Shown here one piece after another: positions 1 through 64,000 of a stretch of DNA of 64,000 nucleotides. The first letter of the stretch is position 1. Every line of letters begins with the position of its first letter. The stretch comes from Nitrospirales bacterium. GTDB taxonomy: Bacteria > Nitrospirota > Nitrospiria > Nitrospirales > UBA8639. The DNA is taken from contig BQIU01000007.1 in NCBI GenBank assembly GCA_021603905.1, positions 1-64,000 on the forward strand, written 5' to 3'. The notes below the pieces were generated by a model. The model made no database searches and was not told where the DNA came from. It worked only from the letters and a program-made list of their open reading frames with translations. A program made the position numbers and the translations under genes.

Positions 1-86
1 TGGAAACGGCGATGTTGTTCTTGGAGGATCGCCTTTTTGGCATCAAGCATGAGGCGTTCAGCTTCGGTACTAGGATGACGGTTCAT
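1..86 (-). CDS. N-terminal fragment of an unidentified small protein, divergent from cheB (MNRHPSTEAERLMLDAKKAILQEQHRRF...)
   Basis: Reverse complement opens from ATG (cat at 84-86) to the window edge without a stop; only about 28 codons are visible. Confidence 0.35.
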   Translation of the reverse strand, partial: MNRHPSTEAERLMLDAKKAILQEQHRRF

Positions 87-229
87 GGATATTTCCAATC
101 GTTAATATAAATATTTATGATAGTAGGCAGACTATCAGAGGCTCAAATGGCCTTTCAAGAATCCGTTTCCGCACATTCTTTGTGGTTATCTGTTGATAGA
201 TGAAGTTTATGAATGATGAGGTGTGAACA

Positions 230-1402
230 GTGGAAGATCGGGTGACAAGGGATTCCAAAATTCGTGTGCTAGTTGTTGATGACTCGACGTTTATTCGTCA
301 GGCCATCGCTCGTATGCTTTCCAAGTCACCTGATGTCGAAATTGTGGGGCAGGCACGAAATGGTGAAGAAGCCATAAGCATGGTGAAAGAATTATTGCCA
401 GATGTGATGACATTGGATATCGAGATGCCCAGAATGAATGGATTGGATGTGCTTGAAATTGTGATGCGAGAATACCCGCTTCCAATCATTATGGTGAGTT
501 CCTTGACGGAAGATTCTGCGAAGGAAACGCTTCTGGCTCTCGAATTAGGTGCCGTAGACTTTATCTCCAAGCAACTCAATGGTTCTTTGTTAGAAATTTC
601 AAAAATTGAAAAAATCTTGTTGGAGAAAATCAGAGCGGCGTCCTGTTCGCGCGGTAAAGTTTCTGGACTAAGCAGAGAGAAGAGAGACCTGCAGAACCGA
701 AGAGGATCTGTCGCGGGTTCTCACGTTGAAGGTCGACCAAGGAAAGCAAATGCTGAAATTTCTCATGCCCCGCAAGATTCGGCTAATTCGTTAGTCATCA
801 TTGGGGCTTCCACGGGTGGTCCCAAAGTGATTCAGGAAATGTTGATGGAATTTCCTTCATTTCTTCCTTGTGGAGTGATTGTCGTTCAACATATGCCGAA
901 ATTTTTCACCAAACCATTTGCCGAACGTTTAAATGAACAATGTCCATTGAGCGTGTGTGAGGCGAAAGATGGTGATCTTGTTCAAGCAGGAAAAGTCTTT
1001 GTTGCACCTGGCGGTCGTCATCTTTCCATGGAACGAGTCGGGACACGCCCCCAGGTTTCGTTGCGAATATCATCTGAGCCAGCCAATTTGCCATATCGAC
1101 CATCGGTTAATCTGGCGATGGATTCCGCTGTCAAAAATTTTGGATCCTCGCTTATTGGCGTGGTGCTGACAGGGATGGGAAACGATGGGGCCATGGGGAT
1201 GCAAGCTATCAAAGCTACAGGTGGCTGTACCCTTGTTCAAAATGAAGAAACATGTATCGTCTATGGGATGCCAAAGGCTGTCATTGATGCAGGGAATGCA
1301 GATGCGGTGGTCCCCATTTCACGTATGACCTCAGAAATTATGAAACGAATTTTCCGCATATCAGAACGTAACTCCGTACGACCGATGGAAGTGTATGGAT
1401 AA
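230..1402 (+). CDS. cheB: Chemotaxis response regulator protein-glutamate methylesterase CheB
   Basis: N-terminal receiver (VLVVDDSTFIRQ...DVMTLDIEMPRMNGLD) plus C-terminal methylesterase domain (IGASTGGPKVIQ...VVQHMP...LTGMGNDGAMGM). Confidence 0.95.
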   Translation: MEDRVTRDSKIRVLVVDDSTFIRQAIARMLSKSPDVEIVGQARNGEEAISMVKELLPDVMTLDIEMPRMNGLDVLEIVMREYPLPIIMVSSLTEDSAKETLLALELGAVDFISKQLNGSLLEISKIEKILLEKIRAASCSRGKVSGLSREKRDLQNRRGSVAGSHVEGRPRKANAEISHAPQDSANSLVIIGASTGGPKVIQEMLMEFPSFLPCGVIVVQHMPKFFTKPFAERLNEQCPLSVCEAKDGDLVQAGKVFVAPGGRHLSMERVGTRPQVSLRISSEPANLPYRPSVNLAMDSAVKNFGSSLIGVVLTGMGNDGAMGMQAIKATGGCTLVQNEETCIVYGMPKAVIDAGNADAVVPISRMTSEIMKRIFRISERNSVRPMEVYG

Positions 1403-1451
1403 GAGGGCCGTGGACTGAATGGGAACTTTATTAGAATGCGACGGGGTGTGA

Positions 1452-1946
1452 TTGATGTCTAAACAACAGATGCAGGCTATGATGGCCATGGATGAGTTAG
1501 TCGAAGAAGGTGGTGCCCTTCTTCAGCTTGTGAGTTTTCATGTCGGGGATGAAGAGTTTGCCATCGACATTCTTGGTGTACAAGAAATCATTCGAATGGT
1601 GGAGCTCACGCCCGTTCCCAATGCACCCTATTTTGTTGAAGGGGTGATTAATCTTCGTGGAAAAGTAATTCCCATTTTGGACTTACGTTCACGATTTGGG
1701 CTGCCCCCGACTGAACGCACAAAGGACACCAGGATTATCGTTGTCGAGATTGAGAAAACGGTTCTTGGATTTGTGGTGGATTCTGTCGAGGAAGTTCTCC
1801 GGTTACCGGAACGTCTGATTGAGACACCTCCCAGTACTGGTCGTGGTGGAAGTGCTGAATTTCATAGGGGCGTTGGTCGAGTAAATGGACGTTTGTTGAT
1901 GTTACTTGATCTTGGCCAAATTCTTGGTGTGGGGACAGGCAGTTAA
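1452..1946 (+). CDS. cheW: Chemotaxis coupling protein CheW
   Basis: CheW-like fold motifs: LVSFHVGDEEFAIDILGVQEIIR...VEGVINLRGKVIPILDLRSRFGLP. Confidence 0.93.
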   Translation: MMSKQQMQAMMAMDELVEEGGALLQLVSFHVGDEEFAIDILGVQEIIRMVELTPVPNAPYFVEGVINLRGKVIPILDLRSRFGLPPTERTKDTRIIVVEIEKTVLGFVVDSVEEVLRLPERLIETPPSTGRGGSAEFHRGVGRVNGRLLMLLDLGQILGVGTGS

Positions 1947-1965
1947 TTTTTTAGGATCGTAAGCC

Positions 1966-2730
1966 ATGGATATACTGACAGTCGTTGGGCTCGTGGTCGC
2001 AGCCGTTTCAATTCTTGGTGGACAGGTGCTAGAAGGTGGCCATATTAGCTCAATCGTCCAGCCCACCGCCGCACTAATCGTATTTGGTGGAACGATTGGG
2101 GCGGTGATGATCAACTATCCGATGTCCATTTTCATGAAAGCCATGAGTAGTGTGGGGATGGTGTTCGGTAATGTCTCTGTCGATCAAAAAGGGATTATCG
2201 CACAGATTGTCGAATTGGGAAATGTGAGCCGGAAGCAGGGGTTATTAGCGTTGGAAGGACAAATTAAAAGTATTACGGACCCGCTCATGGCGAAAGGGGT
2301 TCAGTTGGTGGTTGATGGTACGGAGCCTCCCAAAATTCGAGAGATTCTTGAAGTAGAAGTCGGTATGTTTGAAGAAGAATATACCTTGGCAGGCAAGGTG
2401 TGGGAAGCGTTTGGGAGTTATGCTCCAACCGTTGGCATTCTCGGAGCTGTGATGGGCTTGATTCATGTGATGGAAAACTTAGCGGACCCTTCTTCGTTGG
2501 GCGGTGGTATTGCCGTGGCATTCGTGGCTACGATTTATGGAGTGGGAGGGGCGAATCTCATTTTTCTTCCCTTTGGGGGAAAAATCAAATTAAAGGCCAA
2601 AGAGATGATTGTTGGAAAACTCATGGTGATTGAAGGGCTTGTCTCGGTCGCGCAAGGGGAGAATCCTCGCATGATAGAGGAAAAGTTGAGTGGATTTCTC
2701 TCTGAAGCCGAGCGGAAAAAAGCTGGATGA
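1966..2730 (+). CDS. motA: Flagellar motor stator protein MotA
   Basis: 254 aa, MotA/TolQ/ExbB family: IVVFGGTIGAV-like region, APTVGILGAVMGLIHVMENLADPSSLGGGIAVAFVATIYGVGGANLIFLP. Confidence 0.93.
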   Translation: MDILTVVGLVVAAVSILGGQVLEGGHISSIVQPTAALIVFGGTIGAVMINYPMSIFMKAMSSVGMVFGNVSVDQKGIIAQIVELGNVSRKQGLLALEGQIKSITDPLMAKGVQLVVDGTEPPKIREILEVEVGMFEEEYTLAGKVWEAFGSYAPTVGILGAVMGLIHVMENLADPSSLGGGIAVAFVATIYGVGGANLIFLPFGGKIKLKAKEMIVGKLMVIEGLVSVAQGENPRMIEEKLSGFLSEAERKKAG

Positions 2731-3505
2731 GTCGTACCCCATACATGAAGAGGTCATTTCGTTGAAAAAGAAACACGAAGAACATGAAAACCATGAACGC
2801 TGGCTGGTGTCGTATGCTGATTTTATCACGTTGCTCTTTGCGTTCTTTGTGGTGATGTATGCGGTATCCTCTGTCAATGAAGGAAAATATCGGACGTTGA
2901 GTGAGTCGTTGGTTAGTGCATTCAGCAATCATAAGCCAGTGGGAAGTCCAACGATTGTTGAATTGCCATTTGCCAAACGTAAAGAAGTACTGACAAAAGA
3001 ACAGTCGAAAATTAAACTAAACGTTCGTGCGTATGTAAAGATTGCGAACGCGATACAGAGCACGAAACTTCCAGATGGGGTATCAGTGACGTCAGGGAAG
3101 CGAGGGTTGAATATTCGTATTTCTGATGACGCATTGTTTGCTAGCGGAAGTGCCAGTATTCGTCCTGGGGTCAAGGAATTTTTAGACCTGATCTCGGGAT
3201 TGGTGAAAGATCTGCCCAATTATATTAGTGTCGAAGGTCATTCTGATTCTGTCCCAATTCGTGCTGCGGCTTTTCCTTCGAATTGGGAGTTGTCGGCCTC
3301 ACGGGCAAGTGTTCTCGTTCGATATTTTACCGATGTTCGCGGTTTAGATCCTCAGCGATTTTCCGCCATAAGCTATGCTGGCTATCGTCCTGTCGCCTCG
3401 AATGATACGGCCAAAGGTCGAAGCGCCAATCGTCGGGTTGAAATTGTCATTCTTCGCCATACCCATGCCCCGACGCTGCCACGAAATCCCTTCGTCAATC
3501 CCTAA
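2690..3505 (+). CDS. motB: Flagellar motor stator protein MotB (OmpA-like C-terminus); true start may be the TTG at 2762
   Basis: WLVSYADFITLLFAFFVVMYAVSS plug/TM segment and OmpA peptidoglycan-binding motif (SVEGHSDSVPI...NWELSASRASVLVRYF...GRSANRRVEIVI). The listed start overlaps motA by about 40 bp. Confidence 0.92.
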   Translation: MDFSLKPSGKKLDESYPIHEEVISLKKKHEEHENHERWLVSYADFITLLFAFFVVMYAVSSVNEGKYRTLSESLVSAFSNHKPVGSPTIVELPFAKRKEVLTKEQSKIKLNVRAYVKIANAIQSTKLPDGVSVTSGKRGLNIRISDDALFASGSASIRPGVKEFLDLISGLVKDLPNYISVEGHSDSVPIRAAAFPSNWELSASRASVLVRYFTDVRGLDPQRFSAISYAGYRPVASNDTAKGRSANRRVEIVILRHTHAPTLPRNPFVNP

Positions 3506-3784
3506 TATATCGATACCTGCAGACACTTTCTCCAAGAGCTCGCGTTTTGTGTAGACCCTTTCTCTCATGAATCGATGTGGCTTGATGGGTAGACAAGACC
3601 CTTGAGTCGGCAAGTTTTTCCTCATGAATGATTAAATACAAAATACATGTCAGAATTCACATTAGAAGAAACCCACGTGTGATTCTGGAGGTATTGGACT
3701 GTATGAAGACATTTGCCTAATCTTTCACGACTTTCTTACCTCTTTTCCCATCTCTGTCCCTTCATCTTTCATATTTTTCTACCT

Positions 3785-3800
3785 TGGCATGTCCGTTGCT
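3785..3800 (+). promoter_or_regulatory. Candidate sigma-54 (-24/-12) promoter upstream of flgF
   Basis: TGGCATGTCCGTTGCT: GG and GC separated by 10 nt, matching the TGGCAYRNNNNTTGCW pattern; 38 bp before the flgF ATG. Confidence 0.75.
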
Positions 3801-3837
3801 TCGATAGTCTTCAGAATAATTTTCTCAGGAGAAGACT

Positions 3838-4557
3838 ATGAATCGTGGTATTTATCCGCCGTTAGCTGGGGCTATCTCTTTTGAACGACGGTTGGAAGTG
3901 CTTTCTCATAATATAGGCAACGTCAATACTACGGGGTATAAGAAAGACAAACCTGTGTTTGAAACCATTCTGGGTAGCGTATCTGGCCGGCCAATCGCAG
4001 GCATGGATTTGTTTCCTCGCGTTGGGAGAATTATCCCGGAAGTTGCTCAAGGCGCACTCGAACAAACTGGTAGAACATTGGATGTCGCACTCAACGGACC
4101 AGGATTTCTGGTGGTCAAGACGGCTGATGGCGATCGGCATTTTCGAGGTGGGCGTCTCTTTCAAAATGAAAATGGTGAAATCATCACTCACACGGGAGAC
4201 CCAGTATTAGGGAAAGCGGGATCAATTAAGGTTCCACCGGGAGAGGTTGCTATCGATCGAAATGGTGAAGTGAGTGTCAATAATACTGTTGTTGGCCAAT
4301 TACGAGTTGAAACACTTCCCCCAACGACGACTCCTGTCAAGGCTGGCGATTTATACTGGATTATCCCAAAACAAGTTCAAGTTGCGACGAATACCTCGAT
4401 TCAACAGGGAATGTTAGAGAAATCCAATATTAATCCGGGCATGGATATGGTGGAGTTGATTAAAGTGACGCGGGCGTATGAGCAAATGCAAAAGGCCATT
4501 CAGACGATGGATGAATTAGCCAGTCAAGTGATTCAGGTCGCGCGGGTTCAAGGGTAA
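3838..4557 (+). CDS. flgF: Flagellar basal-body rod protein FlgF
   Basis: MNRGIYPPLAGAISFERRLEVLSHNIGNVNTTGYKKD start and C-terminal MVELIKVTRAYEQMQKAIQTMDE; immediately upstream of flgG. Confidence 0.9.
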   Translation: MNRGIYPPLAGAISFERRLEVLSHNIGNVNTTGYKKDKPVFETILGSVSGRPIAGMDLFPRVGRIIPEVAQGALEQTGRTLDVALNGPGFLVVKTADGDRHFRGGRLFQNENGEIITHTGDPVLGKAGSIKVPPGEVAIDRNGEVSVNNTVVGQLRVETLPPTTTPVKAGDLYWIIPKQVQVATNTSIQQGMLEKSNINPGMDMVELIKVTRAYEQMQKAIQTMDELASQVIQVARVQG

Positions 4558-4662
4558 GCGATGGGTGATGCGTGGGTTTTCTTGTGAAGAATGTTTCCCA
4601 TGAGTTTGAGAATGCAATTGAGGTCTTGAGTTGATGTCTGAAATGTCAGAGGAGAAATCAAT

Positions 4663-5454
4663 ATGATTCGTGCCATGCATACCGCGGCGACGGGCATGTT
4701 TGCTCAGCAATTAAATATCGATACGATTGCGCATAATTTAGCCAACGTGAATACAACGGGGTTCAAGAGAGGACGTGCAGAGTTTGCCGATTTACTCTAC
4801 CAAATTCAACGATTACCAGGGTCTAGTGCGTCAACGGTTGGCGTGTTTCCTGTGGGAATTCAGGTCGGGCTTGGCGTTCGTCCCGTGACCGTATCGAAAG
4901 AATTCGTTCAAGGAAACCTAAAGCAAACGTTTAATGATTTGGATCTGGCAATCGAAGGACGCGGAATGTTTCAAGTGACCCGTCCTGACGGCACGACCAT
5001 GTATACCCGGGGTGGTTCGTTTAAACAAGACAGTACTGGGACTGTCGTGACGGGAGATGGGGATACGCTCGTTCCATCAATCACAGTTCCTTCAGGTACT
5101 TTGAAAATTGACATTGGTAAAGATGGCACCGTCTCCGCTCTGCTGCCTGGTGTCGCGACCTCGACACAGATTGGGCAGATCCAGACCGTTCGATTTGATA
5201 ATCCTGCTGGTCTTGTCGCTCAAGGTGATAATTTGTTTATTGAAAGTGCGGCTTCCGGTCCAGCCCAGCAAGGGACTCCAGGATTTTCGACAGGTTTTGG
5301 CCTCATTCAGCAAGGATTTCTCGAAACCTCGAATGTCAATATCGCTGATGAAATGGTCAATATGATCATTGCGCAACGAAGTTATGAACTGAATGCCAAG
5401 GCCATTCAAGCGTCAGATGACATGATGCAAGTGGCGAATAATCTAAGGCGGTAA
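4663..5454 (+). CDS. flgG: Flagellar distal rod protein FlgG
   Basis: MIRAMHTAATGMFAQQLNIDTIAHNLANVNTTGFKRGRAEFADLLYQ; C-terminus SNVNIADEMVNMIIAQRSYELNAKAIQASDDMMQVANNLRR. Confidence 0.95.
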   Translation: MIRAMHTAATGMFAQQLNIDTIAHNLANVNTTGFKRGRAEFADLLYQIQRLPGSSASTVGVFPVGIQVGLGVRPVTVSKEFVQGNLKQTFNDLDLAIEGRGMFQVTRPDGTTMYTRGGSFKQDSTGTVVTGDGDTLVPSITVPSGTLKIDIGKDGTVSALLPGVATSTQIGQIQTVRFDNPAGLVAQGDNLFIESAASGPAQQGTPGFSTGFGLIQQGFLETSNVNIADEMVNMIIAQRSYELNAKAIQASDDMMQVANNLRR

Positions 5455-5457
5455 GAT

Positions 5458-6207
5458 ATGAAGCGAACCCTGATGTGTAGCTTGTTCCTGAGTCTGTACT
5501 TGAGTGTGCCGAATATTGTCTCTAGTGAGTCGGTCTTTGCTAAGACCGTAGGCCCACAGACTGAGATTCAGCAGGTGGAGGTGAGACAGCTCCAGCAGAC
5601 GATTATGAATGAACTGCAAGCACATATTGATTCGAAAAATATGAATTTAGAGGTTCAGGTATTGTTTCCCAAAAAGTCCATTGAAGTACCTGTCGGACGC
5701 TTGGTGTTGGATGTTCAGAATGATCGATTTAGCCATTTAACGGGCCGTCGGGCGTTTCGTGTGCAAATCACGGTTGATTCTCAATTAATTAAGACTGTGA
5801 GTGTGGTGGCCTCAGTGACCGCTCGTGTTGAGGTGATGACGCCTGTGCGTTGGATTAAAGTCTACGAAGTGTTGGCTTCAAAGGATCTCATGAAAAGATC
5901 CGTGAATCTTCGAACATTGAATCAAGATGTTCTGATGGATCCCAAGAACATTATTGGAAAGCAAGCCACACGTTCTTTGCCGCCTCATCAACCGCTTCGG
6001 TCTTCGTTTGTCGCTGAGCCACCGCTCGTTCACAAAGGCGATCGCGTAATGATTGAGGTAAGGCGTGGAGGGCTTTTTGTTCAAACGCTCGGTGTGGCGA
6101 AAGCTTCCGGGCAATCTGGAGAACTCATCACGGTCATGAATCAAACATCGGGTCGTGATGTTCTGGCTATGGTACGGTCTGCAGGAGTCGTCGAGGTCAG
6201 ATTTTGA
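5458..6207 (+). CDS. flgA: Flagellar P-ring assembly chaperone FlgA
   Basis: SAF-domain pattern (ASKDLMKRSVNLRTLNQDVLMDPKNIIGKQATRSLPPHQPLRSSFVAEPPLVHKGDRVMI), signal-like N-terminus, position between flgG and flgH. Confidence 0.9.
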   Translation: MKRTLMCSLFLSLYLSVPNIVSSESVFAKTVGPQTEIQQVEVRQLQQTIMNELQAHIDSKNMNLEVQVLFPKKSIEVPVGRLVLDVQNDRFSHLTGRRAFRVQITVDSQLIKTVSVVASVTARVEVMTPVRWIKVYEVLASKDLMKRSVNLRTLNQDVLMDPKNIIGKQATRSLPPHQPLRSSFVAEPPLVHKGDRVMIEVRRGGLFVQTLGVAKASGQSGELITVMNQTSGRDVLAMVRSAGVVEVRF

Positions 6208-6911
6208 GTGCCTTTCACACACTGAAATGTCCGAAGCCACGTGTGATTCTTATTGTGGGGTTGATAACAATGGTCTACGGATGCGCGGCTCCGCCCCAGC
6301 CTACTCAGAAAGTTGAAGACGAGACATTTGAGCAACCGCCTTTGACGCTTCCTGAAACAACAGGTTCGTTGTGGCAAGAAGAAAATGGCCGTGCATATTT
6401 ATTTGAAGATCGACGAGCGAGCCGTATTGGTGACATCGTGATAGTTGAAATTGTCGAACAGCACCGAGGGTCCAAGTCGGCGAATACCACGGCTGACCGT
6501 GAATCGACTTATAGAAACTCGATTGGTGGTTCGATCTTCGGTTTTAATAATTTTGCCTCGACCTTCATAGAAGGACTCGGTCTTGATTCGAGTACGGAAA
6601 ATGAATTTGAGGGCAGTGGGTCAACAAGTCGTGAAGACACCTTAACCGGTACGATTGCGACACGAGTGACCGAGGTCTTGCCAAACGGAGACCTGAGGAT
6701 TACGGGGCGAAGAGAAGTGACGGTGAATAGTGAAAAACAGACAATGATTCTGAAGGGGATTGTCCGACGTATTGATTTGGACACGACTAATACTGTTATT
6801 TCTTCTGCGATTGCTGAAGCCAAAATCGAATACACCGGACTCGGCGTGGTGGATGATGTGCAACGCCCGGGTTGGTTAGTCAGAATTCTCGATTGGATCA
6901 TTCCATTTTAA
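6204..6911 (+). CDS. flgH: Flagellar L-ring protein FlgH
   Basis: Lipoprotein-like N-terminus (VYGCAAPP), LFEDRRASRIGDIVIVEIVE, LPNGDLRITGRREVTVN; ATGA-type overlap with flgA. Confidence 0.93.
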   Translation: MSAFHTLKCPKPRVILIVGLITMVYGCAAPPQPTQKVEDETFEQPPLTLPETTGSLWQEENGRAYLFEDRRASRIGDIVIVEIVEQHRGSKSANTTADRESTYRNSIGGSIFGFNNFASTFIEGLGLDSSTENEFEGSGSTSREDTLTGTIATRVTEVLPNGDLRITGRREVTVNSEKQTMILKGIVRRIDLDTTNTVISSAIAEAKIEYTGLGVVDDVQRPGWLVRILDWIIPF

Positions 6912-6937
6912 TGATCGTGAAAGGTCATTGATACACT

Positions 6938-8107
6938 ATGAGACGTTGTGCGAGTAACGGTTGCTCAGGTAACTCCCGATCGTCTGTGGGCTTTGCCCAA
7001 GCGATGCTCATGACATTTCTTTGTATTCTCATCCCTCTGACGGGAGATGCGGCCCGGATAAAAGATATTGCGTCGATTGAGGGAGTACGTGAAAACCAAC
7101 TAATCGGCTATGGATTAGTTGTTGGTCTGGATCGTACCGGGGATTCCGTCGTCGGTGGGCAGTTTACGGCTCAGGCCATTCTTTCCATGCTGAATTCGAT
7201 GGGCATTAATCTCAAAGTGAATCCGATTCAGTTACTTACAAAAAATACCGCTTCTGTCATGGTGACGGCCAAACTTCCACCATTTGCTCGACCTGGAATG
7301 AAATTAGATATTCAGGTTTCTTCGTTGGCCAATGCGAAGAGTCTTAAGGGGGGAACATTATTGCTGACCCCATTAAAAGCTCCAAACCAGCAGGTGTATG
7401 CCGTTGCACAAGGTCCGATTTCTACTTCTGGGTTTGAGGCTGGTGCATCCGGTACATCGGTGACTAAAAATCAACAGTCTGGTGGGATTGTCCCGAGTGG
7501 AGCCATTGTTGAAAAAGCTGTGGATCTGAGCATTGAAAAGTGGAAAGCCTTTTCGTTGAGTATCCGGGAAGCTGATTTTACAACCTCGCTTCGTGTCGCG
7601 GATGCTATTAACACCCATTTTGGGTCAGGAGTGGCGTTGCCGGTGAGTTCCGGTCAAGTGAAGGTTGTGATGCCAAAAACATTTCAAGGCAAAATTGTTC
7701 AATTAATCGCGGCTGTGGAAGGGCTGGATGTGGATGTTGACGTTCGGGCCAAGGTTGTGGTGAATGAACGGACGGGAACGATTGTCATGGGTGAACATGT
7801 GCGATTATCGAGTATGGCCATATCGCATGGAAGTTTGACGATTAAGATCAAAACGGAATTTGATGTCTCGCAACCAGAAGCACCAGGCCTCATTGGTGGT
7901 GCTGCTGGTGAAACAGTTGTGACCGCTGAATCTGAGACGACGGTTGAAGAAGAATCTGGACAGGTTATTCAAATTGATCAATCGGTCACGTTAGGCGATC
8001 TCGTCAAAGCCTTGAATTTTATCGGTGTCTCTCCGCGGGATCTCGTGGCGGTTCTGACAGCAGCCAAAGCGGCAGGTGCACTTCAGGCCGACATGGAGAT
8101 GATTTAA
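6938..8107 (+). CDS. flgI: Flagellar P-ring protein FlgI
   Basis: ARIKDIASIEGVRENQLIGYGLVVGLDRTGDS...MLNSMGINL...ASVMVTAKLPPFARPG...VVNERTGTIVMGEHVRLSSMAISHGSLTI. Confidence 0.96.
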   Translation: MRRCASNGCSGNSRSSVGFAQAMLMTFLCILIPLTGDAARIKDIASIEGVRENQLIGYGLVVGLDRTGDSVVGGQFTAQAILSMLNSMGINLKVNPIQLLTKNTASVMVTAKLPPFARPGMKLDIQVSSLANAKSLKGGTLLLTPLKAPNQQVYAVAQGPISTSGFEAGASGTSVTKNQQSGGIVPSGAIVEKAVDLSIEKWKAFSLSIREADFTTSLRVADAINTHFGSGVALPVSSGQVKVVMPKTFQGKIVQLIAAVEGLDVDVDVRAKVVVNERTGTIVMGEHVRLSSMAISHGSLTIKIKTEFDVSQPEAPGLIGGAAGETVVTAESETTVEEESGQVIQIDQSVTLGDLVKALNFIGVSPRDLVAVLTAAKAAGALQADMEMI

Positions 8108-8195
8108 AAAACGGAAAAATGAAGAAACGAGGAGTACGAGATAAACATTGGAAGGCAAGTTCGAAGGTCGTGAGTGACGAAAGGAGTTTTGAATC

Positions 8196-8555
8196 GTGGT
8201 AGACGGAATAATCGGTTCGACACATATTTCGCCCATTGACACGCTTGAGACCGCACGGCTTGAGAATCTTCAGAAGTCGCGCAATCCTGAAGACGTACGA
8301 CAGGCCGCCCAAGAGTACGAAAGCTATTTCTTAGCCTATCTAATGAAAGCGATGAGAGAAACGGTTCCCAAGGAGAGTTTGACGGCCAATCCTATGGGGG
8401 AGACGTATCATTCGTTTTATGATGAAGAAATCGCGAAAAGAGCTGCACAATCCGGGGGAATAGGTCTCGCTGACTTTATGCTGGCTTCATTGGCGGAAGC
8501 ACCTTCTCAACCTCTCCCACCTCAATCGTTATCGCAGGCTTCTCTCAAAACCTAG
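8196..8555 (+). CDS. flgJ: Rod-binding protein, FlgJ N-terminal domain only (no muramidase domain)
   Basis: 119 aa; AAQEYESYFLAYLMKAMRETVPK...SFYDEEIAKRAAQSGGIGLADFMLASL. Confidence 0.85.
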   Translation: MVDGIIGSTHISPIDTLETARLENLQKSRNPEDVRQAAQEYESYFLAYLMKAMRETVPKESLTANPMGETYHSFYDEEIAKRAAQSGGIGLADFMLASLAEAPSQPLPPQSLSQASLKT

Positions 8556-8584
8556 TCGTTCGTCATTGTTTGTCGATAACTAGT

Positions 8585-8611
8585 TAAGTTCTGGCTCATA
8601 GTCTCCGATAT
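8585..8611 (+). promoter_or_regulatory. Candidate sigma-28 (FliA) promoter upstream of flgM
   Basis: TAAGTTCT-N11-TCCGATAT, which resembles TAAAGTTT-N11-GCCGATAA with exact spacing; 28 bp upstream of the flgM ATG. Confidence 0.65.
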
Positions 8612-8638
8612 AGTGTTATAGAAGGAGGCGAGGTACTT

Positions 8639-8959
8639 ATGACTATTCCCAGTCTGGATCCGACTGGTGAGCTGGGTCGCTTGTTTACCGCAATCCAGCC
8701 TAAAGCGGTTGCCCCCAATGATCAACGTCAGTCGAACCACGTGTCAGGAGGCCGCACGTATGATGATGTGGCCCTATCGACCTTTGCTCAAGAAGTTCGA
8801 GATCTCACAAAGCAGGGAGTGCAAGAGCCCGATATTCGTCCTGACCGAGTGCAGGCTTTGCGGGAAGCTATTGAAAGCCATCAGTCACTGGCCAGTTCTG
8901 AGCAGGTTGCTGATGCGTTGTCGCGTGACACGATACTCAATGCGCTGGCTGTTTCCTAA
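8639..8959 (+). CDS. flgM: Negative regulator of flagellin synthesis (anti-sigma-28 factor) FlgM
   Basis: Small protein with C-terminal ...EPDIRPDRVQALREAIESHQ... typical of FlgM, directly upstream of flgN/flgK/flgL. Confidence 0.82.
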   Translation: MTIPSLDPTGELGRLFTAIQPKAVAPNDQRQSNHVSGGRTYDDVALSTFAQEVRDLTKQGVQEPDIRPDRVQALREAIESHQSLASSEQVADALSRDTILNALAVS

Positions 8960-8976
8960 CTCTTCGGAACTGAAAG

Positions 8977-9477
8977 GTGTGTCTAATGGCATCAACAAGT
9001 GGCTGGGAGCGGCTTCGTCTCCTTTTTCAAGATGAGTGTCTCGCCTACGAGCATTTAACGGAATTGCTTCATGAAGAACGGTCAGTTCTCTGTCAGTCTG
9101 ACTATTTAGCGCTACTCGATGTCTCTCGCCGGAAAGAAGTGGTCTTGATTCGCATCCGATCCATAGAAGAGGAACGTGTGGCATGTGTGAAGAAACTACA
9201 ACAGACTACGGCCTTTGAAGAACCGCTGGCATGGGTGGCTCAGTCGACCTCGCCTGAGGCTGCACCTGCGCAACAGGCGTTGAAACAACTTGTCGCCGTT
9301 GGTCAACAGGTCAAGGCCCTCAGTGAACAGAACACGGGATTAATCAGTCGAGGACTTCAAATTGTGCGTGATGCGATGCATGTTGTGCATGAAGGGTTAG
9401 GCGTAAAACCGTTGTATGGGGAATCTGGGTGTTTAATGTTTTCCTCAGCGACCACTTCGCTGAATGTGGAAGGATAG
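8977..9477 (+). CDS. flgN: FlgN-family hook-filament junction chaperone
   Basis: 166 aa helical protein (ECLAYEHLTELLHEERSVLCQSDYLALLDVSRRKEVVLIRIRSIEEER) between flgM and flgK. Confidence 0.8.
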   Translation: MCLMASTSGWERLRLLFQDECLAYEHLTELLHEERSVLCQSDYLALLDVSRRKEVVLIRIRSIEEERVACVKKLQQTTAFEEPLAWVAQSTSPEAAPAQQALKQLVAVGQQVKALSEQNTGLISRGLQIVRDAMHVVHEGLGVKPLYGESGCLMFSSATTSLNVEG

Positions 9478-9483
9478 GGACGA

Positions 9484-11142
9484 ATGGCTGGGATTGGACA
9501 ACTGTTTGAGATCGGAAGAACCGGAATCCGTGCGCATCAACAGGGTTTGGCCACGGTGTCTCACAATATCAGTAACATCGAGACCAAAGGTTATTCCCGT
9601 CAGGAAGTCGTCCTTGAAGCCGCATCACCCGCGAATGGTCAAGAAGCGTCTGGTGTACGAGTCAACGATATTCGACGAAATGTTGATGTATTTCTCGAGC
9701 GACAAATCACGAAGTTGAAGGAAGATGTGGGACGACTTGATGCACGACACAACTATCTGCTTCAAGCCGATGGGGTATTTACTGAGGGTGACAGTAATGG
9801 AGTCGGACATGGTTTGACTGATTTTTTCAATGCCGTACGAGATGTGGGCACGAACCCTGAAGGGGCCGTTCAACGAACGGTGCTGCTGGGAAAAGCCGAT
9901 TCGTTGACTGATGAAGTGAATCGGGCTGCAGGGACGCTCGATCAAATTCGTCGGGATGCTGATGGAGAGATTGCTCGACATTTGACGACGGTCAACGGAT
10001 TAGCCTCGCAAATTGCGACATTGAACGATTCGATTTATCACGCGGAAGCCAGCGGCGGGGCCGCTCACGATCTCCGTGATCAACGTCAAGTACGTGTCAA
10101 TGAAATGGCCGAACTTGTTGAGGTGTCGGAAGTGGAAATGCGAGATGGGTTAGCGATCATGGTTGGTGGTCATCTCTTAGTCAGTGGAAATCACGCCAAT
10201 ACCCTTGTCCAAACTCCAGATGCTGATAATGCGCCGTTTAATGATATTTCCATCGTTCGGAGTGATGAGACAACTTTGGCCATCACCTCGAGAATCAATG
10301 GCGGACGGGTTAATGGTCTTGTGACGCTTCGTGATACGGATATCGTTAATTTCGAGGATCGCTTAGATCGTTCCGTTGCCGTGTTGGTGAACGAATTTAA
10401 TCAGCAGCACGAGGCGGGCTATGATCTCGATGGTGACACTGGGAACCTATTCTTTTCGGCACTCAGTCCTGAAGCTCCTGTGGCGAATGACCTGAATACC
10501 GGCGGAGCGGCAGGAACCTCGGTGGCGGTCTCCACCGCGAGCTCTTTGACATTTAGTAATTATGAAATTGCCTTTACCAATGCCACGACTTTTAATGTGC
10601 GTGATACGACAAACGGAACTACCGTCCTCAGTGGTCAACCCTATACGTCCGCCAATAACATTGTGTTTGACGGTCTGACGGTGGTGATTACCAATGACAC
10701 TGGAGCCCCTGCTGCCGATGATGTGTTTACGGTGAGTGCGCATAAAGGGGCGGCTGCCAATCTAGCTGTGGCTATTACCAATACCGATGACATTTCTGCA
10801 TCTTCCACGGCGGCAGGGGTGCCTGGAAACAATTTGAATGCTTTGGCGCTCGTGGATATTCATACGGCAAGACAAAACACATTAGGTAGTACAACGCTCA
10901 ATGATTATCATGCGATTACTGCAGGTAATGTTGGTAGTACAACACGCGAAGTCAGTTTTTCCCTGACGGCGAAAGAAGCTGAAACGGAACAAGTCGAGAC
11001 ATTTCGTGAGGGGGTGTCAGGGGTGTCCTTGGATGAAGAATTGACCCATCTCTTGAGTTTTCAACGAGCGTTCGAGGCATCGGCGCGTCTGATTAATGTT
11101 GCGGATGAATTGCTGCAAACGGTGTTGGCGTTAGGCCGATAA
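9484..11142 (+). CDS. flgK: Flagellar hook-associated protein FlgK
   Basis: IGQLFEIGRTGIRAHQQGLATVSHNISNIETKGYSRQEV...; C-terminus SGVSLDEELTHLLSFQRAFEASARLINVADELLQTVLALGR. Confidence 0.95.
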   Translation: MAGIGQLFEIGRTGIRAHQQGLATVSHNISNIETKGYSRQEVVLEAASPANGQEASGVRVNDIRRNVDVFLERQITKLKEDVGRLDARHNYLLQADGVFTEGDSNGVGHGLTDFFNAVRDVGTNPEGAVQRTVLLGKADSLTDEVNRAAGTLDQIRRDADGEIARHLTTVNGLASQIATLNDSIYHAEASGGAAHDLRDQRQVRVNEMAELVEVSEVEMRDGLAIMVGGHLLVSGNHANTLVQTPDADNAPFNDISIVRSDETTLAITSRINGGRVNGLVTLRDTDIVNFEDRLDRSVAVLVNEFNQQHEAGYDLDGDTGNLFFSALSPEAPVANDLNTGGAAGTSVAVSTASSLTFSNYEIAFTNATTFNVRDTTNGTTVLSGQPYTSANNIVFDGLTVVITNDTGAPAADDVFTVSAHKGAAANLAVAITNTDDISASSTAAGVPGNNLNALALVDIHTARQNTLGSTTLNDYHAITAGNVGSTTREVSFSLTAKEAETEQVETFREGVSGVSLDEELTHLLSFQRAFEASARLINVADELLQTVLALGR

Positions 11143-11201
11143 GTCCTATTGATGTTTCATGAAGATGAATCGTTAATTGAAATTCTGTTGGAGTGTATGC
11201 C

Positions 11202-12329
11202 ATGCGAGTCACAGATCGGCAACAGACACAGGCATTATTGACGGCTGTGCAGAATGTACGGCAGGGTATTTTTGACCGGCAAGAACAAATATCTTCCGGG
11301 AAACGAGTGAATCGGCCTTCTGACGATCCGGCGGCGACTGAGCGAATTAGTCAGTTCAAAAATACTCTACAGACAACGGACCGGCGACTGTTTTCCGTCA
11401 ATGAAGGCATTGGACGTCTTTCGATTTCCGAAAGCACGTTTGTGACGGCGGGCAATGCGATCCAGCGAGGCCGGGAGCTCGCTATTCAAGCACGAAATGA
11501 TACCAACTCCGATGTGGAGCGGGCCAATATCGGAAAAGAAGTCAACCAATTGTTTCAATCGCTTTCTGGCCTGGCGAACACCCAAGTAAATGGTCGTTCC
11601 ATTTTTGCTGGTCATGAAACGCAGGTCGATCCCTATATCCTGGGCTCGGTCACTACGTCATTGGGTGCGAATAATGCTGGCAGTGGAACCGTGTCGGGTG
11701 TTGTGTCAACGGCAGCGGCGCTTGAACCTCATCTGTATGAAATTCAATATAATGGGACGAACTTTGATGTGTTGAATCTGACAACCGGAGAGACTGAAGT
11801 TTCTGGAGCAGGGAGTCCGCTGGCTTTTGACGGGTTAACCGTGACCTTAGGGGGCGCACCATCAGCAGGTGATGTCTTTTATGCCAGGTCAGGGTATACC
11901 TATCAAGGAGATTCGAACGATGTCGCCGTCGAAATTGGAGACGGCAAAACTGTGAGTTCCAATGTGGCCGGTGATCGAGTTTTTTCCGGACCAACCGTGG
12001 ATCTTTTTACCGTCTTTCAGGATTTTCATCAAGCCTTAGCGACCAATGATGTCGATGGAATTGAAACGGCTATTGCTACTCTTGATACGGCTTTATCTCA
12101 AGTGAACAACGCTCGGGCTGATGTGGGGGCACGAGTGAATCGATTAGATACGGTGAAGGAAAGTTTGAGTCTCGTTCATCTCACGATTGATTCACTTCGA
12201 TCCGATTATGAAGATGCGGATTTTGCCAAGGTCGCGACAGAACTTTCCTCATTTCAAGTGAACCTTCAAGCTTCGTTGTCTGTACTCACTCGTCAATTTG
12301 AAACCAGTCTTCTTAACTTCCTTCGTTAA
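11202..12329 (+). CDS. flgL: Flagellar hook-associated protein FlgL
   Basis: MRVTDRQQTQALLTAVQNVRQGIFDRQEQISSGKRVNRPSDDPAATERI; flagellin-like C-terminus. ORF opens at 11193; ATG at 11202 preferred. Confidence 0.92.
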   Translation: MRVTDRQQTQALLTAVQNVRQGIFDRQEQISSGKRVNRPSDDPAATERISQFKNTLQTTDRRLFSVNEGIGRLSISESTFVTAGNAIQRGRELAIQARNDTNSDVERANIGKEVNQLFQSLSGLANTQVNGRSIFAGHETQVDPYILGSVTTSLGANNAGSGTVSGVVSTAAALEPHLYEIQYNGTNFDVLNLTTGETEVSGAGSPLAFDGLTVTLGGAPSAGDVFYARSGYTYQGDSNDVAVEIGDGKTVSSNVAGDRVFSGPTVDLFTVFQDFHQALATNDVDGIETAIATLDTALSQVNNARADVGARVNRLDTVKESLSLVHLTIDSLRSDYEDADFAKVATELSSFQVNLQASLSVLTRQFETSLLNFLR

Positions 12330-12363
12330 GCGATTGTATCTCGAGATCTCTGTTTTCGCTCCT

Positions 12364-12390
12364 TTAGATTCCGGTCTTCTTCTCCGATAA
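12364..12390 (+). promoter_or_regulatory. Weak candidate sigma-28 promoter upstream of the GGDEF regulator
   Basis: TCCGATAA -10-like element at 12383-12390 with a poor -35 (TTAGATTC) at the right distance; about 170 bp upstream of 12561. Confidence 0.35.
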
Positions 12391-12560
12391 GTCCAATACA
12401 GACATTAATTGATTAATGCATGAGTGATACAGTGAAACCATTCCCGAAGTGTATCGTGAGGTGCTATGTCTCACTGACAGCGCATTGGGACGTGGATTTC
12501 TATCTTTCCTTCTGCTGTCTTTCTGAAACTTGATACGTCATTCTCAAAGGAAAAGGTTGT

Positions 12561-13520
12561 ATGCGAGTCTTAGTGGCTGATGATGATCCTCTGACATTGC
12601 ACATGGTGGTTTATCGTATGCAACAGTGGGGACATGAAGTCGTCACGTGTAGCGATGGTGAAGAGGCCTGGAAAATTTTGCAGTCTGATGATCTCCCACA
12701 GGTGGCCATACTTGATTGGATGATGCCTGGGCTTGATGGTGTGCAGGTGTGCCAGAAAGTTCGAGCTCGCTCAGGCGATCCATACGTGTACGTAATTTTA
12801 TTAACGGGGAGAGATGAAACCCAAGATCTGATTGCCGGGCTTGAAGCTGGGGCAGATGATTATTTGTGTAAGCCGTTTCATTTGGGCGAATTGGAAGCAC
12901 GGCTTCGTTCGGGAAAGCGGATCGTGGATTTACAAGCCCAGCTCATTTCGGCTCGCGAAACACTGCGAGTCCAAGCCATGCAAGATCCCTTGACCAAGTC
13001 ATTAAACCATGGTGCCATTATGGATTATCTTCATCGGGAATTGGCACGTGCTCAACGAGATAGCCTTCCATTAAGTTTGATTATGGTCGACCTTGATGAA
13101 TTTAAACAGGTGAATGACACTTATGGTCATTTAGCTGGCGATTATGTGTTGGTCGAGACGACCAGACGGTTTCATGAGTGTCTTCGCCCTTATGATGCGA
13201 TTGGACGATATGGGGGAGAAGAGTTTCTTATTGTCCTGCCCGGGAGTGACGCGTCGACCGCGATGAAGCAGGCGGAGCGGATACAAGCCTCTCTCCTGGA
13301 CGAGCCAATTAGGGTTTCCGATTCTGCCATTGCCATTACGGTGAGTCAGGGGGTCACCACATGGGAGCCGCCATTTTCTGATGACGTCCGGTCGCTCATA
13401 AACGCAGCGGACAATGCCTTATATTTAGTAAAGAGTAGTGGACGGAATGGGATCGAATTCATTGAGTACGATCAGGTGAGCCAGCCTGAGAATATGATTG
13501 TTCCAAGGCATGATTCATAA
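12561..13520 (+). CDS. Response regulator with GGDEF (diguanylate cyclase) output domain
   Basis: Receiver (MRVLVADDDPLTLHMVVYRMQQWGHEVV...LDWMMPGLDGVQVC...CKPF) plus RYGGEEFLIVLPG active-site motif. Confidence 0.93.
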   Translation: MRVLVADDDPLTLHMVVYRMQQWGHEVVTCSDGEEAWKILQSDDLPQVAILDWMMPGLDGVQVCQKVRARSGDPYVYVILLTGRDETQDLIAGLEAGADDYLCKPFHLGELEARLRSGKRIVDLQAQLISARETLRVQAMQDPLTKSLNHGAIMDYLHRELARAQRDSLPLSLIMVDLDEFKQVNDTYGHLAGDYVLVETTRRFHECLRPYDAIGRYGGEEFLIVLPGSDASTAMKQAERIQASLLDEPIRVSDSAIAITVSQGVTTWEPPFSDDVRSLINAADNALYLVKSSGRNGIEFIEYDQVSQPENMIVPRHDS

Positions 13521-13912
13521 TGGTGAACATACTGGTTATTCATCAGGATCCTCTGCAGTTGTCTCTTCTCAGTATGCTTTTGGAATCGCCAGATGAGGAA
13601 ATTATCAGCTGTGGTTGTCTGGAGGATGCCTTGAATGTCTGTGACGTTCGAGCCGATATTGACGGAGTTGTCATCGATCTACAGACGCTCAAGGGGCATT
13701 CGTGGCCGTTTCCCCAAGAACGTCAATGGTCACCATATCAAACAATGACGACGTTGGCCATTTCTTCTCACTATCCCGAATCTGAAGCCGAACGCATTTG
13801 TGAGGAGTTTCATGTTGGTGGGTATCTGGCGTTGCCCGTGAAACCTCAACGGTTTCGTCAATGTGTACGTGTCATGTTACAGCAAAAAAGTGCCTCAGCT
13901 ATGGTTTATTGA
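13520..13912 (+). CDS. Stand-alone, somewhat degenerate receiver-domain protein
   Basis: 130 aa, NILVIHQDPLQLSLLSMLLES...GVVIDLQTLKG...GYLALPVKPQRFRQCV; TAATG coupling with the GGDEF gene. Confidence 0.65.
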   Translation: MVNILVIHQDPLQLSLLSMLLESPDEEIISCGCLEDALNVCDVRADIDGVVIDLQTLKGHSWPFPQERQWSPYQTMTTLAISSHYPESEAERICEEFHVGGYLALPVKPQRFRQCVRVMLQQKSASAMVY

Positions 13913-13978
13913 TCCTTAATGTTGCTCCAGCAATAAGAATTGCTCTACATTAGAGGGCGCGTAGGGAGAATAACCATT

Positions 13979-14005
13979 TAACTTCTTTGACATAACAACC
14001 GATAA
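13979..14005 (+). promoter_or_regulatory. Candidate sigma-28 (FliA) promoter upstream of fliW-csrA
   Basis: TAACTTCT-N11-ACCGATAA with exact sigma-28 spacing; 88 bp upstream of the fliW ATG. Confidence 0.6.
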
Positions 14006-14092
14006 ATTGTAGATAAAGCCGCGATATGTATGGGAAGAAAGAATTCAAACTCATCTTGTCCATACATGATATCATGTCAATAGAGGAATATT

Positions 14093-14572
14093 ATGAAGGT
14101 GGTAACCAGTCGTTTTGGCGAAGTTGAGGTAACGCAAGAGTCTATAGTGACGTTCCCTTCTGGGCTGGTGGGATTACCCAATCATTCCCGCTACGTGGTG
14201 TTTGACGTTGAACAAGACTCAGAGTACCAATGGCTTCAATCACTCGATGATGAGACCTTAGCCGTTGTGATGTTGCCAGCGGATGTCTTAGAGCCTAACT
14301 TTGCTCAGCATATTACAGCAGAAAGTGTGATGGATTTGGATCTGAAGGGTGATGATCAAATTTCTATTTCAGTGATTGTCACAATTCCTCCAGGAAGACC
14401 GGACCAAGCAACTGCCAATTTTCGTGCGCCCATTGTGGTAAATCTCAGTACCAGAATTGGAAAGCAAATTATTCTGCATGAATCCATACCCTTGCACGTT
14501 CCGCTCTTACCGGATGGGCAAGAAGTGGAAGAGTCGGCCAGTGTTTGTGTCCAAGGGGCGATGAAGACTTGA
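14093..14572 (+). CDS. fliW: Flagellar assembly factor FliW
   Basis: VVTSRFGEVEVTQESIVTFPSGLVGLPNHSRYVVFDVEQDSEYQWLQSLDDETLAVVMLPADVLEPNF. Confidence 0.93.
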   Translation: MKVVTSRFGEVEVTQESIVTFPSGLVGLPNHSRYVVFDVEQDSEYQWLQSLDDETLAVVMLPADVLEPNFAQHITAESVMDLDLKGDDQISISVIVTIPPGRPDQATANFRAPIVVNLSTRIGKQIILHESIPLHVPLLPDGQEVEESASVCVQGAMKT

Positions 14573-14693
14573 GTGAGAGTGTACTAAATATTGATCTGGA
14601 CGTGACGATAGTGTGTCTACAGTGTAATCGTGGTTTGAATTATAAGGAAAAGAGATGTTCGGCTGAAACTTTGCAGCGTGCCATGGAAGGCTG

Positions 14694-14945
14694 ATGTTAA
14701 TACTCACAAGAAAAAAAGATGAAGCTATTCGGATAGGCGAAGATATTCGAATTGTGCTCGTGCAAGTGAAAGGTGGACAAGTTCGAATCGGTATTGAATG
14801 TCCTGCAGACACGAGAGTGCTGCGAGAAGAACTTTATGAAGCGGTTCGACAAGAAAACTTAAACGCGATTTCCGCTGATCCCGAACAAGCTCGAATCCTT
14901 CCTAAGCAAACCAAATTTTCTCAACGAAAATTACCTCCAACTTGA
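14694..14945 (+). CDS. csrA: Carbon storage/translational regulator CsrA
   Basis: MLILTRKKDEAIRIGEDIRIVLVQVKGGQVRIGIECPADTRVLREELYEAVRQEN. Confidence 0.96.
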   Translation: MLILTRKKDEAIRIGEDIRIVLVQVKGGQVRIGIECPADTRVLREELYEAVRQENLNAISADPEQARILPKQTKFSQRKLPPT

Positions 14946-15179
14946 ATCCGTTCCTCTGAGTGTTTTTCTCCTTGTTCTTGTTTCCAGCTTGTATGCCATA
15001 TTCCTTGTTTCGTGATGAACTTGTATGATGTCGAGTTTCTCCGACATTTCCTACCCTCCTGTATAGGCAGAAATTTCCTTCTCTATCAGTGATTTCACGC
15101 TTTCACCTTTTGTGCCGCTAAAACATTAGTCAAATATCCATGTCCTTAGTGGCATAGGTCTTGAATCGTTTTGAGCGGG

Positions 15180-16433
15180 ATGATCCATAAAACCATTGAT
15201 GTCATTATTATTGGAGGTGGGGTACTGGGGTGTGCCATTGCACGTAGCTTGGCCGCACAACGTCGAACGGTTGTACTCCTGGAAAAAGAACCTGATGTTG
15301 GTCTTCACGCGAGCGGACGAAACAGTGGAATTGTTCATTCCGGATTTCATCAAGAGCCTGGATCGTTAGCTGCGCGTCTCTGTGTCGAAGGTCATCATGC
15401 CATTCGGAAATATGCTGAGTCACGACGGATTCCATATGCGCAAGTTGGTACGTACGTGGTGGCATCGGATGAGTCACAAGTTTCAGTGTTGGAAGGCTTA
15501 AAGGGAAGAGGTGATCGAAATGGCGTGCAAGATTTGCAACTCATTCCCGTGTCACACGCAAAAAAGAATGAAGCAAGTATTCATGGGCATACCGCATTGT
15601 ATTCTCCGACTGGTGCCATTATTGATTCACGAGGCTTGACGAAGGCTCTTGCGGATGATGCGACCAGGTCTGGTGCTCAGATCCAGTATTGGCAAGAGGT
15701 TGTCGATATTCAGGAACGTGAGGACGCGGTCCATGTTTTCACGCTTGATGGACAGTACACTTCAGAGATTGTCGTCAATTGTGCGGGTTTGCAGGCAAAT
15801 CGCCTCGCGCATGTGTTGGGAGTCGGTAACGAATATTTTATGATACCGTTACGCGGAATTTATTTTACTATTACGCGATCCGGCCCTCCGTTAACTCAGT
15901 CGATCATTTATCCCATTCAAGATTTCTCATCGCCTTTTTTGGGTGTGCATATCACGCCTACCGTTCATGGTTCTGTCCTCGTCGGGCCGAGTGCGGTTCC
16001 AGACTTTGAACAGGAATCCTATCAACGGAGACATCGTCGTTTCGGCGCTATGGCAAGATTAGCGAGTCGGCAAGCAGTCTGGAAATCGGTATTTCGAAAT
16101 CGTAAGCTGCTTCGCCTTGCTTGGAAACATGACAGCCATATCTTGACACAACAGTATTTCTGGAAAGAAGCCTGTAAGGTGGTGGAAGGGTTACATCTGG
16201 AAGACTTATCGCTTGGCAGCCGAGTCGGTATTACTCCACAGTTAATCCGATCAGACGGGGAGTTCGTTAACGATCTGGTGGTTGAATCAACTGCGCGGTC
16301 CATTCATGTCTTGAATATGGTGGAACCGGGAATGACCTGCGCCTTATCGTTTGCCAAATGGTTGACTGATCGTATGCAAGGAGCCGGTCAGGGAGCTAAG
16401 TTTAAGACCCCTTCGTTAGCGAGTGTTTCATAA
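15180..16433 (+). CDS. lhgO: L-2-hydroxyglutarate oxidase-like FAD-dependent oxidoreductase
   Basis: DVIIIGGGVLGCAIARSLAAQRRTVVLLEKEPDVGLHASGRNSGIVHSGFHQEPGSLAARLCVEGH; LhgO-family features. ORF opens with TTG at 15171; ATG at 15180. Confidence 0.85.
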   Translation: MIHKTIDVIIIGGGVLGCAIARSLAAQRRTVVLLEKEPDVGLHASGRNSGIVHSGFHQEPGSLAARLCVEGHHAIRKYAESRRIPYAQVGTYVVASDESQVSVLEGLKGRGDRNGVQDLQLIPVSHAKKNEASIHGHTALYSPTGAIIDSRGLTKALADDATRSGAQIQYWQEVVDIQEREDAVHVFTLDGQYTSEIVVNCAGLQANRLAHVLGVGNEYFMIPLRGIYFTITRSGPPLTQSIIYPIQDFSSPFLGVHITPTVHGSVLVGPSAVPDFEQESYQRRHRRFGAMARLASRQAVWKSVFRNRKLLRLAWKHDSHILTQQYFWKEACKVVEGLHLEDLSLGSRVGITPQLIRSDGEFVNDLVVESTARSIHVLNMVEPGMTCALSFAKWLTDRMQGAGQGAKFKTPSLASVS

Positions 16434-16562
16434 TGAACCCTCAGTGAAATCGCCACATCTGTTGGAATTTTATGCGTAGTCGAAGGGACTTGTACATGTA
16501 TGATGTATCTCTTATAGAAAATAATAGAACATGCAAGAGTAGACCGAGTTATTGAGGATCGA

Positions 16563-17219
16563 ATGTGGAAAAAAGATATTGAGATCATGGCTCATCTGCA
16601 TGAACGATTTAATTTTCAGGGACCATTATTGGACGCTGGGGGTCTAGAAAAACCCTGTATTGCCGACTATGAAGTCTCAGCGCAAAAAGCTCATAGAATT
16701 TCTACCCTAGTAAATGGTCAGTCTCGAAATATTGTGGTGCCCCATGCGAATCAAATTGATCGGTATGTCAATATCGCGAGGCCTTGGAGTTTCATTGATC
16801 CCAACTATCAAATCCTTAATCCTGAATCTGGTGATCCGGCCATAGAGGATCTTCCGCAACGTTATTCGGAAGCATTTAATATGGTGATGTTGGTTTCAGT
16901 GCTGGAGCATGTTATTGACCCCTTTGTCTGTAGTGATGCGCTTTTTCAAATTCTTCGTCCCGGTGGATATCTCTTCACCTCTGTCCCGTTTATGTTTCCT
17001 ATTCATAATACGCGAGATAATTGGCGCTTTTCGCCAGATGCCTTGAAAACCATACACACCAAATCAGGGTTTGAACATCTCGAAGGGAATTTTCACGTTC
17101 AATATCATGCAGGGCATGGAATTGCTGATCCTGCAAATCCAGACATATCTATTCCAATATTGGGCTCTTATGCGTTTTGTCAGAAGCCCTTTAAAAAACC
17201 GAGAGATTACTTTTCTTGA
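16563..17219 (+). CDS. SAM-dependent methyltransferase-like protein
   Basis: Methyltransf_11-like: FNMVMLVSVLEHVIDPFVCSDALFQILRPGGYLFTSVPFMFPIHNTRDNWRFSPDAL. Confidence 0.7.
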   Translation: MWKKDIEIMAHLHERFNFQGPLLDAGGLEKPCIADYEVSAQKAHRISTLVNGQSRNIVVPHANQIDRYVNIARPWSFIDPNYQILNPESGDPAIEDLPQRYSEAFNMVMLVSVLEHVIDPFVCSDALFQILRPGGYLFTSVPFMFPIHNTRDNWRFSPDALKTIHTKSGFEHLEGNFHVQYHAGHGIADPANPDISIPILGSYAFCQKPFKKPRDYFS

Positions 17220-20021
17220 ATGACCATTGACATGTCACAGGGAAATTTCACTAGGAACATCCCGGAAATCATAGAAGGTGCCGTCAAGGCCTTCCATGAA
17301 ACCCCAATGCCTCTGTCGGCCTGTTTGAAGCTACGAAGACTCTTGTCAGAACAACAGTCATGCCCTGATTTGCTCATGCCGATTCCAGGGAAGACCATTG
17401 GGTTGGGAGAGCAACTTACATCTCAAAAACTTCAATCGATTCTTAAGGGGATACGATTAGGCGAGTGGTCTTTAGACGTTGAAACTATTGAATTCTTGTT
17501 CGTGGATATTGCCAAAAGACAACCCAAAGCTATCTTGGAGTTTGGTAGTGGTGTCAGCACGATTGTCTTAGCACAGGCTATGGCTGCTTTATATCCTACG
17601 GCTTCCTCTCCGGTAGTTTATAGCATTGAACAAGACGTTAGTCATATTAACAATACTATCGAGCTTTTAGAAAAATATCAGTTAGCGAAGTTCGTGAAAA
17701 TATTTCACGCTCCTCTTGGGTTGCAAGTGTTGGATCAAATTTCTACCAATTGCTGCCTGTTGCCCATGTCAGAGCTTCAAAGTTTTTTAGGTAATATCCA
17801 AATAGATTTTCTGTTAATTGATGGACCAGCTGCAAATTATGGAGAGAGAATTGGTACTTTGCTGTTGGTGCAAAGTTTATTAAAACCTGGTGCTGTGGTG
17901 TATATGGATGATGGTTTGCGCGATAGCGAGTTAGCTATCACTGAATGGTGGAGTCGTTATGGTTACTTAGAAGTCGAGGGCATTTTATGGATTGGAAAAG
18001 GGCTCATGGTTGGACGAATTCCGCATCAACCATTAACGCAGTATTCGTACGCACGGGAATTTTTAACATGGATTGGAAGGGAGTCCCAAGGTGAGCAATC
18101 GAATGATTTGTTATCTCTCCCAACGCAGTTTGTTTCCCAATATATAAATGAAAATTATGTGGAAAATGTAAAAGGTCATACAGGAGTTCAAGTCGAGAAT
18201 CAGATAATCAGATCATCTCGAAATACTAAGGCTCGATGTGTCTTTCTCAATACCTATTATCCAGGGTTTTTGGAGGCGCACTATTCTAAGGCGTTAGATT
18301 TACATTCTCGTTCGTATCAAGCACAAAAAGACTCCTTGCAAACTGAGTATTTCGGAGACAGCAATTTTTATTCTCATGCTTTAATACAAAGTGGATGGGA
18401 GGCACATGATCTCATCGTGAATTGTGCCTCGCTTCAACAGGCCTGGGCTTTAGAAAAGAATATTGCAGGTCAAGGATTAGAAATTGCTGTCGAGCAGATA
18501 AAGGAAATTGCTCCAGATGTTATCTATTTGCAAGATTTAAATCTGGCGACGTCTGCATTCATCTCTGCGATACGCCCATTGACAAAATTGATTGTAGGAC
18601 AAATCGCTTCGAAAGTACCTTCACAGATCGATTTAAAGCAGTTTGATATTTTATTTTCGTCTTTTCCTCATTTTGTGAATGAATTTCGGAAAATGGGTAT
18701 CTCCGCATATTATCAACCTTTAGCTTTTGATCCTCGGGTAATTCAGGAACACATGCAGACGAAGAGAACACATGATGTGACCTTTGTCGGGTCTATTTCA
18801 GCAGATCATAGCCGACGGATGGAGTTCTTGGAACAACTCCAAGGGGCTGTGGCATTTAAGTGCTGGGGATACCAAATGTCCCCTCTTACTCCAGATTCTC
18901 GGATGTATCGGCAGTATTGCGGAGAAGCTTGGGGGAAAGAGATGTTTGCTCTTCTTCAGGATTCATTCATTACTCTGAATTATCATGTTGATGTAGCAGA
19001 GAATTATGCCAATAACATGAGACTGTTTGAAGCGACTGGGTGCGGGGCTCTCTTGATTACCGATTACAAAGAAAATCTACAAGATTTATTTGATGTTGGT
19101 CGAGAAGTCGTTGCGTATCGATCGATAGAGGAAGGCGCAGAACTTATTCGATTCTACTTACATCATCAAGATGAAGCGAAGAGGATTGCCCAAGCTGGAC
19201 AAGCTCGGACCTTGCGTGATCACACTTACTCAATACGTATGGCTCAGACAGCAGAAATCCTTGACCGTCATTTACGATATCAACGTGAGTCTGCTGACTT
19301 ATCTTCATCTGATTTGTCCCGTATTTCTTATGGGTATGAAACTATCGAAAATTCACAAATTACAGTCTCGATGAAAAATGCTTGGAAAGATCAATCTATT
19401 CCAGGCAAGCAAAGAGCATTGGTTCAAACTGAACTTCGCGCTATGTATTCTGGTAGATCTCCTCTCGTCTTTGATGTGTTAGCAGATTGTCTTCGGCCTT
19501 ATGTGATTTCCAATTCCTCGATTCTTGAAATTGGTTGTGCGAGCGGTTACTACTATGAGGTCTTAGAGTATTTGTTGAAGAAACGGATTAGCTATACCGG
19601 TGTCGATTATTCCGATCCTCTTATTTTAATGGCAAAGGATTATTATCCCTCCGCTGATTTTTATGTAGCGGATGGCGCTTGTCTTCCGTTTGAAGATAAC
19701 CAATTTCATGTTGCGATATCCTCCTGCATTCTTCTCCACGTTCCTGAATATTATGAGCATATTCGTGAAACAGCTCGTGTCGCTCAGAATTTTATTGTGG
19801 TCCATCGGACCCCTGTATGTAAGCAACATCCGACTCAGTATTTTCGAAAGTATGCCTATGGTGTTGAAACTGTAGAGCTACGCTTTAATGAAAAAAAAAT
19901 TCTTGAGGAATTTTTTGATGTGGGATTTAGCCTGATACATGCACTGGAGTATGCTTCTGTTCCCGATTCAGACCACTATGATGTCACCTATGTATTCAGA
20001 AAAACACCACAATCAATTTAA
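17220..20021 (+). CDS. Multidomain protein: methyltransferase-like + CgeB-like glycosyltransferase + C-terminal class I methyltransferase
   Basis: 933 aa; AILEFGSGVSTIVLAQA...IDFLLIDGP; middle HDVTFVGSISADHSRRMEFLEQL...YANNMRLFEATGCGALLITDYKENLQDLF; C-term SSILEIGCASGYYYEVL...VADGACLPFEDNQFHVAISSCILLHV. Confidence 0.8.
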   Translation: MTIDMSQGNFTRNIPEIIEGAVKAFHETPMPLSACLKLRRLLSEQQSCPDLLMPIPGKTIGLGEQLTSQKLQSILKGIRLGEWSLDVETIEFLFVDIAKRQPKAILEFGSGVSTIVLAQAMAALYPTASSPVVYSIEQDVSHINNTIELLEKYQLAKFVKIFHAPLGLQVLDQISTNCCLLPMSELQSFLGNIQIDFLLIDGPAANYGERIGTLLLVQSLLKPGAVVYMDDGLRDSELAITEWWSRYGYLEVEGILWIGKGLMVGRIPHQPLTQYSYAREFLTWIGRESQGEQSNDLLSLPTQFVSQYINENYVENVKGHTGVQVENQIIRSSRNTKARCVFLNTYYPGFLEAHYSKALDLHSRSYQAQKDSLQTEYFGDSNFYSHALIQSGWEAHDLIVNCASLQQAWALEKNIAGQGLEIAVEQIKEIAPDVIYLQDLNLATSAFISAIRPLTKLIVGQIASKVPSQIDLKQFDILFSSFPHFVNEFRKMGISAYYQPLAFDPRVIQEHMQTKRTHDVTFVGSISADHSRRMEFLEQLQGAVAFKCWGYQMSPLTPDSRMYRQYCGEAWGKEMFALLQDSFITLNYHVDVAENYANNMRLFEATGCGALLITDYKENLQDLFDVGREVVAYRSIEEGAELIRFYLHHQDEAKRIAQAGQARTLRDHTYSIRMAQTAEILDRHLRYQRESADLSSSDLSRISYGYETIENSQITVSMKNAWKDQSIPGKQRALVQTELRAMYSGRSPLVFDVLADCLRPYVISNSSILEIGCASGYYYEVLEYLLKKRISYTGVDYSDPLILMAKDYYPSADFYVADGACLPFEDNQFHVAISSCILLHVPEYYEHIRETARVAQNFIVVHRTPVCKQHPTQYFRKYAYGVETVELRFNEKKILEEFFDVGFSLIHALEYASVPDSDHYDVTYVFRKTPQSI

Positions 20022-21036
20022 GAAATTTACATCCAAGCGTGTTCTCATTACCGGAGGGCTCGGGTTCATAGGATCTAATCTTGCCATTTCCCTTGTGAAG
20101 CTTGGAGCTCAGGTGACGATCGTGGATAGTTTAATCCCCGAATACGGTGGGAATCTTTGGAATATTCAACCAGTACGAGAGCAGGTTCACGTCAATATCT
20201 CCGATGTACGAGATGAACATTCGTTGAAACATTTAGTTAAAGGGCAGGATTATGTCTTTAATTTGGCGGGGCAGACGAGTCATCTCGATTCCATGACAAA
20301 TCCCTATCAGGATTTAGAAATCAACGCACGTGCCCAACTATGTATTTTAGAGGCCTGCCGCCAACAGAATTCTGATGTGAAAATCGTGTTCGCCAGTACA
20401 CGCCAAATGTACGGAATACCAGAATATTTACCTGTTGATGAACGGCATGTCCTTCAACCGGTCGATGTGAATGGGATCAACAAAATGGCTGGGGAATGGT
20501 ATCACCTTGTCTATCACTCTGCCTATAGCATTCGATCGGTGGTCCTTCGATTGACCAATACCTATGGACCGAGAATGAGAGTGAAAGATGCGAGGCAAAC
20601 GTTTTTAGGAATATGGATCAAACATATCATCGAAGGAAAACCTATTGAGATTTTTGGTGATGGTAGACAAGTCCGAGACTTTAATTATGTCGATGATGTT
20701 GTTGAGGCGCTGTTGCTCGCTGGTCTTTCAGAAGAAGCAAACGGCGAAATTTTCAATTTAGGTTCCGATGATCCCATTTCTCTGACTGACACAGCTGACC
20801 TTCTTCTTTCCACATATGGGAGTGGAATCAAAGACTATATTCCATTTCCCCCGGACCGAAAAAATATCGACATTGGTGATTATTACGGAGATTATCGAAA
20901 AATTCTGATTCGTCTAGGGTGGAAGCCCAGAGTGTCATTACATGAGGGTCTGAAAAGAACACTGGTCTATTATCAAGAGTTCGCGGAGTCATACTGGGAA
21001 CAAGGTGCCATTCATGCTTGTCATTCCGTTCGCTAA
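19990..21036 (+). CDS. NAD-dependent epimerase/dehydratase (extended SDR) with non-canonical YxxxK site
   Basis: [33 protein letters not shown] Rossmann motif; ORF opens at 19939 but ATG at 19990 fits the domain start. Confidence 0.85.
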
Positions 21037-22132
21037 TCCCAAGGCTCAATATCTTGCTAGGAAATTAGAGATTGATGCGGCTATTTCTCGAACACTTGAG
21101 AGCGGCTGGTACATCTTAGGTCAAGAGGTTGAACGCTTTGAAAGAGAATTCGCGAAATTTCTTGGGGTGAACTTTTGTGTCGGTGTGGGTAATGGTACCG
21201 ATGCTCTTGCTCTTGCCTTACTAAGTGTTGGCGTGAATCCAGGGCATGAAGTGATTACGGTGGCGAATACGGCTATCGCAACCATTGCGGCCATTGAACA
21301 GATTGGCGCTATTCCTGTTTTAGCAGATGTTGATTTGCAGACGCGTTGTCTTGATCCCAAGACGATCGAAGGACTCGTGACTTCTCGAACGAAAGCTATT
21401 GTTCCTGTGCATCTTTTTGGACAGCCGGCACCTATGGAAGATATTAATGCCCTGGCATGCAAATGGGGTCTCAAGGTTGTTGAAGATTGTGCGCAGGCAC
21501 ATGGAGCAGAAATTCTTGGAAAGAAGGTTGGATCCTATGGGGATGCTGCCGCATTTAGTTTTTATCCTACGAAGAACCTTGGTGCTCTTGGCGATGGAGG
21601 AGCCGTTGTCACGAATTCAGAGGAAACAGCTGAAACCGTAAGGCAGATTCGTGAGTATGGTTGGACAACACGATTTGTGAGCAACCGGCCTGGAGTCAAC
21701 TCCCGGTTAGATGAAATACAGGCAGCGGTTCTTCGAGTCAAACTGCCTTTTCTCGACTCAGATAATGCTCGTCGACGAAGTATTGCGCAACGATATGAAA
21801 AGGCCATCAACTCTTGTTTACTGGTGTCGCCAAAGAGTATTGATGGAACTCTGACGGCCATGCACCTGTGCGTTATTGAATGTCAGGATCGTGAAGGCGT
21901 AAAAGAGTTTTTAGAAAAAGAAGGAATTGGGACAGCAATTCATTATCCAATGTCTGTTCATGAGCAACCGGCCTATACCGGAAGGTTACGAGGTGAAGAG
22001 TATTTGCCTTGCACTGAATTATTGTCCAAAAAAAATCTCAGTTTGCCAATGTATCCTGAACTAACAGAACTGGAAGTGCGTCATATCTGTTCCGTTTTAA
22101 CACAGTGGTGTAGGACTGAGGGGCATGCATGA
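21014..22132 (+). CDS. DegT/DnrJ/EryC1/StrS PLP-dependent sugar aminotransferase
   Basis: [39 protein letters not shown]...[11 protein letters not shown]...[22 protein letters not shown] with the PLP lysine present. ORF opens at 21005. Confidence 0.92.
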
Positions 22133-25100
22133 AGCGATATTATTGTACCTACTTTGATAAAAACTATTTAGTTCGAGTTCTGGCACTCCTTGAGTCATTA
22201 CATCGTCACGAACGAAATCAGTTTACTCTGTTTGCGGTGTGTATGGATGAGTTGAGTCGTGCCATTTTAGAAAAAATGAATTTGGAGAATGTCATTTCGG
22301 TTCCACTGCATCAAATTGAATACAGGGATGATCGGTTGGTATCCACAAAAAGTAGTCGCTCATTAGTCGAATATTATTGGACAACGACACCGACTATTAT
22401 TTTATATCTTATTGAACAGTACCCTGAGATTGACGTGCTGACGTACGTTGATGCAGATCTGTTTTTCTTTTCATCACCGGACCCTATATTTCAAGAGCTT
22501 CATCAGCAGTCGATTCTCCTTCATGAACATCGATTTTCTTCTTCCTTGCTGCATCTAGCTCAAAATAACGGAAAGTATAATGTTGGGCTACTCTGTTTTC
22601 GAAATGACACTCATGGTCTAGAAGCTCTGAGATGGTGGCGGGAACGATGTTTAGAATGGTGTTTTAGCCGCTATGAGGATGGCAAGTTGGGTGATCAGAT
22701 GTACCTTGATGATTGGTCAACCAGATTTCAACAGGTCGTGGAACTGCAACATATTGGAGGCGGACTTGGTCCATGGAATCAGGAGCAGTACGCCATTAGG
22801 AAAAATGAGTTTGGTGAGGCATGCGTCAATGATCTTCCGGTAATTTTTTATCATTTTCATGCTTTACGTTTTGTAAGTCCCGAATTAATTGTTCCGGTAG
22901 ACCATCTCCATTATCCGATGAATCTTTCGGTTCTTCAAGTTTGTTATCTCCCGTATATTTCTGCACTTTCACAAGCACTGAGAAACCTGACAACAATTTC
23001 TCCTGAATTTACTTCCGGACTGCGAAGTGAGGAAACGATTTCTACCGCTCATTGTATTTTTGCAAAGATTGAATTGGCGAATGCTTTGAAGTCAAAAAAC
23101 ATTCCTCAAATTCTTATCCCAATGGATTCTGAGTGGAATTGCTATTGTCCAGAACAAACTGCTGGTGTGCAAGAGCGTGTCGATGCAGGGCTGCAAGAGG
23201 AGACCTGTCCTACTGGAAGAGAACAGAACACCATTGAATTCAAAGAGACGCCAGTCGGGGATTGCTCACGCTCCATCTATCAAACGATCCAAGATCAATA
23301 TGAGTTATTTCGTACGCTTCAAAACAATCCTCTTGTTCACACAGTTCACACGATCTACATCATTGGTGCTCATTTGTTTCAAGAGCAAGCGATGCTACAG
23401 CGTCTGTTGCCAAATCTTCACCATATCTATCTTTTTGAACCCATTCCTGAGTGTTATACCTATCTCAAGAAAATCACCGTTCACGATTCACGAATCCAAG
23501 TGTTTCCCTATGCGATTTCACAATCTGATGGGCCCGTCGAGTTTTTTCTGACTGACAACCAAGGTGAGTCAAGTTCATTGTTGCCTATGGGGAAACATCG
23601 AGAAATCTTTCCTTCTGTACATCATATCAACACAATAACGATTGAAAGTCGTCACTTAGAACATGTGATACAAGAGTATAACCTCGTAAAGCCTGACATG
23701 CTCTTTCTTGATGTTCAAGGGGCCGAATATCAAATTCTTTCTTCCTTATCCGAGGATTTACTTTCACATATTCAGCTTATCTACGCTGAAGCGAGCCTTG
23801 AAGAATTATATGAAGGGTCAAAGACGTTACAAGACCTACGCAAAGTCCTTCATGAACATTTTATCTTTGCTGGCTATGCTCCTATGTCGGAGCAGACCCC
23901 GACTCATGGCAATGCGTTATTTACCACTCGAGAAACAAAAATAATAGGTGAGGGAGTTGCTCTAGTATCTACCGAAAAGAGTGAACCCTTAATCTCAGTC
24001 ATTGTTTCAACCTATAACGCATTTGAATTTATTCGCGAATGTCTGGATGACCTGGAACGGCAATCGCTAGCAGAGCAAGTGGAAATTATTGTTGTCGACG
24101 CGGCATCGCCTCAACAAGAAAAAGATATTGTCCTGGAATATCAAGAACGCTATGGCAATATTGTGTACATACGAACTCCCGAACGAATTACGGTCTATGC
24201 AGCTTGGAATTTAGCGATTCGAGCCGCTCGTGGAAAATATATTACTCCATTTAGTACGAATGATCGTTTGAGAAAAAATGCCTATGAAATTTTGGTGAAT
24301 GTGTTAGAAGAACATCAAGAAATTCCTTTGGTCTATGGAGATACCTATTTGACTAGGATTCCGCATGAATCGTTTGAATGCCATACGCGTTCCGGTAAAA
24401 CCCAATGGCCTCCATATAGCTTTGAAGACCTTCTCAATAATTGTCGAGTGGGTCCTCATCCTATGTGGCGGAAAGACATTCATGACACAATTGGTTATTT
24501 TGACGAACAGTTTCGAGCGGTCGGTGACCAGGATTTTTGGCTGCGTATTGGTGAACAATATAATCTTATGTATATTCCAGAAGTCACAGGTTTGTATTGG
24601 CTCTCACCTGATGGGTTGTCAAACCAAGATGATATCGTAACCCCAGAATTGAATTCAATTCGACGAAAACATCGAGAGCGATACGCGCTACGCATATCTC
24701 AGACGCAAGCCGTGAACTTCGACTGTTCTATTGTAATCCCAGTTTACAACAAGGTTGACTTAACCAAGCAATGTCTAACTCAATTGGCAATGGTGACGGA
24801 TGGAGTGAGTTATGAAGTAATAGTAGTAGATAACAATTCCACAGATGGGACAGAGGCTTTCTTAGAAACCTTAGAAGGAGATGTACAGATTATTCGAAAC
24901 ACAGAGAATTTGGGATTTGCCAAAGCCTGTAATCAGGGGGCGAGAGCTGCTCGTGGCAAATATCTTGTTTTCCTTAACAATGACACGATTCCGCAACGCG
25001 AATGGTTGAGTGTTTTGGTCAAGGAAGCTGAGGCCGATAACGATATTGCGATTGTCGGCAGTAAACTGTTGTTTGAGGATGGGACTCTTCAGCATGCAGG

Positions 25101-26370
25101 AGTTGTGATTTCTCGTTGTTTACTGATCCCATACCATATCTATGGAAACTTGCAGGGAGATGTAAGGTGTGCAAATCATCGACGTGAGCTTCATGCAGTG
25201 ACGGCAGCATGTATGCTAGTCAAACGAAAATTCTTTGATGAGGTTGAGGGATTTGATGAAGCGTACAGAAATGGATTTGAGGATACTGATTTATGTTTGA
25301 AAATTGGTGAGAAAGGCGGAAAGATTGTGTATCAGCCGGAAAGTTGGATGTACCATTTAGAGAGCCAAAGTCCTGGAAGAAAGGAATATGAGGAAGACAA
25401 CGCCGCTCTCTTTAAAGAGCGATGGGATAAAAAGTACATAGTTGATGAAGATTGTATTGCGATTGAAGATGGGATGGCCGTGCTGTTGACTGAGAAGGAT
25501 GGAAATTTCTCTATATCCTACAGGATGTTAAAGGATGAAAAGGAGTACGCAAGTTGGGCTAAAGTCGCTCAGCTTCAACGTTTCCTTCAAGAATTCGGAC
25601 GTGAGAACAAGTCGGAAATTAGAAGAGAGTCCCTCCTCAATGAAATTCATCAATTGGTTTGTGATCTTGAAGCGTGGCCGAAAGACTCGTCTGTTGTCGT
25701 CTGGATAGGGTCGATATGTGATACCTTAGGGTTTCATGCACTTGGCGATATGTTTTTTCGGCAAGCTCTACATGTGGGAGAATCTCAAGACGCGCGTTCC
25801 AGGTTAGTTCGTCTTGCACTTAATCAAGGAAATTTGGAAGAAGCGAGTTTACATCTTTCTGCTCTCTTAGAAGTCGCACCAAACGAAAGTTTCGTCCTGC
25901 ATCTGCAAGGAGTATATTTCATGCAATGTAAAAACTTTGTCGAAGCCAAGGAATCTTTTGAGAAAGTTATCACGAATGATGGCGATCGAATAAAAGCTCA
26001 ACTCGGAATGGGGATGGCTTACGTAGGCATGGGAGAGACGAGGAAGGCATGGGATGTTTTCATAAAGACGGTCTATGAGCGTCCTGATGATACCGAGGCG
26101 ATAAATTGGGTGCTTCGCACTGGCACGGAGTTAGCTGACTGGGAATCGTTGTCGACAATGCTCTCGCGATTTCTTGAACGAAATCCGGCAAATGGTGACA
26201 TGCGGTTTGCGTTGGCCAGTGTGAGCCTTCGTCTTGGAAAGGTAGATGATGCTCAAGCCCAGTTGAACGCATTACAGCTTCTTCACCCTGATCTTGAAGG
26301 CCTTGCTGACTTGAAGAACGCGATCCTTAGTTTTGATCCCCATACGGTTCCGGTTGCTATCCACGGGTAA
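22129..26370 (+). CDS. 1413-aa multidomain protein: N-terminal GT-A-like domain, FkbM-type methyltransferase, two GT2 domains, C-terminal TPR-like region
   Basis: [16 protein letters not shown] (GT-A DxD-like); FkbM-like [16 protein letters not shown]...[16 protein letters not shown]2 [16 protein letters not shown]...; GT2 [20 protein letters not shown]...FLNNDTIPQ...; C-terminal tandem helical repeats. Confidence 0.85.
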
Positions 26371-26609
26371 GTGTCGTACCTAAAACGGACATGTTGTTGT
26401 GACAAATACCACTATAGCTTAACTCTCTGATCGAGTTGACCGACGGTTCACGCGCCTTCCCTCAGCTCCTAACATGTTTTGACTTCGTCCTCAGTCCTAA
26501 AATCTTTTTGTATTCTCCTTATAGACATCTGCTTGTACATCAATCCTGCTTTTGCGCAGGGACGCATAATGTAGGAAAGATCGACTTGCTCCTTGTGTAA
26601 GCTAGTCTA

Positions 26610-26630
26610 TTTTCCTAGTAACTAGGAAAA
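26610..26630. repeat. Perfect inverted repeat TTTTCCTAG-TAA-CTAGGAAAA in a long intergenic gap
   Basis: 9-bp arms with a 3-nt centre, read directly; no T-tract follows it. Confidence 0.6.
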
Positions 26631-27060
26631 AATTGCCGACTTTCGAAATAAGAAGGATAAGTGTACGGATGAATAAGAAGTCTATTCCTTATAAAAGGTA
26701 TTATTTATTGGCATATTACTTGAATGAATTCATTGTTTACTGTCACATAAAGCCTGAGGAGTCGAAGTCGAACACATACTTGTCAAGTCAAGTAAGTCTC
26801 GATGTTGTGTATTTTTCAAGCTCATATAACCTCTCAAAGGCTTGTAGATAATAAGTTGAAATTCTTGTTGTGTGTGATCGTGCAAACTATTCATGTCTTG
26901 AATCTGCTCATATCAGAAGTGACCTGTGAATCATTGTGAGCAAGTGGATCAGAAATTGTATCCAAGAGGAACGGAAGGGGTTCAACCTCAAGGCTCTCTC
27001 GATTGCTGATGTCTTATTATGCAGCCTGCGTCGAGGAAGCCTATATAAAGGACGTTACAT

Positions 27061-27999
27061 ATGCCATTGAGGGTACTCGTCACAGGGGGAGCTGGTTACA
27101 TTGGTTCAATTTTGGTTCCAGCATTGCTGGAGCAAGGCTATCATGTCACGGTGTTGGATAATTTCCTGTATCGACAGTCCAGCCTAATGGAGTGCTGCGC
27201 GAATGCGAATTTCACGGTTATTCGTGCCGATTGTCGTGATGAACGTGTACTAAAAAACATCCTTAAAGATAAAGATTGTCTTATTCCACTGGCTGCATTG
27301 GTGGGTGCTCCGTTGTGTGAGCAAGATCGCCTGGGGTCGCAATCGACCAACTTCGACTCTATACAGCTACTTTGTCAGTTGGCATCACCTTCGCAAATGA
27401 TTCTCTTCCCTGTCACCAATAGTGGCTATGGAATTGGTGAAGGTGGCCAGCACTGCACGGAAGAGTCTCCGTTACGTCCGTTGACTCTTTATGGGGAAAC
27501 AAAAGTGAAGGCCGAAAAAGTTGTTCTTGATCGAGAGGCAAGTCTGACATTTCGTCTCGCAACGGTGTTTGGTTCCTCACCAAGAATGAGAATGGATTTA
27601 CTGGTCAATGATTTTGTGTATCGCGCCATTCACGATCGTGCGGTTACGATATTTGAAGGACATTTTAAGAGAAACTACATTCATGTCCGAGATGTGGCAA
27701 GGGCATTCATCTATGGTATCGAACATTTTGATTCGATGAAAGGGCGACCATATAACTTGGGATTGGATGATGCCAATATTTCAAAAATTGAACTCTGTCA
27801 AAGGATTCAAAAATATCTACCAAACTTTCTCTACCTTGAGGCTCCCGTTGGAGAAGACCCAGATAAACGAGATTACATCGTTTCAAATGCCAGAATTCTA
27901 GAAGCCGGCTTTACGACTAAACGGTCATTAGATGATGGAATTTTAGAATTAAAGAAGTGCTATACGGTGTTGAGGAAAAATTACTATGCCAATGTCTAA
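27061..27999 (+). CDS. NAD-dependent epimerase/dehydratase (extended SDR)
   Basis: RVLVTGGAGYIGSILVPALLEQGYHVTVLDNFLY; catalytic YGETK. Confidence 0.88.
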   Translation: MPLRVLVTGGAGYIGSILVPALLEQGYHVTVLDNFLYRQSSLMECCANANFTVIRADCRDERVLKNILKDKDCLIPLAALVGAPLCEQDRLGSQSTNFDSIQLLCQLASPSQMILFPVTNSGYGIGEGGQHCTEESPLRPLTLYGETKVKAEKVVLDREASLTFRLATVFGSSPRMRMDLLVNDFVYRAIHDRAVTIFEGHFKRNYIHVRDVARAFIYGIEHFDSMKGRPYNLGLDDANISKIELCQRIQKYLPNFLYLEAPVGEDPDKRDYIVSNARILEAGFTTKRSLDDGILELKKCYTVLRKNYYANV

Positions 28000-28483
28000 T
28001 GAATCTCTGTCCACTACCGCATATCCCCCAATGTTCGCACAATCCATGGGTCCTAATACGATTGTGCGACTTGGTGTTGGTGTGGTTATCCGTGACGAAC
28101 GAGGGTGGGTACTCTTGGAGCAACGATCCGATTGTGGATGGTGGGGAATGCCAGGAGGGAGATTGGAGGTTGGCGAGTCGATCACACAAACAGCCGTGCG
28201 CGAAGTGAAAGAAGAGACCGGCTTGGACGTTGAAATTATTCGATTGATCGGGATCTATTCAGAACCACAAGAACGAATCGTGACATATCCTGACACGATA
28301 GATGGTGTGCAGCTCATTGATGCGGTTGTAGAAGGACATATATTATCGGGAACACTCACCTGCAGTCATGAAAGTTTTGATGTGAGGTTTTTCTCACCAC
28401 ATGCACTACCTGAAGAGTTAATCCCGCCCTCACGCATTCCACTTCGTGATGCGCTATTAGGAGACTATGCCCAAGTTCGCTAA
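27986..28483 (+). CDS. NUDIX hydrolase
   Basis: Nudix box GGRLEVGESITQTAVREVKEETGL. Confidence 0.9.
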   Translation: MPMSNESLSTTAYPPMFAQSMGPNTIVRLGVGVVIRDERGWVLLEQRSDCGWWGMPGGRLEVGESITQTAVREVKEETGLDVEIIRLIGIYSEPQERIVTYPDTIDGVQLIDAVVEGHILSGTLTCSHESFDVRFFSPHALPEELIPPSRIPLRDALLGDYAQVR

Positions 28484-28508
28484 TCTCGCCGTTAGAAATT
28501 GTGGTGCC

Positions 28509-29291
28509 ATGTCAGAATATATTGAACACATCTCGTCAATGCAAGAAGAGGCATTAAGCACTGATGTGATGATCTTGTGTGGCGGACTAGGGACACGGCT
28601 CAGAACGGTGGTGAGTGATCGTCCCAAATCGATGGCAATCGTTGGGGGTCGTCCATTTTTGGAGTGGTGGTTACGTCGGCTCCACAAGGATGGATGTCGC
28701 CGTGTGATTTTGTGTGTTGGTTATATGGGAGACTCGATCCGTGAGTATTTTGGTGATGGGGAATGTGTAGGGCTCGCCCTGGAATATTCTGAGGAGCAAG
28801 AGCCGCTGGGGACCGGCGGCGCATTACGGCAAGGAGTGTCCTATTGTCAAACGGATTCAATCCTTGTTCTGAATGGTGATTCTTGGTGTGATGTGAATCT
28901 TTCTCAATTGCTTGAGTGGCATTCTACCAAGAAAGCGGAAGGTACTTTGCTGCTAATTCGTGTTGATGATCATACAAGATATGGACATGTTCGAGTTAGT
29001 CAATACAGTGAGATTATAGAGTTTGTAGAAAAAGGCGAGGGTCAAGCCAGAGCTGACTTGGTGAATGCCGGTATCTATGTCTTCTCGCGGCAACTTCTTG
29101 CCACGATCCCTCGATGTGGAGCTATTTCACTTGAACGAGAGGTTCTTCCCGGCTGGGTTGGACGAGGTTTATGCGGGTATACGGGAAAAGGCAATTTTAT
29201 TGATATTGGTGTACCGGAGTCCTATGCAGAGGCAGATCTTATGTTTTGGAACAAGCGTGATCACATTGGAAAATTTGCCCTGAAAAACTAA
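28509..29291 (+). CDS. Nucleotidyltransferase, HddC-like (D-glycero-D-manno-heptose 1-phosphate guanylyltransferase family)
   Basis: DVMILCGGLGTRLRTVVSDRPKSMAIVGGRPFLEWWLRRL...LVLNGDSWCDV; adjacent to an HddA-like kinase. ORF opens at 28467. Confidence 0.8.
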   Translation: MSEYIEHISSMQEEALSTDVMILCGGLGTRLRTVVSDRPKSMAIVGGRPFLEWWLRRLHKDGCRRVILCVGYMGDSIREYFGDGECVGLALEYSEEQEPLGTGGALRQGVSYCQTDSILVLNGDSWCDVNLSQLLEWHSTKKAEGTLLLIRVDDHTRYGHVRVSQYSEIIEFVEKGEGQARADLVNAGIYVFSRQLLATIPRCGAISLEREVLPGWVGRGLCGYTGKGNFIDIGVPESYAEADLMFWNKRDHIGKFALKN

Positions 29292-29335
29292 CAGTCATCT
29301 GACTGAGCGGATAAACACATGTTGAGAATCACCTC

Positions 29336-30400
29336 ATGATCATTAGTCGCACACCATTTCGAATTTCATTTTTTGGCGGAGGGACTGATTACCCTGCTTG
29401 GTATCGAAAACATGGAGGAATGGTGTTGGCTGCTACGATTGATAAATATTGTTATCTATCGTGCAGATACCTTCCACCTTTTTTTGAGCACCGGATTCGG
29501 ATTGTCTATTCCAAAATCGAAAGCTGTCAAACAATAGATGAGATTCAACATCCTGCAGTGAGAGAAGTTCTTCGGGCATTGCACATCGATCAGGGTGTAG
29601 AAATACATCATGATGGTGACCTCCCTGCTCGTAGTGGAATGGGGACGAGTTCGGCCTTTACCGTTGGGCTTCTTCATGCCTTGTACGGGTTAAAAGGGTA
29701 CATGCCGACTAAGCAACAACTTGCGATAGAAAGTATCGCCATTGAGCAGGATCAACTCAATGAAACTGTCGGATCTCAGGATCAGGTTCTTGCGGCCCAT
29801 GGCGGATTAACTCAAGTGACATTTCAAATGAATGGTCAAATCTCAGTAGCGCCGGTCGTGTTGACCCAAGAACGGATTGTTGAACTGAACTCTCATCTTA
29901 TGCTGTTTTATACCGGTTTGAAACGCACAGCTGCCAATGTGGCTGAAACATATGTCCATGACCTCGAAGCGAGAAAACGCCAATTACGTATCATGAAGGA
30001 TCTTGTCGATGAGGGTCTGTCGATTCTCAATAGTGGATCCAATCTCAATGGTTTTGGAGAGTTACTTCATGAGGGTTGGATTGCGAAACGAACATTGAGC
30101 GCTATGGTGTCAAATAGTGAGGTTGATTTGATATATGAGCGAGCACGGAAGGCTGGTGCTCTAGGTGGAAAGTTAACGGGGGCAGGGGGCGGAGGTTTTC
30201 TTCTTCTGTTTGTATCTCCAGATTGTCAGGAAGATGTTCGAAAGGCTCTGCAGGATCTTATCTGTGTGCCTTTTAAGTTTGATTTCACCGGCAGTCAAGT
30301 GATCTTTTGTGACCGGGAAGAAGACTATTCTTCTTCTGCCCGAGCACGTCAAATGGCTCCACGCCCGATGTTTAAAGAGGCGAGTCTCGTTCGGCCTTAG
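29336..30400 (+). CDS. GHMP kinase, HddA-like (D-glycero-D-manno-heptose 7-phosphate kinase family)
   Basis: MIISRTPFRISFFGGGTDYPAWYRKHGG...LPARSGMGTSSAFTVGLLHAL...GALGGKLTGAGGGGFLLLF. Confidence 0.85.
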   Translation: MIISRTPFRISFFGGGTDYPAWYRKHGGMVLAATIDKYCYLSCRYLPPFFEHRIRIVYSKIESCQTIDEIQHPAVREVLRALHIDQGVEIHHDGDLPARSGMGTSSAFTVGLLHALYGLKGYMPTKQQLAIESIAIEQDQLNETVGSQDQVLAAHGGLTQVTFQMNGQISVAPVVLTQERIVELNSHLMLFYTGLKRTAANVAETYVHDLEARKRQLRIMKDLVDEGLSILNSGSNLNGFGELLHEGWIAKRTLSAMVSNSEVDLIYERARKAGALGGKLTGAGGGGFLLLFVSPDCQEDVRKALQDLICVPFKFDFTGSQVIFCDREEDYSSSARARQMAPRPMFKEASLVRP

Positions 30401-30413
30401 AGTCTATCCAATT

Positions 30414-31646
30414 ATGACAACCATGTATTCGAAAACTCATGTAGCCCCATTTCCTCACACAGGGACCTCGAGGCCAAGCTTACGTTGGCCATTGATGCAA
30501 AACAATATTGAACGTGTTGATTTGGATGCATTGATTAGCTATTTGCGTCAAGAGGACCCAATATTAACACAATCAAAACAGGTCGAGGCGTTCGAACGCG
30601 AATGGTCACATTGGCTAGGTGTCAAGTTTAGTGTTTTTGTCAATTCAGGGTCCTCGGCCAATCTCTTGACGCTTGCGGCTCTTCGAGAACGAATGGGGAT
30701 TGGTAAAATTATTGTTCCGACCTTAACGTGGGTGTCCGACATTGCCTCTGTCATTCAGAATGGGTTCGATCCAGTGTTTGTCGATATAAATCCTCATACA
30801 TTAGGGATGGATACTGAACAGGTTCTGGCAAAAATTACCTCTGATACACGAGCCGTATTTTTAACACATGTCTTGGGATTTAATGCCTTGACCGAGAAGT
30901 TGCGCGATGTACTATGTCAGAAAAATATTCTACTCATCGAAGATGTGTGTGAATCTCATGGCACCACGTATCGAGGACGTAAGGCTGGTAGCTTTGGAGT
31001 CATGTCGAACTTCTCGTTCTATTACGCGCATCATATGAGTACGATCGAAGGAGGTATGATTTGCACGAATGATCAGGAATTGTATCAAGTCTTACGTATG
31101 CTTCGGTCTCATGGGATGGTGCGAGAAGCTTCGTCAAAGGAACTAAAGACTCAGTATGCGCAACAGTATCCTGATTTGAATCCAGATTTTATTTTTTCCA
31201 TGCCTGGCTACAACGTGAGGAACACTGAGCTCAATGCTGTCTTAGGCCGTTCACAGCTCAAGAGGTTGGATGCGCGTAATTCTATTCGAACGGAAAATTT
31301 CGTAACGTTTGTTGAAAACCTTGATGAAGAAAAATACCAAACAACATTTTCCGTCGAAGGTAGCTGTAATTATGCCCTGGTTCTTGTGTTGAAGCAGCCA
31401 GATGAAAGTTTACGTGATCGAGTCGAATTCGTATTGCGAGAGTGCGGAGTCGAGTTTCGCCGGGGAACGTCTGGAGGCGGCAATCAGTTACGCCAACCCT
31501 ATATAAGAAGACGCTTTCCGGAGAATGAATTTCTTAAGTTTCCCTATGTGGAGCACGTGCATTTCTTTGGATTCTATATTGGAAATTATCCTGAATTAAA
31601 TAAAGAGAAAATTCTATCGTTGTGTTCGATATTGAATGAACTCTAA
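30414..31646 (+). CDS. DegT-fold PLP enzyme, ColD/E1(RfbH)-type sugar 3-dehydratase-like (His at the lysine position)
   Basis: FVNSGSSANLLTLAAL...LIEDVCESHGTTYRGRKAGSFGVMSNFSFYYAHHMSTIEGGMICT. ORF opens at 30309; ATG at 30414 chosen. Confidence 0.85.
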   Translation: MTTMYSKTHVAPFPHTGTSRPSLRWPLMQNNIERVDLDALISYLRQEDPILTQSKQVEAFEREWSHWLGVKFSVFVNSGSSANLLTLAALRERMGIGKIIVPTLTWVSDIASVIQNGFDPVFVDINPHTLGMDTEQVLAKITSDTRAVFLTHVLGFNALTEKLRDVLCQKNILLIEDVCESHGTTYRGRKAGSFGVMSNFSFYYAHHMSTIEGGMICTNDQELYQVLRMLRSHGMVREASSKELKTQYAQQYPDLNPDFIFSMPGYNVRNTELNAVLGRSQLKRLDARNSIRTENFVTFVENLDEEKYQTTFSVEGSCNYALVLVLKQPDESLRDRVEFVLRECGVEFRRGTSGGGNQLRQPYIRRRFPENEFLKFPYVEHVHFFGFYIGNYPELNKEKILSLCSILNEL

Positions 31647-31691
31647 TGATATGCACTGCAATATATATTGGTATGAGAAGGGGAGTGACTG

Positions 31692-33224
31692 ATGAGGTAT
31701 AGATCGTGTCTTGATGTAGTGTTGATTAATCCTGGTAATCGAACGCAAATTTATCAATCCCTCGGATCGAGCCTGTCTGCTCTTGAGCCTCCAGTATGGC
31801 CAGGCTTAATGGCGACGTTTCTGAGGAAGCGAGGATATACGGTTTCGATTATCGATGCCAATGGAGAAACGCTTTCTCCGATGGAGACTGCGCAACGTGT
31901 TTCTGATTTGAACCCACAATTGGTCGTTGTCGTGGTCTATGGGCATAATCCTTCGGCGTCGACGCAGGTCATGCCCTCGGCTGGTGCCATTTGCACCGCA
32001 CTAAAAGACATACATCCTGAACAGAAAATTTTGATGCTTGGTGGCCATGTGTCGGCATTACCCGAGCGGACATTGCGTGAAGAACATGTTGATTATGTCT
32101 GTGGGGGAGAAGGCTTGTTCACTATTGCTGAACTTATTGAGCTGCTCAGAGCCCAAGGTGAAGCAGATATTCGCAAGGTTCATGGTCTCTACTATTGGGA
32201 CGATGGCCATATTGTGAAAACAGAACCTGGAAAGAATCTCGATACGCTTGATGAAGACATGCCAGGATTAGCGTGGGACTTACTGCCGATGAACAACTAT
32301 CGAGCGCACAATTGGCATTGTTTCGGGTTTGTAGATCAACGTGAACCGTATGCTTCGGTTTATACGACACTTGGGTGTCCCTATCACTGTACCTATTGTT
32401 GTATTCAAGCGCCATTTAAGGTGGGAGAATCTGCGTTAGGATATGTTGAAAACGTCAATAGTTATCGTTTTTGGAGTCCGGAGTCGGTCATGGCGCAAAT
32501 TGATGTGTTGGTGAATCAGTATGGTGTGCGCAATATCAAATTTGCCGATGAAATGTTCGTTCTAAACAAGCGTCATGTGAATACTATTTGCGATTTGATC
32601 CTTGAACGAGGCTACGACTTAAACATTTGGGCCTACGCCAGAGTCGATACGGTTAAAGATGATATGGCAGAGAAACTCAAACAAGCGGGTTTTCACTGGC
32701 TGTGTTTTGGGATTGAGGCTGGTAGTGGACGAGTAAGAGATGAGGTGTTGAAGTCGTACAAGCAGGACCTCGTGTATAAAACTATCGAGCATGTGCGAGC
32801 TGAGGGAATTAATGTCATTGCCAATTATATTTTTGGGCTACCAGAAGATGACCATGAAACCATGCAAGCCACGATGGATCTTTCGTTAGAACTTAATTGT
32901 GAGTTTGCGAACTTCTATAGCGCGATGGCCTATCCAGGTTCAGGTCTCTACAACCAAGCGATTCAACAAGGGTGGGCATTGCCCTCAAAATGGTCTGGAT
33001 ATTCACAGCATGCTGTCGACTCACTGCCTCTTCCGACCAAGTATATTTCCGGGGAAGAAGTCTTAGCGTTTCGTGATCAGGCCTGGCAGCAGTATTTTGA
33101 GAGTCCCCGTTACCTTTATATGATCGAGCAAAAATTTGGTATCGATACCCGAAAGCACATACAGGAAATGGCTTCGTACACGCTGGAACGACAGTATGTG
33201 GTCCCGGTGGGAGCAGTGAAGTGA
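31692..33224 (+). CDS. B12-binding-domain radical SAM protein
   Basis: N-terminal B12-binding-like region (PGLMATFLRKRGYTVSIIDANGE...) and CPYHCTYC (CX3CX2C) radical SAM cluster. Confidence 0.9.
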   Translation: MRYRSCLDVVLINPGNRTQIYQSLGSSLSALEPPVWPGLMATFLRKRGYTVSIIDANGETLSPMETAQRVSDLNPQLVVVVVYGHNPSASTQVMPSAGAICTALKDIHPEQKILMLGGHVSALPERTLREEHVDYVCGGEGLFTIAELIELLRAQGEADIRKVHGLYYWDDGHIVKTEPGKNLDTLDEDMPGLAWDLLPMNNYRAHNWHCFGFVDQREPYASVYTTLGCPYHCTYCCIQAPFKVGESALGYVENVNSYRFWSPESVMAQIDVLVNQYGVRNIKFADEMFVLNKRHVNTICDLILERGYDLNIWAYARVDTVKDDMAEKLKQAGFHWLCFGIEAGSGRVRDEVLKSYKQDLVYKTIEHVRAEGINVIANYIFGLPEDDHETMQATMDLSLELNCEFANFYSAMAYPGSGLYNQAIQQGWALPSKWSGYSQHAVDSLPLPTKYISGEEVLAFRDQAWQQYFESPRYLYMIEQKFGIDTRKHIQEMASYTLERQYVVPVGAVK

Positions 33225-34117
33225 AAAGTCAGGAGAGGGAAGTGAGACAAGATGCGGAGGATGTACAACGAGCGACGAATGAAAAGATGGATATTGAAGA
33301 ACTGAAGAGTAAGTCACAGTGGTTAAGGCAGGAGCTGTTTGAATTGGTGATGCGGGTCAAGAAAGGACACATTCCATCTTCGTATTCCTGTGCAGAGATG
33401 GTATTGGCTCTCATGTATGGTGGTTATTTTCATGGTTATCCTAACGATCCTCGTCATTCGGATAGAGATCGGCTAATCATTAGCAAAGGACATGCTGCGA
33501 TGGTGTTATATCCTATTCTTGCCGACCTCGGATATTTCACGACTAACGAACTAGAGAAATTTACGAAACCTGATGGTCTTCTGCGCATGTATGCGGATCA
33601 TAGTATTCCTGGCATTGAGTCGATTACAGGCTCATTGGGGCATGGACTCGGTATCGGCTGCGGGTATGCCTATGCGGCTAAACAGGATCACAAATCGTAT
33701 CGAACATTTGTCGTGGTTGGGGATGGTGAATGTTATGAAGGGTCGGTCTGGGAGTCGGCGATGTTTGCCGCTCATCATCAACTAACGAATCTAGTGGTCA
33801 TTGTGGATCGCAATCGACTCTGTATTATGGAAGAAACCGAGCGATGTATGAAATTAGATTCATTGGAAGCGAAGTGGGAAGCGTTTGGTTGGGAGGCGAT
33901 GTCGATTGACGGACATGCCTATCGTGAAATTCTTCCAGCATTGACACAAGCGACGTCGAATCACTCAGGAAAACCTTTTGCGATTATCTCGAATAGTGTC
34001 AAGGGGAAAGGGATTTCCTTCATGGAAAATCAAGCTCTCTGGCATAACAGAATGCCGAATGACGATGAGATGGAGCAGGCACGAAACGAACTGTTGAGCA
34101 ATTGCATTGTGAACTAA
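33221..34117 (+). CDS. Transketolase N-terminal (TPP-binding) subunit
   Basis: RLIISKGHAAMVLYPILADLGYF...SLGHGLGIGCGYAYAAK...VVVGDGECYEGSVWESAMFAAHH. Confidence 0.9.
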   Translation: MKSQEREVRQDAEDVQRATNEKMDIEELKSKSQWLRQELFELVMRVKKGHIPSSYSCAEMVLALMYGGYFHGYPNDPRHSDRDRLIISKGHAAMVLYPILADLGYFTTNELEKFTKPDGLLRMYADHSIPGIESITGSLGHGLGIGCGYAYAAKQDHKSYRTFVVVGDGECYEGSVWESAMFAAHHQLTNLVVIVDRNRLCIMEETERCMKLDSLEAKWEAFGWEAMSIDGHAYREILPALTQATSNHSGKPFAIISNSVKGKGISFMENQALWHNRMPNDDEMEQARNELLSNCIVN

Positions 34118-34128
34118 GGGACCTTTCC

Positions 34129-35082
34129 ATGACGACTGGACAAGAACTTCCCAGAGATGTCTTCATTGAGGCCATTCGACAAGAGTCGGCACACAACAAG
34201 GAAATCTATTTCATGAGTGCAGACTTAGGCGCGAAAGCTCTTGACCGTTTTCGTGTTGAGGCCAACGCTCAGTTTATTCATGCTGGCATTTGCGAGCAAA
34301 ACATGATTGATGTCGCGGCTGGGTTGGCATTAAATGGGAAGACGGTCTATGTCTATGCCATGGCGCCATTCGTGACCTTGCGCTGTTATGAGCAAATAAA
34401 AGTGGCCATTGCATCGATGGATCTTCCGCTGACGATCATCGGAGTTGGGGTTGGCTATGGTTATGATGATGCTGGTCCGACGCATTATGCCACGGAGGAT
34501 GTGAGTTGCATGCGTGCGTTGGGAGGCATTGAGATAATCACGCCTTGCGATACGGAATCGGTTCTCGCGACAGCGAAGCTTACGTATTCTCAACCAGCAT
34601 TACGCTATGTGCGTTTGGATCGCGTTTTTCTGCCACCAGTTTACATGCCTGGGGAGACCAAGTTTTTGTCTCAGGGAATGGTCGAAGTTGAACAAGGTCG
34701 AGATGTCTGCATCATTACGGCTGGTTACATGATTCGGAAAGCATTAGAGGTCAAGAAAAAACTCGTTAGTTTAAATATTCATGCAGGCGTGATTGATCTC
34801 TATCGTTTGAAGCCACTTAATCTTGAAATATTGAAATCGATAGTGATGCGTTATTCGCGTATCGTCACGCTTGAAGAACATTTTCTGAGTGGAGGACTTG
34901 GGGGAGCGATTGCTGAAGGATGCTTCGATGCCGATCTTCGAAAGCCGGTGCTCCGTCTAGGCATCCCTGACCATTATCATTTTGAAAATGGTGGAAGGGA
35001 GTATTTACATCACCTCGCTGGACTTGACGTTGCCACGGTGACGGATCGAGTTGCACACTTTTGCCAGAAAAGTGGTGAATAA
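34129..35082 (+). CDS. Transketolase C-terminal (pyrimidine-binding) subunit
   Basis: FMSADLGAKALDRFR...FIHAGICEQNMIDVAAGLALNGKTVYVYAMAPFVTLRCYEQIKV. ORF opens at 34102. Confidence 0.9.
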   Translation: MTTGQELPRDVFIEAIRQESAHNKEIYFMSADLGAKALDRFRVEANAQFIHAGICEQNMIDVAAGLALNGKTVYVYAMAPFVTLRCYEQIKVAIASMDLPLTIIGVGVGYGYDDAGPTHYATEDVSCMRALGGIEIITPCDTESVLATAKLTYSQPALRYVRLDRVFLPPVYMPGETKFLSQGMVEVEQGRDVCIITAGYMIRKALEVKKKLVSLNIHAGVIDLYRLKPLNLEILKSIVMRYSRIVTLEEHFLSGGLGGAIAEGCFDADLRKPVLRLGIPDHYHFENGGREYLHHLAGLDVATVTDRVAHFCQKSGE

Positions 35083-36023
35083 TGCCTGCCGATACAGTCA
35101 TAGCAGTGACGTCTTCTTCATTTGCAAGCGATTCGTATCTTCGTGAGCAGCTTTTACATTTTTTTCCCAACAGCCTATTGAATTGTGAAAAACAAAAGTT
35201 GTCTCGTGAGGCTCTTATAAAATTTCTCAAGCCTGCTGATGGCATCATACTTGGCACTGATCAGGTTGATGCGCAACTGTTAGAGTCGTGTCCTCGACTC
35301 CAATTTGTTTCGAAATATGGAGTTGGGATGGATAATATTGATCGAGCTGCATGCGAGGCTCGTGGTGTTCATATCGGCTGGACTGGTGGAGTGAACAGGT
35401 TGTCGGTCGCTGAACAAGTTCTGGGGTTTATGTTGAGTCTTTGTCGAAACCTGTATCAATCCTCTGTCAAATTGAAAACCGGGACATGGGAGAAGCAGGG
35501 TGGCGCACAGCTTAGTGGGAAAACCATCGGTATCGTCGGCTTGGGTCATATTGGGAAGGAACTCGTTCGCTTGCTACAACCCTTTTCGTGTCGTATTTTG
35601 GTGAACGATATTATCGATCAATCGGCGTTTTGCCTGCAGTACGCTCTGGAAAAGGCGTCATTGACGGAGCTGGTGTCGGAGTCCAATATTGTGACCATCC
35701 ATACCCCGTTGACAACAATCACTCGACATCTCGTGAATCTTGACCTGCTTTCTTGCATGAAACCAAATGCGTTTTTAATTAATACTTCACGAGGGGGCGT
35801 GGTGAATCAACAGCATCTCAAGGAGTCACTGAGGAAAGGGCTAATTGCTGGCGCGGCCATTGATGTGTATGAAGATGAGCCAGCCTCAGATCCAGAGTTG
35901 TTGGAGTTGCCGAATGTATTTTGTACTCCCCACATCGGAGGAAACTCAAAAGAAGCCATACGCGCTATGGGTTGTAGTGCGATAGAGCATGTCAAAACCT
36001 TTTTTCAGGTGAATGAATCATGA
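35082..36023 (+). CDS. D-isomer-specific 2-hydroxyacid dehydrogenase (phosphoglycerate dehydrogenase-like)
   Basis: GIVGLGHIGKELVRLL...LINTSRGGVVNQQHLKESL...AIDVYEDEPASDPELLELPNVFCTPHIGG. Confidence 0.9.
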   Translation: MPADTVIAVTSSSFASDSYLREQLLHFFPNSLLNCEKQKLSREALIKFLKPADGIILGTDQVDAQLLESCPRLQFVSKYGVGMDNIDRAACEARGVHIGWTGGVNRLSVAEQVLGFMLSLCRNLYQSSVKLKTGTWEKQGGAQLSGKTIGIVGLGHIGKELVRLLQPFSCRILVNDIIDQSAFCLQYALEKASLTELVSESNIVTIHTPLTTITRHLVNLDLLSCMKPNAFLINTSRGGVVNQQHLKESLRKGLIAGAAIDVYEDEPASDPELLELPNVFCTPHIGGNSKEAIRAMGCSAIEHVKTFFQVNES

Positions 36024-36910
36024 ATATTTTGATTCTTGGGGGAGCAGGGTTTTTGGGAAGTTACGTTGCTGATGAATTTTTGAAGCGCGGCCATGCCGTG
36101 ACAATTTTTGATAAGCGCTCGTCTGACTATCTTCAATCTGAGCAGAAGATGGTCATTGGCGATTTACTCGATCGGCAAGCCGTTCATGACGTGGTGAATG
36201 GACAAGATATTGTCTACAATTTTGCTGGATTTGCCGACTTGAATGCCTCGATTAATAATCCATTACCGGTTCTAGAACTTAATATCTTAGGTAATGCCAA
36301 TGTTCTTGATGCCTGCGTGACGCATTCAGTGTCTCGATTCGTCTATGCCAGCACGGCCTATGTATTTTCGTCAAAGGGATCGTTTTACGGTGTGAGCAAA
36401 CGCTGTTCGGAAAAAATTATTGAAGAGTTTAGCCGACAATTTGGACTTGATTACACCATTATTCGCTATGGCTCTGTTTATGGACCACGGTCAGATTCGC
36501 AAAACCGCATTTATAAATTGATCAAACAGGCTTTGCTGGAAGGAAAGATAACCTTTCAAGGAGACGGAGAAGAAGAGCGGGAGTACATTCATGTCCAGGA
36601 TGCTGCCACATTAAGCGTACAGATCTTGACCGAAGAGTATCGCAATCAACATGTCATGCTTACTGGTGTTGAACGGTTTAAGTATTCGCAGTTGCTGAAT
36701 ATGATTCGGGAAATGATGGATGATGGCATAAATATTGAATATCTTCGCAAGGAATATCATGGACATTATGTCTATACACCCTATTCATTCATACCAGAAC
36801 CAGGAAAGAAGATGATTTGCAATCCATTTATTGACTTTGGCCAAGGGTTGCTTCAGACAATTGGTGAAATCCACGAATCGTTACAAGCCGAATCTGTCAT
36901 ACCCCGGTAA
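36020..36910 (+). CDS. NAD-dependent epimerase/dehydratase (extended SDR)
   Basis: MNILILGGAGFLGSYVADEFLKRGHAVTIFDK; catalytic YGVSK. Confidence 0.88.
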   Translation: MNILILGGAGFLGSYVADEFLKRGHAVTIFDKRSSDYLQSEQKMVIGDLLDRQAVHDVVNGQDIVYNFAGFADLNASINNPLPVLELNILGNANVLDACVTHSVSRFVYASTAYVFSSKGSFYGVSKRCSEKIIEEFSRQFGLDYTIIRYGSVYGPRSDSQNRIYKLIKQALLEGKITFQGDGEEEREYIHVQDAATLSVQILTEEYRNQHVMLTGVERFKYSQLLNMIREMMDDGINIEYLRKEYHGHYVYTPYSFIPEPGKKMICNPFIDFGQGLLQTIGEIHESLQAESVIPR

Positions 36911-36925
36911 TCTTGTGAGCGACTT

Positions 36926-37552
36926 ATGAGCGATCGTCAATTTCTCGACGCATATTATAAAAAGTTCGAAGAACACTTGATGTCCGTAGATGTCCATGCT
37001 CAATTGATCGCGTTGAAAGATCTCATTCTATCCTCGCAGGTCTTGGGGAAAAAAATGATTATAGCTGGAAATGGGGGGAGTGCAGCCATTGCGAGTCACT
37101 GTGCCATTGATTTTACAAAAGCTGCCGGCATGCGTTGCGTGAGTTTCAACGAATCCTCATTGATCACTTGCTTTGCGAATGATTATGGGTATGAACATTG
37201 GCTGGAGAAAGCCTTGGAGTTTTATGCGGACGATGGGGATCTGGTGGTCCTGATCAGTTCCAGTGGACGTTCGATGAACATGGTTCGGGCAGCTGACTAT
37301 ACGACTCAACGCGGGCTTACTCTCGTGACCTTTACCGGATTTTCTGCATCTAATCCGCTTCGATCTCGTGGAGATATCAATCTCTGGCTCAAAAGTCGAT
37401 CTTACAACCATATTGAAACGTTTCATCAGCTCTGGCTACTCTCGGTTTGTGATCTCATCGTTGAAATGAGGCAGCCAAAGCCTCTGACGAAAAAGTCACT
37501 TTCCCGCCCTACACTTCGAACGATAACCCTCCCAGTCGATTCCGCTGCCTAA
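36926..37552 (+). CDS. gmhA: SIS-domain phosphoheptose isomerase (GmhA-like)
   Basis: KKMIIAGNGGSAAIASHCAIDFTKAAGMRCVSFNESSLITCFANDYGYEHWLEKALEFYADDGDLVVLISSSGRSMN. Confidence 0.85.
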   Translation: MSDRQFLDAYYKKFEEHLMSVDVHAQLIALKDLILSSQVLGKKMIIAGNGGSAAIASHCAIDFTKAAGMRCVSFNESSLITCFANDYGYEHWLEKALEFYADDGDLVVLISSSGRSMNMVRAADYTTQRGLTLVTFTGFSASNPLRSRGDINLWLKSRSYNHIETFHQLWLLSVCDLIVEMRQPKPLTKKSLSRPTLRTITLPVDSAA

Positions 37553-37637
37553 TCATTCCCCAGGGATTCAAGTTTTCAGTTTGTACTGTGCCATTGAACG
37601 TATCCCTACACTTCCCTGCCAGTCTGTCTTCCAGTCC

Positions 37638-37660
37638 GTCAATGTCTTGACGTCTGTCAA
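37638..37660. repeat. Alternating 5-mer motif GTCAA-N4-TTGAC-N4-GTCAA
   Basis: GTCAATGTCTTGACGTCTGTCAA in the gap before 37848; regular 9-nt spacing read directly. Confidence 0.4.
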
Positions 37661-37847
37661 ATTTTCTCATAATTGCTCAATCAAACCGGCTACTGTCTTT
37701 GTTGATGAAAACTGTTTGAAATCAATACGTTAAGCAATCGATTGTGAGAGGTCTAGGTTTTGCTTAGTCATCGTATTCAGGGCATATGGCGTCATACGCG
37801 ATTTATGAACCTGTTTGGATAACAATCAACCGGAAAACGACTTGACC

Positions 37848-38879
37848 ATGAAACATGTATTAGTGACAGGAGGGGCTGGGTTTATAGGGAGTCATCTTGT
37901 TGAGCGACTCGTTCAGGACGGTCATCGGGTTCGCGTTCTCGACAACCTCTCTACTGGACGCCGTGAAAATTTAGAGCATGTGAAAAAATTGATAACCAGT
38001 GTTGGGCAGATAGATCTGCAAGAGGGTGATGTAACAGATCTAAATGACGTGACTCAAGCACTGGATGGAATAGATTGGGTGTTTCACCTTGCCGCATTAG
38101 CAGACATTGTTCCATCTATTGTCAATCCTATGGCTTATTACCAAGCCAATGTATCCGGGACGGCCATGCTTGTGGAAGGTGCCAGAAATGCCGGGGTCAA
38201 ACGATTTATCTACACGGCCTCTTCTTCATGTTATGGCATTCCAGATGTCTATCCCACACCGGAAATGTCCGTCATTCAGCCACAATACCCTTATGCCCTC
38301 ACAAAATATCTTGGCGAACAATTGGTGATGCATTGGGCTCAAACATATGGACTACCTGTGGTCTCGCTTCGCCTCTTCAATGTATATGGTCCTCGTGCAA
38401 GAACTGCCGGGACCTATGGCGCGGTGTTTGGTGTGTTTCTGGCTCAGAAACTCCAACGGAAGCCCTACACCGTTATTGGGGATGGTTTGCAAACTCGTGA
38501 CTTTACGTTTGTGACGGATGTCGTTAATGCCTTTGTGAAAGCTGCAGAATCTGATTATGCCGGAGAAGTATTTAATGTTGGATCGGGTGGCACCTATAGC
38601 ATTAATCGTTTGGTCGAGTTACTTGGCGGAACGACCATCTCTATTCCCAAGCGACCCGGTGAGCCGGATTGCACATTTGCGGATATTCAGAAAGCAAGAG
38701 ACAAGCTAGGATGGTCACCGAAAGTCACGTTTGAAGAGGGTGTCAGCATGATGCTCCAGCACATTCATTCATGGGAAGAGGCTCCGGTGTGGAATCCCAT
38801 TTCCATTGCCAAAGCTTCGGCCGATTGGTTTCGGTATCTGGGTCGAGAAACAAGTAAACGGGAGAGGTGTGAAGTCTAG
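37848..38879 (+). CDS. NAD-dependent epimerase (GalE/WbpP-like extended SDR)
   Basis: KHVLVTGGAGFIGSHLVERLVQDGHRVRVLDNLSTGRRENL; YALTK; ORF opens at 37815. Confidence 0.9.
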   Translation: MKHVLVTGGAGFIGSHLVERLVQDGHRVRVLDNLSTGRRENLEHVKKLITSVGQIDLQEGDVTDLNDVTQALDGIDWVFHLAALADIVPSIVNPMAYYQANVSGTAMLVEGARNAGVKRFIYTASSSCYGIPDVYPTPEMSVIQPQYPYALTKYLGEQLVMHWAQTYGLPVVSLRLFNVYGPRARTAGTYGAVFGVFLAQKLQRKPYTVIGDGLQTRDFTFVTDVVNAFVKAAESDYAGEVFNVGSGGTYSINRLVELLGGTTISIPKRPGEPDCTFADIQKARDKLGWSPKVTFEEGVSMMLQHIHSWEEAPVWNPISIAKASADWFRYLGRETSKRERCEV

Positions 38880-38881
38880 TT

Positions 38882-40417
38882 ATGGCGAGTGTGGCCATTC
38901 TGAAAAAAACGCAGTCCCTTGAAGATTTAGAATTGCTCCTTCGAGACGCTCGTGCTCAAGGAAAGACCATCGTACACTGCCATGGCGTCTTTGACTTACT
39001 CCATGTCGGGCATATTCGACATATAGAAGAAGCAAAAGCATTAGGGGATGTGCTGATTGTGACGGTGACTCCCGACCGCTATGTGAACAAAGGCCCTCAT
39101 CGTCCAGCATTTCAGCAAGATCTTCGCGTGGAAGGCATCGCGGCTTTAGATGCAGTGGATTATGTTGCAATCAATCGTTGGGAGACAGCAGAGAATGCAA
39201 TCAAAGCTTTGAAACCCGATATTTATGTGAAGGGGCCGGATTATAGTCAGGGACGGCCAGACTTAACCGGTGGGCTGGCAAGAGAAGAGTCTGCTGTACA
39301 ATCAGTCGGCGGGCGCCTTGAAACGACGAATGATGTGCAATTTAGCTCCACGAGTTTACTCAACCGTTATGTACCATTATTTCCATCTGACTTAAATGGG
39401 TGGCTAACGAAGTTTCGAGAAAAGTATACCGCTGGAGACATCATCGAATATCTAGAACGTTTGCGTTCTCTTCGCGTTCTTGTGATTGGAGAAGCGATCA
39501 TCGATGAGTATGTATATTGCCAGGCGCTGGGGAAATCTTCAAAAGAACCTATTTTGGCCATGCAGTATATTTCAAAAGAAAAACAGCTCGGAGGAAGTTT
39601 AGCCATTGCGAATCATTTGGCAAGTTTCTGTGATCAAGTTGAACTCGTAACTTCGTTAGGAACGATTCAGCCACATGAAAAATACATTCGGCAGAATCTG
39701 AAGTCGAATATCATTCCAAGCTTCGTCTTTAAGTCTGGCTCTCCCACCATCGTCAAGCGTCGGTTTATCGAGGAATATCAATTTGCCAAACTCCTAGAAG
39801 TATATGAAATGAATGATGCGGCTTTGACCCAACGTGAAGATGACGAATTGTGTGGGACGCTTGCAACCAAGCTGGTAAATTGTGATGTGGCTATCGTGGC
39901 AGACTTTGGGCATGGGTTGTTGTCACCATCTGCCGTTCAACTCGCAGGAAAACAAGCTCCATTCTTAGCCGTGAATACACAGGTCAATGCGGCAAATGTG
40001 GGATTTCACACCATATCCAAATATAACAGGGCAGACTATATCTCTATACAAGAAAAAGAAATTCGTATGGATCAACGAGATGCTCGTGGAGATCTAAAAC
40101 CAATGATTGAAGGTCTCTCGAAAGATCTCAATTGCCCATCTGTCATGGTGACACAAGGGAAAAAGGGCACCATGTTATATCACCAAGATGATGGATACTT
40201 TGAGAGTCCGTCGTTGGCCGTAAAGGTTGTAGACCGAATTGGGGCTGGCGATGCCTTGTTTGCATTAACAGCACCGTGTGTGGCCACAGGTGTTCCTTCG
40301 GATGCCGTTGGATTGATCGGGAATTTGGCAGGAGCGCAAGCGGCGATGATTGTGGGTAATAGTGCTTCACTTGATCGAGTGCAATTAGTACGGAGTATTG
40401 AGTCACTTTTAAAATGA
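38882..40417 (+). CDS. Bifunctional cytidylyltransferase-fold nucleotidyltransferase + PfkB-family sugar kinase (HldE-like, reversed domain order)
   Basis: N-term KTIVHCHGVFDLLHVGHIRHIEEAKALGDVLIVTVTPDRYVNKGP; C-term PfkB signature VVDRIGAGDALFALTAPCVATG. Confidence 0.88.
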   Translation: MASVAILKKTQSLEDLELLLRDARAQGKTIVHCHGVFDLLHVGHIRHIEEAKALGDVLIVTVTPDRYVNKGPHRPAFQQDLRVEGIAALDAVDYVAINRWETAENAIKALKPDIYVKGPDYSQGRPDLTGGLAREESAVQSVGGRLETTNDVQFSSTSLLNRYVPLFPSDLNGWLTKFREKYTAGDIIEYLERLRSLRVLVIGEAIIDEYVYCQALGKSSKEPILAMQYISKEKQLGGSLAIANHLASFCDQVELVTSLGTIQPHEKYIRQNLKSNIIPSFVFKSGSPTIVKRRFIEEYQFAKLLEVYEMNDAALTQREDDELCGTLATKLVNCDVAIVADFGHGLLSPSAVQLAGKQAPFLAVNTQVNAANVGFHTISKYNRADYISIQEKEIRMDQRDARGDLKPMIEGLSKDLNCPSVMVTQGKKGTMLYHQDDGYFESPSLAVKVVDRIGAGDALFALTAPCVATGVPSDAVGLIGNLAGAQAAMIVGNSASLDRVQLVRSIESLLK

Positions 40418-40528
40418 AAAATGCAAAGTGCCAATTGAAAAATGAAGTACATGAAAAAGGAATAGTTTTTCATAACTGTAATTTCTTACTTTTCACTTAG
40501 AAACTTACAATTCTCAAGGTGGAACGAG

Positions 40529-41533
40529 ATGTCTGAACAGGCCAAAAAACAAATTCTTGTCACTGGGGGTGCCGGGTATGTGGGGGCCGCGTTAGTCCCA
40601 CAATTATTGAGGGAGGGCTATCGAGTAAAAGTGTTAGACCTTTATCTATATGGTGGTTCGGCCCTCGAGGGAGTTCGTGGACATAAGAATCTAGAGGAAA
40701 TTCAAGGCGATATACGAAGCATGCCACTGCTTGAGCAGACGGTTCCAGGTTGCGATGGGATTATTCATTTAGCATGCATTTCTAATGATCCTAGTTTTGA
40801 ACTGAATCCATTATTGGGACGATCAATTAATTACGATGCATTTTCAGGATTAGTTGATTGCGCGAGAGAATGTGGAGTTCGACGTTTTATCTATGCTTCG
40901 TCATCTTCGGTGTACGGTGTGAAAGAAGATGAGAACGTGACAGAAGATCTCACACTTGACCCTTTGACAGATTACTCAAAATACAAGGCGTTGTGTGAAG
41001 AGGTACTCCTGAGAAAACAGGGGCCAGGGTTCGAAGTAGTGATAATTCGTCCTGCTACGGTCTGTGGATACTCCCCTCGTCTCCGGCTAGATCTCACGGT
41101 GAATATTCTGACGAACCACGCTGTCAATCATCGAAAGATTACCGTGTTCGGTGGGAAACAGAAAAGGCCAAACATTCATATCCAAGATATGGTTGAGGTG
41201 TATACGCAATCGTTGAACTGGGCAACAGAGAAAGTCGATGGTCAGATTTTCAATGCTGGATATCACAATCATTGTGTATCAGATATTGCCGATATGGTGA
41301 AGGCGACAGTTGGACCAGATGTCGATATTGTTCACACAACGACAGATGACCATCGTTCGTATCATATTTCCTCAGAAAAAATTTCACGCGTTCTAGGGTT
41401 CACCCCGAAACATTCAGTTAACGATGCGATTGGCGACTTAATGACGGCATTTCAGGATGGGAAGATCCCCAATTCCTTTGAGGACAGTCGGTATTTCAAT
41501 ATTAAACGTATGAAAGAAGTCGAACTTGTCTAA
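40529..41533 (+). CDS. NAD-dependent epimerase/dehydratase (extended SDR)
   Basis: KQILVTGGAGYVGAALVPQLLREGYRVKVLDLYLYGG; YSKYK. Confidence 0.9.
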   Translation: MSEQAKKQILVTGGAGYVGAALVPQLLREGYRVKVLDLYLYGGSALEGVRGHKNLEEIQGDIRSMPLLEQTVPGCDGIIHLACISNDPSFELNPLLGRSINYDAFSGLVDCARECGVRRFIYASSSSVYGVKEDENVTEDLTLDPLTDYSKYKALCEEVLLRKQGPGFEVVIIRPATVCGYSPRLRLDLTVNILTNHAVNHRKITVFGGKQKRPNIHIQDMVEVYTQSLNWATEKVDGQIFNAGYHNHCVSDIADMVKATVGPDVDIVHTTTDDHRSYHISSEKISRVLGFTPKHSVNDAIGDLMTAFQDGKIPNSFEDSRYFNIKRMKEVELV

Positions 41534-42608
41534 AACGAGAATTCAGACTCCCATATTTAAGCATAAATCGGTGGCTACTCCAAATCGAATACAGGGGACA
41601 GATGAATCACTGACCTCGAATCGTCTCCAACAATTGTACTGTGAAATGCTTCGAATCCGTATGGTTGAAGAGCGCATTGCAGAATTATATGGGGAAAAGA
41701 AAATGCGGTGCCCCGTGCATTTGTGTATCGGACAAGAAGCCATTCCTGTTGGAGTCAGTGCAATATTGCATCGAGATGATGTTGTATTAAGCGGACATCG
41801 GTCGCATGGTCACTACCTTGCCAAGGGTGGGAATCTCAATCGGATGTTAGCTGAGATCTATGGCAAGGAAGGTGGATGCGCCAAAGGTAAGGGAGGATCC
41901 ATGCATTTGGTGGATCGTACTGCAGGGTTTTTGGGTGCGACACCCATTGTGGCAAGTTCAATTCCTATTGCTGTTGGTGCGGCTTTTGGTGCCAAGTTAC
42001 AAGGACTGAACCTAGTTACCGTGGTGTATTTTGGCGAGGGAGCGACTGAAGAAGGAACATTTCACGAGAGCGTAAATTTTGCCGTACTCAAGAACCTTCC
42101 TATCGTGTTTGTCTGTGAAAATAATTTGTACTCAGTCTACTCCCCCCTTTCCGTTCGGCAACCGAACGTACGTGATATTGTGGCGCTTGCCGAATCCCAT
42201 GGATGCGAGGGCAAGCGGATTGACGGTAATGATATTCGCGTCATGTATGAATCGTCTTCGCAGGCTGTGTATAAAGCAAGGAACAATGGTGGGCCAACGT
42301 TCCTTGAATGTGAGACGTATCGGTGGAGAGAACATTGTGGGCCAAATTTTGATAATGACTTAGGTTATCGTGCACCGTCAGAATTTGAAGAATGGAAAGC
42401 AACATGTCCCCTCGAAAAAACAAAAACGTACTTGTCTCAGCTCGATGCATGGAGTTTGTCTTGGCATCAAGACCAGGTCGAGCGCCTCTCCTCAGAGATT
42501 GAATCGGCTGTACGGTTTGCTGAGAAGAGTCCGCTTCCATCAAAAGACCAGTTATTTCAACATGTGTTTGCTATCCCGTCTTTAGCATCGGAAGAACAAG
42601 CCGCATGA
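41526..42608 (+). CDS. TPP-dependent dehydrogenase E1 alpha subunit-like (pyruvate/acetoin dehydrogenase family)
   Basis: EMLRIRMVEERIAELYGEKKMRCPVHLCIGQEAIPVGVSAIL...SGHRSHGHYLAKGG...KGKGGSMHL...VVYFGEGATEEGTFHESVNFAVLKNLPIVFVCENNLY. Confidence 0.92.
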   Translation: MSKTRIQTPIFKHKSVATPNRIQGTDESLTSNRLQQLYCEMLRIRMVEERIAELYGEKKMRCPVHLCIGQEAIPVGVSAILHRDDVVLSGHRSHGHYLAKGGNLNRMLAEIYGKEGGCAKGKGGSMHLVDRTAGFLGATPIVASSIPIAVGAAFGAKLQGLNLVTVVYFGEGATEEGTFHESVNFAVLKNLPIVFVCENNLYSVYSPLSVRQPNVRDIVALAESHGCEGKRIDGNDIRVMYESSSQAVYKARNNGGPTFLECETYRWREHCGPNFDNDLGYRAPSEFEEWKATCPLEKTKTYLSQLDAWSLSWHQDQVERLSSEIESAVRFAEKSPLPSKDQLFQHVFAIPSLASEEQAA

Positions 42609-43663
42609 CTAGACAACTAACGTACGTTGAAGCCATTCGAGAAGCCTTAGACCTCTGCTTAGCCCATGATCCGAATGTGTATGTGATGGGGCTGGGTGTG
42701 CCCGACCCTAAAGGGATTTTCGGAAGTACTCGTGGACTACAAGAGCTGTATGGTGAAAATCGAGTCATGGATATGCCGACATCAGAAAATGGGATGACCG
42801 GTGTTGCACTGGGTTCATCACTCATGGGTATGAAGCCTGTTCTCACTCATCAACGAATGGACTTTGCCTTGTTAGCTATTGAACAAATGGTGAATCAGGC
42901 GGCGAATTGGCATTACATGTTTGGCGGTCAGCACAGCGTTCCGTTGGTCATCCGACTCATGATTGGCAGGGGGTGGGGACAGGGGCCTCAACATTCCCAA
43001 AGCTTACAAGCGTGGTTTGCGCACATTCCTGGTCTCAAAGTGGTGATGCCCACGACGGCCTATGATGCAAAGGGATTGCTTATCGCGAGTATTGAAGATC
43101 CGAACCCAGTGGTGTTTCTTGAACACCGTTGGCTTCATGAGGCGATTGATCATGTGCCGGACGGACTCTACCGTGTTCCGTTTGGAACAAGTCGAATTCT
43201 CAGAAAAGGCGCTGATGTGACGATCGTCGCAACATCCTACATGGCGCTTGAAGCCATACGGGCGGCAGATATGTTAGCTGAGGATGGGATCGAAGCTGAA
43301 ATTATAGACGTTCGGAGTTTACGTCCATTAGATGATTCCCTCATCCTTGAATCCGTTCGCAAGACAGGACGTCTCATAGTGGCAGATACCGGATGGACCT
43401 CATTTGGTGTCTCGGCTGAGATCGTTTCGCTCATTGTTGAAAAAGCTTTCCACGAACTTCAATGTCCGCCTAAGCGAATCGGTTTGCCTGATTGTCCGAC
43501 TCCAACTTCTCACGCATTAACAGAGCATTATTATCCCCGAGCCATTCACATCATGAATGCGGCACGTTCCTTAATGAATAAGCAGGAAATATCAGAAATG
43601 GATTTGGGTGGTTCTCATCATCCCCTTGATGTACCAGACCACAGCTTTGTTGGTCCATTTTAG
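42605..43663 (+). CDS. TPP-dependent dehydrogenase E1 beta subunit-like
   Basis: LTYVEAIREALDLCLAHDPNVYVMGLGVPDPKGIFGSTRGL...MPTSENGMTGVALGSSLMGMKPVLTHQRMDFALLAIEQMVNQAANWHYMFGG. Confidence 0.92.
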   Translation: MTRQLTYVEAIREALDLCLAHDPNVYVMGLGVPDPKGIFGSTRGLQELYGENRVMDMPTSENGMTGVALGSSLMGMKPVLTHQRMDFALLAIEQMVNQAANWHYMFGGQHSVPLVIRLMIGRGWGQGPQHSQSLQAWFAHIPGLKVVMPTTAYDAKGLLIASIEDPNPVVFLEHRWLHEAIDHVPDGLYRVPFGTSRILRKGADVTIVATSYMALEAIRAADMLAEDGIEAEIIDVRSLRPLDDSLILESVRKTGRLIVADTGWTSFGVSAEIVSLIVEKAFHELQCPPKRIGLPDCPTPTSHALTEHYYPRAIHIMNAARSLMNKQEISEMDLGGSHHPLDVPDHSFVGPF

Positions 43664-43674
43664 GAAAGGTTTTT

Positions 43675-44706
43675 ATGGATAAGGGACAACTGAAAAAAGA
43701 TGTGAGTGATCACCCTCTGCGAACGATAGCGGTCATTGGGAGTAATTCTTTTTCAGGAAGTGACTTTATTGATCTGCTGTTAGAAGATCCTCGCAACAGG
43801 GTGTTAGGTGTGAGCCGATCTGCAGAGAAAAGTGCCACATTTCTTCCATACAAACGACATGATCGATTCAAGTTTACCTTTCATCAGATGGACCTGAATA
43901 AAGATAGTCATCGGATTATTCGACTTTTTGATTCGATGAAGCCGGATTATATCGTGAATTTTGCCGCACAAAGTGAGGTCGCACCAAGTTGGCAGCATCC
44001 AGAACAATGGTTTCAAACCAATGCTGTAGCGCTTGCCAAGCTCACTAATGCACTCAAAGAACGTGAATATCTGAAGCGATATGTCCATATTTCGTCTCCA
44101 GAAGTGTACGGGACTTGTGAGGGCCGTGTGACAGAATATGCTCCTCTCAATCCTAGTACACCGTATGCAGCTTCGAAGGCAGCAGGCGATCTTTATCTTT
44201 TTACATTAGTGAAAAACTACAACTTCCCACTTGTCATGATTCGGGCCACCAATGTGTATGGCGCCTATCAACAGCTTTTCAAGATTATTCCCAGAACAAT
44301 TATTTCGTTAAAGATGGGAAGGAAAATTCACTTACATGGGGGTGGGCAGGCTGTGAAGTCCTATATTCACATTCGCGACGTATCGCGAGGCGAGTTGTTG
44401 GCTATGGAACAAGGTCAGCTTGGAAAGATTTATCACTTTTCCCCTAAACGTGGGATTGCGGTGAAAGATGTTGTTCAACAATTGTGTCACATATTCGGGA
44501 AAGACCTTTCGCAATCCACGGTTACTGTTGAAGAACGATTGGGCCAGGACGCCGCGTATGAAATCGACTCAAGCCGAAGTCGTGAAGAACTGGGATGGTC
44601 TCCACAGATTACATTCGATGAAGGCTTAAGGCAAACAGCAAGCTGGATAAAAAAGAACTGGCAGATTATTTCCAATAGTTCCTTGGAATATCAGCATGCG
44701 GCCTAA
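43675..44706 (+). CDS. NAD-dependent sugar-nucleotide dehydratase/epimerase (extended SDR)
   Basis: RTIAVIGSNSFSGSDFIDLLL; HISSPEVYGTCEGRVTEYAPLNPSTPYAASKAAGDLY. Confidence 0.88.
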   Translation: MDKGQLKKDVSDHPLRTIAVIGSNSFSGSDFIDLLLEDPRNRVLGVSRSAEKSATFLPYKRHDRFKFTFHQMDLNKDSHRIIRLFDSMKPDYIVNFAAQSEVAPSWQHPEQWFQTNAVALAKLTNALKEREYLKRYVHISSPEVYGTCEGRVTEYAPLNPSTPYAASKAAGDLYLFTLVKNYNFPLVMIRATNVYGAYQQLFKIIPRTIISLKMGRKIHLHGGGQAVKSYIHIRDVSRGELLAMEQGQLGKIYHFSPKRGIAVKDVVQQLCHIFGKDLSQSTVTVEERLGQDAAYEIDSSRSREELGWSPQITFDEGLRQTASWIKKNWQIISNSSLEYQHAA

Positions 44707-44755
44707 GCCATCCTTATCGACTATCGACAAGGATTCGAGGAGTAGAGGGTAAGCA

Positions 44756-46519
44756 ATGAAACTTTCGGACTATGTGGCAAACTTTCTAGCAAATGAAGGC
44801 GTGAAGCATGTGTTTTTAATCTCAGGTGGTGCAGCAGTGCATCTTGTCGATTCAATTGCAAGACATCCTTCGCTGACCTATGTCTGCACGCAACATGAAC
44901 AGGCTGCAGCAATGGCTGCCGATGGGTATGCGAGGGCCCGCGGTAATCTCGGGGTTGCACTGACGACAAGTGGGCCAGGTGCAACCAATTTGTTAACTGG
45001 AGTTTGTTGTTCATATTTTGATTCGATTCCGACCTTATTGTTGACAGGGCAAGTCGCACGTCATCGTATGAGAGGTGCTTCTGGCTTGAGGCAAAAAGGA
45101 TTTCAAGAAACAGATATAGTATCTATTTTTCAACCGGTCACAAAATATGCTGTACAGGTCACTGATCCACTCCAAATTCAATATGAGTTGCAGAAAGCCG
45201 TTATTATCGCTCGTGAAGGGAGACCTGGGCCAGTCTTAGTCGACATTCCTGATGACCTTCAACGAGTGGAGATTTCTGTTGAAGACTTAGATACGTATCA
45301 CCCTGAGAATGCTTTAACTTTTGCAGGAAGTCGGAGTGAGTGGGGTAACCCGTTCAAGGAGCTATTAGTAAATTCAAAACGTCCAATTCTTATCTACGGT
45401 GCGGGTATTCGTCTGGGAAAGGCCGAGAAACAGGCACGAGATTTCGCCATCAGAATGGGCATTCCTGTCCTGCTAACTTGGGGCGGTACAGATCTTCTCT
45501 CATCCAATGATCCGATCAATGCGGGTCGGCTTGGAGTATGTGGTCCACGGGGAGGAAACTTTGCTGTTCAGAATGCGGATTTAATTATGGCAGTCGGAAC
45601 AAGATTGAACCAGATGGTGATTGGAGGTCGAGCAGATCTGTTTGCACCCAATGCGCGAAAGATCATGGTGGATATAGACCCTGAAGAGTTAGGGAAGTTT
45701 CAAGAGAATGAAGTCAAGATTGACTTAAAAATTCAGGAGTCTGCTCTGAAATTTTTTGAAACGTGTCATAACTTCAATTTGAATTGTAATAAAAATAAAT
45801 ATGACACATGGCGGTCTCGTATCAGCCAATGGAATAAGCAATATCCCATATGTCCAAATGAATATCATTTGCGTGGCAAGGATGTTGATGCCTATGTATT
45901 TTTAGCGAAGTTATCAGAGCAGCTCAAGACGAAAGACATTGTCATCACTGATGCAGGAGGAAACCTAAGTTGGACCATGCAAGCGATAGGTGTAATGGCT
46001 GAGCAGCGTGTGTTTTCTGCGTGGAATCATTCTCCGATGGGATACTCGCTTCCAGCGAGCATTGGGGCCGCTTTTTCTTCTGGAAGACGGGTGATCTGCA
46101 TTATTGGAGATGGTGGTCTGATGATGTGTCTCCAAGAATTGGCGACTGTTGTGCGCTATCAACTGCCCATAAAAATTTTTATCTTCAATAATCATGGACA
46201 TGGTATTCAAAAGCAAACCTTAAATACGTGGCTGGACTCTCGTTACGAAGCGGTTGATGAAAAAACAGGATTGTCTTTTCCTGATTTTCGGAAAATAGGG
46301 GCAGCATTTCGAATGACGACGAGCACCATTCGAAATCATCAAGAGCTGACGTCATCGATCGTCACTGTCTTAGGCGATGATGGGCCTGAGTTATGTAATG
46401 TCGAGATCTGCCCAGAACAACAAATAACACCTATGTTGAAATATGGTGCAGGTTTAGAGGATTTGGATCCTAAGATTACTTCTCACGAATTAGAAGAAAT
46501 TATGAGTGCCCGCGCATGA
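44756..46519 (+). CDS. Acetolactate synthase-like TPP-binding enzyme
   Basis: FLISGGAAVHLVDSI...CTQHEQAAAMAADGYARARGNLGVALTTSGPGATNLLTGVCCSYFDSIPTLLLTGQV...IIGDGGLMMCLQELATVVRYQLPIKIFIFNNHGHGIQ. Confidence 0.92.
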   Translation: MKLSDYVANFLANEGVKHVFLISGGAAVHLVDSIARHPSLTYVCTQHEQAAAMAADGYARARGNLGVALTTSGPGATNLLTGVCCSYFDSIPTLLLTGQVARHRMRGASGLRQKGFQETDIVSIFQPVTKYAVQVTDPLQIQYELQKAVIIAREGRPGPVLVDIPDDLQRVEISVEDLDTYHPENALTFAGSRSEWGNPFKELLVNSKRPILIYGAGIRLGKAEKQARDFAIRMGIPVLLTWGGTDLLSSNDPINAGRLGVCGPRGGNFAVQNADLIMAVGTRLNQMVIGGRADLFAPNARKIMVDIDPEELGKFQENEVKIDLKIQESALKFFETCHNFNLNCNKNKYDTWRSRISQWNKQYPICPNEYHLRGKDVDAYVFLAKLSEQLKTKDIVITDAGGNLSWTMQAIGVMAEQRVFSAWNHSPMGYSLPASIGAAFSSGRRVICIIGDGGLMMCLQELATVVRYQLPIKIFIFNNHGHGIQKQTLNTWLDSRYEAVDEKTGLSFPDFRKIGAAFRMTTSTIRNHQELTSSIVTVLGDDGPELCNVEICPEQQITPMLKYGAGLEDLDPKITSHELEEIMSARA

Positions 46520-46544
46520 GCGTAAGGAAAGGATGGGGAATGCT

Positions 46545-47501
46545 ATGAGTCAGACTGGTCATCCTATAAATGGAAGGATTCCTCCAGCGAATGGGGATGG
46601 AACGGCAGGGCGTGGGAGAGCACGGACGACTTTAGTGACTTTAGAAAGGAAAAAGGTACAACAGGAGAAAGTCGTTGCTGTCACCGCATACACCTACCCT
46701 GAGGCCCTCTTAGCAGATCGTGCCGGTGTGGATATTGTGTTGGTAGGAGATTCTCTTGGTATGACAACTCTTGGATACAAGACCACGATTGCGGTGACCA
46801 TGGAAGATATGATTTCTCATTGTCGTGGGGTGTGGCGAGCCAATAAGAAAGCTATGCAGATTGGTGATATGCCCTTCATGTCATATCAACCATCTAATAA
46901 AGTTGCTGTAAAAAATGCTGGACGGTTTTTGCAAGAAGGTGGGTGTGATGCGGTTAAAATTGAAGGTGCGATGCTCGATCGAGTGAAAGCCATTGCTGAT
47001 GCAGGAATCGTCGTCATGAGTCATCTTGGGCTGACTCCACAGTCGCGCGCACTACTTGGTGGGTATCGAGTTCAGGGAAAGACAAAATCAGATGTCGATA
47101 AAATTTTAGAGCAGGCTTTAGCCCTTCAAGAATCAGGGTGTCGTCTGTTGCTACTCGAAGCGGTTCCCAGAGAGTCAGCTGGGTATATTTCAGCCAATCT
47201 TGATATTCCAGTGTACGGTATTGGAGCAGGGGAGATGGTGGATGGGCAGTTAGTGATCCTGCATGACTTGATCGGAATGTTTTTTGAATTTAAATCAAAG
47301 TTTGTTAAGCGATATTGTGAAGCTGGAAAGCTCATTGAAGAGTCATTATTACAGTATGCAGATGAGGTTCGGAATGGAGAGTTTCCAGGACGCGAAAATT
47401 GTTATGAAATTAAAGATGGAGAATTAGAAAAACTCTTGGCAGACCCTAAATGGAAATATGTCACTGAAGATAAAGGTTCCTTACTTCCACATGCTTGTTA
47501 A
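46545..47501 (+). CDS. panB: 3-methyl-2-oxobutanoate hydroxymethyltransferase family protein (PanB)
   Basis: VVAVTAYTYPEALLADRAGVDIVLVGDSLGMTTLGYKTTIAVTMEDMISHCRGV...GDMPFMSYQ...GGCDAVKIEG...VMSHLGLTPQS. ORF opens at 46506. Confidence 0.87.
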   Translation: MSQTGHPINGRIPPANGDGTAGRGRARTTLVTLERKKVQQEKVVAVTAYTYPEALLADRAGVDIVLVGDSLGMTTLGYKTTIAVTMEDMISHCRGVWRANKKAMQIGDMPFMSYQPSNKVAVKNAGRFLQEGGCDAVKIEGAMLDRVKAIADAGIVVMSHLGLTPQSRALLGGYRVQGKTKSDVDKILEQALALQESGCRLLLLEAVPRESAGYISANLDIPVYGIGAGEMVDGQLVILHDLIGMFFEFKSKFVKRYCEAGKLIEESLLQYADEVRNGEFPGRENCYEIKDGELEKLLADPKWKYVTEDKGSLLPHAC

Positions 47502-48747
47502 AGATTCACCGAAAGTAAACGTCAGTGCTTGGGATGAATTGAAATGTATTTCCTATAAAGTGAGGAAGCATTGTCCTGTCTGTCTGAGTCCGTTTGTGTC
47601 TCCTCTTCTTGATCTTCCTGGCCTTCCTTTAACGGAACTGTATTGCTCCGAAATCCCTAAAGAAAAAGTGGGATTCGTCGATCAAGAATTTCATTTCTGT
47701 CATAAATGTAGTCATGGCTCATTGACTCATGTTCTTGACCCTCAAGTGGTGTATGGCCCCAAGTATTCATTTCGTTCATCGACAAGTCAAACGGCGGTTC
47801 AGGCATTGGACTATTTTTTAAATTTTATCAATAAATCAGTGGAAGACCGTACATTCGATGTAGTTATCGAAGTTGGGTGTAGCGATCTCAACCTCCTTAA
47901 AAAACTAAGAGGGCGAGCTTCACGTTTGGTTGGAATCGATCCGGTATTGTCTTATGAGACCTGTCATGAACCTAATTGTACTCTCATTGGGGATTTAGTC
48001 GAGAACGTCAATATTCGTGAAATTTCTGAAGAGGAAAAATGTCTGATTGTAAGCAGCCATACTCTTGAACATCTTTCTAACCCTAAACAGCTCATTGAGA
48101 AACTCCTCTTAGAATCTCATGATGACACTATCTTTTGTTTCCAATTTCCTGGGTTGGAAAGTTTAGTGGACGATTGGCGATTCGATCAAATTTTTCATCA
48201 ACATCTTAATTATTTCAGCTTGCATTCATTCAGTTATCTGCTTGGGTCGTTAGGAGCAGAACTTCTTGCCTATGACGTGAATTACGACCATTGGGGGACT
48301 CTGCTAGTCGCCTTTCAAAAAAAAAAGCAAATAAATAATACGGAAGCTCGCAGATCACTTGGATTGAGAAAATTGCAAGAAAAAGACATCCTCAGGAAGC
48401 ATTCGGAATTTCGGATGGCAATGGTATGCACCAATCAACGCCTGAAGAGGTTCAAGGATTCGATGCGGGTAGGGTATGGCGCTTCCCTTATGTTACCAGT
48501 TCTGAGCTATTACCTTGGAGATGATTTGTCGTGCTTGGACTACATTATCGACGATGATCTCCAAAAAACAGGGCAATACTATGCGAACATGCCGGTCTCG
48601 ATTAAGCATTCATCTGAGTTTACATCATGGGAAGACTCTGTGTGTTTACTCACATCTGTTGCGTCTCGCTCGAATGTGAGGCCGATGTTAAAAAAATTAT
48701 TTGACCTGAAGGTCCGTGACGTCATCGTGCCCCTTAGTGTTCTGTAA
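47458..48747 (+). CDS. Class I SAM C-methyltransferase-like protein with N-terminal Cys-rich zinc-binding motif (TylCIII-like architecture); start uncertain because of overlap with panB
   Basis: KHCPVCLSPFVSPLLDLPGLPLTELY...FHFCHKCSHGSLTHVLDPQVVYGPKYSFRSSTS; DVVIEVGCSDLNLLKKL. Confidence 0.78.
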   Translation: MSLKIKVPYFHMLVKDSPKVNVSAWDELKCISYKVRKHCPVCLSPFVSPLLDLPGLPLTELYCSEIPKEKVGFVDQEFHFCHKCSHGSLTHVLDPQVVYGPKYSFRSSTSQTAVQALDYFLNFINKSVEDRTFDVVIEVGCSDLNLLKKLRGRASRLVGIDPVLSYETCHEPNCTLIGDLVENVNIREISEEEKCLIVSSHTLEHLSNPKQLIEKLLLESHDDTIFCFQFPGLESLVDDWRFDQIFHQHLNYFSLHSFSYLLGSLGAELLAYDVNYDHWGTLLVAFQKKKQINNTEARRSLGLRKLQEKDILRKHSEFRMAMVCTNQRLKRFKDSMRVGYGASLMLPVLSYYLGDDLSCLDYIIDDDLQKTGQYYANMPVSIKHSSEFTSWEDSVCLLTSVASRSNVRPMLKKLFDLKVRDVIVPLSVL

Positions 48748-48769
48748 AGTCAGCTGATATGGAATAAGA

Positions 48770-49546
48770 ATGAATCTTGGAATTCAAGGAAAGTTAGCCG
48801 TAGTGACTGGAGCAAGCCGAGGAATTGGACGAGCTATCGTAAATGTGTTAGCAGCCGAGGGCACAAAGGTCATAGCCATTGCTAGGAATAAACAGGATCT
48901 AGAAGCACTGTTGCAGGAAGTGCGTGATACAGAACAAAAGCATCACAGTATTGTCGCAGATTTGATGGAGGCGGGTGTTCCTACTCAGACGATGTCTGCT
49001 ATTCAACGTAATCATGGCGAGCCTGACATACTTGTAAATAACGTCGGGGGCACACTGGGAGTCAATGATCCGCTTTGCTCTCTAGAAGATTGGAGCAAGG
49101 TATATAGATTTAATTTGGAAATAGCGTTGGAAATGAATAATGCGGTGATTCCAGACATGAAAGACAAAGGATGGGGTCGTATCGTAAACATAGCCTCTAC
49201 GGCTTCACTCGAAAACAATGGCCCCGTCACCTATTGTGCCATCAAGGCGGCCTTTGCTGCCTATACTCGATGCATGGCGAGAATATTGGCACCCGACAAT
49301 ATTGTTATGTCTGCAGTACTTCCTGGAGTCGTTGTGACTGAAGGCGGACATTGGGAGACTGCACAACGAGAACGTCCGGAACATGTTGAGAAGTATATTG
49401 CGGAGCGCTGCCCATTAGGGAGGTTTGCAGTCCCAGATGAAGTAGGACATTTGGTCGCGTTTCTCTGTTCCGAATTAGCAAGTTTTTGTCAGGGATCTCT
49501 TGTGCCAGTTGATGGAGGACAAAGTCGGCATTTTTTTTCTCAATGA
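48770..49546 (+). CDS. Short-chain dehydrogenase/reductase
   Basis: LAVVTGASRGIGRAIVNVLAAEG...LVNNVGG...YCAIK...PVDGGQSRHF. Confidence 0.92.
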   Translation: MNLGIQGKLAVVTGASRGIGRAIVNVLAAEGTKVIAIARNKQDLEALLQEVRDTEQKHHSIVADLMEAGVPTQTMSAIQRNHGEPDILVNNVGGTLGVNDPLCSLEDWSKVYRFNLEIALEMNNAVIPDMKDKGWGRIVNIASTASLENNGPVTYCAIKAAFAAYTRCMARILAPDNIVMSAVLPGVVVTEGGHWETAQRERPEHVEKYIAERCPLGRFAVPDEVGHLVAFLCSELASFCQGSLVPVDGGQSRHFFSQ

Positions 49547-49562
49547 ATAGGAAAACAAGCAA

Positions 49563-50267
49563 ATGTTAATGAGCGCGCAGGTAGAGACGAAAGAGCCGCA
49601 GAATCAGTTTCAAATTGAATCATATCGTTCTAAAGGAGCAGTTCAATTGGGGCCATGGACGAGCCATATCTGGCGCGATGACCCACGGCACTTAGGATTT
49701 CTATTAGCAAGATATAAGTTCTGTGCAAAAGTCTTGGCGGGAAGAAAAAATGTGCTTGAGGTTGGATGTGGGGATGCGTTTGGAATATCAGTTGTTAAAC
49801 AAACAGTCTTAAGTATTCATGGGATCGATCTAGAACCTCTTGTGCTTCAAGATGCGAGGGATCGCAAGAATGGTGAAGAACAAGAGGGGATTACTTTAAG
49901 TGTCCACGACATGACAAAGGCAGCTATGAGTGAAGAATTTGACGCAGCCTATTCGTTAGACGTGATTGAGCATATTCCATTGTCTGACGAGCCATTGTTC
50001 ATGGAACACCTCTGTGCCTCACTGAATCCTCACTCTATCTGTATCCTTGGCACGCCAAACATTACCGCAAGTGCTTATGCTAGTCGTTTTGCAGCAGAAG
50101 GGCATATCAACCTTAAAAGTGCTGAGACACTTAGCAAATTGATGCTGAGTTTTTTTCATCATTGTCTATTGTTTTCAATGAACGATGAAGTGGTTCACAC
50201 AGGGTTTTATCCGATGGCACATTATCTGCTCGCGGTTGGCATTGAGAAGAAGGAACGCCATGAGTAG
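49563..50267 (+). CDS. Class I SAM-dependent methyltransferase
   Basis: KNVLEVGCGDAFGISVVKQTVLSIHGIDLEP...EFDAAYSLDVIEHIPLSDEPLFMEHL. Confidence 0.85.
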   Translation: MLMSAQVETKEPQNQFQIESYRSKGAVQLGPWTSHIWRDDPRHLGFLLARYKFCAKVLAGRKNVLEVGCGDAFGISVVKQTVLSIHGIDLEPLVLQDARDRKNGEEQEGITLSVHDMTKAAMSEEFDAAYSLDVIEHIPLSDEPLFMEHLCASLNPHSICILGTPNITASAYASRFAAEGHINLKSAETLSKLMLSFFHHCLLFSMNDEVVHTGFYPMAHYLLAVGIEKKERHE

Positions 50268-50451
50268 GAGCGTGACGTATTGCCATAACTGAAGGGTGTC
50301 TGTTCAAAGGAGTCAGTACGTAGAATTGCAAAAATTGTGAGATATTTTCGCTGCATTTAGTCTGAGTGTGCACAAGTTTGTACTCTTTATGTGACAGGAT
50401 TGCTGAGCCAGAATTGAAAACGAAACGTTTCTCTAGCTGTTGAGTGAGAAC

Positions 50452-52035
50452 ATGAAGATTTTTAAGGTATTGATTGTCGTCCCTCCTCTTGTTAATGGCG
50501 ATAAGGGGACTGATCCAATGTCTAATCGGCCTGACATTGAATCGTATCGATTGGTTTCTCCTATAGAGCCTCTTACCGTAGCTGCTGATCTTCGGACACG
50601 TGGATATCAGGTGGATCTCTGTGACTTGGGTCTTTATGTCGATTCACGATTCAATTCCTTTACGAATGAGCTTATTGCCTTCCGGCCGGATGCCGTTGTG
50701 CTTGTACAGTCCATATTGACGTTCGCCACAGCACAGGACTGGAATGGAAGTCCCGTGTTTAAAATCGCCAAACAAAATATACCGAATGTGGTGACCATTC
50801 TGTCTGGCGGCCATGCCACGAATTACCCTGGTCATGCAGTGCGCGATGGTATTTGCGACTATTCTATTCGAGGTGAAGTGGACTTTGCGGTAGGAGATTT
50901 ACTCTGTGCATTGAATAATGCAAAAGAACCGTCTTCAATCCACGGTGTTTCTTATCATCGGGGAACTGAAGTGGAAGTCTCTCTAGACTATCCATCTGTT
51001 GATCTTTCGAAGCTCCCTGTTCCAGCTTACGAGGTACTCACTGTGGAGCAGCGAAAAGGGTACGAGACGATTTTGGAGTATGGAAAAATTCGATTCCCAG
51101 AAAAGAGTGTTCGCTATCGGGATATCATGACTTCTCGTAGCTGTCCGTTGCGTTGTGCGTATTGTAGTGTTGCTCCTCTCAGGGGCAGCAAGCAAAAGTA
51201 TCGTAGAAAACCATTGGAGCTTGTTTTAGATGAAATAGAGATAGCGTTAGATTCAGGTATAGAAGAAATTCATTTTTTTGATGATCTGTTTGCTGAGTCT
51301 GAAGAGCAAATCTTAAAATTCACAAACGAATTGGTAAAACGAAATCTAAGGTTCCCATGGTTCGTAGCACAAGGCATACCTTTATGGCCTCTCTCAGAAA
51401 CAGTCATCGACGCAATGTGCAGTACGGGAATGTATCGATTGATCTGTCCGCTCGAATCCGGAAACGACCGAGTATTAAAGCGAATTATCGGTAAAAAGTT
51501 TTCGACGATAGCCCATCATCATGACGTGCTGAACTGGGCCAGAAAGTCTGATCTTGAAATCATTGGGATGTATGTGGTCGGAATGCCTGGTGAGAGCCGA
51601 GAAGAACTTTTTGACACTATTAATTTTGCTGATTCACATTCTGAAATCGATTATTCCGTATTCTCTATCGCGACACCTATGGTTGGCACGAGATTAATGA
51701 AGCAAGTAATAAGCAGCGGGCAATTGAAAGATACAGGAAAGATTAACAGAATTATTAAGCGAACGGTCGCGCTCTATCGAACTGAGGCCTTTAGCGAGTA
51801 TGAGTTGGGTATCATTAGAGCTTTTGACTGGGACCGATTAAATTTTGCAACGTTGGAGAGACAGACCAAATATGCGTCAATGGTTGGAATAACTCTTGAA
51901 CAACTCACGCAACTTCGCAGACATGCACAAGACACATTTTATAGTTTCTTCCCAGATTTTGAAGGTCCCTTTTCTTTCAAGGAACTGTATAGTGAACCCA
52001 ACATGTATCAAGCACTTGAACCCAAAATCGCGTAA
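50452..52035 (+). CDS. B12-binding-domain radical SAM protein
   Basis: B12-binding-like N-terminus, SCPLRCAYC (CX3CX2C). ORF opens with TTG at 50440; ATG at 50452. Confidence 0.9.
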   Translation: MKIFKVLIVVPPLVNGDKGTDPMSNRPDIESYRLVSPIEPLTVAADLRTRGYQVDLCDLGLYVDSRFNSFTNELIAFRPDAVVLVQSILTFATAQDWNGSPVFKIAKQNIPNVVTILSGGHATNYPGHAVRDGICDYSIRGEVDFAVGDLLCALNNAKEPSSIHGVSYHRGTEVEVSLDYPSVDLSKLPVPAYEVLTVEQRKGYETILEYGKIRFPEKSVRYRDIMTSRSCPLRCAYCSVAPLRGSKQKYRRKPLELVLDEIEIALDSGIEEIHFFDDLFAESEEQILKFTNELVKRNLRFPWFVAQGIPLWPLSETVIDAMCSTGMYRLICPLESGNDRVLKRIIGKKFSTIAHHHDVLNWARKSDLEIIGMYVVGMPGESREELFDTINFADSHSEIDYSVFSIATPMVGTRLMKQVISSGQLKDTGKINRIIKRTVALYRTEAFSEYELGIIRAFDWDRLNFATLERQTKYASMVGITLEQLTQLRRHAQDTFYSFFPDFEGPFSFKELYSEPNMYQALEPKIA

Positions 52036-52233
52036 ATATATGCAATGATATTCGAGAAGTTCTCAACTTTGCTTAGGATATCTTTGATGATGTCTATCAA
52101 GGTTAAGGAGCGGTATTATGGAGTCAATGTCGTGAAATCTTGGAAGTATCAGCGATTGCTCGTCTATCCGTTCTAGAAAGAATCTAGGGGTAATAGAAAA
52201 ACTCGTGGCAAATATATACAGGAGTCTGATGAA

Positions 52234-53736
52234 ATGTCGATAAGTACAGAGATCCCCGATAGTTCACAAGCAATAAATGCGAGCACCCAATGTATCAAGG
52301 ATGGGGATATTGAGAGAGGCTTGCAGATGCTAGAAGAGGTCGTCAAGGCATTCCCCCGAGAGAGTGAGGGCTTTCGAGAACTTGCCTCTGTTCTTGTAAG
52401 TCTTGGAGAATTTCAAAAAGCTATTCTTGCGTTAAAACAAGCAACGCTTCTTTGTCCCAAAGACATGAATCTTTACAAACAACTGGGATATGCTCACTAT
52501 CATGTCAAAGAGTATTCTGCGGCGGCGGCATCATATCGAACTTCCATCTCGTTGTCCCCCAAAGACCTCGATTCTAGAAGAAGCTTAGCTGAGATCTATC
52601 GAATGCAAGAGCGGTTTCCTGAATCTCTGGAACAAATCAATGAGGGATTAGTTCTAGCGCCGGAAGATGTTGGTCTTTGGGAAGGAAAAGCTGTCATTTG
52701 CGAACATCTTGATGAAAAAGCTTTAGCTATGTCCGCCTTGAAACGAGCAAAAGCATTACGAAATAAACAAGCAGCAAGACCAAGGTTAGGAAGTGTTAAT
52801 GTCGAAGTGACGACCTTTTGCAACTTTTCTTGTGCTGGATGTCTTAGAACTGTGATGGTTGAGCAGGGTACATGGAGAAATCGGCATTTATCCGTAGAAG
52901 AGTTTCAGAAAGTTGTCGAAGGAATGCCCCACACAGAAGGCTTACTGGTTTGGGGAGTTGGAGAACCTTCGCTTCATCCGAATCTTCCAGATATTATCAA
53001 AATGGCCTCCTTGTCAAAAAAGTTCTCACGTATTGTGCTTACGAGTGACATTTCGGCTCGTGACATTCATTATTACATAAAGCTTTTCAATTTTGGTTTG
53101 TCTCATCTGGTTGTTTCTGTTGACACGTTGGATCAGGGGCTTGCGAATCAAATTCGTAAAGGGACGAAAGTGGACAATCTGGAAAGTCGCCTTCGAACCT
53201 TACTTCAAAGCTGTCCAGGTCGTGTTGATATTAGAACTGTTGTGAGTCGAAAGAACATTATGGACCTTTCCAATCTCTTTGATCGACTTGATCGACTTGG
53301 AGTACTGAGAGTCAATCTTCAACCATATGCGGATTTGGGTAATCCCGATGGCTGTCTTACTTGGGAAGAGCTGGCGTGGGTTTCTTCGCAAGTTCCGAAG
53401 TTGGCTCCTCGCTTTACGAACCTTACACTGGTTATGGGTGAGTTTCTGCCGTCTCCTGCTATCTGTACGAGACCTTGGCGGGATCCTTATGTGACCGCAG
53501 ATGGACATCTGACTCCTTGCTGCAGACTTACAGATTCAAGAGAGTTCTCTTTTGGAAATATACTAGAGTCATCATTTAAGGAAGTCTATGATTCTCCTGA
53601 AGCAAGAAACTGGAGGGAAAATTTCTTAGAAGAATCCCCGGCCATTTGTGATAGTTGCCAAATGCATATATCTCGAAAAGCGCCGACATCGATGCCACAA
53701 CGGAAAGATATCCCAATGCTTCAAGGAGGGAGTTGA
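52234..53736 (+). CDS. TPR-repeat + radical SAM/SPASM protein
   Basis: N-terminal TPR (FQKAILALKQATLLCPKDMNLYKQLGYAHYHVKEYSAAAASYRTSISLSPKDLDS), then TTFCNFSCAGC and C-terminal Cys-rich LTPCCRL...AICDSC. Confidence 0.9.
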   Translation: MSISTEIPDSSQAINASTQCIKDGDIERGLQMLEEVVKAFPRESEGFRELASVLVSLGEFQKAILALKQATLLCPKDMNLYKQLGYAHYHVKEYSAAAASYRTSISLSPKDLDSRRSLAEIYRMQERFPESLEQINEGLVLAPEDVGLWEGKAVICEHLDEKALAMSALKRAKALRNKQAARPRLGSVNVEVTTFCNFSCAGCLRTVMVEQGTWRNRHLSVEEFQKVVEGMPHTEGLLVWGVGEPSLHPNLPDIIKMASLSKKFSRIVLTSDISARDIHYYIKLFNFGLSHLVVSVDTLDQGLANQIRKGTKVDNLESRLRTLLQSCPGRVDIRTVVSRKNIMDLSNLFDRLDRLGVLRVNLQPYADLGNPDGCLTWEELAWVSSQVPKLAPRFTNLTLVMGEFLPSPAICTRPWRDPYVTADGHLTPCCRLTDSREFSFGNILESSFKEVYDSPEARNWRENFLEESPAICDSCQMHISRKAPTSMPQRKDIPMLQGGS

Positions 53737-53738
53737 TT

Positions 53739-54407
53739 ATGGGAGAAATTAATTTACTAGATCGTTATCCACGTTCAGTACGGCCGATTGACGAGCGAGG
53801 CAGTTGTATTACCGAAGATCATCGAAGAGTGGCCCGGCGTTTTGGCAAAGAGTACTTTGACGGAGAGCGTTTAACCGGATATGGGGGATATTCATATCAT
53901 CCACGCTTTTGGCGGGACACTGTCAAACGATTTGTGGAGTTTTATGGGCTTACCGAAGAATCAAAGATCTTAGATGTTGGATGTGCAAAAGGGTATATGT
54001 TGTATGAGTTCAAGCAGTTATTGCCAGGCTTATCAATAACTGGAATTGATATTTCTGAATATAGTATTGCCAAAAGCCCTGAAGCGATCCGCCCTTACTT
54101 GCAAATTGCTAATGCCAAAGAATTACCTTTCGCAGATGATGAGTTTGATCTCGTGATTTCAATTAATACGATTCATAATCTGGAGTTGGATGAATGTAAG
54201 CAAGCATTGAAAGAAGTTAAACGAGTGTCAAAGAATCATACGTTTGTGACGGTCGATGCGTGGCGGAATGATATGGAGCGGGAGAGACTTCTTAAATGGA
54301 ATCTGACTGCACTGACTTATATGCATGCTGCTGACTGGGAATTAGTGTTAGAAGAAACCGGGTATTCTGGTGATTACTATTGGTTTATTGCTGATACAGC
54401 TGCATAA
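53739..54407 (+). CDS. Class I SAM-dependent methyltransferase
   Basis: SKILDVGCAKGYMLYEFKQLLPGLSITGIDISEYSI...LPFADDEFDLVISINTIHNL. ORF opens at 53655; ATG at 53739 avoids overlap. Confidence 0.88.
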   Translation: MGEINLLDRYPRSVRPIDERGSCITEDHRRVARRFGKEYFDGERLTGYGGYSYHPRFWRDTVKRFVEFYGLTEESKILDVGCAKGYMLYEFKQLLPGLSITGIDISEYSIAKSPEAIRPYLQIANAKELPFADDEFDLVISINTIHNLELDECKQALKEVKRVSKNHTFVTVDAWRNDMERERLLKWNLTALTYMHAADWELVLEETGYSGDYYWFIADTAA

Positions 54408-54409
54408 AC

Positions 54410-55480
54410 ATGAATGCGGTAAGGCAGACAAGAGCGGCAGTGTTGCTCCAACCTAATTGTCCATTGGAGTTAATGATGTTAGAGGTCCCGGAGTTACAAC
54501 CTGGCCAGGTTGTAGTAAAGGTCATGTATAGTGGACTCTGTGGTACGCAACTGATGGAAATGCAAGGGAAAAAAGGGCCTGATCGGTATTTGCCACATAC
54601 ATTGGGACATGAAGGGGCTGGAGTTGTTATAGAGATCGGAGAAGGTGTCAAAAAAGTACAGCCAGGGCAGAATGTGGTGTTGTCATGGATTAAAGGGGGT
54701 GGGGCAGATGTGGGGAAATCTGTCTACAGAAGTGAGAAGGGTCCGGTGAATTCTGGTGCAGTTAGTACGTTCATGGAATATGCTGTTGTATCAGAGAATC
54801 GAGTGACGCCAATCCCACATTGGTTGCCGTTAAAAGAAGCTTCATTACTGGGATGTGCAGTTCCGACTGGGGCTGGAATTGTATTCAATACTTTGAAGGT
54901 GAAAGAGCAGGACAGTGTCGCTATTTTCGGTATTGGTGGAGTTGGTCTGAGCGCTTTCTTCGCAGCTCAATCTGTCGGGGCACGGATTATAGTCATTGAT
55001 CAAATCGACAATAAATTGCAACAGGCTAAAAAGTTAGGGGCATGGAAGACCATAAACATTACTCATGAAGACCCAATGAGCGTGATTGCTGAAGTAACCA
55101 ATGGACGAGGTGTCGATCATTCAATTGAAGCCGCGGGTCAAGTCACGACCATGGAGCTGGCCTTTCAAGTGACTAAGGAACAGGGTGGAACATGTGTGCT
55201 CGCAGGAAATTTGGAACATGGTGGTGAAATATCTCTTGATCCTTTTGCTCTTATCAAAGGCAAGAGGCTATTGGGGACCTGTGGTGGAGAAACCACCATG
55301 GATCAGGATCTCCCACGGTTTGCAAGTCTCTATCAACAAGGAAGTCTTATGTTGGGTCAATTAATATCACAGGTCTTCCCGCTTGGAGAGATCAATACTG
55401 CTTTTGAAGCCATGAAAAAGGGCGTGATGGGTCGTGTACTGATTGATGTTTCTTCGCTGTCTTCTGATTCCATATTGTGA
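54410..55480 (+). CDS. Zinc-type medium-chain alcohol/polyol dehydrogenase
   Basis: SGLCGTQLMEMQGKKGPDRYLPHTLGHEGAGVVIEIGEGVKKVQPGQNVVLSW; SVAIFGIGGVGLSAFFAAQSVGARIIVID. Confidence 0.92.
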   Translation: MNAVRQTRAAVLLQPNCPLELMMLEVPELQPGQVVVKVMYSGLCGTQLMEMQGKKGPDRYLPHTLGHEGAGVVIEIGEGVKKVQPGQNVVLSWIKGGGADVGKSVYRSEKGPVNSGAVSTFMEYAVVSENRVTPIPHWLPLKEASLLGCAVPTGAGIVFNTLKVKEQDSVAIFGIGGVGLSAFFAAQSVGARIIVIDQIDNKLQQAKKLGAWKTINITHEDPMSVIAEVTNGRGVDHSIEAAGQVTTMELAFQVTKEQGGTCVLAGNLEHGGEISLDPFALIKGKRLLGTCGGETTMDQDLPRFASLYQQGSLMLGQLISQVFPLGEINTAFEAMKKGVMGRVLIDVSSLSSDSIL

Positions 55481-55638
55481 GGTCATATATCGCACCGCAT
55501 TGTTTCTCTGTGATGTCGTTTGCCCCATTGTTCATGGTTCGGCATAGAACCAAGATGACTTTTTCGGCTAGAGATGGAAAGAACAGTCTGTTCCCTGTGT
55601 CATCTATGTCATACATTGAGTATTTCGTTACTTGACTC

Positions 55639-57102
55639 ATGGATATGAAGAAAGAAGAATTCAATATTGTCGTTGTGGTGTGGGGGAAAGTCTATACAGA
55701 AGACTTTCTATCATGGACGTTACCGACACATCTTTCTAGACGGAATCTAGGAGTATTTTATACAAATACTGCCGCAAGCTGTCACTATCATATTTTTACC
55801 ACGACTGCTGATAAGAAAGAGATTGAAAAAAGTGAGGTGTTTTCCCTCTTAAGCCGCTTTGCGACACCAGAGTTTCATATTATTGATCAAAGAATCTCCG
55901 AAATGGAGGCCGGCGACATTAACAAATATGATGTGTTGACATTATGTCATCAAGAAATTGTTGCTTTATCCGCACGACAGAATAGTGGTCTGATTGTGTC
56001 TGGTCCTGAAATGCTTTTGGCCGATGGCGCAGTTGAGAATCTCCTAAAGCTTGTTAAGCAAAAGAAGAAGCTTGTGTTGACTGGAGCGGTGCGTGCTAAA
56101 CGAGAGTCCCTGCTTTCAGATTTTGGCACTCGACACGACTTTCAAGATGATGGGAGTTTCACAATTTCGCCACGAGATCTCGTTGCCTTATCACTGAAAC
56201 ATGTTCATCCATCATCCACGAGTATTTACTGGAATTCCCCTGTATATCGAAAAAAGGCATGTGCCTATCTCTATTGGCCGGTTGGCTCAGTGGGGCTTGT
56301 ACAACGTGGCATTCATCTTCATCCATTTTTATCGTTTCCACAGTCGGAGAGCGACCTGACATATTCAGCAGAAGGTCTTGGGATTGATGGAACAGATTAT
56401 GCCTTGCGAGTATGCCAAAATCTGGAACAATTACATGTCGTAGGAGATTCAGATGAGGTGTACTATCTCACGTTTGATACTGTCTTACCAGGAACACCTC
56501 CCAACGGAAGCGCACGAATTATTGATCTCGCATCATGGCTTACTAGGCATACTCATTCCCATCATCGTTATTTCATGTCGAAAGCCATCATATTTCATAG
56601 TACCGAAATCAATGAAATGTTTGATCCTGTTTTACGAGAATCAGAAAATATTGTCATGCAGGCGTTAAGGATGGCAGAAGCCTTTGAGGCTGCTCCAGAC
56701 GGTCACAAAGAATTTCAAACTCTACGTGAGGTTGAGATGGAGCAATTTCGTATGGCAAATTTACGATTAGTATTGACCGTAGCTAATCTCTACAATCAAC
56801 TTGGTGTAGAAGTTTTCAATGGAGGAAAACCTGAAGAAGCTGAAAAATTCTGGCAAACTGCTATTGAACTAACTCCTAGTGTATTAGCTCCACATGATAA
56901 TCTGGCTGCATTTTACGAGAGCCGTGGAAATCTAAAACAGGCAATACAGCGTGGGGCCTCAGGAGTGTACATTGATCCTGTGAATCCACAACGGTGGATT
57001 AAGCTCAGTCAATTGTATGAACATCAAGGTGACTATCAACGTGCTAGTGAGTGCAAGCAACAGGCTGCTCGACTGTTGTCTGGTAGTCAGTCTAAGGAAT
57101 AG
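55639..57102 (+). CDS. Uncharacterised protein with C-terminal TPR repeats, probably glycan-related by context
   Basis: 487 aa; no confidently recognised N-terminal family; C-terminal TPR (GGKPEEAEKFWQTAIELTPSVLAPHDNLAAFYESRGNLKQAIQRG...). Confidence 0.7.
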   Translation: MDMKKEEFNIVVVVWGKVYTEDFLSWTLPTHLSRRNLGVFYTNTAASCHYHIFTTTADKKEIEKSEVFSLLSRFATPEFHIIDQRISEMEAGDINKYDVLTLCHQEIVALSARQNSGLIVSGPEMLLADGAVENLLKLVKQKKKLVLTGAVRAKRESLLSDFGTRHDFQDDGSFTISPRDLVALSLKHVHPSSTSIYWNSPVYRKKACAYLYWPVGSVGLVQRGIHLHPFLSFPQSESDLTYSAEGLGIDGTDYALRVCQNLEQLHVVGDSDEVYYLTFDTVLPGTPPNGSARIIDLASWLTRHTHSHHRYFMSKAIIFHSTEINEMFDPVLRESENIVMQALRMAEAFEAAPDGHKEFQTLREVEMEQFRMANLRLVLTVANLYNQLGVEVFNGGKPEEAEKFWQTAIELTPSVLAPHDNLAAFYESRGNLKQAIQRGASGVYIDPVNPQRWIKLSQLYEHQGDYQRASECKQQAARLLSGSQSKE

Positions 57103-57373
57103 GTGAATGCATTTTTTTTGATGAGAAAGCGTATAGGCCTATATTGCATTATGTTTGCAGTCATGTCCTCAATTTTCCAAAACTGTGAACATATATTTCT
57201 CAATTCTACCAATTGCTGATTGTCTCCTTTGTCAATATCTTCTTTATTCCTCTTATTCCTCCCAAACAACCGCCTTGGGGAAGTAGGCAGCATTTTCATG
57301 TCCCAAGGCAATCAATTCCCATGTAAGTCCGTATTGTTCCCCATATTATTAAGTGCGTACCACTTTCAATCGT

Positions 57374-57389
57374 TGGCATAACGATTGCG
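57374..57389 (+). promoter_or_regulatory. Candidate sigma-54 (-24/-12) promoter upstream of the 57499 radical SAM gene
   Basis: TGGCATAACGATTGCG: GG and GC with 10-nt spacing; 110 bp upstream of the ORF in a 396-bp gap. Confidence 0.6.
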
Positions 57390-57498
57390 TTCATTTTTAA
57401 CTATCAGTCTTATTTGTTGTCCCGTACGAATTCGAAATGGTTTCGGATGGACGCGGAGCAGATGAGAGCAGTCAAATCCTCAGAGTAAGGAGTAAGCA

Positions 57499-59142
57499 AT
57501 GAAGGTTGTGTTGGTATATCCAACCTGGACAGGCTCTTATGGAATTTTCGGCCATTTCGCACGACGTGCAGCAGGATGGCCCCCGTTGAATCTGGCTTTA
57601 CTCGCTGCCATTGCTGAAAACCATGGTCATGAAGTGAGTATTATTGATGGAGAAGCGAACGGCCTGTCGATGGACGAAATGGTTGCTGCAACAATGGAAC
57701 AGCAACCTGATATTGTTGGGTTGACTGCAACGAGTCCTTTTTTTCACATCAGTAAAGCGTTTGCCACCCATTTTAAGCAAACCGCTCCGGAGATTCCTGT
57801 CGTGATTGGTGGTCCACATATCACGATTGTGAAAGAGAAGGCTTTGGAGTCGTGCTTTGATTGGTTATTTATTGGTGAAGCTGAAGACTCGTGGCCTCAG
57901 TTTCTTGATCTTCTTGAAGCTGGCCGTGATGTATCTGAAGTGCCGGGACTAATCTTCCATCGAGATAATCAAGTCATCACCACAGGACAACCAGCAAATG
58001 TTTCTGATCTTGACAGTCTTCCTTTTCCAGGTCGGCATTTGCTTGATATGAGCAAGTATAAGATCGGTACATTAGAAGGCAGAAAAAATTTTTCGTCAAT
58101 TCAGACCATGCGAGGTTGTCCGTGGAAATGTATCTTCTGTGCATCAGAAGCTTTGAAGACGACGGATATGCGCGTTCGTTCACCGCGTTCTGTTGTGGCA
58201 GAAATGAAGTCTGTCGTTACCAAATATGGAATCACACATTTCAATATCGTCGATGATGTCCTTACCCTCTGGAATGACCATATTGTAGAGATTTGTGATT
58301 TACTTGATCAGGAAGGTTTATCTATTACGTTTGAAGGTAGCACGAGAGCAAACTTAGTTGATGAGGCATTGATTGAGCGGCTCGCAAAAAGTGGGCTTAT
58401 TCGTTTGTCCTTTGGGTTGGAGACAGTTGATGCGCAGATGCGGAAGACGATGAAAAAACAAGTGCCGCTTGAACATTATGTACGGGCGAATCGGATTTGT
58501 AATCAATTTGGTGTTGAAGCTCTAAATTCGGTCATGATTGGTTTGCCTGGGGAAACACGAGAGACGGTGAAAAAGACACTTGATTTCCTCGGTAAAGCAC
58601 GTGACGTCGCGCAGGCGAATTTTGCGATTGCGGTGCCTTATCCTGGTACAGAATTTCACGATATGGCTATAAGTGGGGATTATGGAATTGAACTCATGAG
58701 TAAGGATTTTTCAGAATATCGACGGTATGGCAGTGCTGTGACTACGGTGAACGGTTTGTCTCCGCATGATCTCATTGAGCTACAGAACGAAGGATTTGTC
58801 AAAATCTACTCCGCGCCATGGCGTTGGCGCCCTATGCTTAAGAAGCATGGCGTCCTAGGTGGTCTCCTTATGCTTTTTCGTGTGGGTAAATTACTGATGA
58901 AAAAATCTTTGCCCAGAAATTTTACGGAAACAAAGCAAGAGTTTGTCAGTTTAGGTGATGGTGCATTCGGGAAAGTGCAAGATGTACCAAATATTGACAT
59001 GGCATCGATGGAGCCTGAACTTGTGGGAATTGCGACGGAAGGATCACCGGACGCCCCCCTCCTAACGATTCAGTCATTACCACGCAAGTCTCCTGCTCCT
59101 GCTGGCCATATCGGTCATCCAAGTCGGCCCAATCTATTGTAA
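57499..59142 (+). CDS. B12-binding-domain radical SAM protein
   Basis: PPLNLALLAAIAENHGHEVSIIDGEANGL...PDIVGLTATSPFF...PVVIGGPHITI; GCPWKCIFCAS CX3CX2C. Confidence 0.93.
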   Translation: MKVVLVYPTWTGSYGIFGHFARRAAGWPPLNLALLAAIAENHGHEVSIIDGEANGLSMDEMVAATMEQQPDIVGLTATSPFFHISKAFATHFKQTAPEIPVVIGGPHITIVKEKALESCFDWLFIGEAEDSWPQFLDLLEAGRDVSEVPGLIFHRDNQVITTGQPANVSDLDSLPFPGRHLLDMSKYKIGTLEGRKNFSSIQTMRGCPWKCIFCASEALKTTDMRVRSPRSVVAEMKSVVTKYGITHFNIVDDVLTLWNDHIVEICDLLDQEGLSITFEGSTRANLVDEALIERLAKSGLIRLSFGLETVDAQMRKTMKKQVPLEHYVRANRICNQFGVEALNSVMIGLPGETRETVKKTLDFLGKARDVAQANFAIAVPYPGTEFHDMAISGDYGIELMSKDFSEYRRYGSAVTTVNGLSPHDLIELQNEGFVKIYSAPWRWRPMLKKHGVLGGLLMLFRVGKLLMKKSLPRNFTETKQEFVSLGDGAFGKVQDVPNIDMASMEPELVGIATEGSPDAPLLTIQSLPRKSPAPAGHIGHPSRPNLL

Positions 59143-59214
59143 GTGCTGAGGTCAGAATTATGTCCAGTTCAGAGTATGTGAATTAATCAAACCTTTCGTT
59201 TGACGAAGGACAGC

Positions 59215-62200
59215 ATGGCATCACGGAAATCCACTGCACTTTTAATTCAGCTAGAATTTCCAACTTGGAAACTTGCTCGCCCTTGGACCTATTCGGCGAA
59301 CTTTGCTATTCAAGATGCACTTTCTCAGTTAGAAGTTGAATGTTTTACGATTCCCGCTATTCCAGGTGAGCAACGGTCTTGGCTTTCTCATGCGAGATCA
59401 TTTTGCCAAAACAAACAGTTTGATCAAGTCTGGTTATGGCTCGTTCATTATCACTATGACGAGTTATTTTTAGATTGGATCTCTACTCTCGCACCGATAC
59501 GGATTGGCGTGTTGATGGAATCATTACACTATGGGTCTGAAGCCTATGCGAATTCGCCCGGACTAATTGAGCGTCCTCGTATTGTTTCCCGTCAAATTCA
59601 AGCTTTGACTCATGTGTTGACATTTGATGAACAGGATGCAGAAGACATTAGTGCTTCAAAGTCGGCTGATGCCATATGGTGGCCTGCAAGCGTTCCTCGC
59701 AATTGTATCGTCGATACTCCTGCTCCATTAGATGGCCGAAAAGCTGTTTTTCATGGAAATATCTATGGATCTCGCCGAGCGTGGATTGATCATCCAGTTC
59801 TAGACCGCATGCTCGTACCTACCAAGAGCAGCTCAGAATCTGAGTTTCCTTGTTTGTTTGATGAACTACAGCAGTATGCACGAAATATATTAGAGAGTGG
59901 GCGAATTGTTTCAGGGCAAGATCTAGTCCAATACATTTCAAATCTTCATAGTATTCGAAAGGGAGAGTTTCGTGAATGGATGCGTGGACTACGTGCATCC
60001 GGTCCAATAATCAATTTGCCTAGTTATGCGAGTTTTTATGGTGGGCGTGTATTTGAGGGAATGGCAGCAGGATGTCCAGTTCTTTCTTTTGCTATTCCGA
60101 ATCGCCCTAAGACCCGAACTCTCTTTGAAGATGGTAAAGACATTCTCCTATTTTCTCAGGACGATCCTTCTTCTCTCGCTCTACAGTTGGATCGTCTTGA
60201 GCGAGATCCAGTCTTTAGCGAAAAGTTGATGGTTCATGCACTTCAGAAGATTCGTAAATTTCACACGGTCGAATGGCGAGTACAGCAAGCATTGGCTTGG
60301 GTGAAAAATGGAAAAGTTCCAACATATGATGAGAGTTCGGAGTATGGAACACTGAGTGATTTTCCAGATGCTTCTTCTACAAACAGTAGATCAAAGGATC
60401 TTCGTATGTCTTCCGATTCACCAGAGGGATGGAGTATGAGTAAATGTTTGCCCAAGGGATATATTGAACGTGTCGGTCATACGCAATACCTCGATACTCC
60501 GGGTGAGTTTATATACCAACCGCATGTGTATGAGCTAGCTGGTTTCTTGGCTGAACGTTCGGGTGCCAAATGGATTATCGATATAGGGTGTGGTTCTGGA
60601 GAAAAGCTTCAAGCGTTACCTCAAGAATTTCGAATTTTGGGTATTGATTGTTCGGACTCACTTAATCTTGCGAAAGAAAGGTTACCTCAAGGGAAATTTA
60701 TTGACTGTGACCTCGAAAATGGGTTGCCACAATTATCTGAGGAAATTCTTAGAAATGCCGTCGTAATTTGCTCTGATGTCATTGAGCATCTTCAGCGCCC
60801 TGATTGCCTCATGCAGGCTTTGGCTGGTTTATCTAAGGTCTCACCATTTTTATTAATTTCAACCCCAGATCGGGATCGAGCACGTGGATGGCTCGATAAT
60901 GGTCCACCGGCCAATCAAGCCCATGTGATGGAGTGGGCGGCGACAGAATTTGCGCGCTTTATGAAGGAGTCTGGATTTGGCGAGGGACATTTTTTAGGTC
61001 ATACCATTAACACCGATTTTCATTTGGCGAAGACCACTCTTTTAGCTGTTGCCGGGACACAGGCGATACCGCCTTCGTCTGGGCAAAAAACGTTTCGAGT
61101 CGCAGCTATCATTCATGTCTACAATGAAGCAGATATTCTTCCTGAGGTGATTGAGCACCTATACAATGAAGGAATCGAAGTTCATATTTTTGATAATTGG
61201 TCAGATGACGATTCATGGAAAGTCATTTGTTCTCTTAAAGGATTAGGGAAAGTGACTCACGCTGAGCGTTTTCCGGAAGCTCGAATTAATGAATATCAAT
61301 GGAAACGTCAACTTGAAAAAACTGAGACGTATGCCGCTACGCTTCCAGTTGATTGGGTCATGCATCATGATGCTGATGAAATACGAATGAGTCCATGGCG
61401 GGGGGTTACTTTAAAAAATGCCCTAGCCCACATTCATTGGCTGGGATACAGCGCGGTGGATCATACGGTTATTGATTTTCGGTTTCTGTCTCATCGGAAT
61501 TCCAGCCAGGCGCCCTACCAAACAAATTTGACTCATTTTGAATTCGGTCGACGACCAGGTCATTTTCACCAGGTAAAAGCCTGGAAAAATGTTGGGAACA
61601 TCAAACTCTCCAACACGGGAGGTCATGAGGCCCAGTTTCCAGATCGACGCATTTATCCCATTAAGTTTCTCATCAAGCATTACCCATTAAGAAATTTGGA
61701 TCAAGCCAGTAAAAAGGTATTTCAAGATCGATTGCCTCGAGTGATCAATGAACACCATACCTTGGGCTGGCATTCGCAATATGATCAATATTCCCCAAAA
61801 GATATGGCTGGGTGGTTGCCCAAAGATTTGTTGTCTTACCATTCTGTGCATTTTGATACGGAGTATTTGGTCGAACGAATAAGTGGCATAGGCTTAGCAG
61901 AAAAGAAGCCTGAAGTGATGGAGGAGACGATGTCTGAAGTTGGAGCAGCAATCTTAAAAAATTATACCCGAGATATGACGACAAATGTCTGGCAGCGTCC
62001 AGAATATACAGGTATTGCATATAGTGACGGAGATGAGATTGAGAAGCGTTTAAAAAATATTATAACAAGGGCCAGTGATGTCAGTGTAATGTCGGTTGAA
62101 TTGGCAAACCACTATACTGATTGGCCCTCTCGGTATCATTTGTCCAATCAACGTGCCAATCTTTTGCGACCATTTGAAGAAGGTCTACGAGGAAAACAGG

Positions 62201-64000
62201 TTCTCGAAATTGGTGCAGGTTGTGGGGCCATCTCACGGTATCTGGGTGAGATTGGATCCGATGTGTTTGCCATAGAAGGTAGCCCGCGTCGAGCTTCCAT
62301 TGCTGCCCTTCGTTGCCGTGATCTGAAAAACGTGACAGTCGTTGCCGAAGCGGTTCAGACACTTCAATGTATTCAAAAATTTGATGTGGTGACTCTCATT
62401 GGAGTTTTAGAATACGCGAGAAAGTTTTTCCCCGGTGAGGGAAAAGATCCTGTTGATGCCATGCTGAAATATGTCACAGGCTTTTTAAAGCCTGGGGGTA
62501 AATTGATTATTGCGATTGAAAATCAACTGGGCCTGAAATACTTTGCGGGATTTCTTGAAGATCACATGGGTGAACCCATGTTTGGGATTGAAGATCAGTA
62601 CGATTCTAGCAATGTGGTGACGTTTGGTCGGAAAGACCTTGGTGACCGAGTAGGTAGGGCTGGATTAACGAGGATGCAATGGTGGTACCCATTTCCGGAT
62701 TATAAGCTTCCTAGACTGATGATATCAGATCAGGGAGCATTGCCAGTGGACGACATGAATCTTTTTCCGCTTGTCCGCAATGCCTGTTCCAAAGACCTGC
62801 AACATCCTTCACGCGTCAGTTTTAACCAGGAAAGAGCGTGGCGGCCCGTTATGCGAAATGGTCTTCTCAAAGAAATGGCAAATTCCTTTGTCTTGCTTGC
62901 ATCTGATAGGGAAATTTCTGACATGTCAGACAGATCCCTTGCTATTCATTATGCCACGGACAGGAGACCTGAATTTGCTAAAAAAGTCGTGTTTAGTCGT
63001 ACCAAAAACGATGCGCCTATGACCTATCAAATTGCACTGTACCCTCAACTTCATAGTCGAAACTTGATGGTGAACCAGCGTCTTGAACATCAAGCCTTTG
63101 TTCAGGGTCAACTATGGCAAGACCGCCTAATCGATATTATGACCAGCCCTGCTTGCTCATTTGAACAAATCCAGCAATGGTTTCACGTATGGGTCGACGC
63201 ATTCTATTCTGCTGCAGGGTTAGTGGAAGCTCCCGATGTCATGTATAAAAAAATTTCAGGTAAGTACATTGACATGATCCCACAGAATTTATTTGTTGAT
63301 GGAAATGGAGCATATACGTTTATCGATCAAGAATGGGAATATGGGCAAGAAATTCAGGTTGGGTATGTGGTTTATCGAGCACTCATAACTTCTCTCGGTG
63401 AAATGAAAAACTTTTGCAAACATTCGGAGCAAAGGGATCGACAGCCATTACCTCTTATTCTTAAAGTTGCAGAAAGTGTCGGTTTTTCTTTTACGAACCA
63501 TGAATTGAAGAAGTGTATCGTATTTGAAAATACCTTACAGCAATATGTCCTGGGTAAGATCAATTCCCTAAACTATGAGACCCTGTCTCCTCATAAGGGC
63601 GGCAACAGTAATATTGAGGAATCCAAAGAAAGTTGCGAGAAGCAGAATACGAACTCACCTGTTTTTGATTGTTCGATTGTTATTCCTGTTTTCAATAAGG
63701 TAGAGCTTACCCAGCAATGTCTTATTCAATTGGCAAACGTGACGGATGGGGTCAGCTACGAAATCATTGTTGTGGATAATCACTCAAGTGATGGGACAAG
63801 AGAATTCTTAGAAACGCTCGATGGTGATGTGCAGATTATTCGAAATAGCGAGAATTTGGGCTTTGCCAAAGGTTGCAATCAGGGTGCACGTGCATCGAGA
63901 GGAAGGTATGTCGTGTTTTTGAATAATGACACCATTCCTCAACCCGGCTGGCTTCAAGCCCTGGTGAAGGAAGCGAGTGCACATTCGGACGTAGCGATTG
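59215..64000 (+). CDS. At least 1595-aa multidomain protein, 3'-truncated by the window: glycosyltransferase-like + methyltransferase + GT2-like + methyltransferase/kinase-like + GT2
   Basis: Hand translation from ATG 59215 stays open to 64000 (spot-checked in frame, no stop seen): MASRKSTALLIQLEFPTWKLARPWTYSANFAIQDAL...; WIIDIGCGSGEKLQALPQEF; FRVAAIIHVYNEADILPEVIEHL...[60 protein letters not shown]...[12 protein letters not shown]. Confidence 0.9.
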   Translation, partial: MASRKSTALLIQLEFPTWKLARPWTYSANFAIQDALSQLEVECFTIPAIPGEQRSWLSHARSFCQNKQFDQVWLWLVHYHYDELFLDWISTLAPIRIGVLMESLHYGSEAYANSPGLIERPRIVSRQIQALTHVLTFDEQDAEDISASKSADAIWWPASVPRNCIVDTPAPLDGRKAVFHGNIYGSRRAWIDHPVLDRMLVPTKSSSESEFPCLFDELQQYARNILESGRIVSGQDLVQYISNLHSIRKGEFREWMRGLRASGPIINLPSYASFYGGRVFEGMAAGCPVLSFAIPNRPKTRTLFEDGKDILLFSQDDPSSLALQLDRLERDPVFSEKLMVHALQKIRKFHTVEWRVQQALAWVKNGKVPTYDESSEYGTLSDFPDASSTNSRSKDLRMSSDSPEGWSMSKCLPKGYIERVGHTQYLDTPGEFIYQPHVYELAGFLAERSGAKWIIDIGCGSGEKLQALPQEFRILGIDCSDSLNLAKERLPQGKFIDCDLENGLPQLSEEILRNAVVICSDVIEHLQRPDCLMQALAGLSKVSPFLLISTPDRDRARGWLDNGPPANQAHVMEWAATEFARFMKESGFGEGHFLGHTINTDFHLAKTTLLAVAGTQAIPPSSGQKTFRVAAIIHVYNEADILPEVIEHLYNEGIEVHIFDNWSDDDSWKVICSLKGLGKVTHAERFPEARINEYQWKRQLEKTETYAATLPVDWVMHHDADEIRMSPWRGVTLKNALAHIHWLGYSAVDHTVIDFRFLSHRNSSQAPYQTNLTHFEFGRRPGHFHQVKAWKNVGNIKLSNTGGHEAQFPDRRIYPIKFLIKHYPLRNLDQASKKVFQDRLPRVINEHHTLGWHSQYDQYSPKDMAGWLPKDLLSYHSVHFDTEYLVERISGIGLAEKKPEVMEETMSEVGAAILKNYTRDMTTNVWQRPEYTGIAYSDGDEIEKRLKNIITRASDVSVMSVELANHYTDWPSRYHLSNQRANLLRPFEEGLRGKQVLEIGAGCGAISRYLGEIGSDVFAIEGSPRRASIAALRCRDLKNVTVVAEAVQTLQCIQKFDVVTLIGVLEYARKFFPGEGKDPVDAMLKYVTGFLKPGGKLIIAIENQLGLKYFAGFLEDHMGEPMFGIEDQYDSSNVVTFGRKDLGDRVGRAGLTRMQWWYPFPDYKLPRLMISDQGALPVDDMNLFPLVRNACSKDLQHPSRVSFNQERAWRPVMRNGLLKEMANSFVLLASDREISDMSDRSLAIHYATDRRPEFAKKVVFSRTKNDAPMTYQIALYPQLHSRNLMVNQRLEHQAFVQGQLWQDRLIDIMTSPACSFEQIQQWFHVWVDAFYSAAGLVEAPDVMYKKISGKYIDMIPQNLFVDGNGAYTFIDQEWEYGQEIQVGYVVYRALITSLGEMKNFCKHSEQRDRQPLPLILKVAESVGFSFTNHELKKCIVFENTLQQYVLGKINSLNYETLSPHKGGNSNIEESKESCEKQNTNSPVFDCSIVIPVFNKVELTQQCLIQLANVTDGVSYEIIVVDNHSSDGTREFLETLDGDVQIIRNSENLGFAKGCNQGARASRGRYVVFLNNDTIPQPGWLQALVKEASAHSDVAI

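Follow-up and report, generated by a model that had tools for sequence, protein, structure and literature searches.

A candidate flagellin glycosylation island with three classes of potential sugar-branching enzymes in a Nitrospirales bacterium

Nitrospirales are environmentally important bacteria that include nitrite oxidisers. In the contig of a Nitrospirales bacterium we describe a large glycan island embedded among flagellar genes, using a 64,000-nucleotide stretch of DNA (the window) and the adjoining sequence of the contig. We interpret it as a flagellin glycosylation island. Flagellin is very probably the target of the glycan, it is likely that the glycan holds a C-branched sugar, and the island as a whole plausibly works in the way proposed below. 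Flagellin glycosylation islands are already known; the chemistry encoded by this one is not.

Extent and borders of the island

Between 16.5 and 64 kb the window consists of a single co-oriented block belonging to an island of about 60 kb in full, which lies between two flagellar gene sets. An earlier reading made from sequence only had assigned every supported gene from 16.5 kb to the window edge to the plus strand, and this holds: all minus-strand open reading frames of at least 100 amino acids in this interval fall inside or across plus-strand genes supported by family matches. The upstream border is formed by fliW (14093-14572, plus strand; PF02623, 101 bits), csrA (14694-14945, plus strand; read from its translation) and a genus-conserved FAD-dependent oxidoreductase of the DAO family (15171..16433, plus strand; PF01266, 193 bits). 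Past the window edge the block extends to roughly 76.1 kb, includes a single minus-strand gene (68117-69118) and reaches a glycosyltransferase module followed by fliC (contig positions 76332-77159), flaG, fliD and fliS. The downstream fliC that the sequence-only reading had advised searching for is thus present.

The module adjoining fliC comprises GT9 (heptosyltransferase family) and GT1 genes, and its GT9 genes are conserved as far as Nitrospira. GT9a has no match among solved structures, and the protein upstream of fliC, whose predicted structure has a pLDDT of 80.5, has no PDB match below an E value of 0.28. The G+C content of the island is 44.2%, compared with 47.4 and 47.1% in the flanks, and the related genome G021 follows the same pattern.

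Conserved flanks enclose the island inside the locus of the filament genes (flagellin, fliD, fliS); it encodes glycosyltransferases together with sugar-nucleotide enzymes, and varies in content among relatives at a G+C below that of its flanks. The flagellin glycosylation islands of Geobacillus (De Maayer and Cowan 2016, PMC5109656) are likewise variable, lower in G+C and conserved at their flanks inside the filament-gene locus, and they too carry glycosyltransferases, methyltransferases and SDR/DegT genes with no single shared pathway. They differ in spanning 13-30 kb between flaA2 and flaG, in encoding nonulosonate or rhamnose genes and mostly in having Maf, whereas the present island runs for about 60 kb from csrA to fliC with heptose-type and ThDP genes. 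We found no family match to a Maf-type flagellin glycosyltransferase among the scanned island proteins. Since Maf is common but not universal in such islands, this absence is not decisive; the Geobacillus type V island also lacks Maf (PMC5109656). Our literature search found no report on flagellin glycosylation in Nitrospira, but it covered few subscription papers and is weak evidence.

Conservation in relatives

Wherever the contigs extend far enough, members of the genus keep the gene order flgL-fliW-csrA-island-fliC: the island measures 43-62 kb, and four genomes have fliW-to-fliC intervals of 62, 43, 50 and 48 kb. The same order, with an interval of about 35 kb, recurs in another genus of the family. 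A homologous island is present in Nitrospira defluvii and strain UBC2, with its YerE-like gene located between flgL and fliC, and in N. defluvii the order is kept as flgL-island-fliC. The earlier suggestion of flagellar modification is supported by this linkage to flagellar genes, which the synteny comparison proposed with it shows to be conserved; an absence of conserved linkage is ruled out.

Across the genus the island modules vary, but FliC identity stays at 91-98%. The DAO-family oxidoreductase occupies the same place in G021, G022 and G024 at 60-77% identity. Within the genus SDR4 is 72-79% and the HldE-like fusion 77-86% identical; the HddC-like and HddA-like genes are conserved both there and in Nitrospira, where rSAM1 is conserved beside the YerE-like gene and rSAM4 is 66-68% identical. 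The slot after SDR5 holds the E1-alpha/beta pair in G000 and G021 and a transketolase pair in G022 and G024.

Glycosyltransferases, methyltransferases and radical SAM proteins

All island genes described here and below are on the plus strand. The three very large glycosyltransferases previously recognised are present, the last of them outrunning the window: a 933-residue methyltransferase-glycosyltransferase-methyltransferase fusion (17220..20021; PF13578, PF13524 at 114 bits, PF08241), a 1413-residue multidomain glycosyltransferase with an FkbM methyltransferase and TPR (22129..26370; PF00535, PF05050, PF01501, TPR), and a 2964-residue glycosyltransferase/methyltransferase/TPR protein (59200..64000, ending at contig position 68094; PF00535, PF13489, PF14559). 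The several methyltransferases of that reading comprise the domains inside these three proteins, a weak match at 16563..17219 (PF13489), a sugar C-methyltransferase-like protein (47458..48747; PF13489, with PF08421 and PF08484 just below cut-off), MT2 (49563..50267; PF13489) and MT3 (53655..54407; PF08241, 62 bits). Its four radical SAM proteins were also recovered, three with a B12-binding domain: rSAM1 (31692..33224; PF04055, PF02310), rSAM2 (from 50440, B12-binding) and rSAM3 (from 52234, with TPR and SPASM), which together occupy 50440..53736 (PF04055, PF02310, PF13186), and rSAM4 (57499..59142; PF04055, PF02310). A protein with C-terminal TPR (55639..57102; TPR matches only) has a predicted structure of too low confidence to be used (pLDDT 38.8).

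Sugar-nucleotide genes and the heptose-type modules

Six extended SDRs and two DegT-fold PLP enzymes had been counted, and both counts are correct. SDR1 (from 19939; PF01370) and the DegT1 aminotransferase (from 21005; PF01041), whose nearest solved structure is 7b0d and for which QdtB also scores high, share the interval 19939..22132. SDR2 (27061..27999) matches PDB 6vo6/6vo8 over its full length at 379 bits, against 81 bits for the next match, and adjoins the HddA/HddC-like genes. By these sequence measures it qualifies as a Cj1427-type GDP-heptose C4-dehydrogenase, which would supply a keto-sugar. The others are SDR3 (36020..36910; PF01370, 159 bits), the GalE/LegB-like SDR4 (37815..38879; PF16363, 217 bits), the second Cj1427-family member SDR5 (40529..41533; 6vo6, 147 bits) and the dTDP-glucose 4,6-dehydratase-like SDR6 (43675..44706; TIGR01181, 219 bits, below cut-off). 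The second DegT enzyme, DegT2, is RfbH/PseC-like (30309..31646; PF01041; RfbH model 196 bits, below cut-off). In addition we find a classical SDR reductase (48770..49546; PF13561, 144 bits), a NUDIX hydrolase (27986..28483; PF00293), a 2-hydroxyacid dehydrogenase (35082..36023; PF02826, 178 bits) and a zinc alcohol dehydrogenase family member (54410..55480; PF00107, PF08240).

The heptose genes of the earlier reading are present as family members: an HddC-like nucleotidyltransferase (28467-29291; NCBIfam HddC, 153 bits), an HddA-like sugar kinase (29336-30400; NCBIfam HddA, 132 bits), a GmhA-like SIS-domain isomerase (36926..37552; PF13580; gmhA model 71 bits) and an HldE-like nucleotidyltransferase-kinase fusion in reversed domain order (38882..40417; PF01467 then PF00294). 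Because they score below the NCBIfam equivalog cut-offs they are not proven equivalogs and could act on a different sugar phosphate. They resemble the GDP-heptose route of C. jejuni, where GmhA/HddA/HddC-type genes likewise stand beside a Cj1427-type C4-dehydrogenase in the capsular pathway Cj1423-Cj1427 and GmhB is also encoded elsewhere (PMC10680097), as is the GmhB-like gene of this genome. In C. jejuni the keto-heptose passes to epimerases and reductases for capsule (PMC10680097), whereas the genes that follow here encode ThDP carboligases and C-methyltransferases, next to flagellin. The earlier idea of a single atypical sugar gives way to several, since two or more sugar modules make up the island as a mosaic.

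Three ThDP systems in one locus

Three superfamilies of ThDP enzymes are known or proposed for C-branched sugars, namely decarboxylase/YerE, alpha-KADH2 (E1) and transketolase (PMC12247030), and all three occur in this locus, in agreement with the three systems previously noted. The YerE-like lyase (44756..46519) has JanthE, itself a YerE-like enzyme (PMC12188165), as its nearest solved relative (8rph, 333 bits; E. coli AHAS I scores 262). The tree groups the two with an SH-aLRT of 98; JanthE sits on a long branch, so this grouping is only moderately secure. The protein carries both GDG, which we take to be the ThDP motif, and HEQ, presumably containing the catalytic Glu. As for YerE, ErwE and JanthE, keto-sugar dehydrogenases are encoded in the same cluster. 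The characterised lyases serve LPS O-antigens on CDP-deoxyhexoses (PMC12247030), and the papers we found report none with a PanB partner or acting on flagellin.

The E1-alpha (41526) and E1-beta (42605) genes span 41526..43663 (PF00676, 218 bits; PF02779/PF02780), with no E2/E3 match among the scanned island proteins. The pair is paralogous to a stronger E1 elsewhere in the genome (contig C103). AviB1/AviB2, Pau11/Pau12 and KbDH are similarly E1-alpha/beta enzymes without E2/E3 in a sugar cluster (PMC4753412, PMC12247030); such alpha-KADH2 branching pairs are known from actinobacterial antibiotic clusters, in contrast to this Nitrospirales surface-glycan island. The transketolase is split into two adjacent genes (N part from 33221, C part from 34102, together 33221..35082; PF00456; PF02779/PF02780) inside the sugar cluster. 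This recalls miharamycin and amipurimycin, whose two-gene transketolases also lie in sugar clusters with SDRs; the 13 split candidates there are all from Streptomycetes and untested in vitro (PMC12247030), whereas those seen here are from Nitrospirales, Omnitrophota and others.

Parts of this set recur in other phyla. Of 14 close loci in other phyla, 7 have E1-alpha and E1-beta genes in the vicinity of a YerE-like gene, and one locus from Omnitrophota (L116) combines all three ThDP systems. The module of E1, YerE-like and SDR genes is also found in genomes without detected flagellin, so the module itself is not flagellin-specific.

A distinct PanB subfamily

The PanB that had been recognised from the sequence lies directly after the YerE-like gene (46506..47501; PF02548, 325 bits). 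It belongs to its own YerE-linked clade (support 100/100), outside the housekeeping rows of the tree and with altered pocket residues, and keeps D45, D84, K112, E114, H136 and E181, which we take to be the catalytic residues. Members of the clade occur near YerE-like genes in five phylum-level lineages. In two Omnitrophota genomes (G058, G351) PanB is directly beside the YerE-like gene, 59-63 bp away on the same strand, and in another locus (L059) PanB is fused to an MT3-type methyltransferase. A second PanB is present in only 5 of 249 PanB-bearing genomes (Omnitrophota). The separate clade, altered pocket and YerE-like neighbours suggest that this PanB probably makes a hydroxymethylated keto-acid; its specific role as source of the branching donor we judge evenly balanced. 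A search covering few subscription papers, and hence weak evidence, found no literature on PanB with sugar branching.

Proposed pathway

Whereas the genes, their families, their position and their conservation are observed, the following reactions, sugar structures and attachment to flagellin are inferred from them. GmhA/HddA/HddC-like enzymes, with GmhB from elsewhere in the genome, would make GDP-D-glycero-D-manno-heptose, and the Cj1427-like SDR2 would convert this into a keto-heptose by oxidation at C4. Another activated keto-sugar may come from a second module that partly parallels the first (GmhA-like, reversed HldE-like, SDR4, SDR5 and SDR6). The ThDP enzymes would then put carbon branches on the keto groups: an acetyl unit from pyruvate by the E1-alpha/beta pair, a glycolyl unit by the split transketolase, and, by the YerE-like enzyme, the acyl part of a longer 2-keto acid, a donor that PanB would make by hydroxymethylating a 2-keto acid. 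The branches may be reduced by SDR/ADH enzymes, and methyl groups may be added by methyltransferases and B12 radical SAM enzymes. The large glycosyltransferases, with the GT9/GT1 module, would attach the sugars to flagellin while it is still in the cytoplasm, ahead of its export.

Alternative readings

An O-antigen or exopolysaccharide locus that lies beside flagellar genes by chance would fit the sugar chemistry, since LPS or capsule loci are where heptose of the Cj1427 type and branching of the YerE type are known, and would fit the presence of the module in genomes without detected flagellin. Yet throughout the order the block sits between flgL-fliW-csrA and fliC, the glycosyltransferase module adjoining fliC is conserved, and no Wzx, Wzy, polymerase, flippase or ABC exporter is among the Pfam matches of the island proteins; no whole-block match to a characterised O-antigen locus turned up either. 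We therefore rejected the O-antigen reading and consider chance proximity improbable. Comparably improbable is a division into two glycans, with the GDP-heptose module and GT9/GT1 serving flagellin and the E1/YerE/PanB module another surface target. Two heptose-type kinase/nucleotidyltransferase sets and the independent travel of the second module in other phyla would fit it, but genes of the two modules alternate along a single strand, where many genes overlap or abut, and no second export route was found in the island.

The keto-acid enzymes could also serve a purpose other than carbon branching. PanB, the YerE-like enzyme, E1 and DegT might make an acyl group that ends up on an amino sugar, the arrangement seen in N-acylated flagellin sugars; two DegT aminotransferases are at hand, and the 4-hydroxy-2-oxoacids made by KPHMT are chemically decarboxylatable to hydroxy acids. 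This is unlikely given that acyl-CoA ligase and N-acyltransferase families have no match in the island, no E2 is present for acyl transfer, and the ThDP enzymes belong to groups known for ketone acceptors. That the YerE-like protein and PanB are displaced housekeeping genes for valine and pantothenate is very improbable, even though this PanB scores above the ketopantoate hydroxymethyltransferase equivalog cut-off with its catalytic residues intact and the YerE-like protein matches acetolactate synthase models. The latter stays below the AHAS cut-offs and has JanthE as its best-scoring solved match, the neighbours of PanB are sugar genes, and ilvC, ilvD, panC, panD and the AHAS small subunit have no match in the island. 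With a housekeeping-type PanB beside folD on contig C36, AHAS on contig C21 and the island PanB in the wrong clade, we rejected a valine/pantothenate operon.

Discussion

Beyond the island itself, we tentatively propose that heptose-type sugars with multiple C-branches and C-methylation are made by a transferable pathway. A distinct PanB subfamily would provide it with a hydroxymethylated 2-keto acid, and a YerE-like ThDP enzyme would decarboxylate this acid and pass it on to a keto-sugar. The product would decorate flagellin in Nitrospirales, whereas other surface glycans would be served by parts of the pathway in Omnitrophota, Chlamydiales, Patescibacteria, Prochlorococcus and Woesearchaeota.

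If correct, this would be the first locus known to us with all three C-branching ThDP superfamilies side by side. Split transketolases would gain a testable branching role outside Streptomyces, and a function would be assigned to a PanB subfamily that automatic annotation places in pantothenate synthesis. For the bacteria themselves, the island suggests that Nitrospirales coat a near-invariant flagellin with a fast-changing sugar, which would fit pressure from phages or grazers.

An island inside the flagellar locus

The sequence-only reading had proposed a single co-oriented block on the plus strand from 16,563 to 64,000. The interval is indeed one run of plus-strand genes, and each minus-strand ORF of at least 100 aa within it overlaps a better supported plus-strand gene. 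Pfam and NCBIfam scans agree with nearly every item of the enzyme list given there. The third large glycosyltransferase (2964 aa) ends at contig position 68,094, followed by a methyltransferase with TPR (68117-69118, minus strand; 4117-5118 of L003, the continuation of the contig), the sole minus-strand gene of the interval; its counterparts in three genomes of the genus (G022, G023 and G024) are also on the minus strand. Next come GT9, GT1, GT1 and GT9 genes, a 177-aa unknown protein, fliC, flaG, fliD and fliS. The downstream search recommended for fliC thus finds it at 76332-77159. The upstream border consists of flgK, flgL, a GGDEF response regulator (12561-13520), fliW and csrA, and a response-regulator gene of similar size lies between flgL and fliW across the genus and in G038, from a second genus of the family. 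The 177-aa protein directly 5' of fliC (75552-76085; L003:11552-12085) belongs to no known family and is kept in both genera (44-89% identity). Its predicted structure, β-rich in the N part and then formed of long helices, has no match in the PDB.

The distance from fliW to fliC is 62 kb in the window's genome (G000), 43 kb in G021, 50 kb in G022 and 48 kb in G024; in G023 contig ends interrupt the interval. Synteny identifies genes common to the genus at 50-88% identity: the DAO oxidoreductase, SDR2 (27061-27999), (NUDIX), HddC, HddA, GmhA, SDR4 (37815-38879), a reversed HldE and SDR5 (40529-41533). The order GT9a-GT1a-GT1b-GT9b-unknown-fliC-flaG-fliD-fliS is likewise common. The second genus also has SDR2, HddA, rSAM1 (31692-33224), rSAM4 (57499-59142), one large glycosyltransferase and the GT9/GT1 module. 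Nitrospira counterparts were found for SDR2 (65-69% identity), HddA (~56%), rSAM1 (~50%), ALS (36-38%), rSAM4 (66-68%), the large glycosyltransferases and the GT9/GT1 genes, and N. defluvii and strain UBC2 place a homologous gene set between flgL and fliC. G+C is 44.2% in the island, 47.4 and 47.1% in its flanks and 47.3% in the glycosyltransferase module, a dip repeated in G021 (48.1% versus 51.2 and 51.8%).

Heptose-type genes

SDR2 matches the solved Campylobacter C4-dehydrogenase Cj1427 with 379 bits (next match, 81 bits), and we take structures 6VO6 and 6VO8 to be this enzyme. SDR5 likewise belongs to the Cj1427 family (147 bits), and HddC-, HddA- and GmhA-like genes accompany SDR2. The 2020 structure paper on Cj1427 is cited in PMC10680097, which places the C. 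jejuni GmhB gene outside the capsule cluster. The island resembles that capsule heptose pathway: it contains no GmhB, and a GmhB relative scoring near the cut-off is encoded on contig C34. In the HldE-like fusion (38882-40417; 77-86% identity within the genus) the nucleotidyltransferase precedes the kinase, the reverse of E. coli HldE.

Three ThDP systems and their exchange

Three ThDP superfamilies are known or proposed for C-branched sugars with tertiary alcohols, namely YerE-like decarboxylases, alpha-KADH2 (E1) pairs and split-gene transketolases (2025 review, PMC12247030). The island holds one candidate system from each: an ALS-like protein (44756-46519), an E1 pair (41526-43663) and a split transketolase (33221-35082). 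The ALS-like protein scores highest against the YerE-like enzyme JanthE (333 bits, versus 262 for E. coli acetolactate synthase I) and is placed by a tree apart from the family's AHAS, which in this genome is encoded on contig C21. No E2 or E3 accompanies the E1 pair in the island; the strongest E1 match in the genome is on contig C103. The slot directly 3' of SDR5 is occupied by the E1 pair in G000 and G021 and by a transketolase pair in G022 and G024. Such alternation between ThDP systems at a single slot within one pathway is the pattern expected if branching enzymes were exchanged. On contigs C2 of G022 and C47 of G024, HAD-like and kinase-like genes (assignments read by eye) lie between ADH and SDR6, 3' of the transketolase pair; the window has neither.

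A distinct PanB linked to YerE-like genes

The window PanB (46506-47501) scores above the cut-off that defines PanB equivalogs and retains the catalytic residues; another PanB adjoins a folD-like gene on contig C36. Seven PanBs with a YerE-like gene nearby form one clade with 100/100 support: those of the window and of G021, two from Omnitrophota, and one each from Patescibacteria, Harrisonbacteria and Prochlorococcus. All seven carry Tyr at the position of E. coli Ile200 and Leu at that of Ile212, which the housekeeping rows do not. KPHMT variants applied to other 2-oxoacids are altered at Ile202 and Ile212.

An independent test covered 285 Omnitrophota genomes, of which 249 contain PanB and five contain two. 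The two closest to the window PanB (83 and 59% identity; others among the matches listed, at most 51%) each sit 59-63 bp 3' of a co-oriented YerE-like gene. Since a second PanB would at random adjoin a given gene in roughly one per thousand cases, by a rough estimate, two such adjacencies are hardly chance. A Patescibacteria MAG encodes PanB fused in frame to an MT3-type methyltransferase (593-aa frame, L059:4737-6518), with a YerE-like gene adjoining. Hydroxylated 2-keto acids are donors of ErwE-type enzymes (PMC12247030) and PanB can produce 4-hydroxy-2-oxoacids, from which we propose that PanB may make the donor for YerE-like branching.

The module in other lineages

YerE-like relatives (at least 43% identity) were surveyed at 14 loci, mostly from Omnitrophota, Woesearchaeota, Chlamydiales and candidate phyla. 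MT3 (53655-54407 in the window) is found at 9 of the 14, ADH (54410-55480) at 8, the E1 pair at 7, reversed HldE at 6, SDR5 at 5, and the transketolase and PanB at 2 each. A C-methyltransferase and a classical SDR occur at five loci, never one without the other, and one locus (L116) combines all three ThDP systems. Three loci from Woesearchaeota, which are DPANN archaea (L052, L054 and L061), carry the YerE-like gene, E1 pair, MT3 and ADH at 43-58% identity, two of them with the C-methyltransferase in addition; judged from these sequences, the sugar pathway has apparently been transferred across domains. A Chlamydiales MAG (L053:1-21716) has a nearly complete second module comprising SDR5, SDR4, GmhA, reversed HldE, the E1 pair, SDR6 (43675-44706 in the window), MT3, YerE-like, MT2 (49563-50267) and ADH. 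A search of its genome found no flagellin gene.

Proposed attachment to flagellin

The flagellin consists of N and C helical regions and a short middle, and GT9 is a heptosyltransferase family. The scanned island proteins lack Wzx, Wzy, ABC exporters and oligosaccharyltransferases, so the simplest route for attachment would be transfer of the sugar by soluble glycosyltransferases in the cytoplasm, prior to export. Flagellin glycosylation islands are already known (PMC5109656), and as a kind of locus this one is ordinary; its size and chemistry are unusual. The analysis establishes the gene content, the conserved location, the exchange of modules and the PanB clade with its linkage, from which the reactions, the sugar and its attachment are inferred. 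Taken together, the conserved location, the 91-98% identity of flagellin within the genus and the differing modules describe an island that keeps its position beside a nearly invariant flagellin and differs between genomes in its sugar genes.
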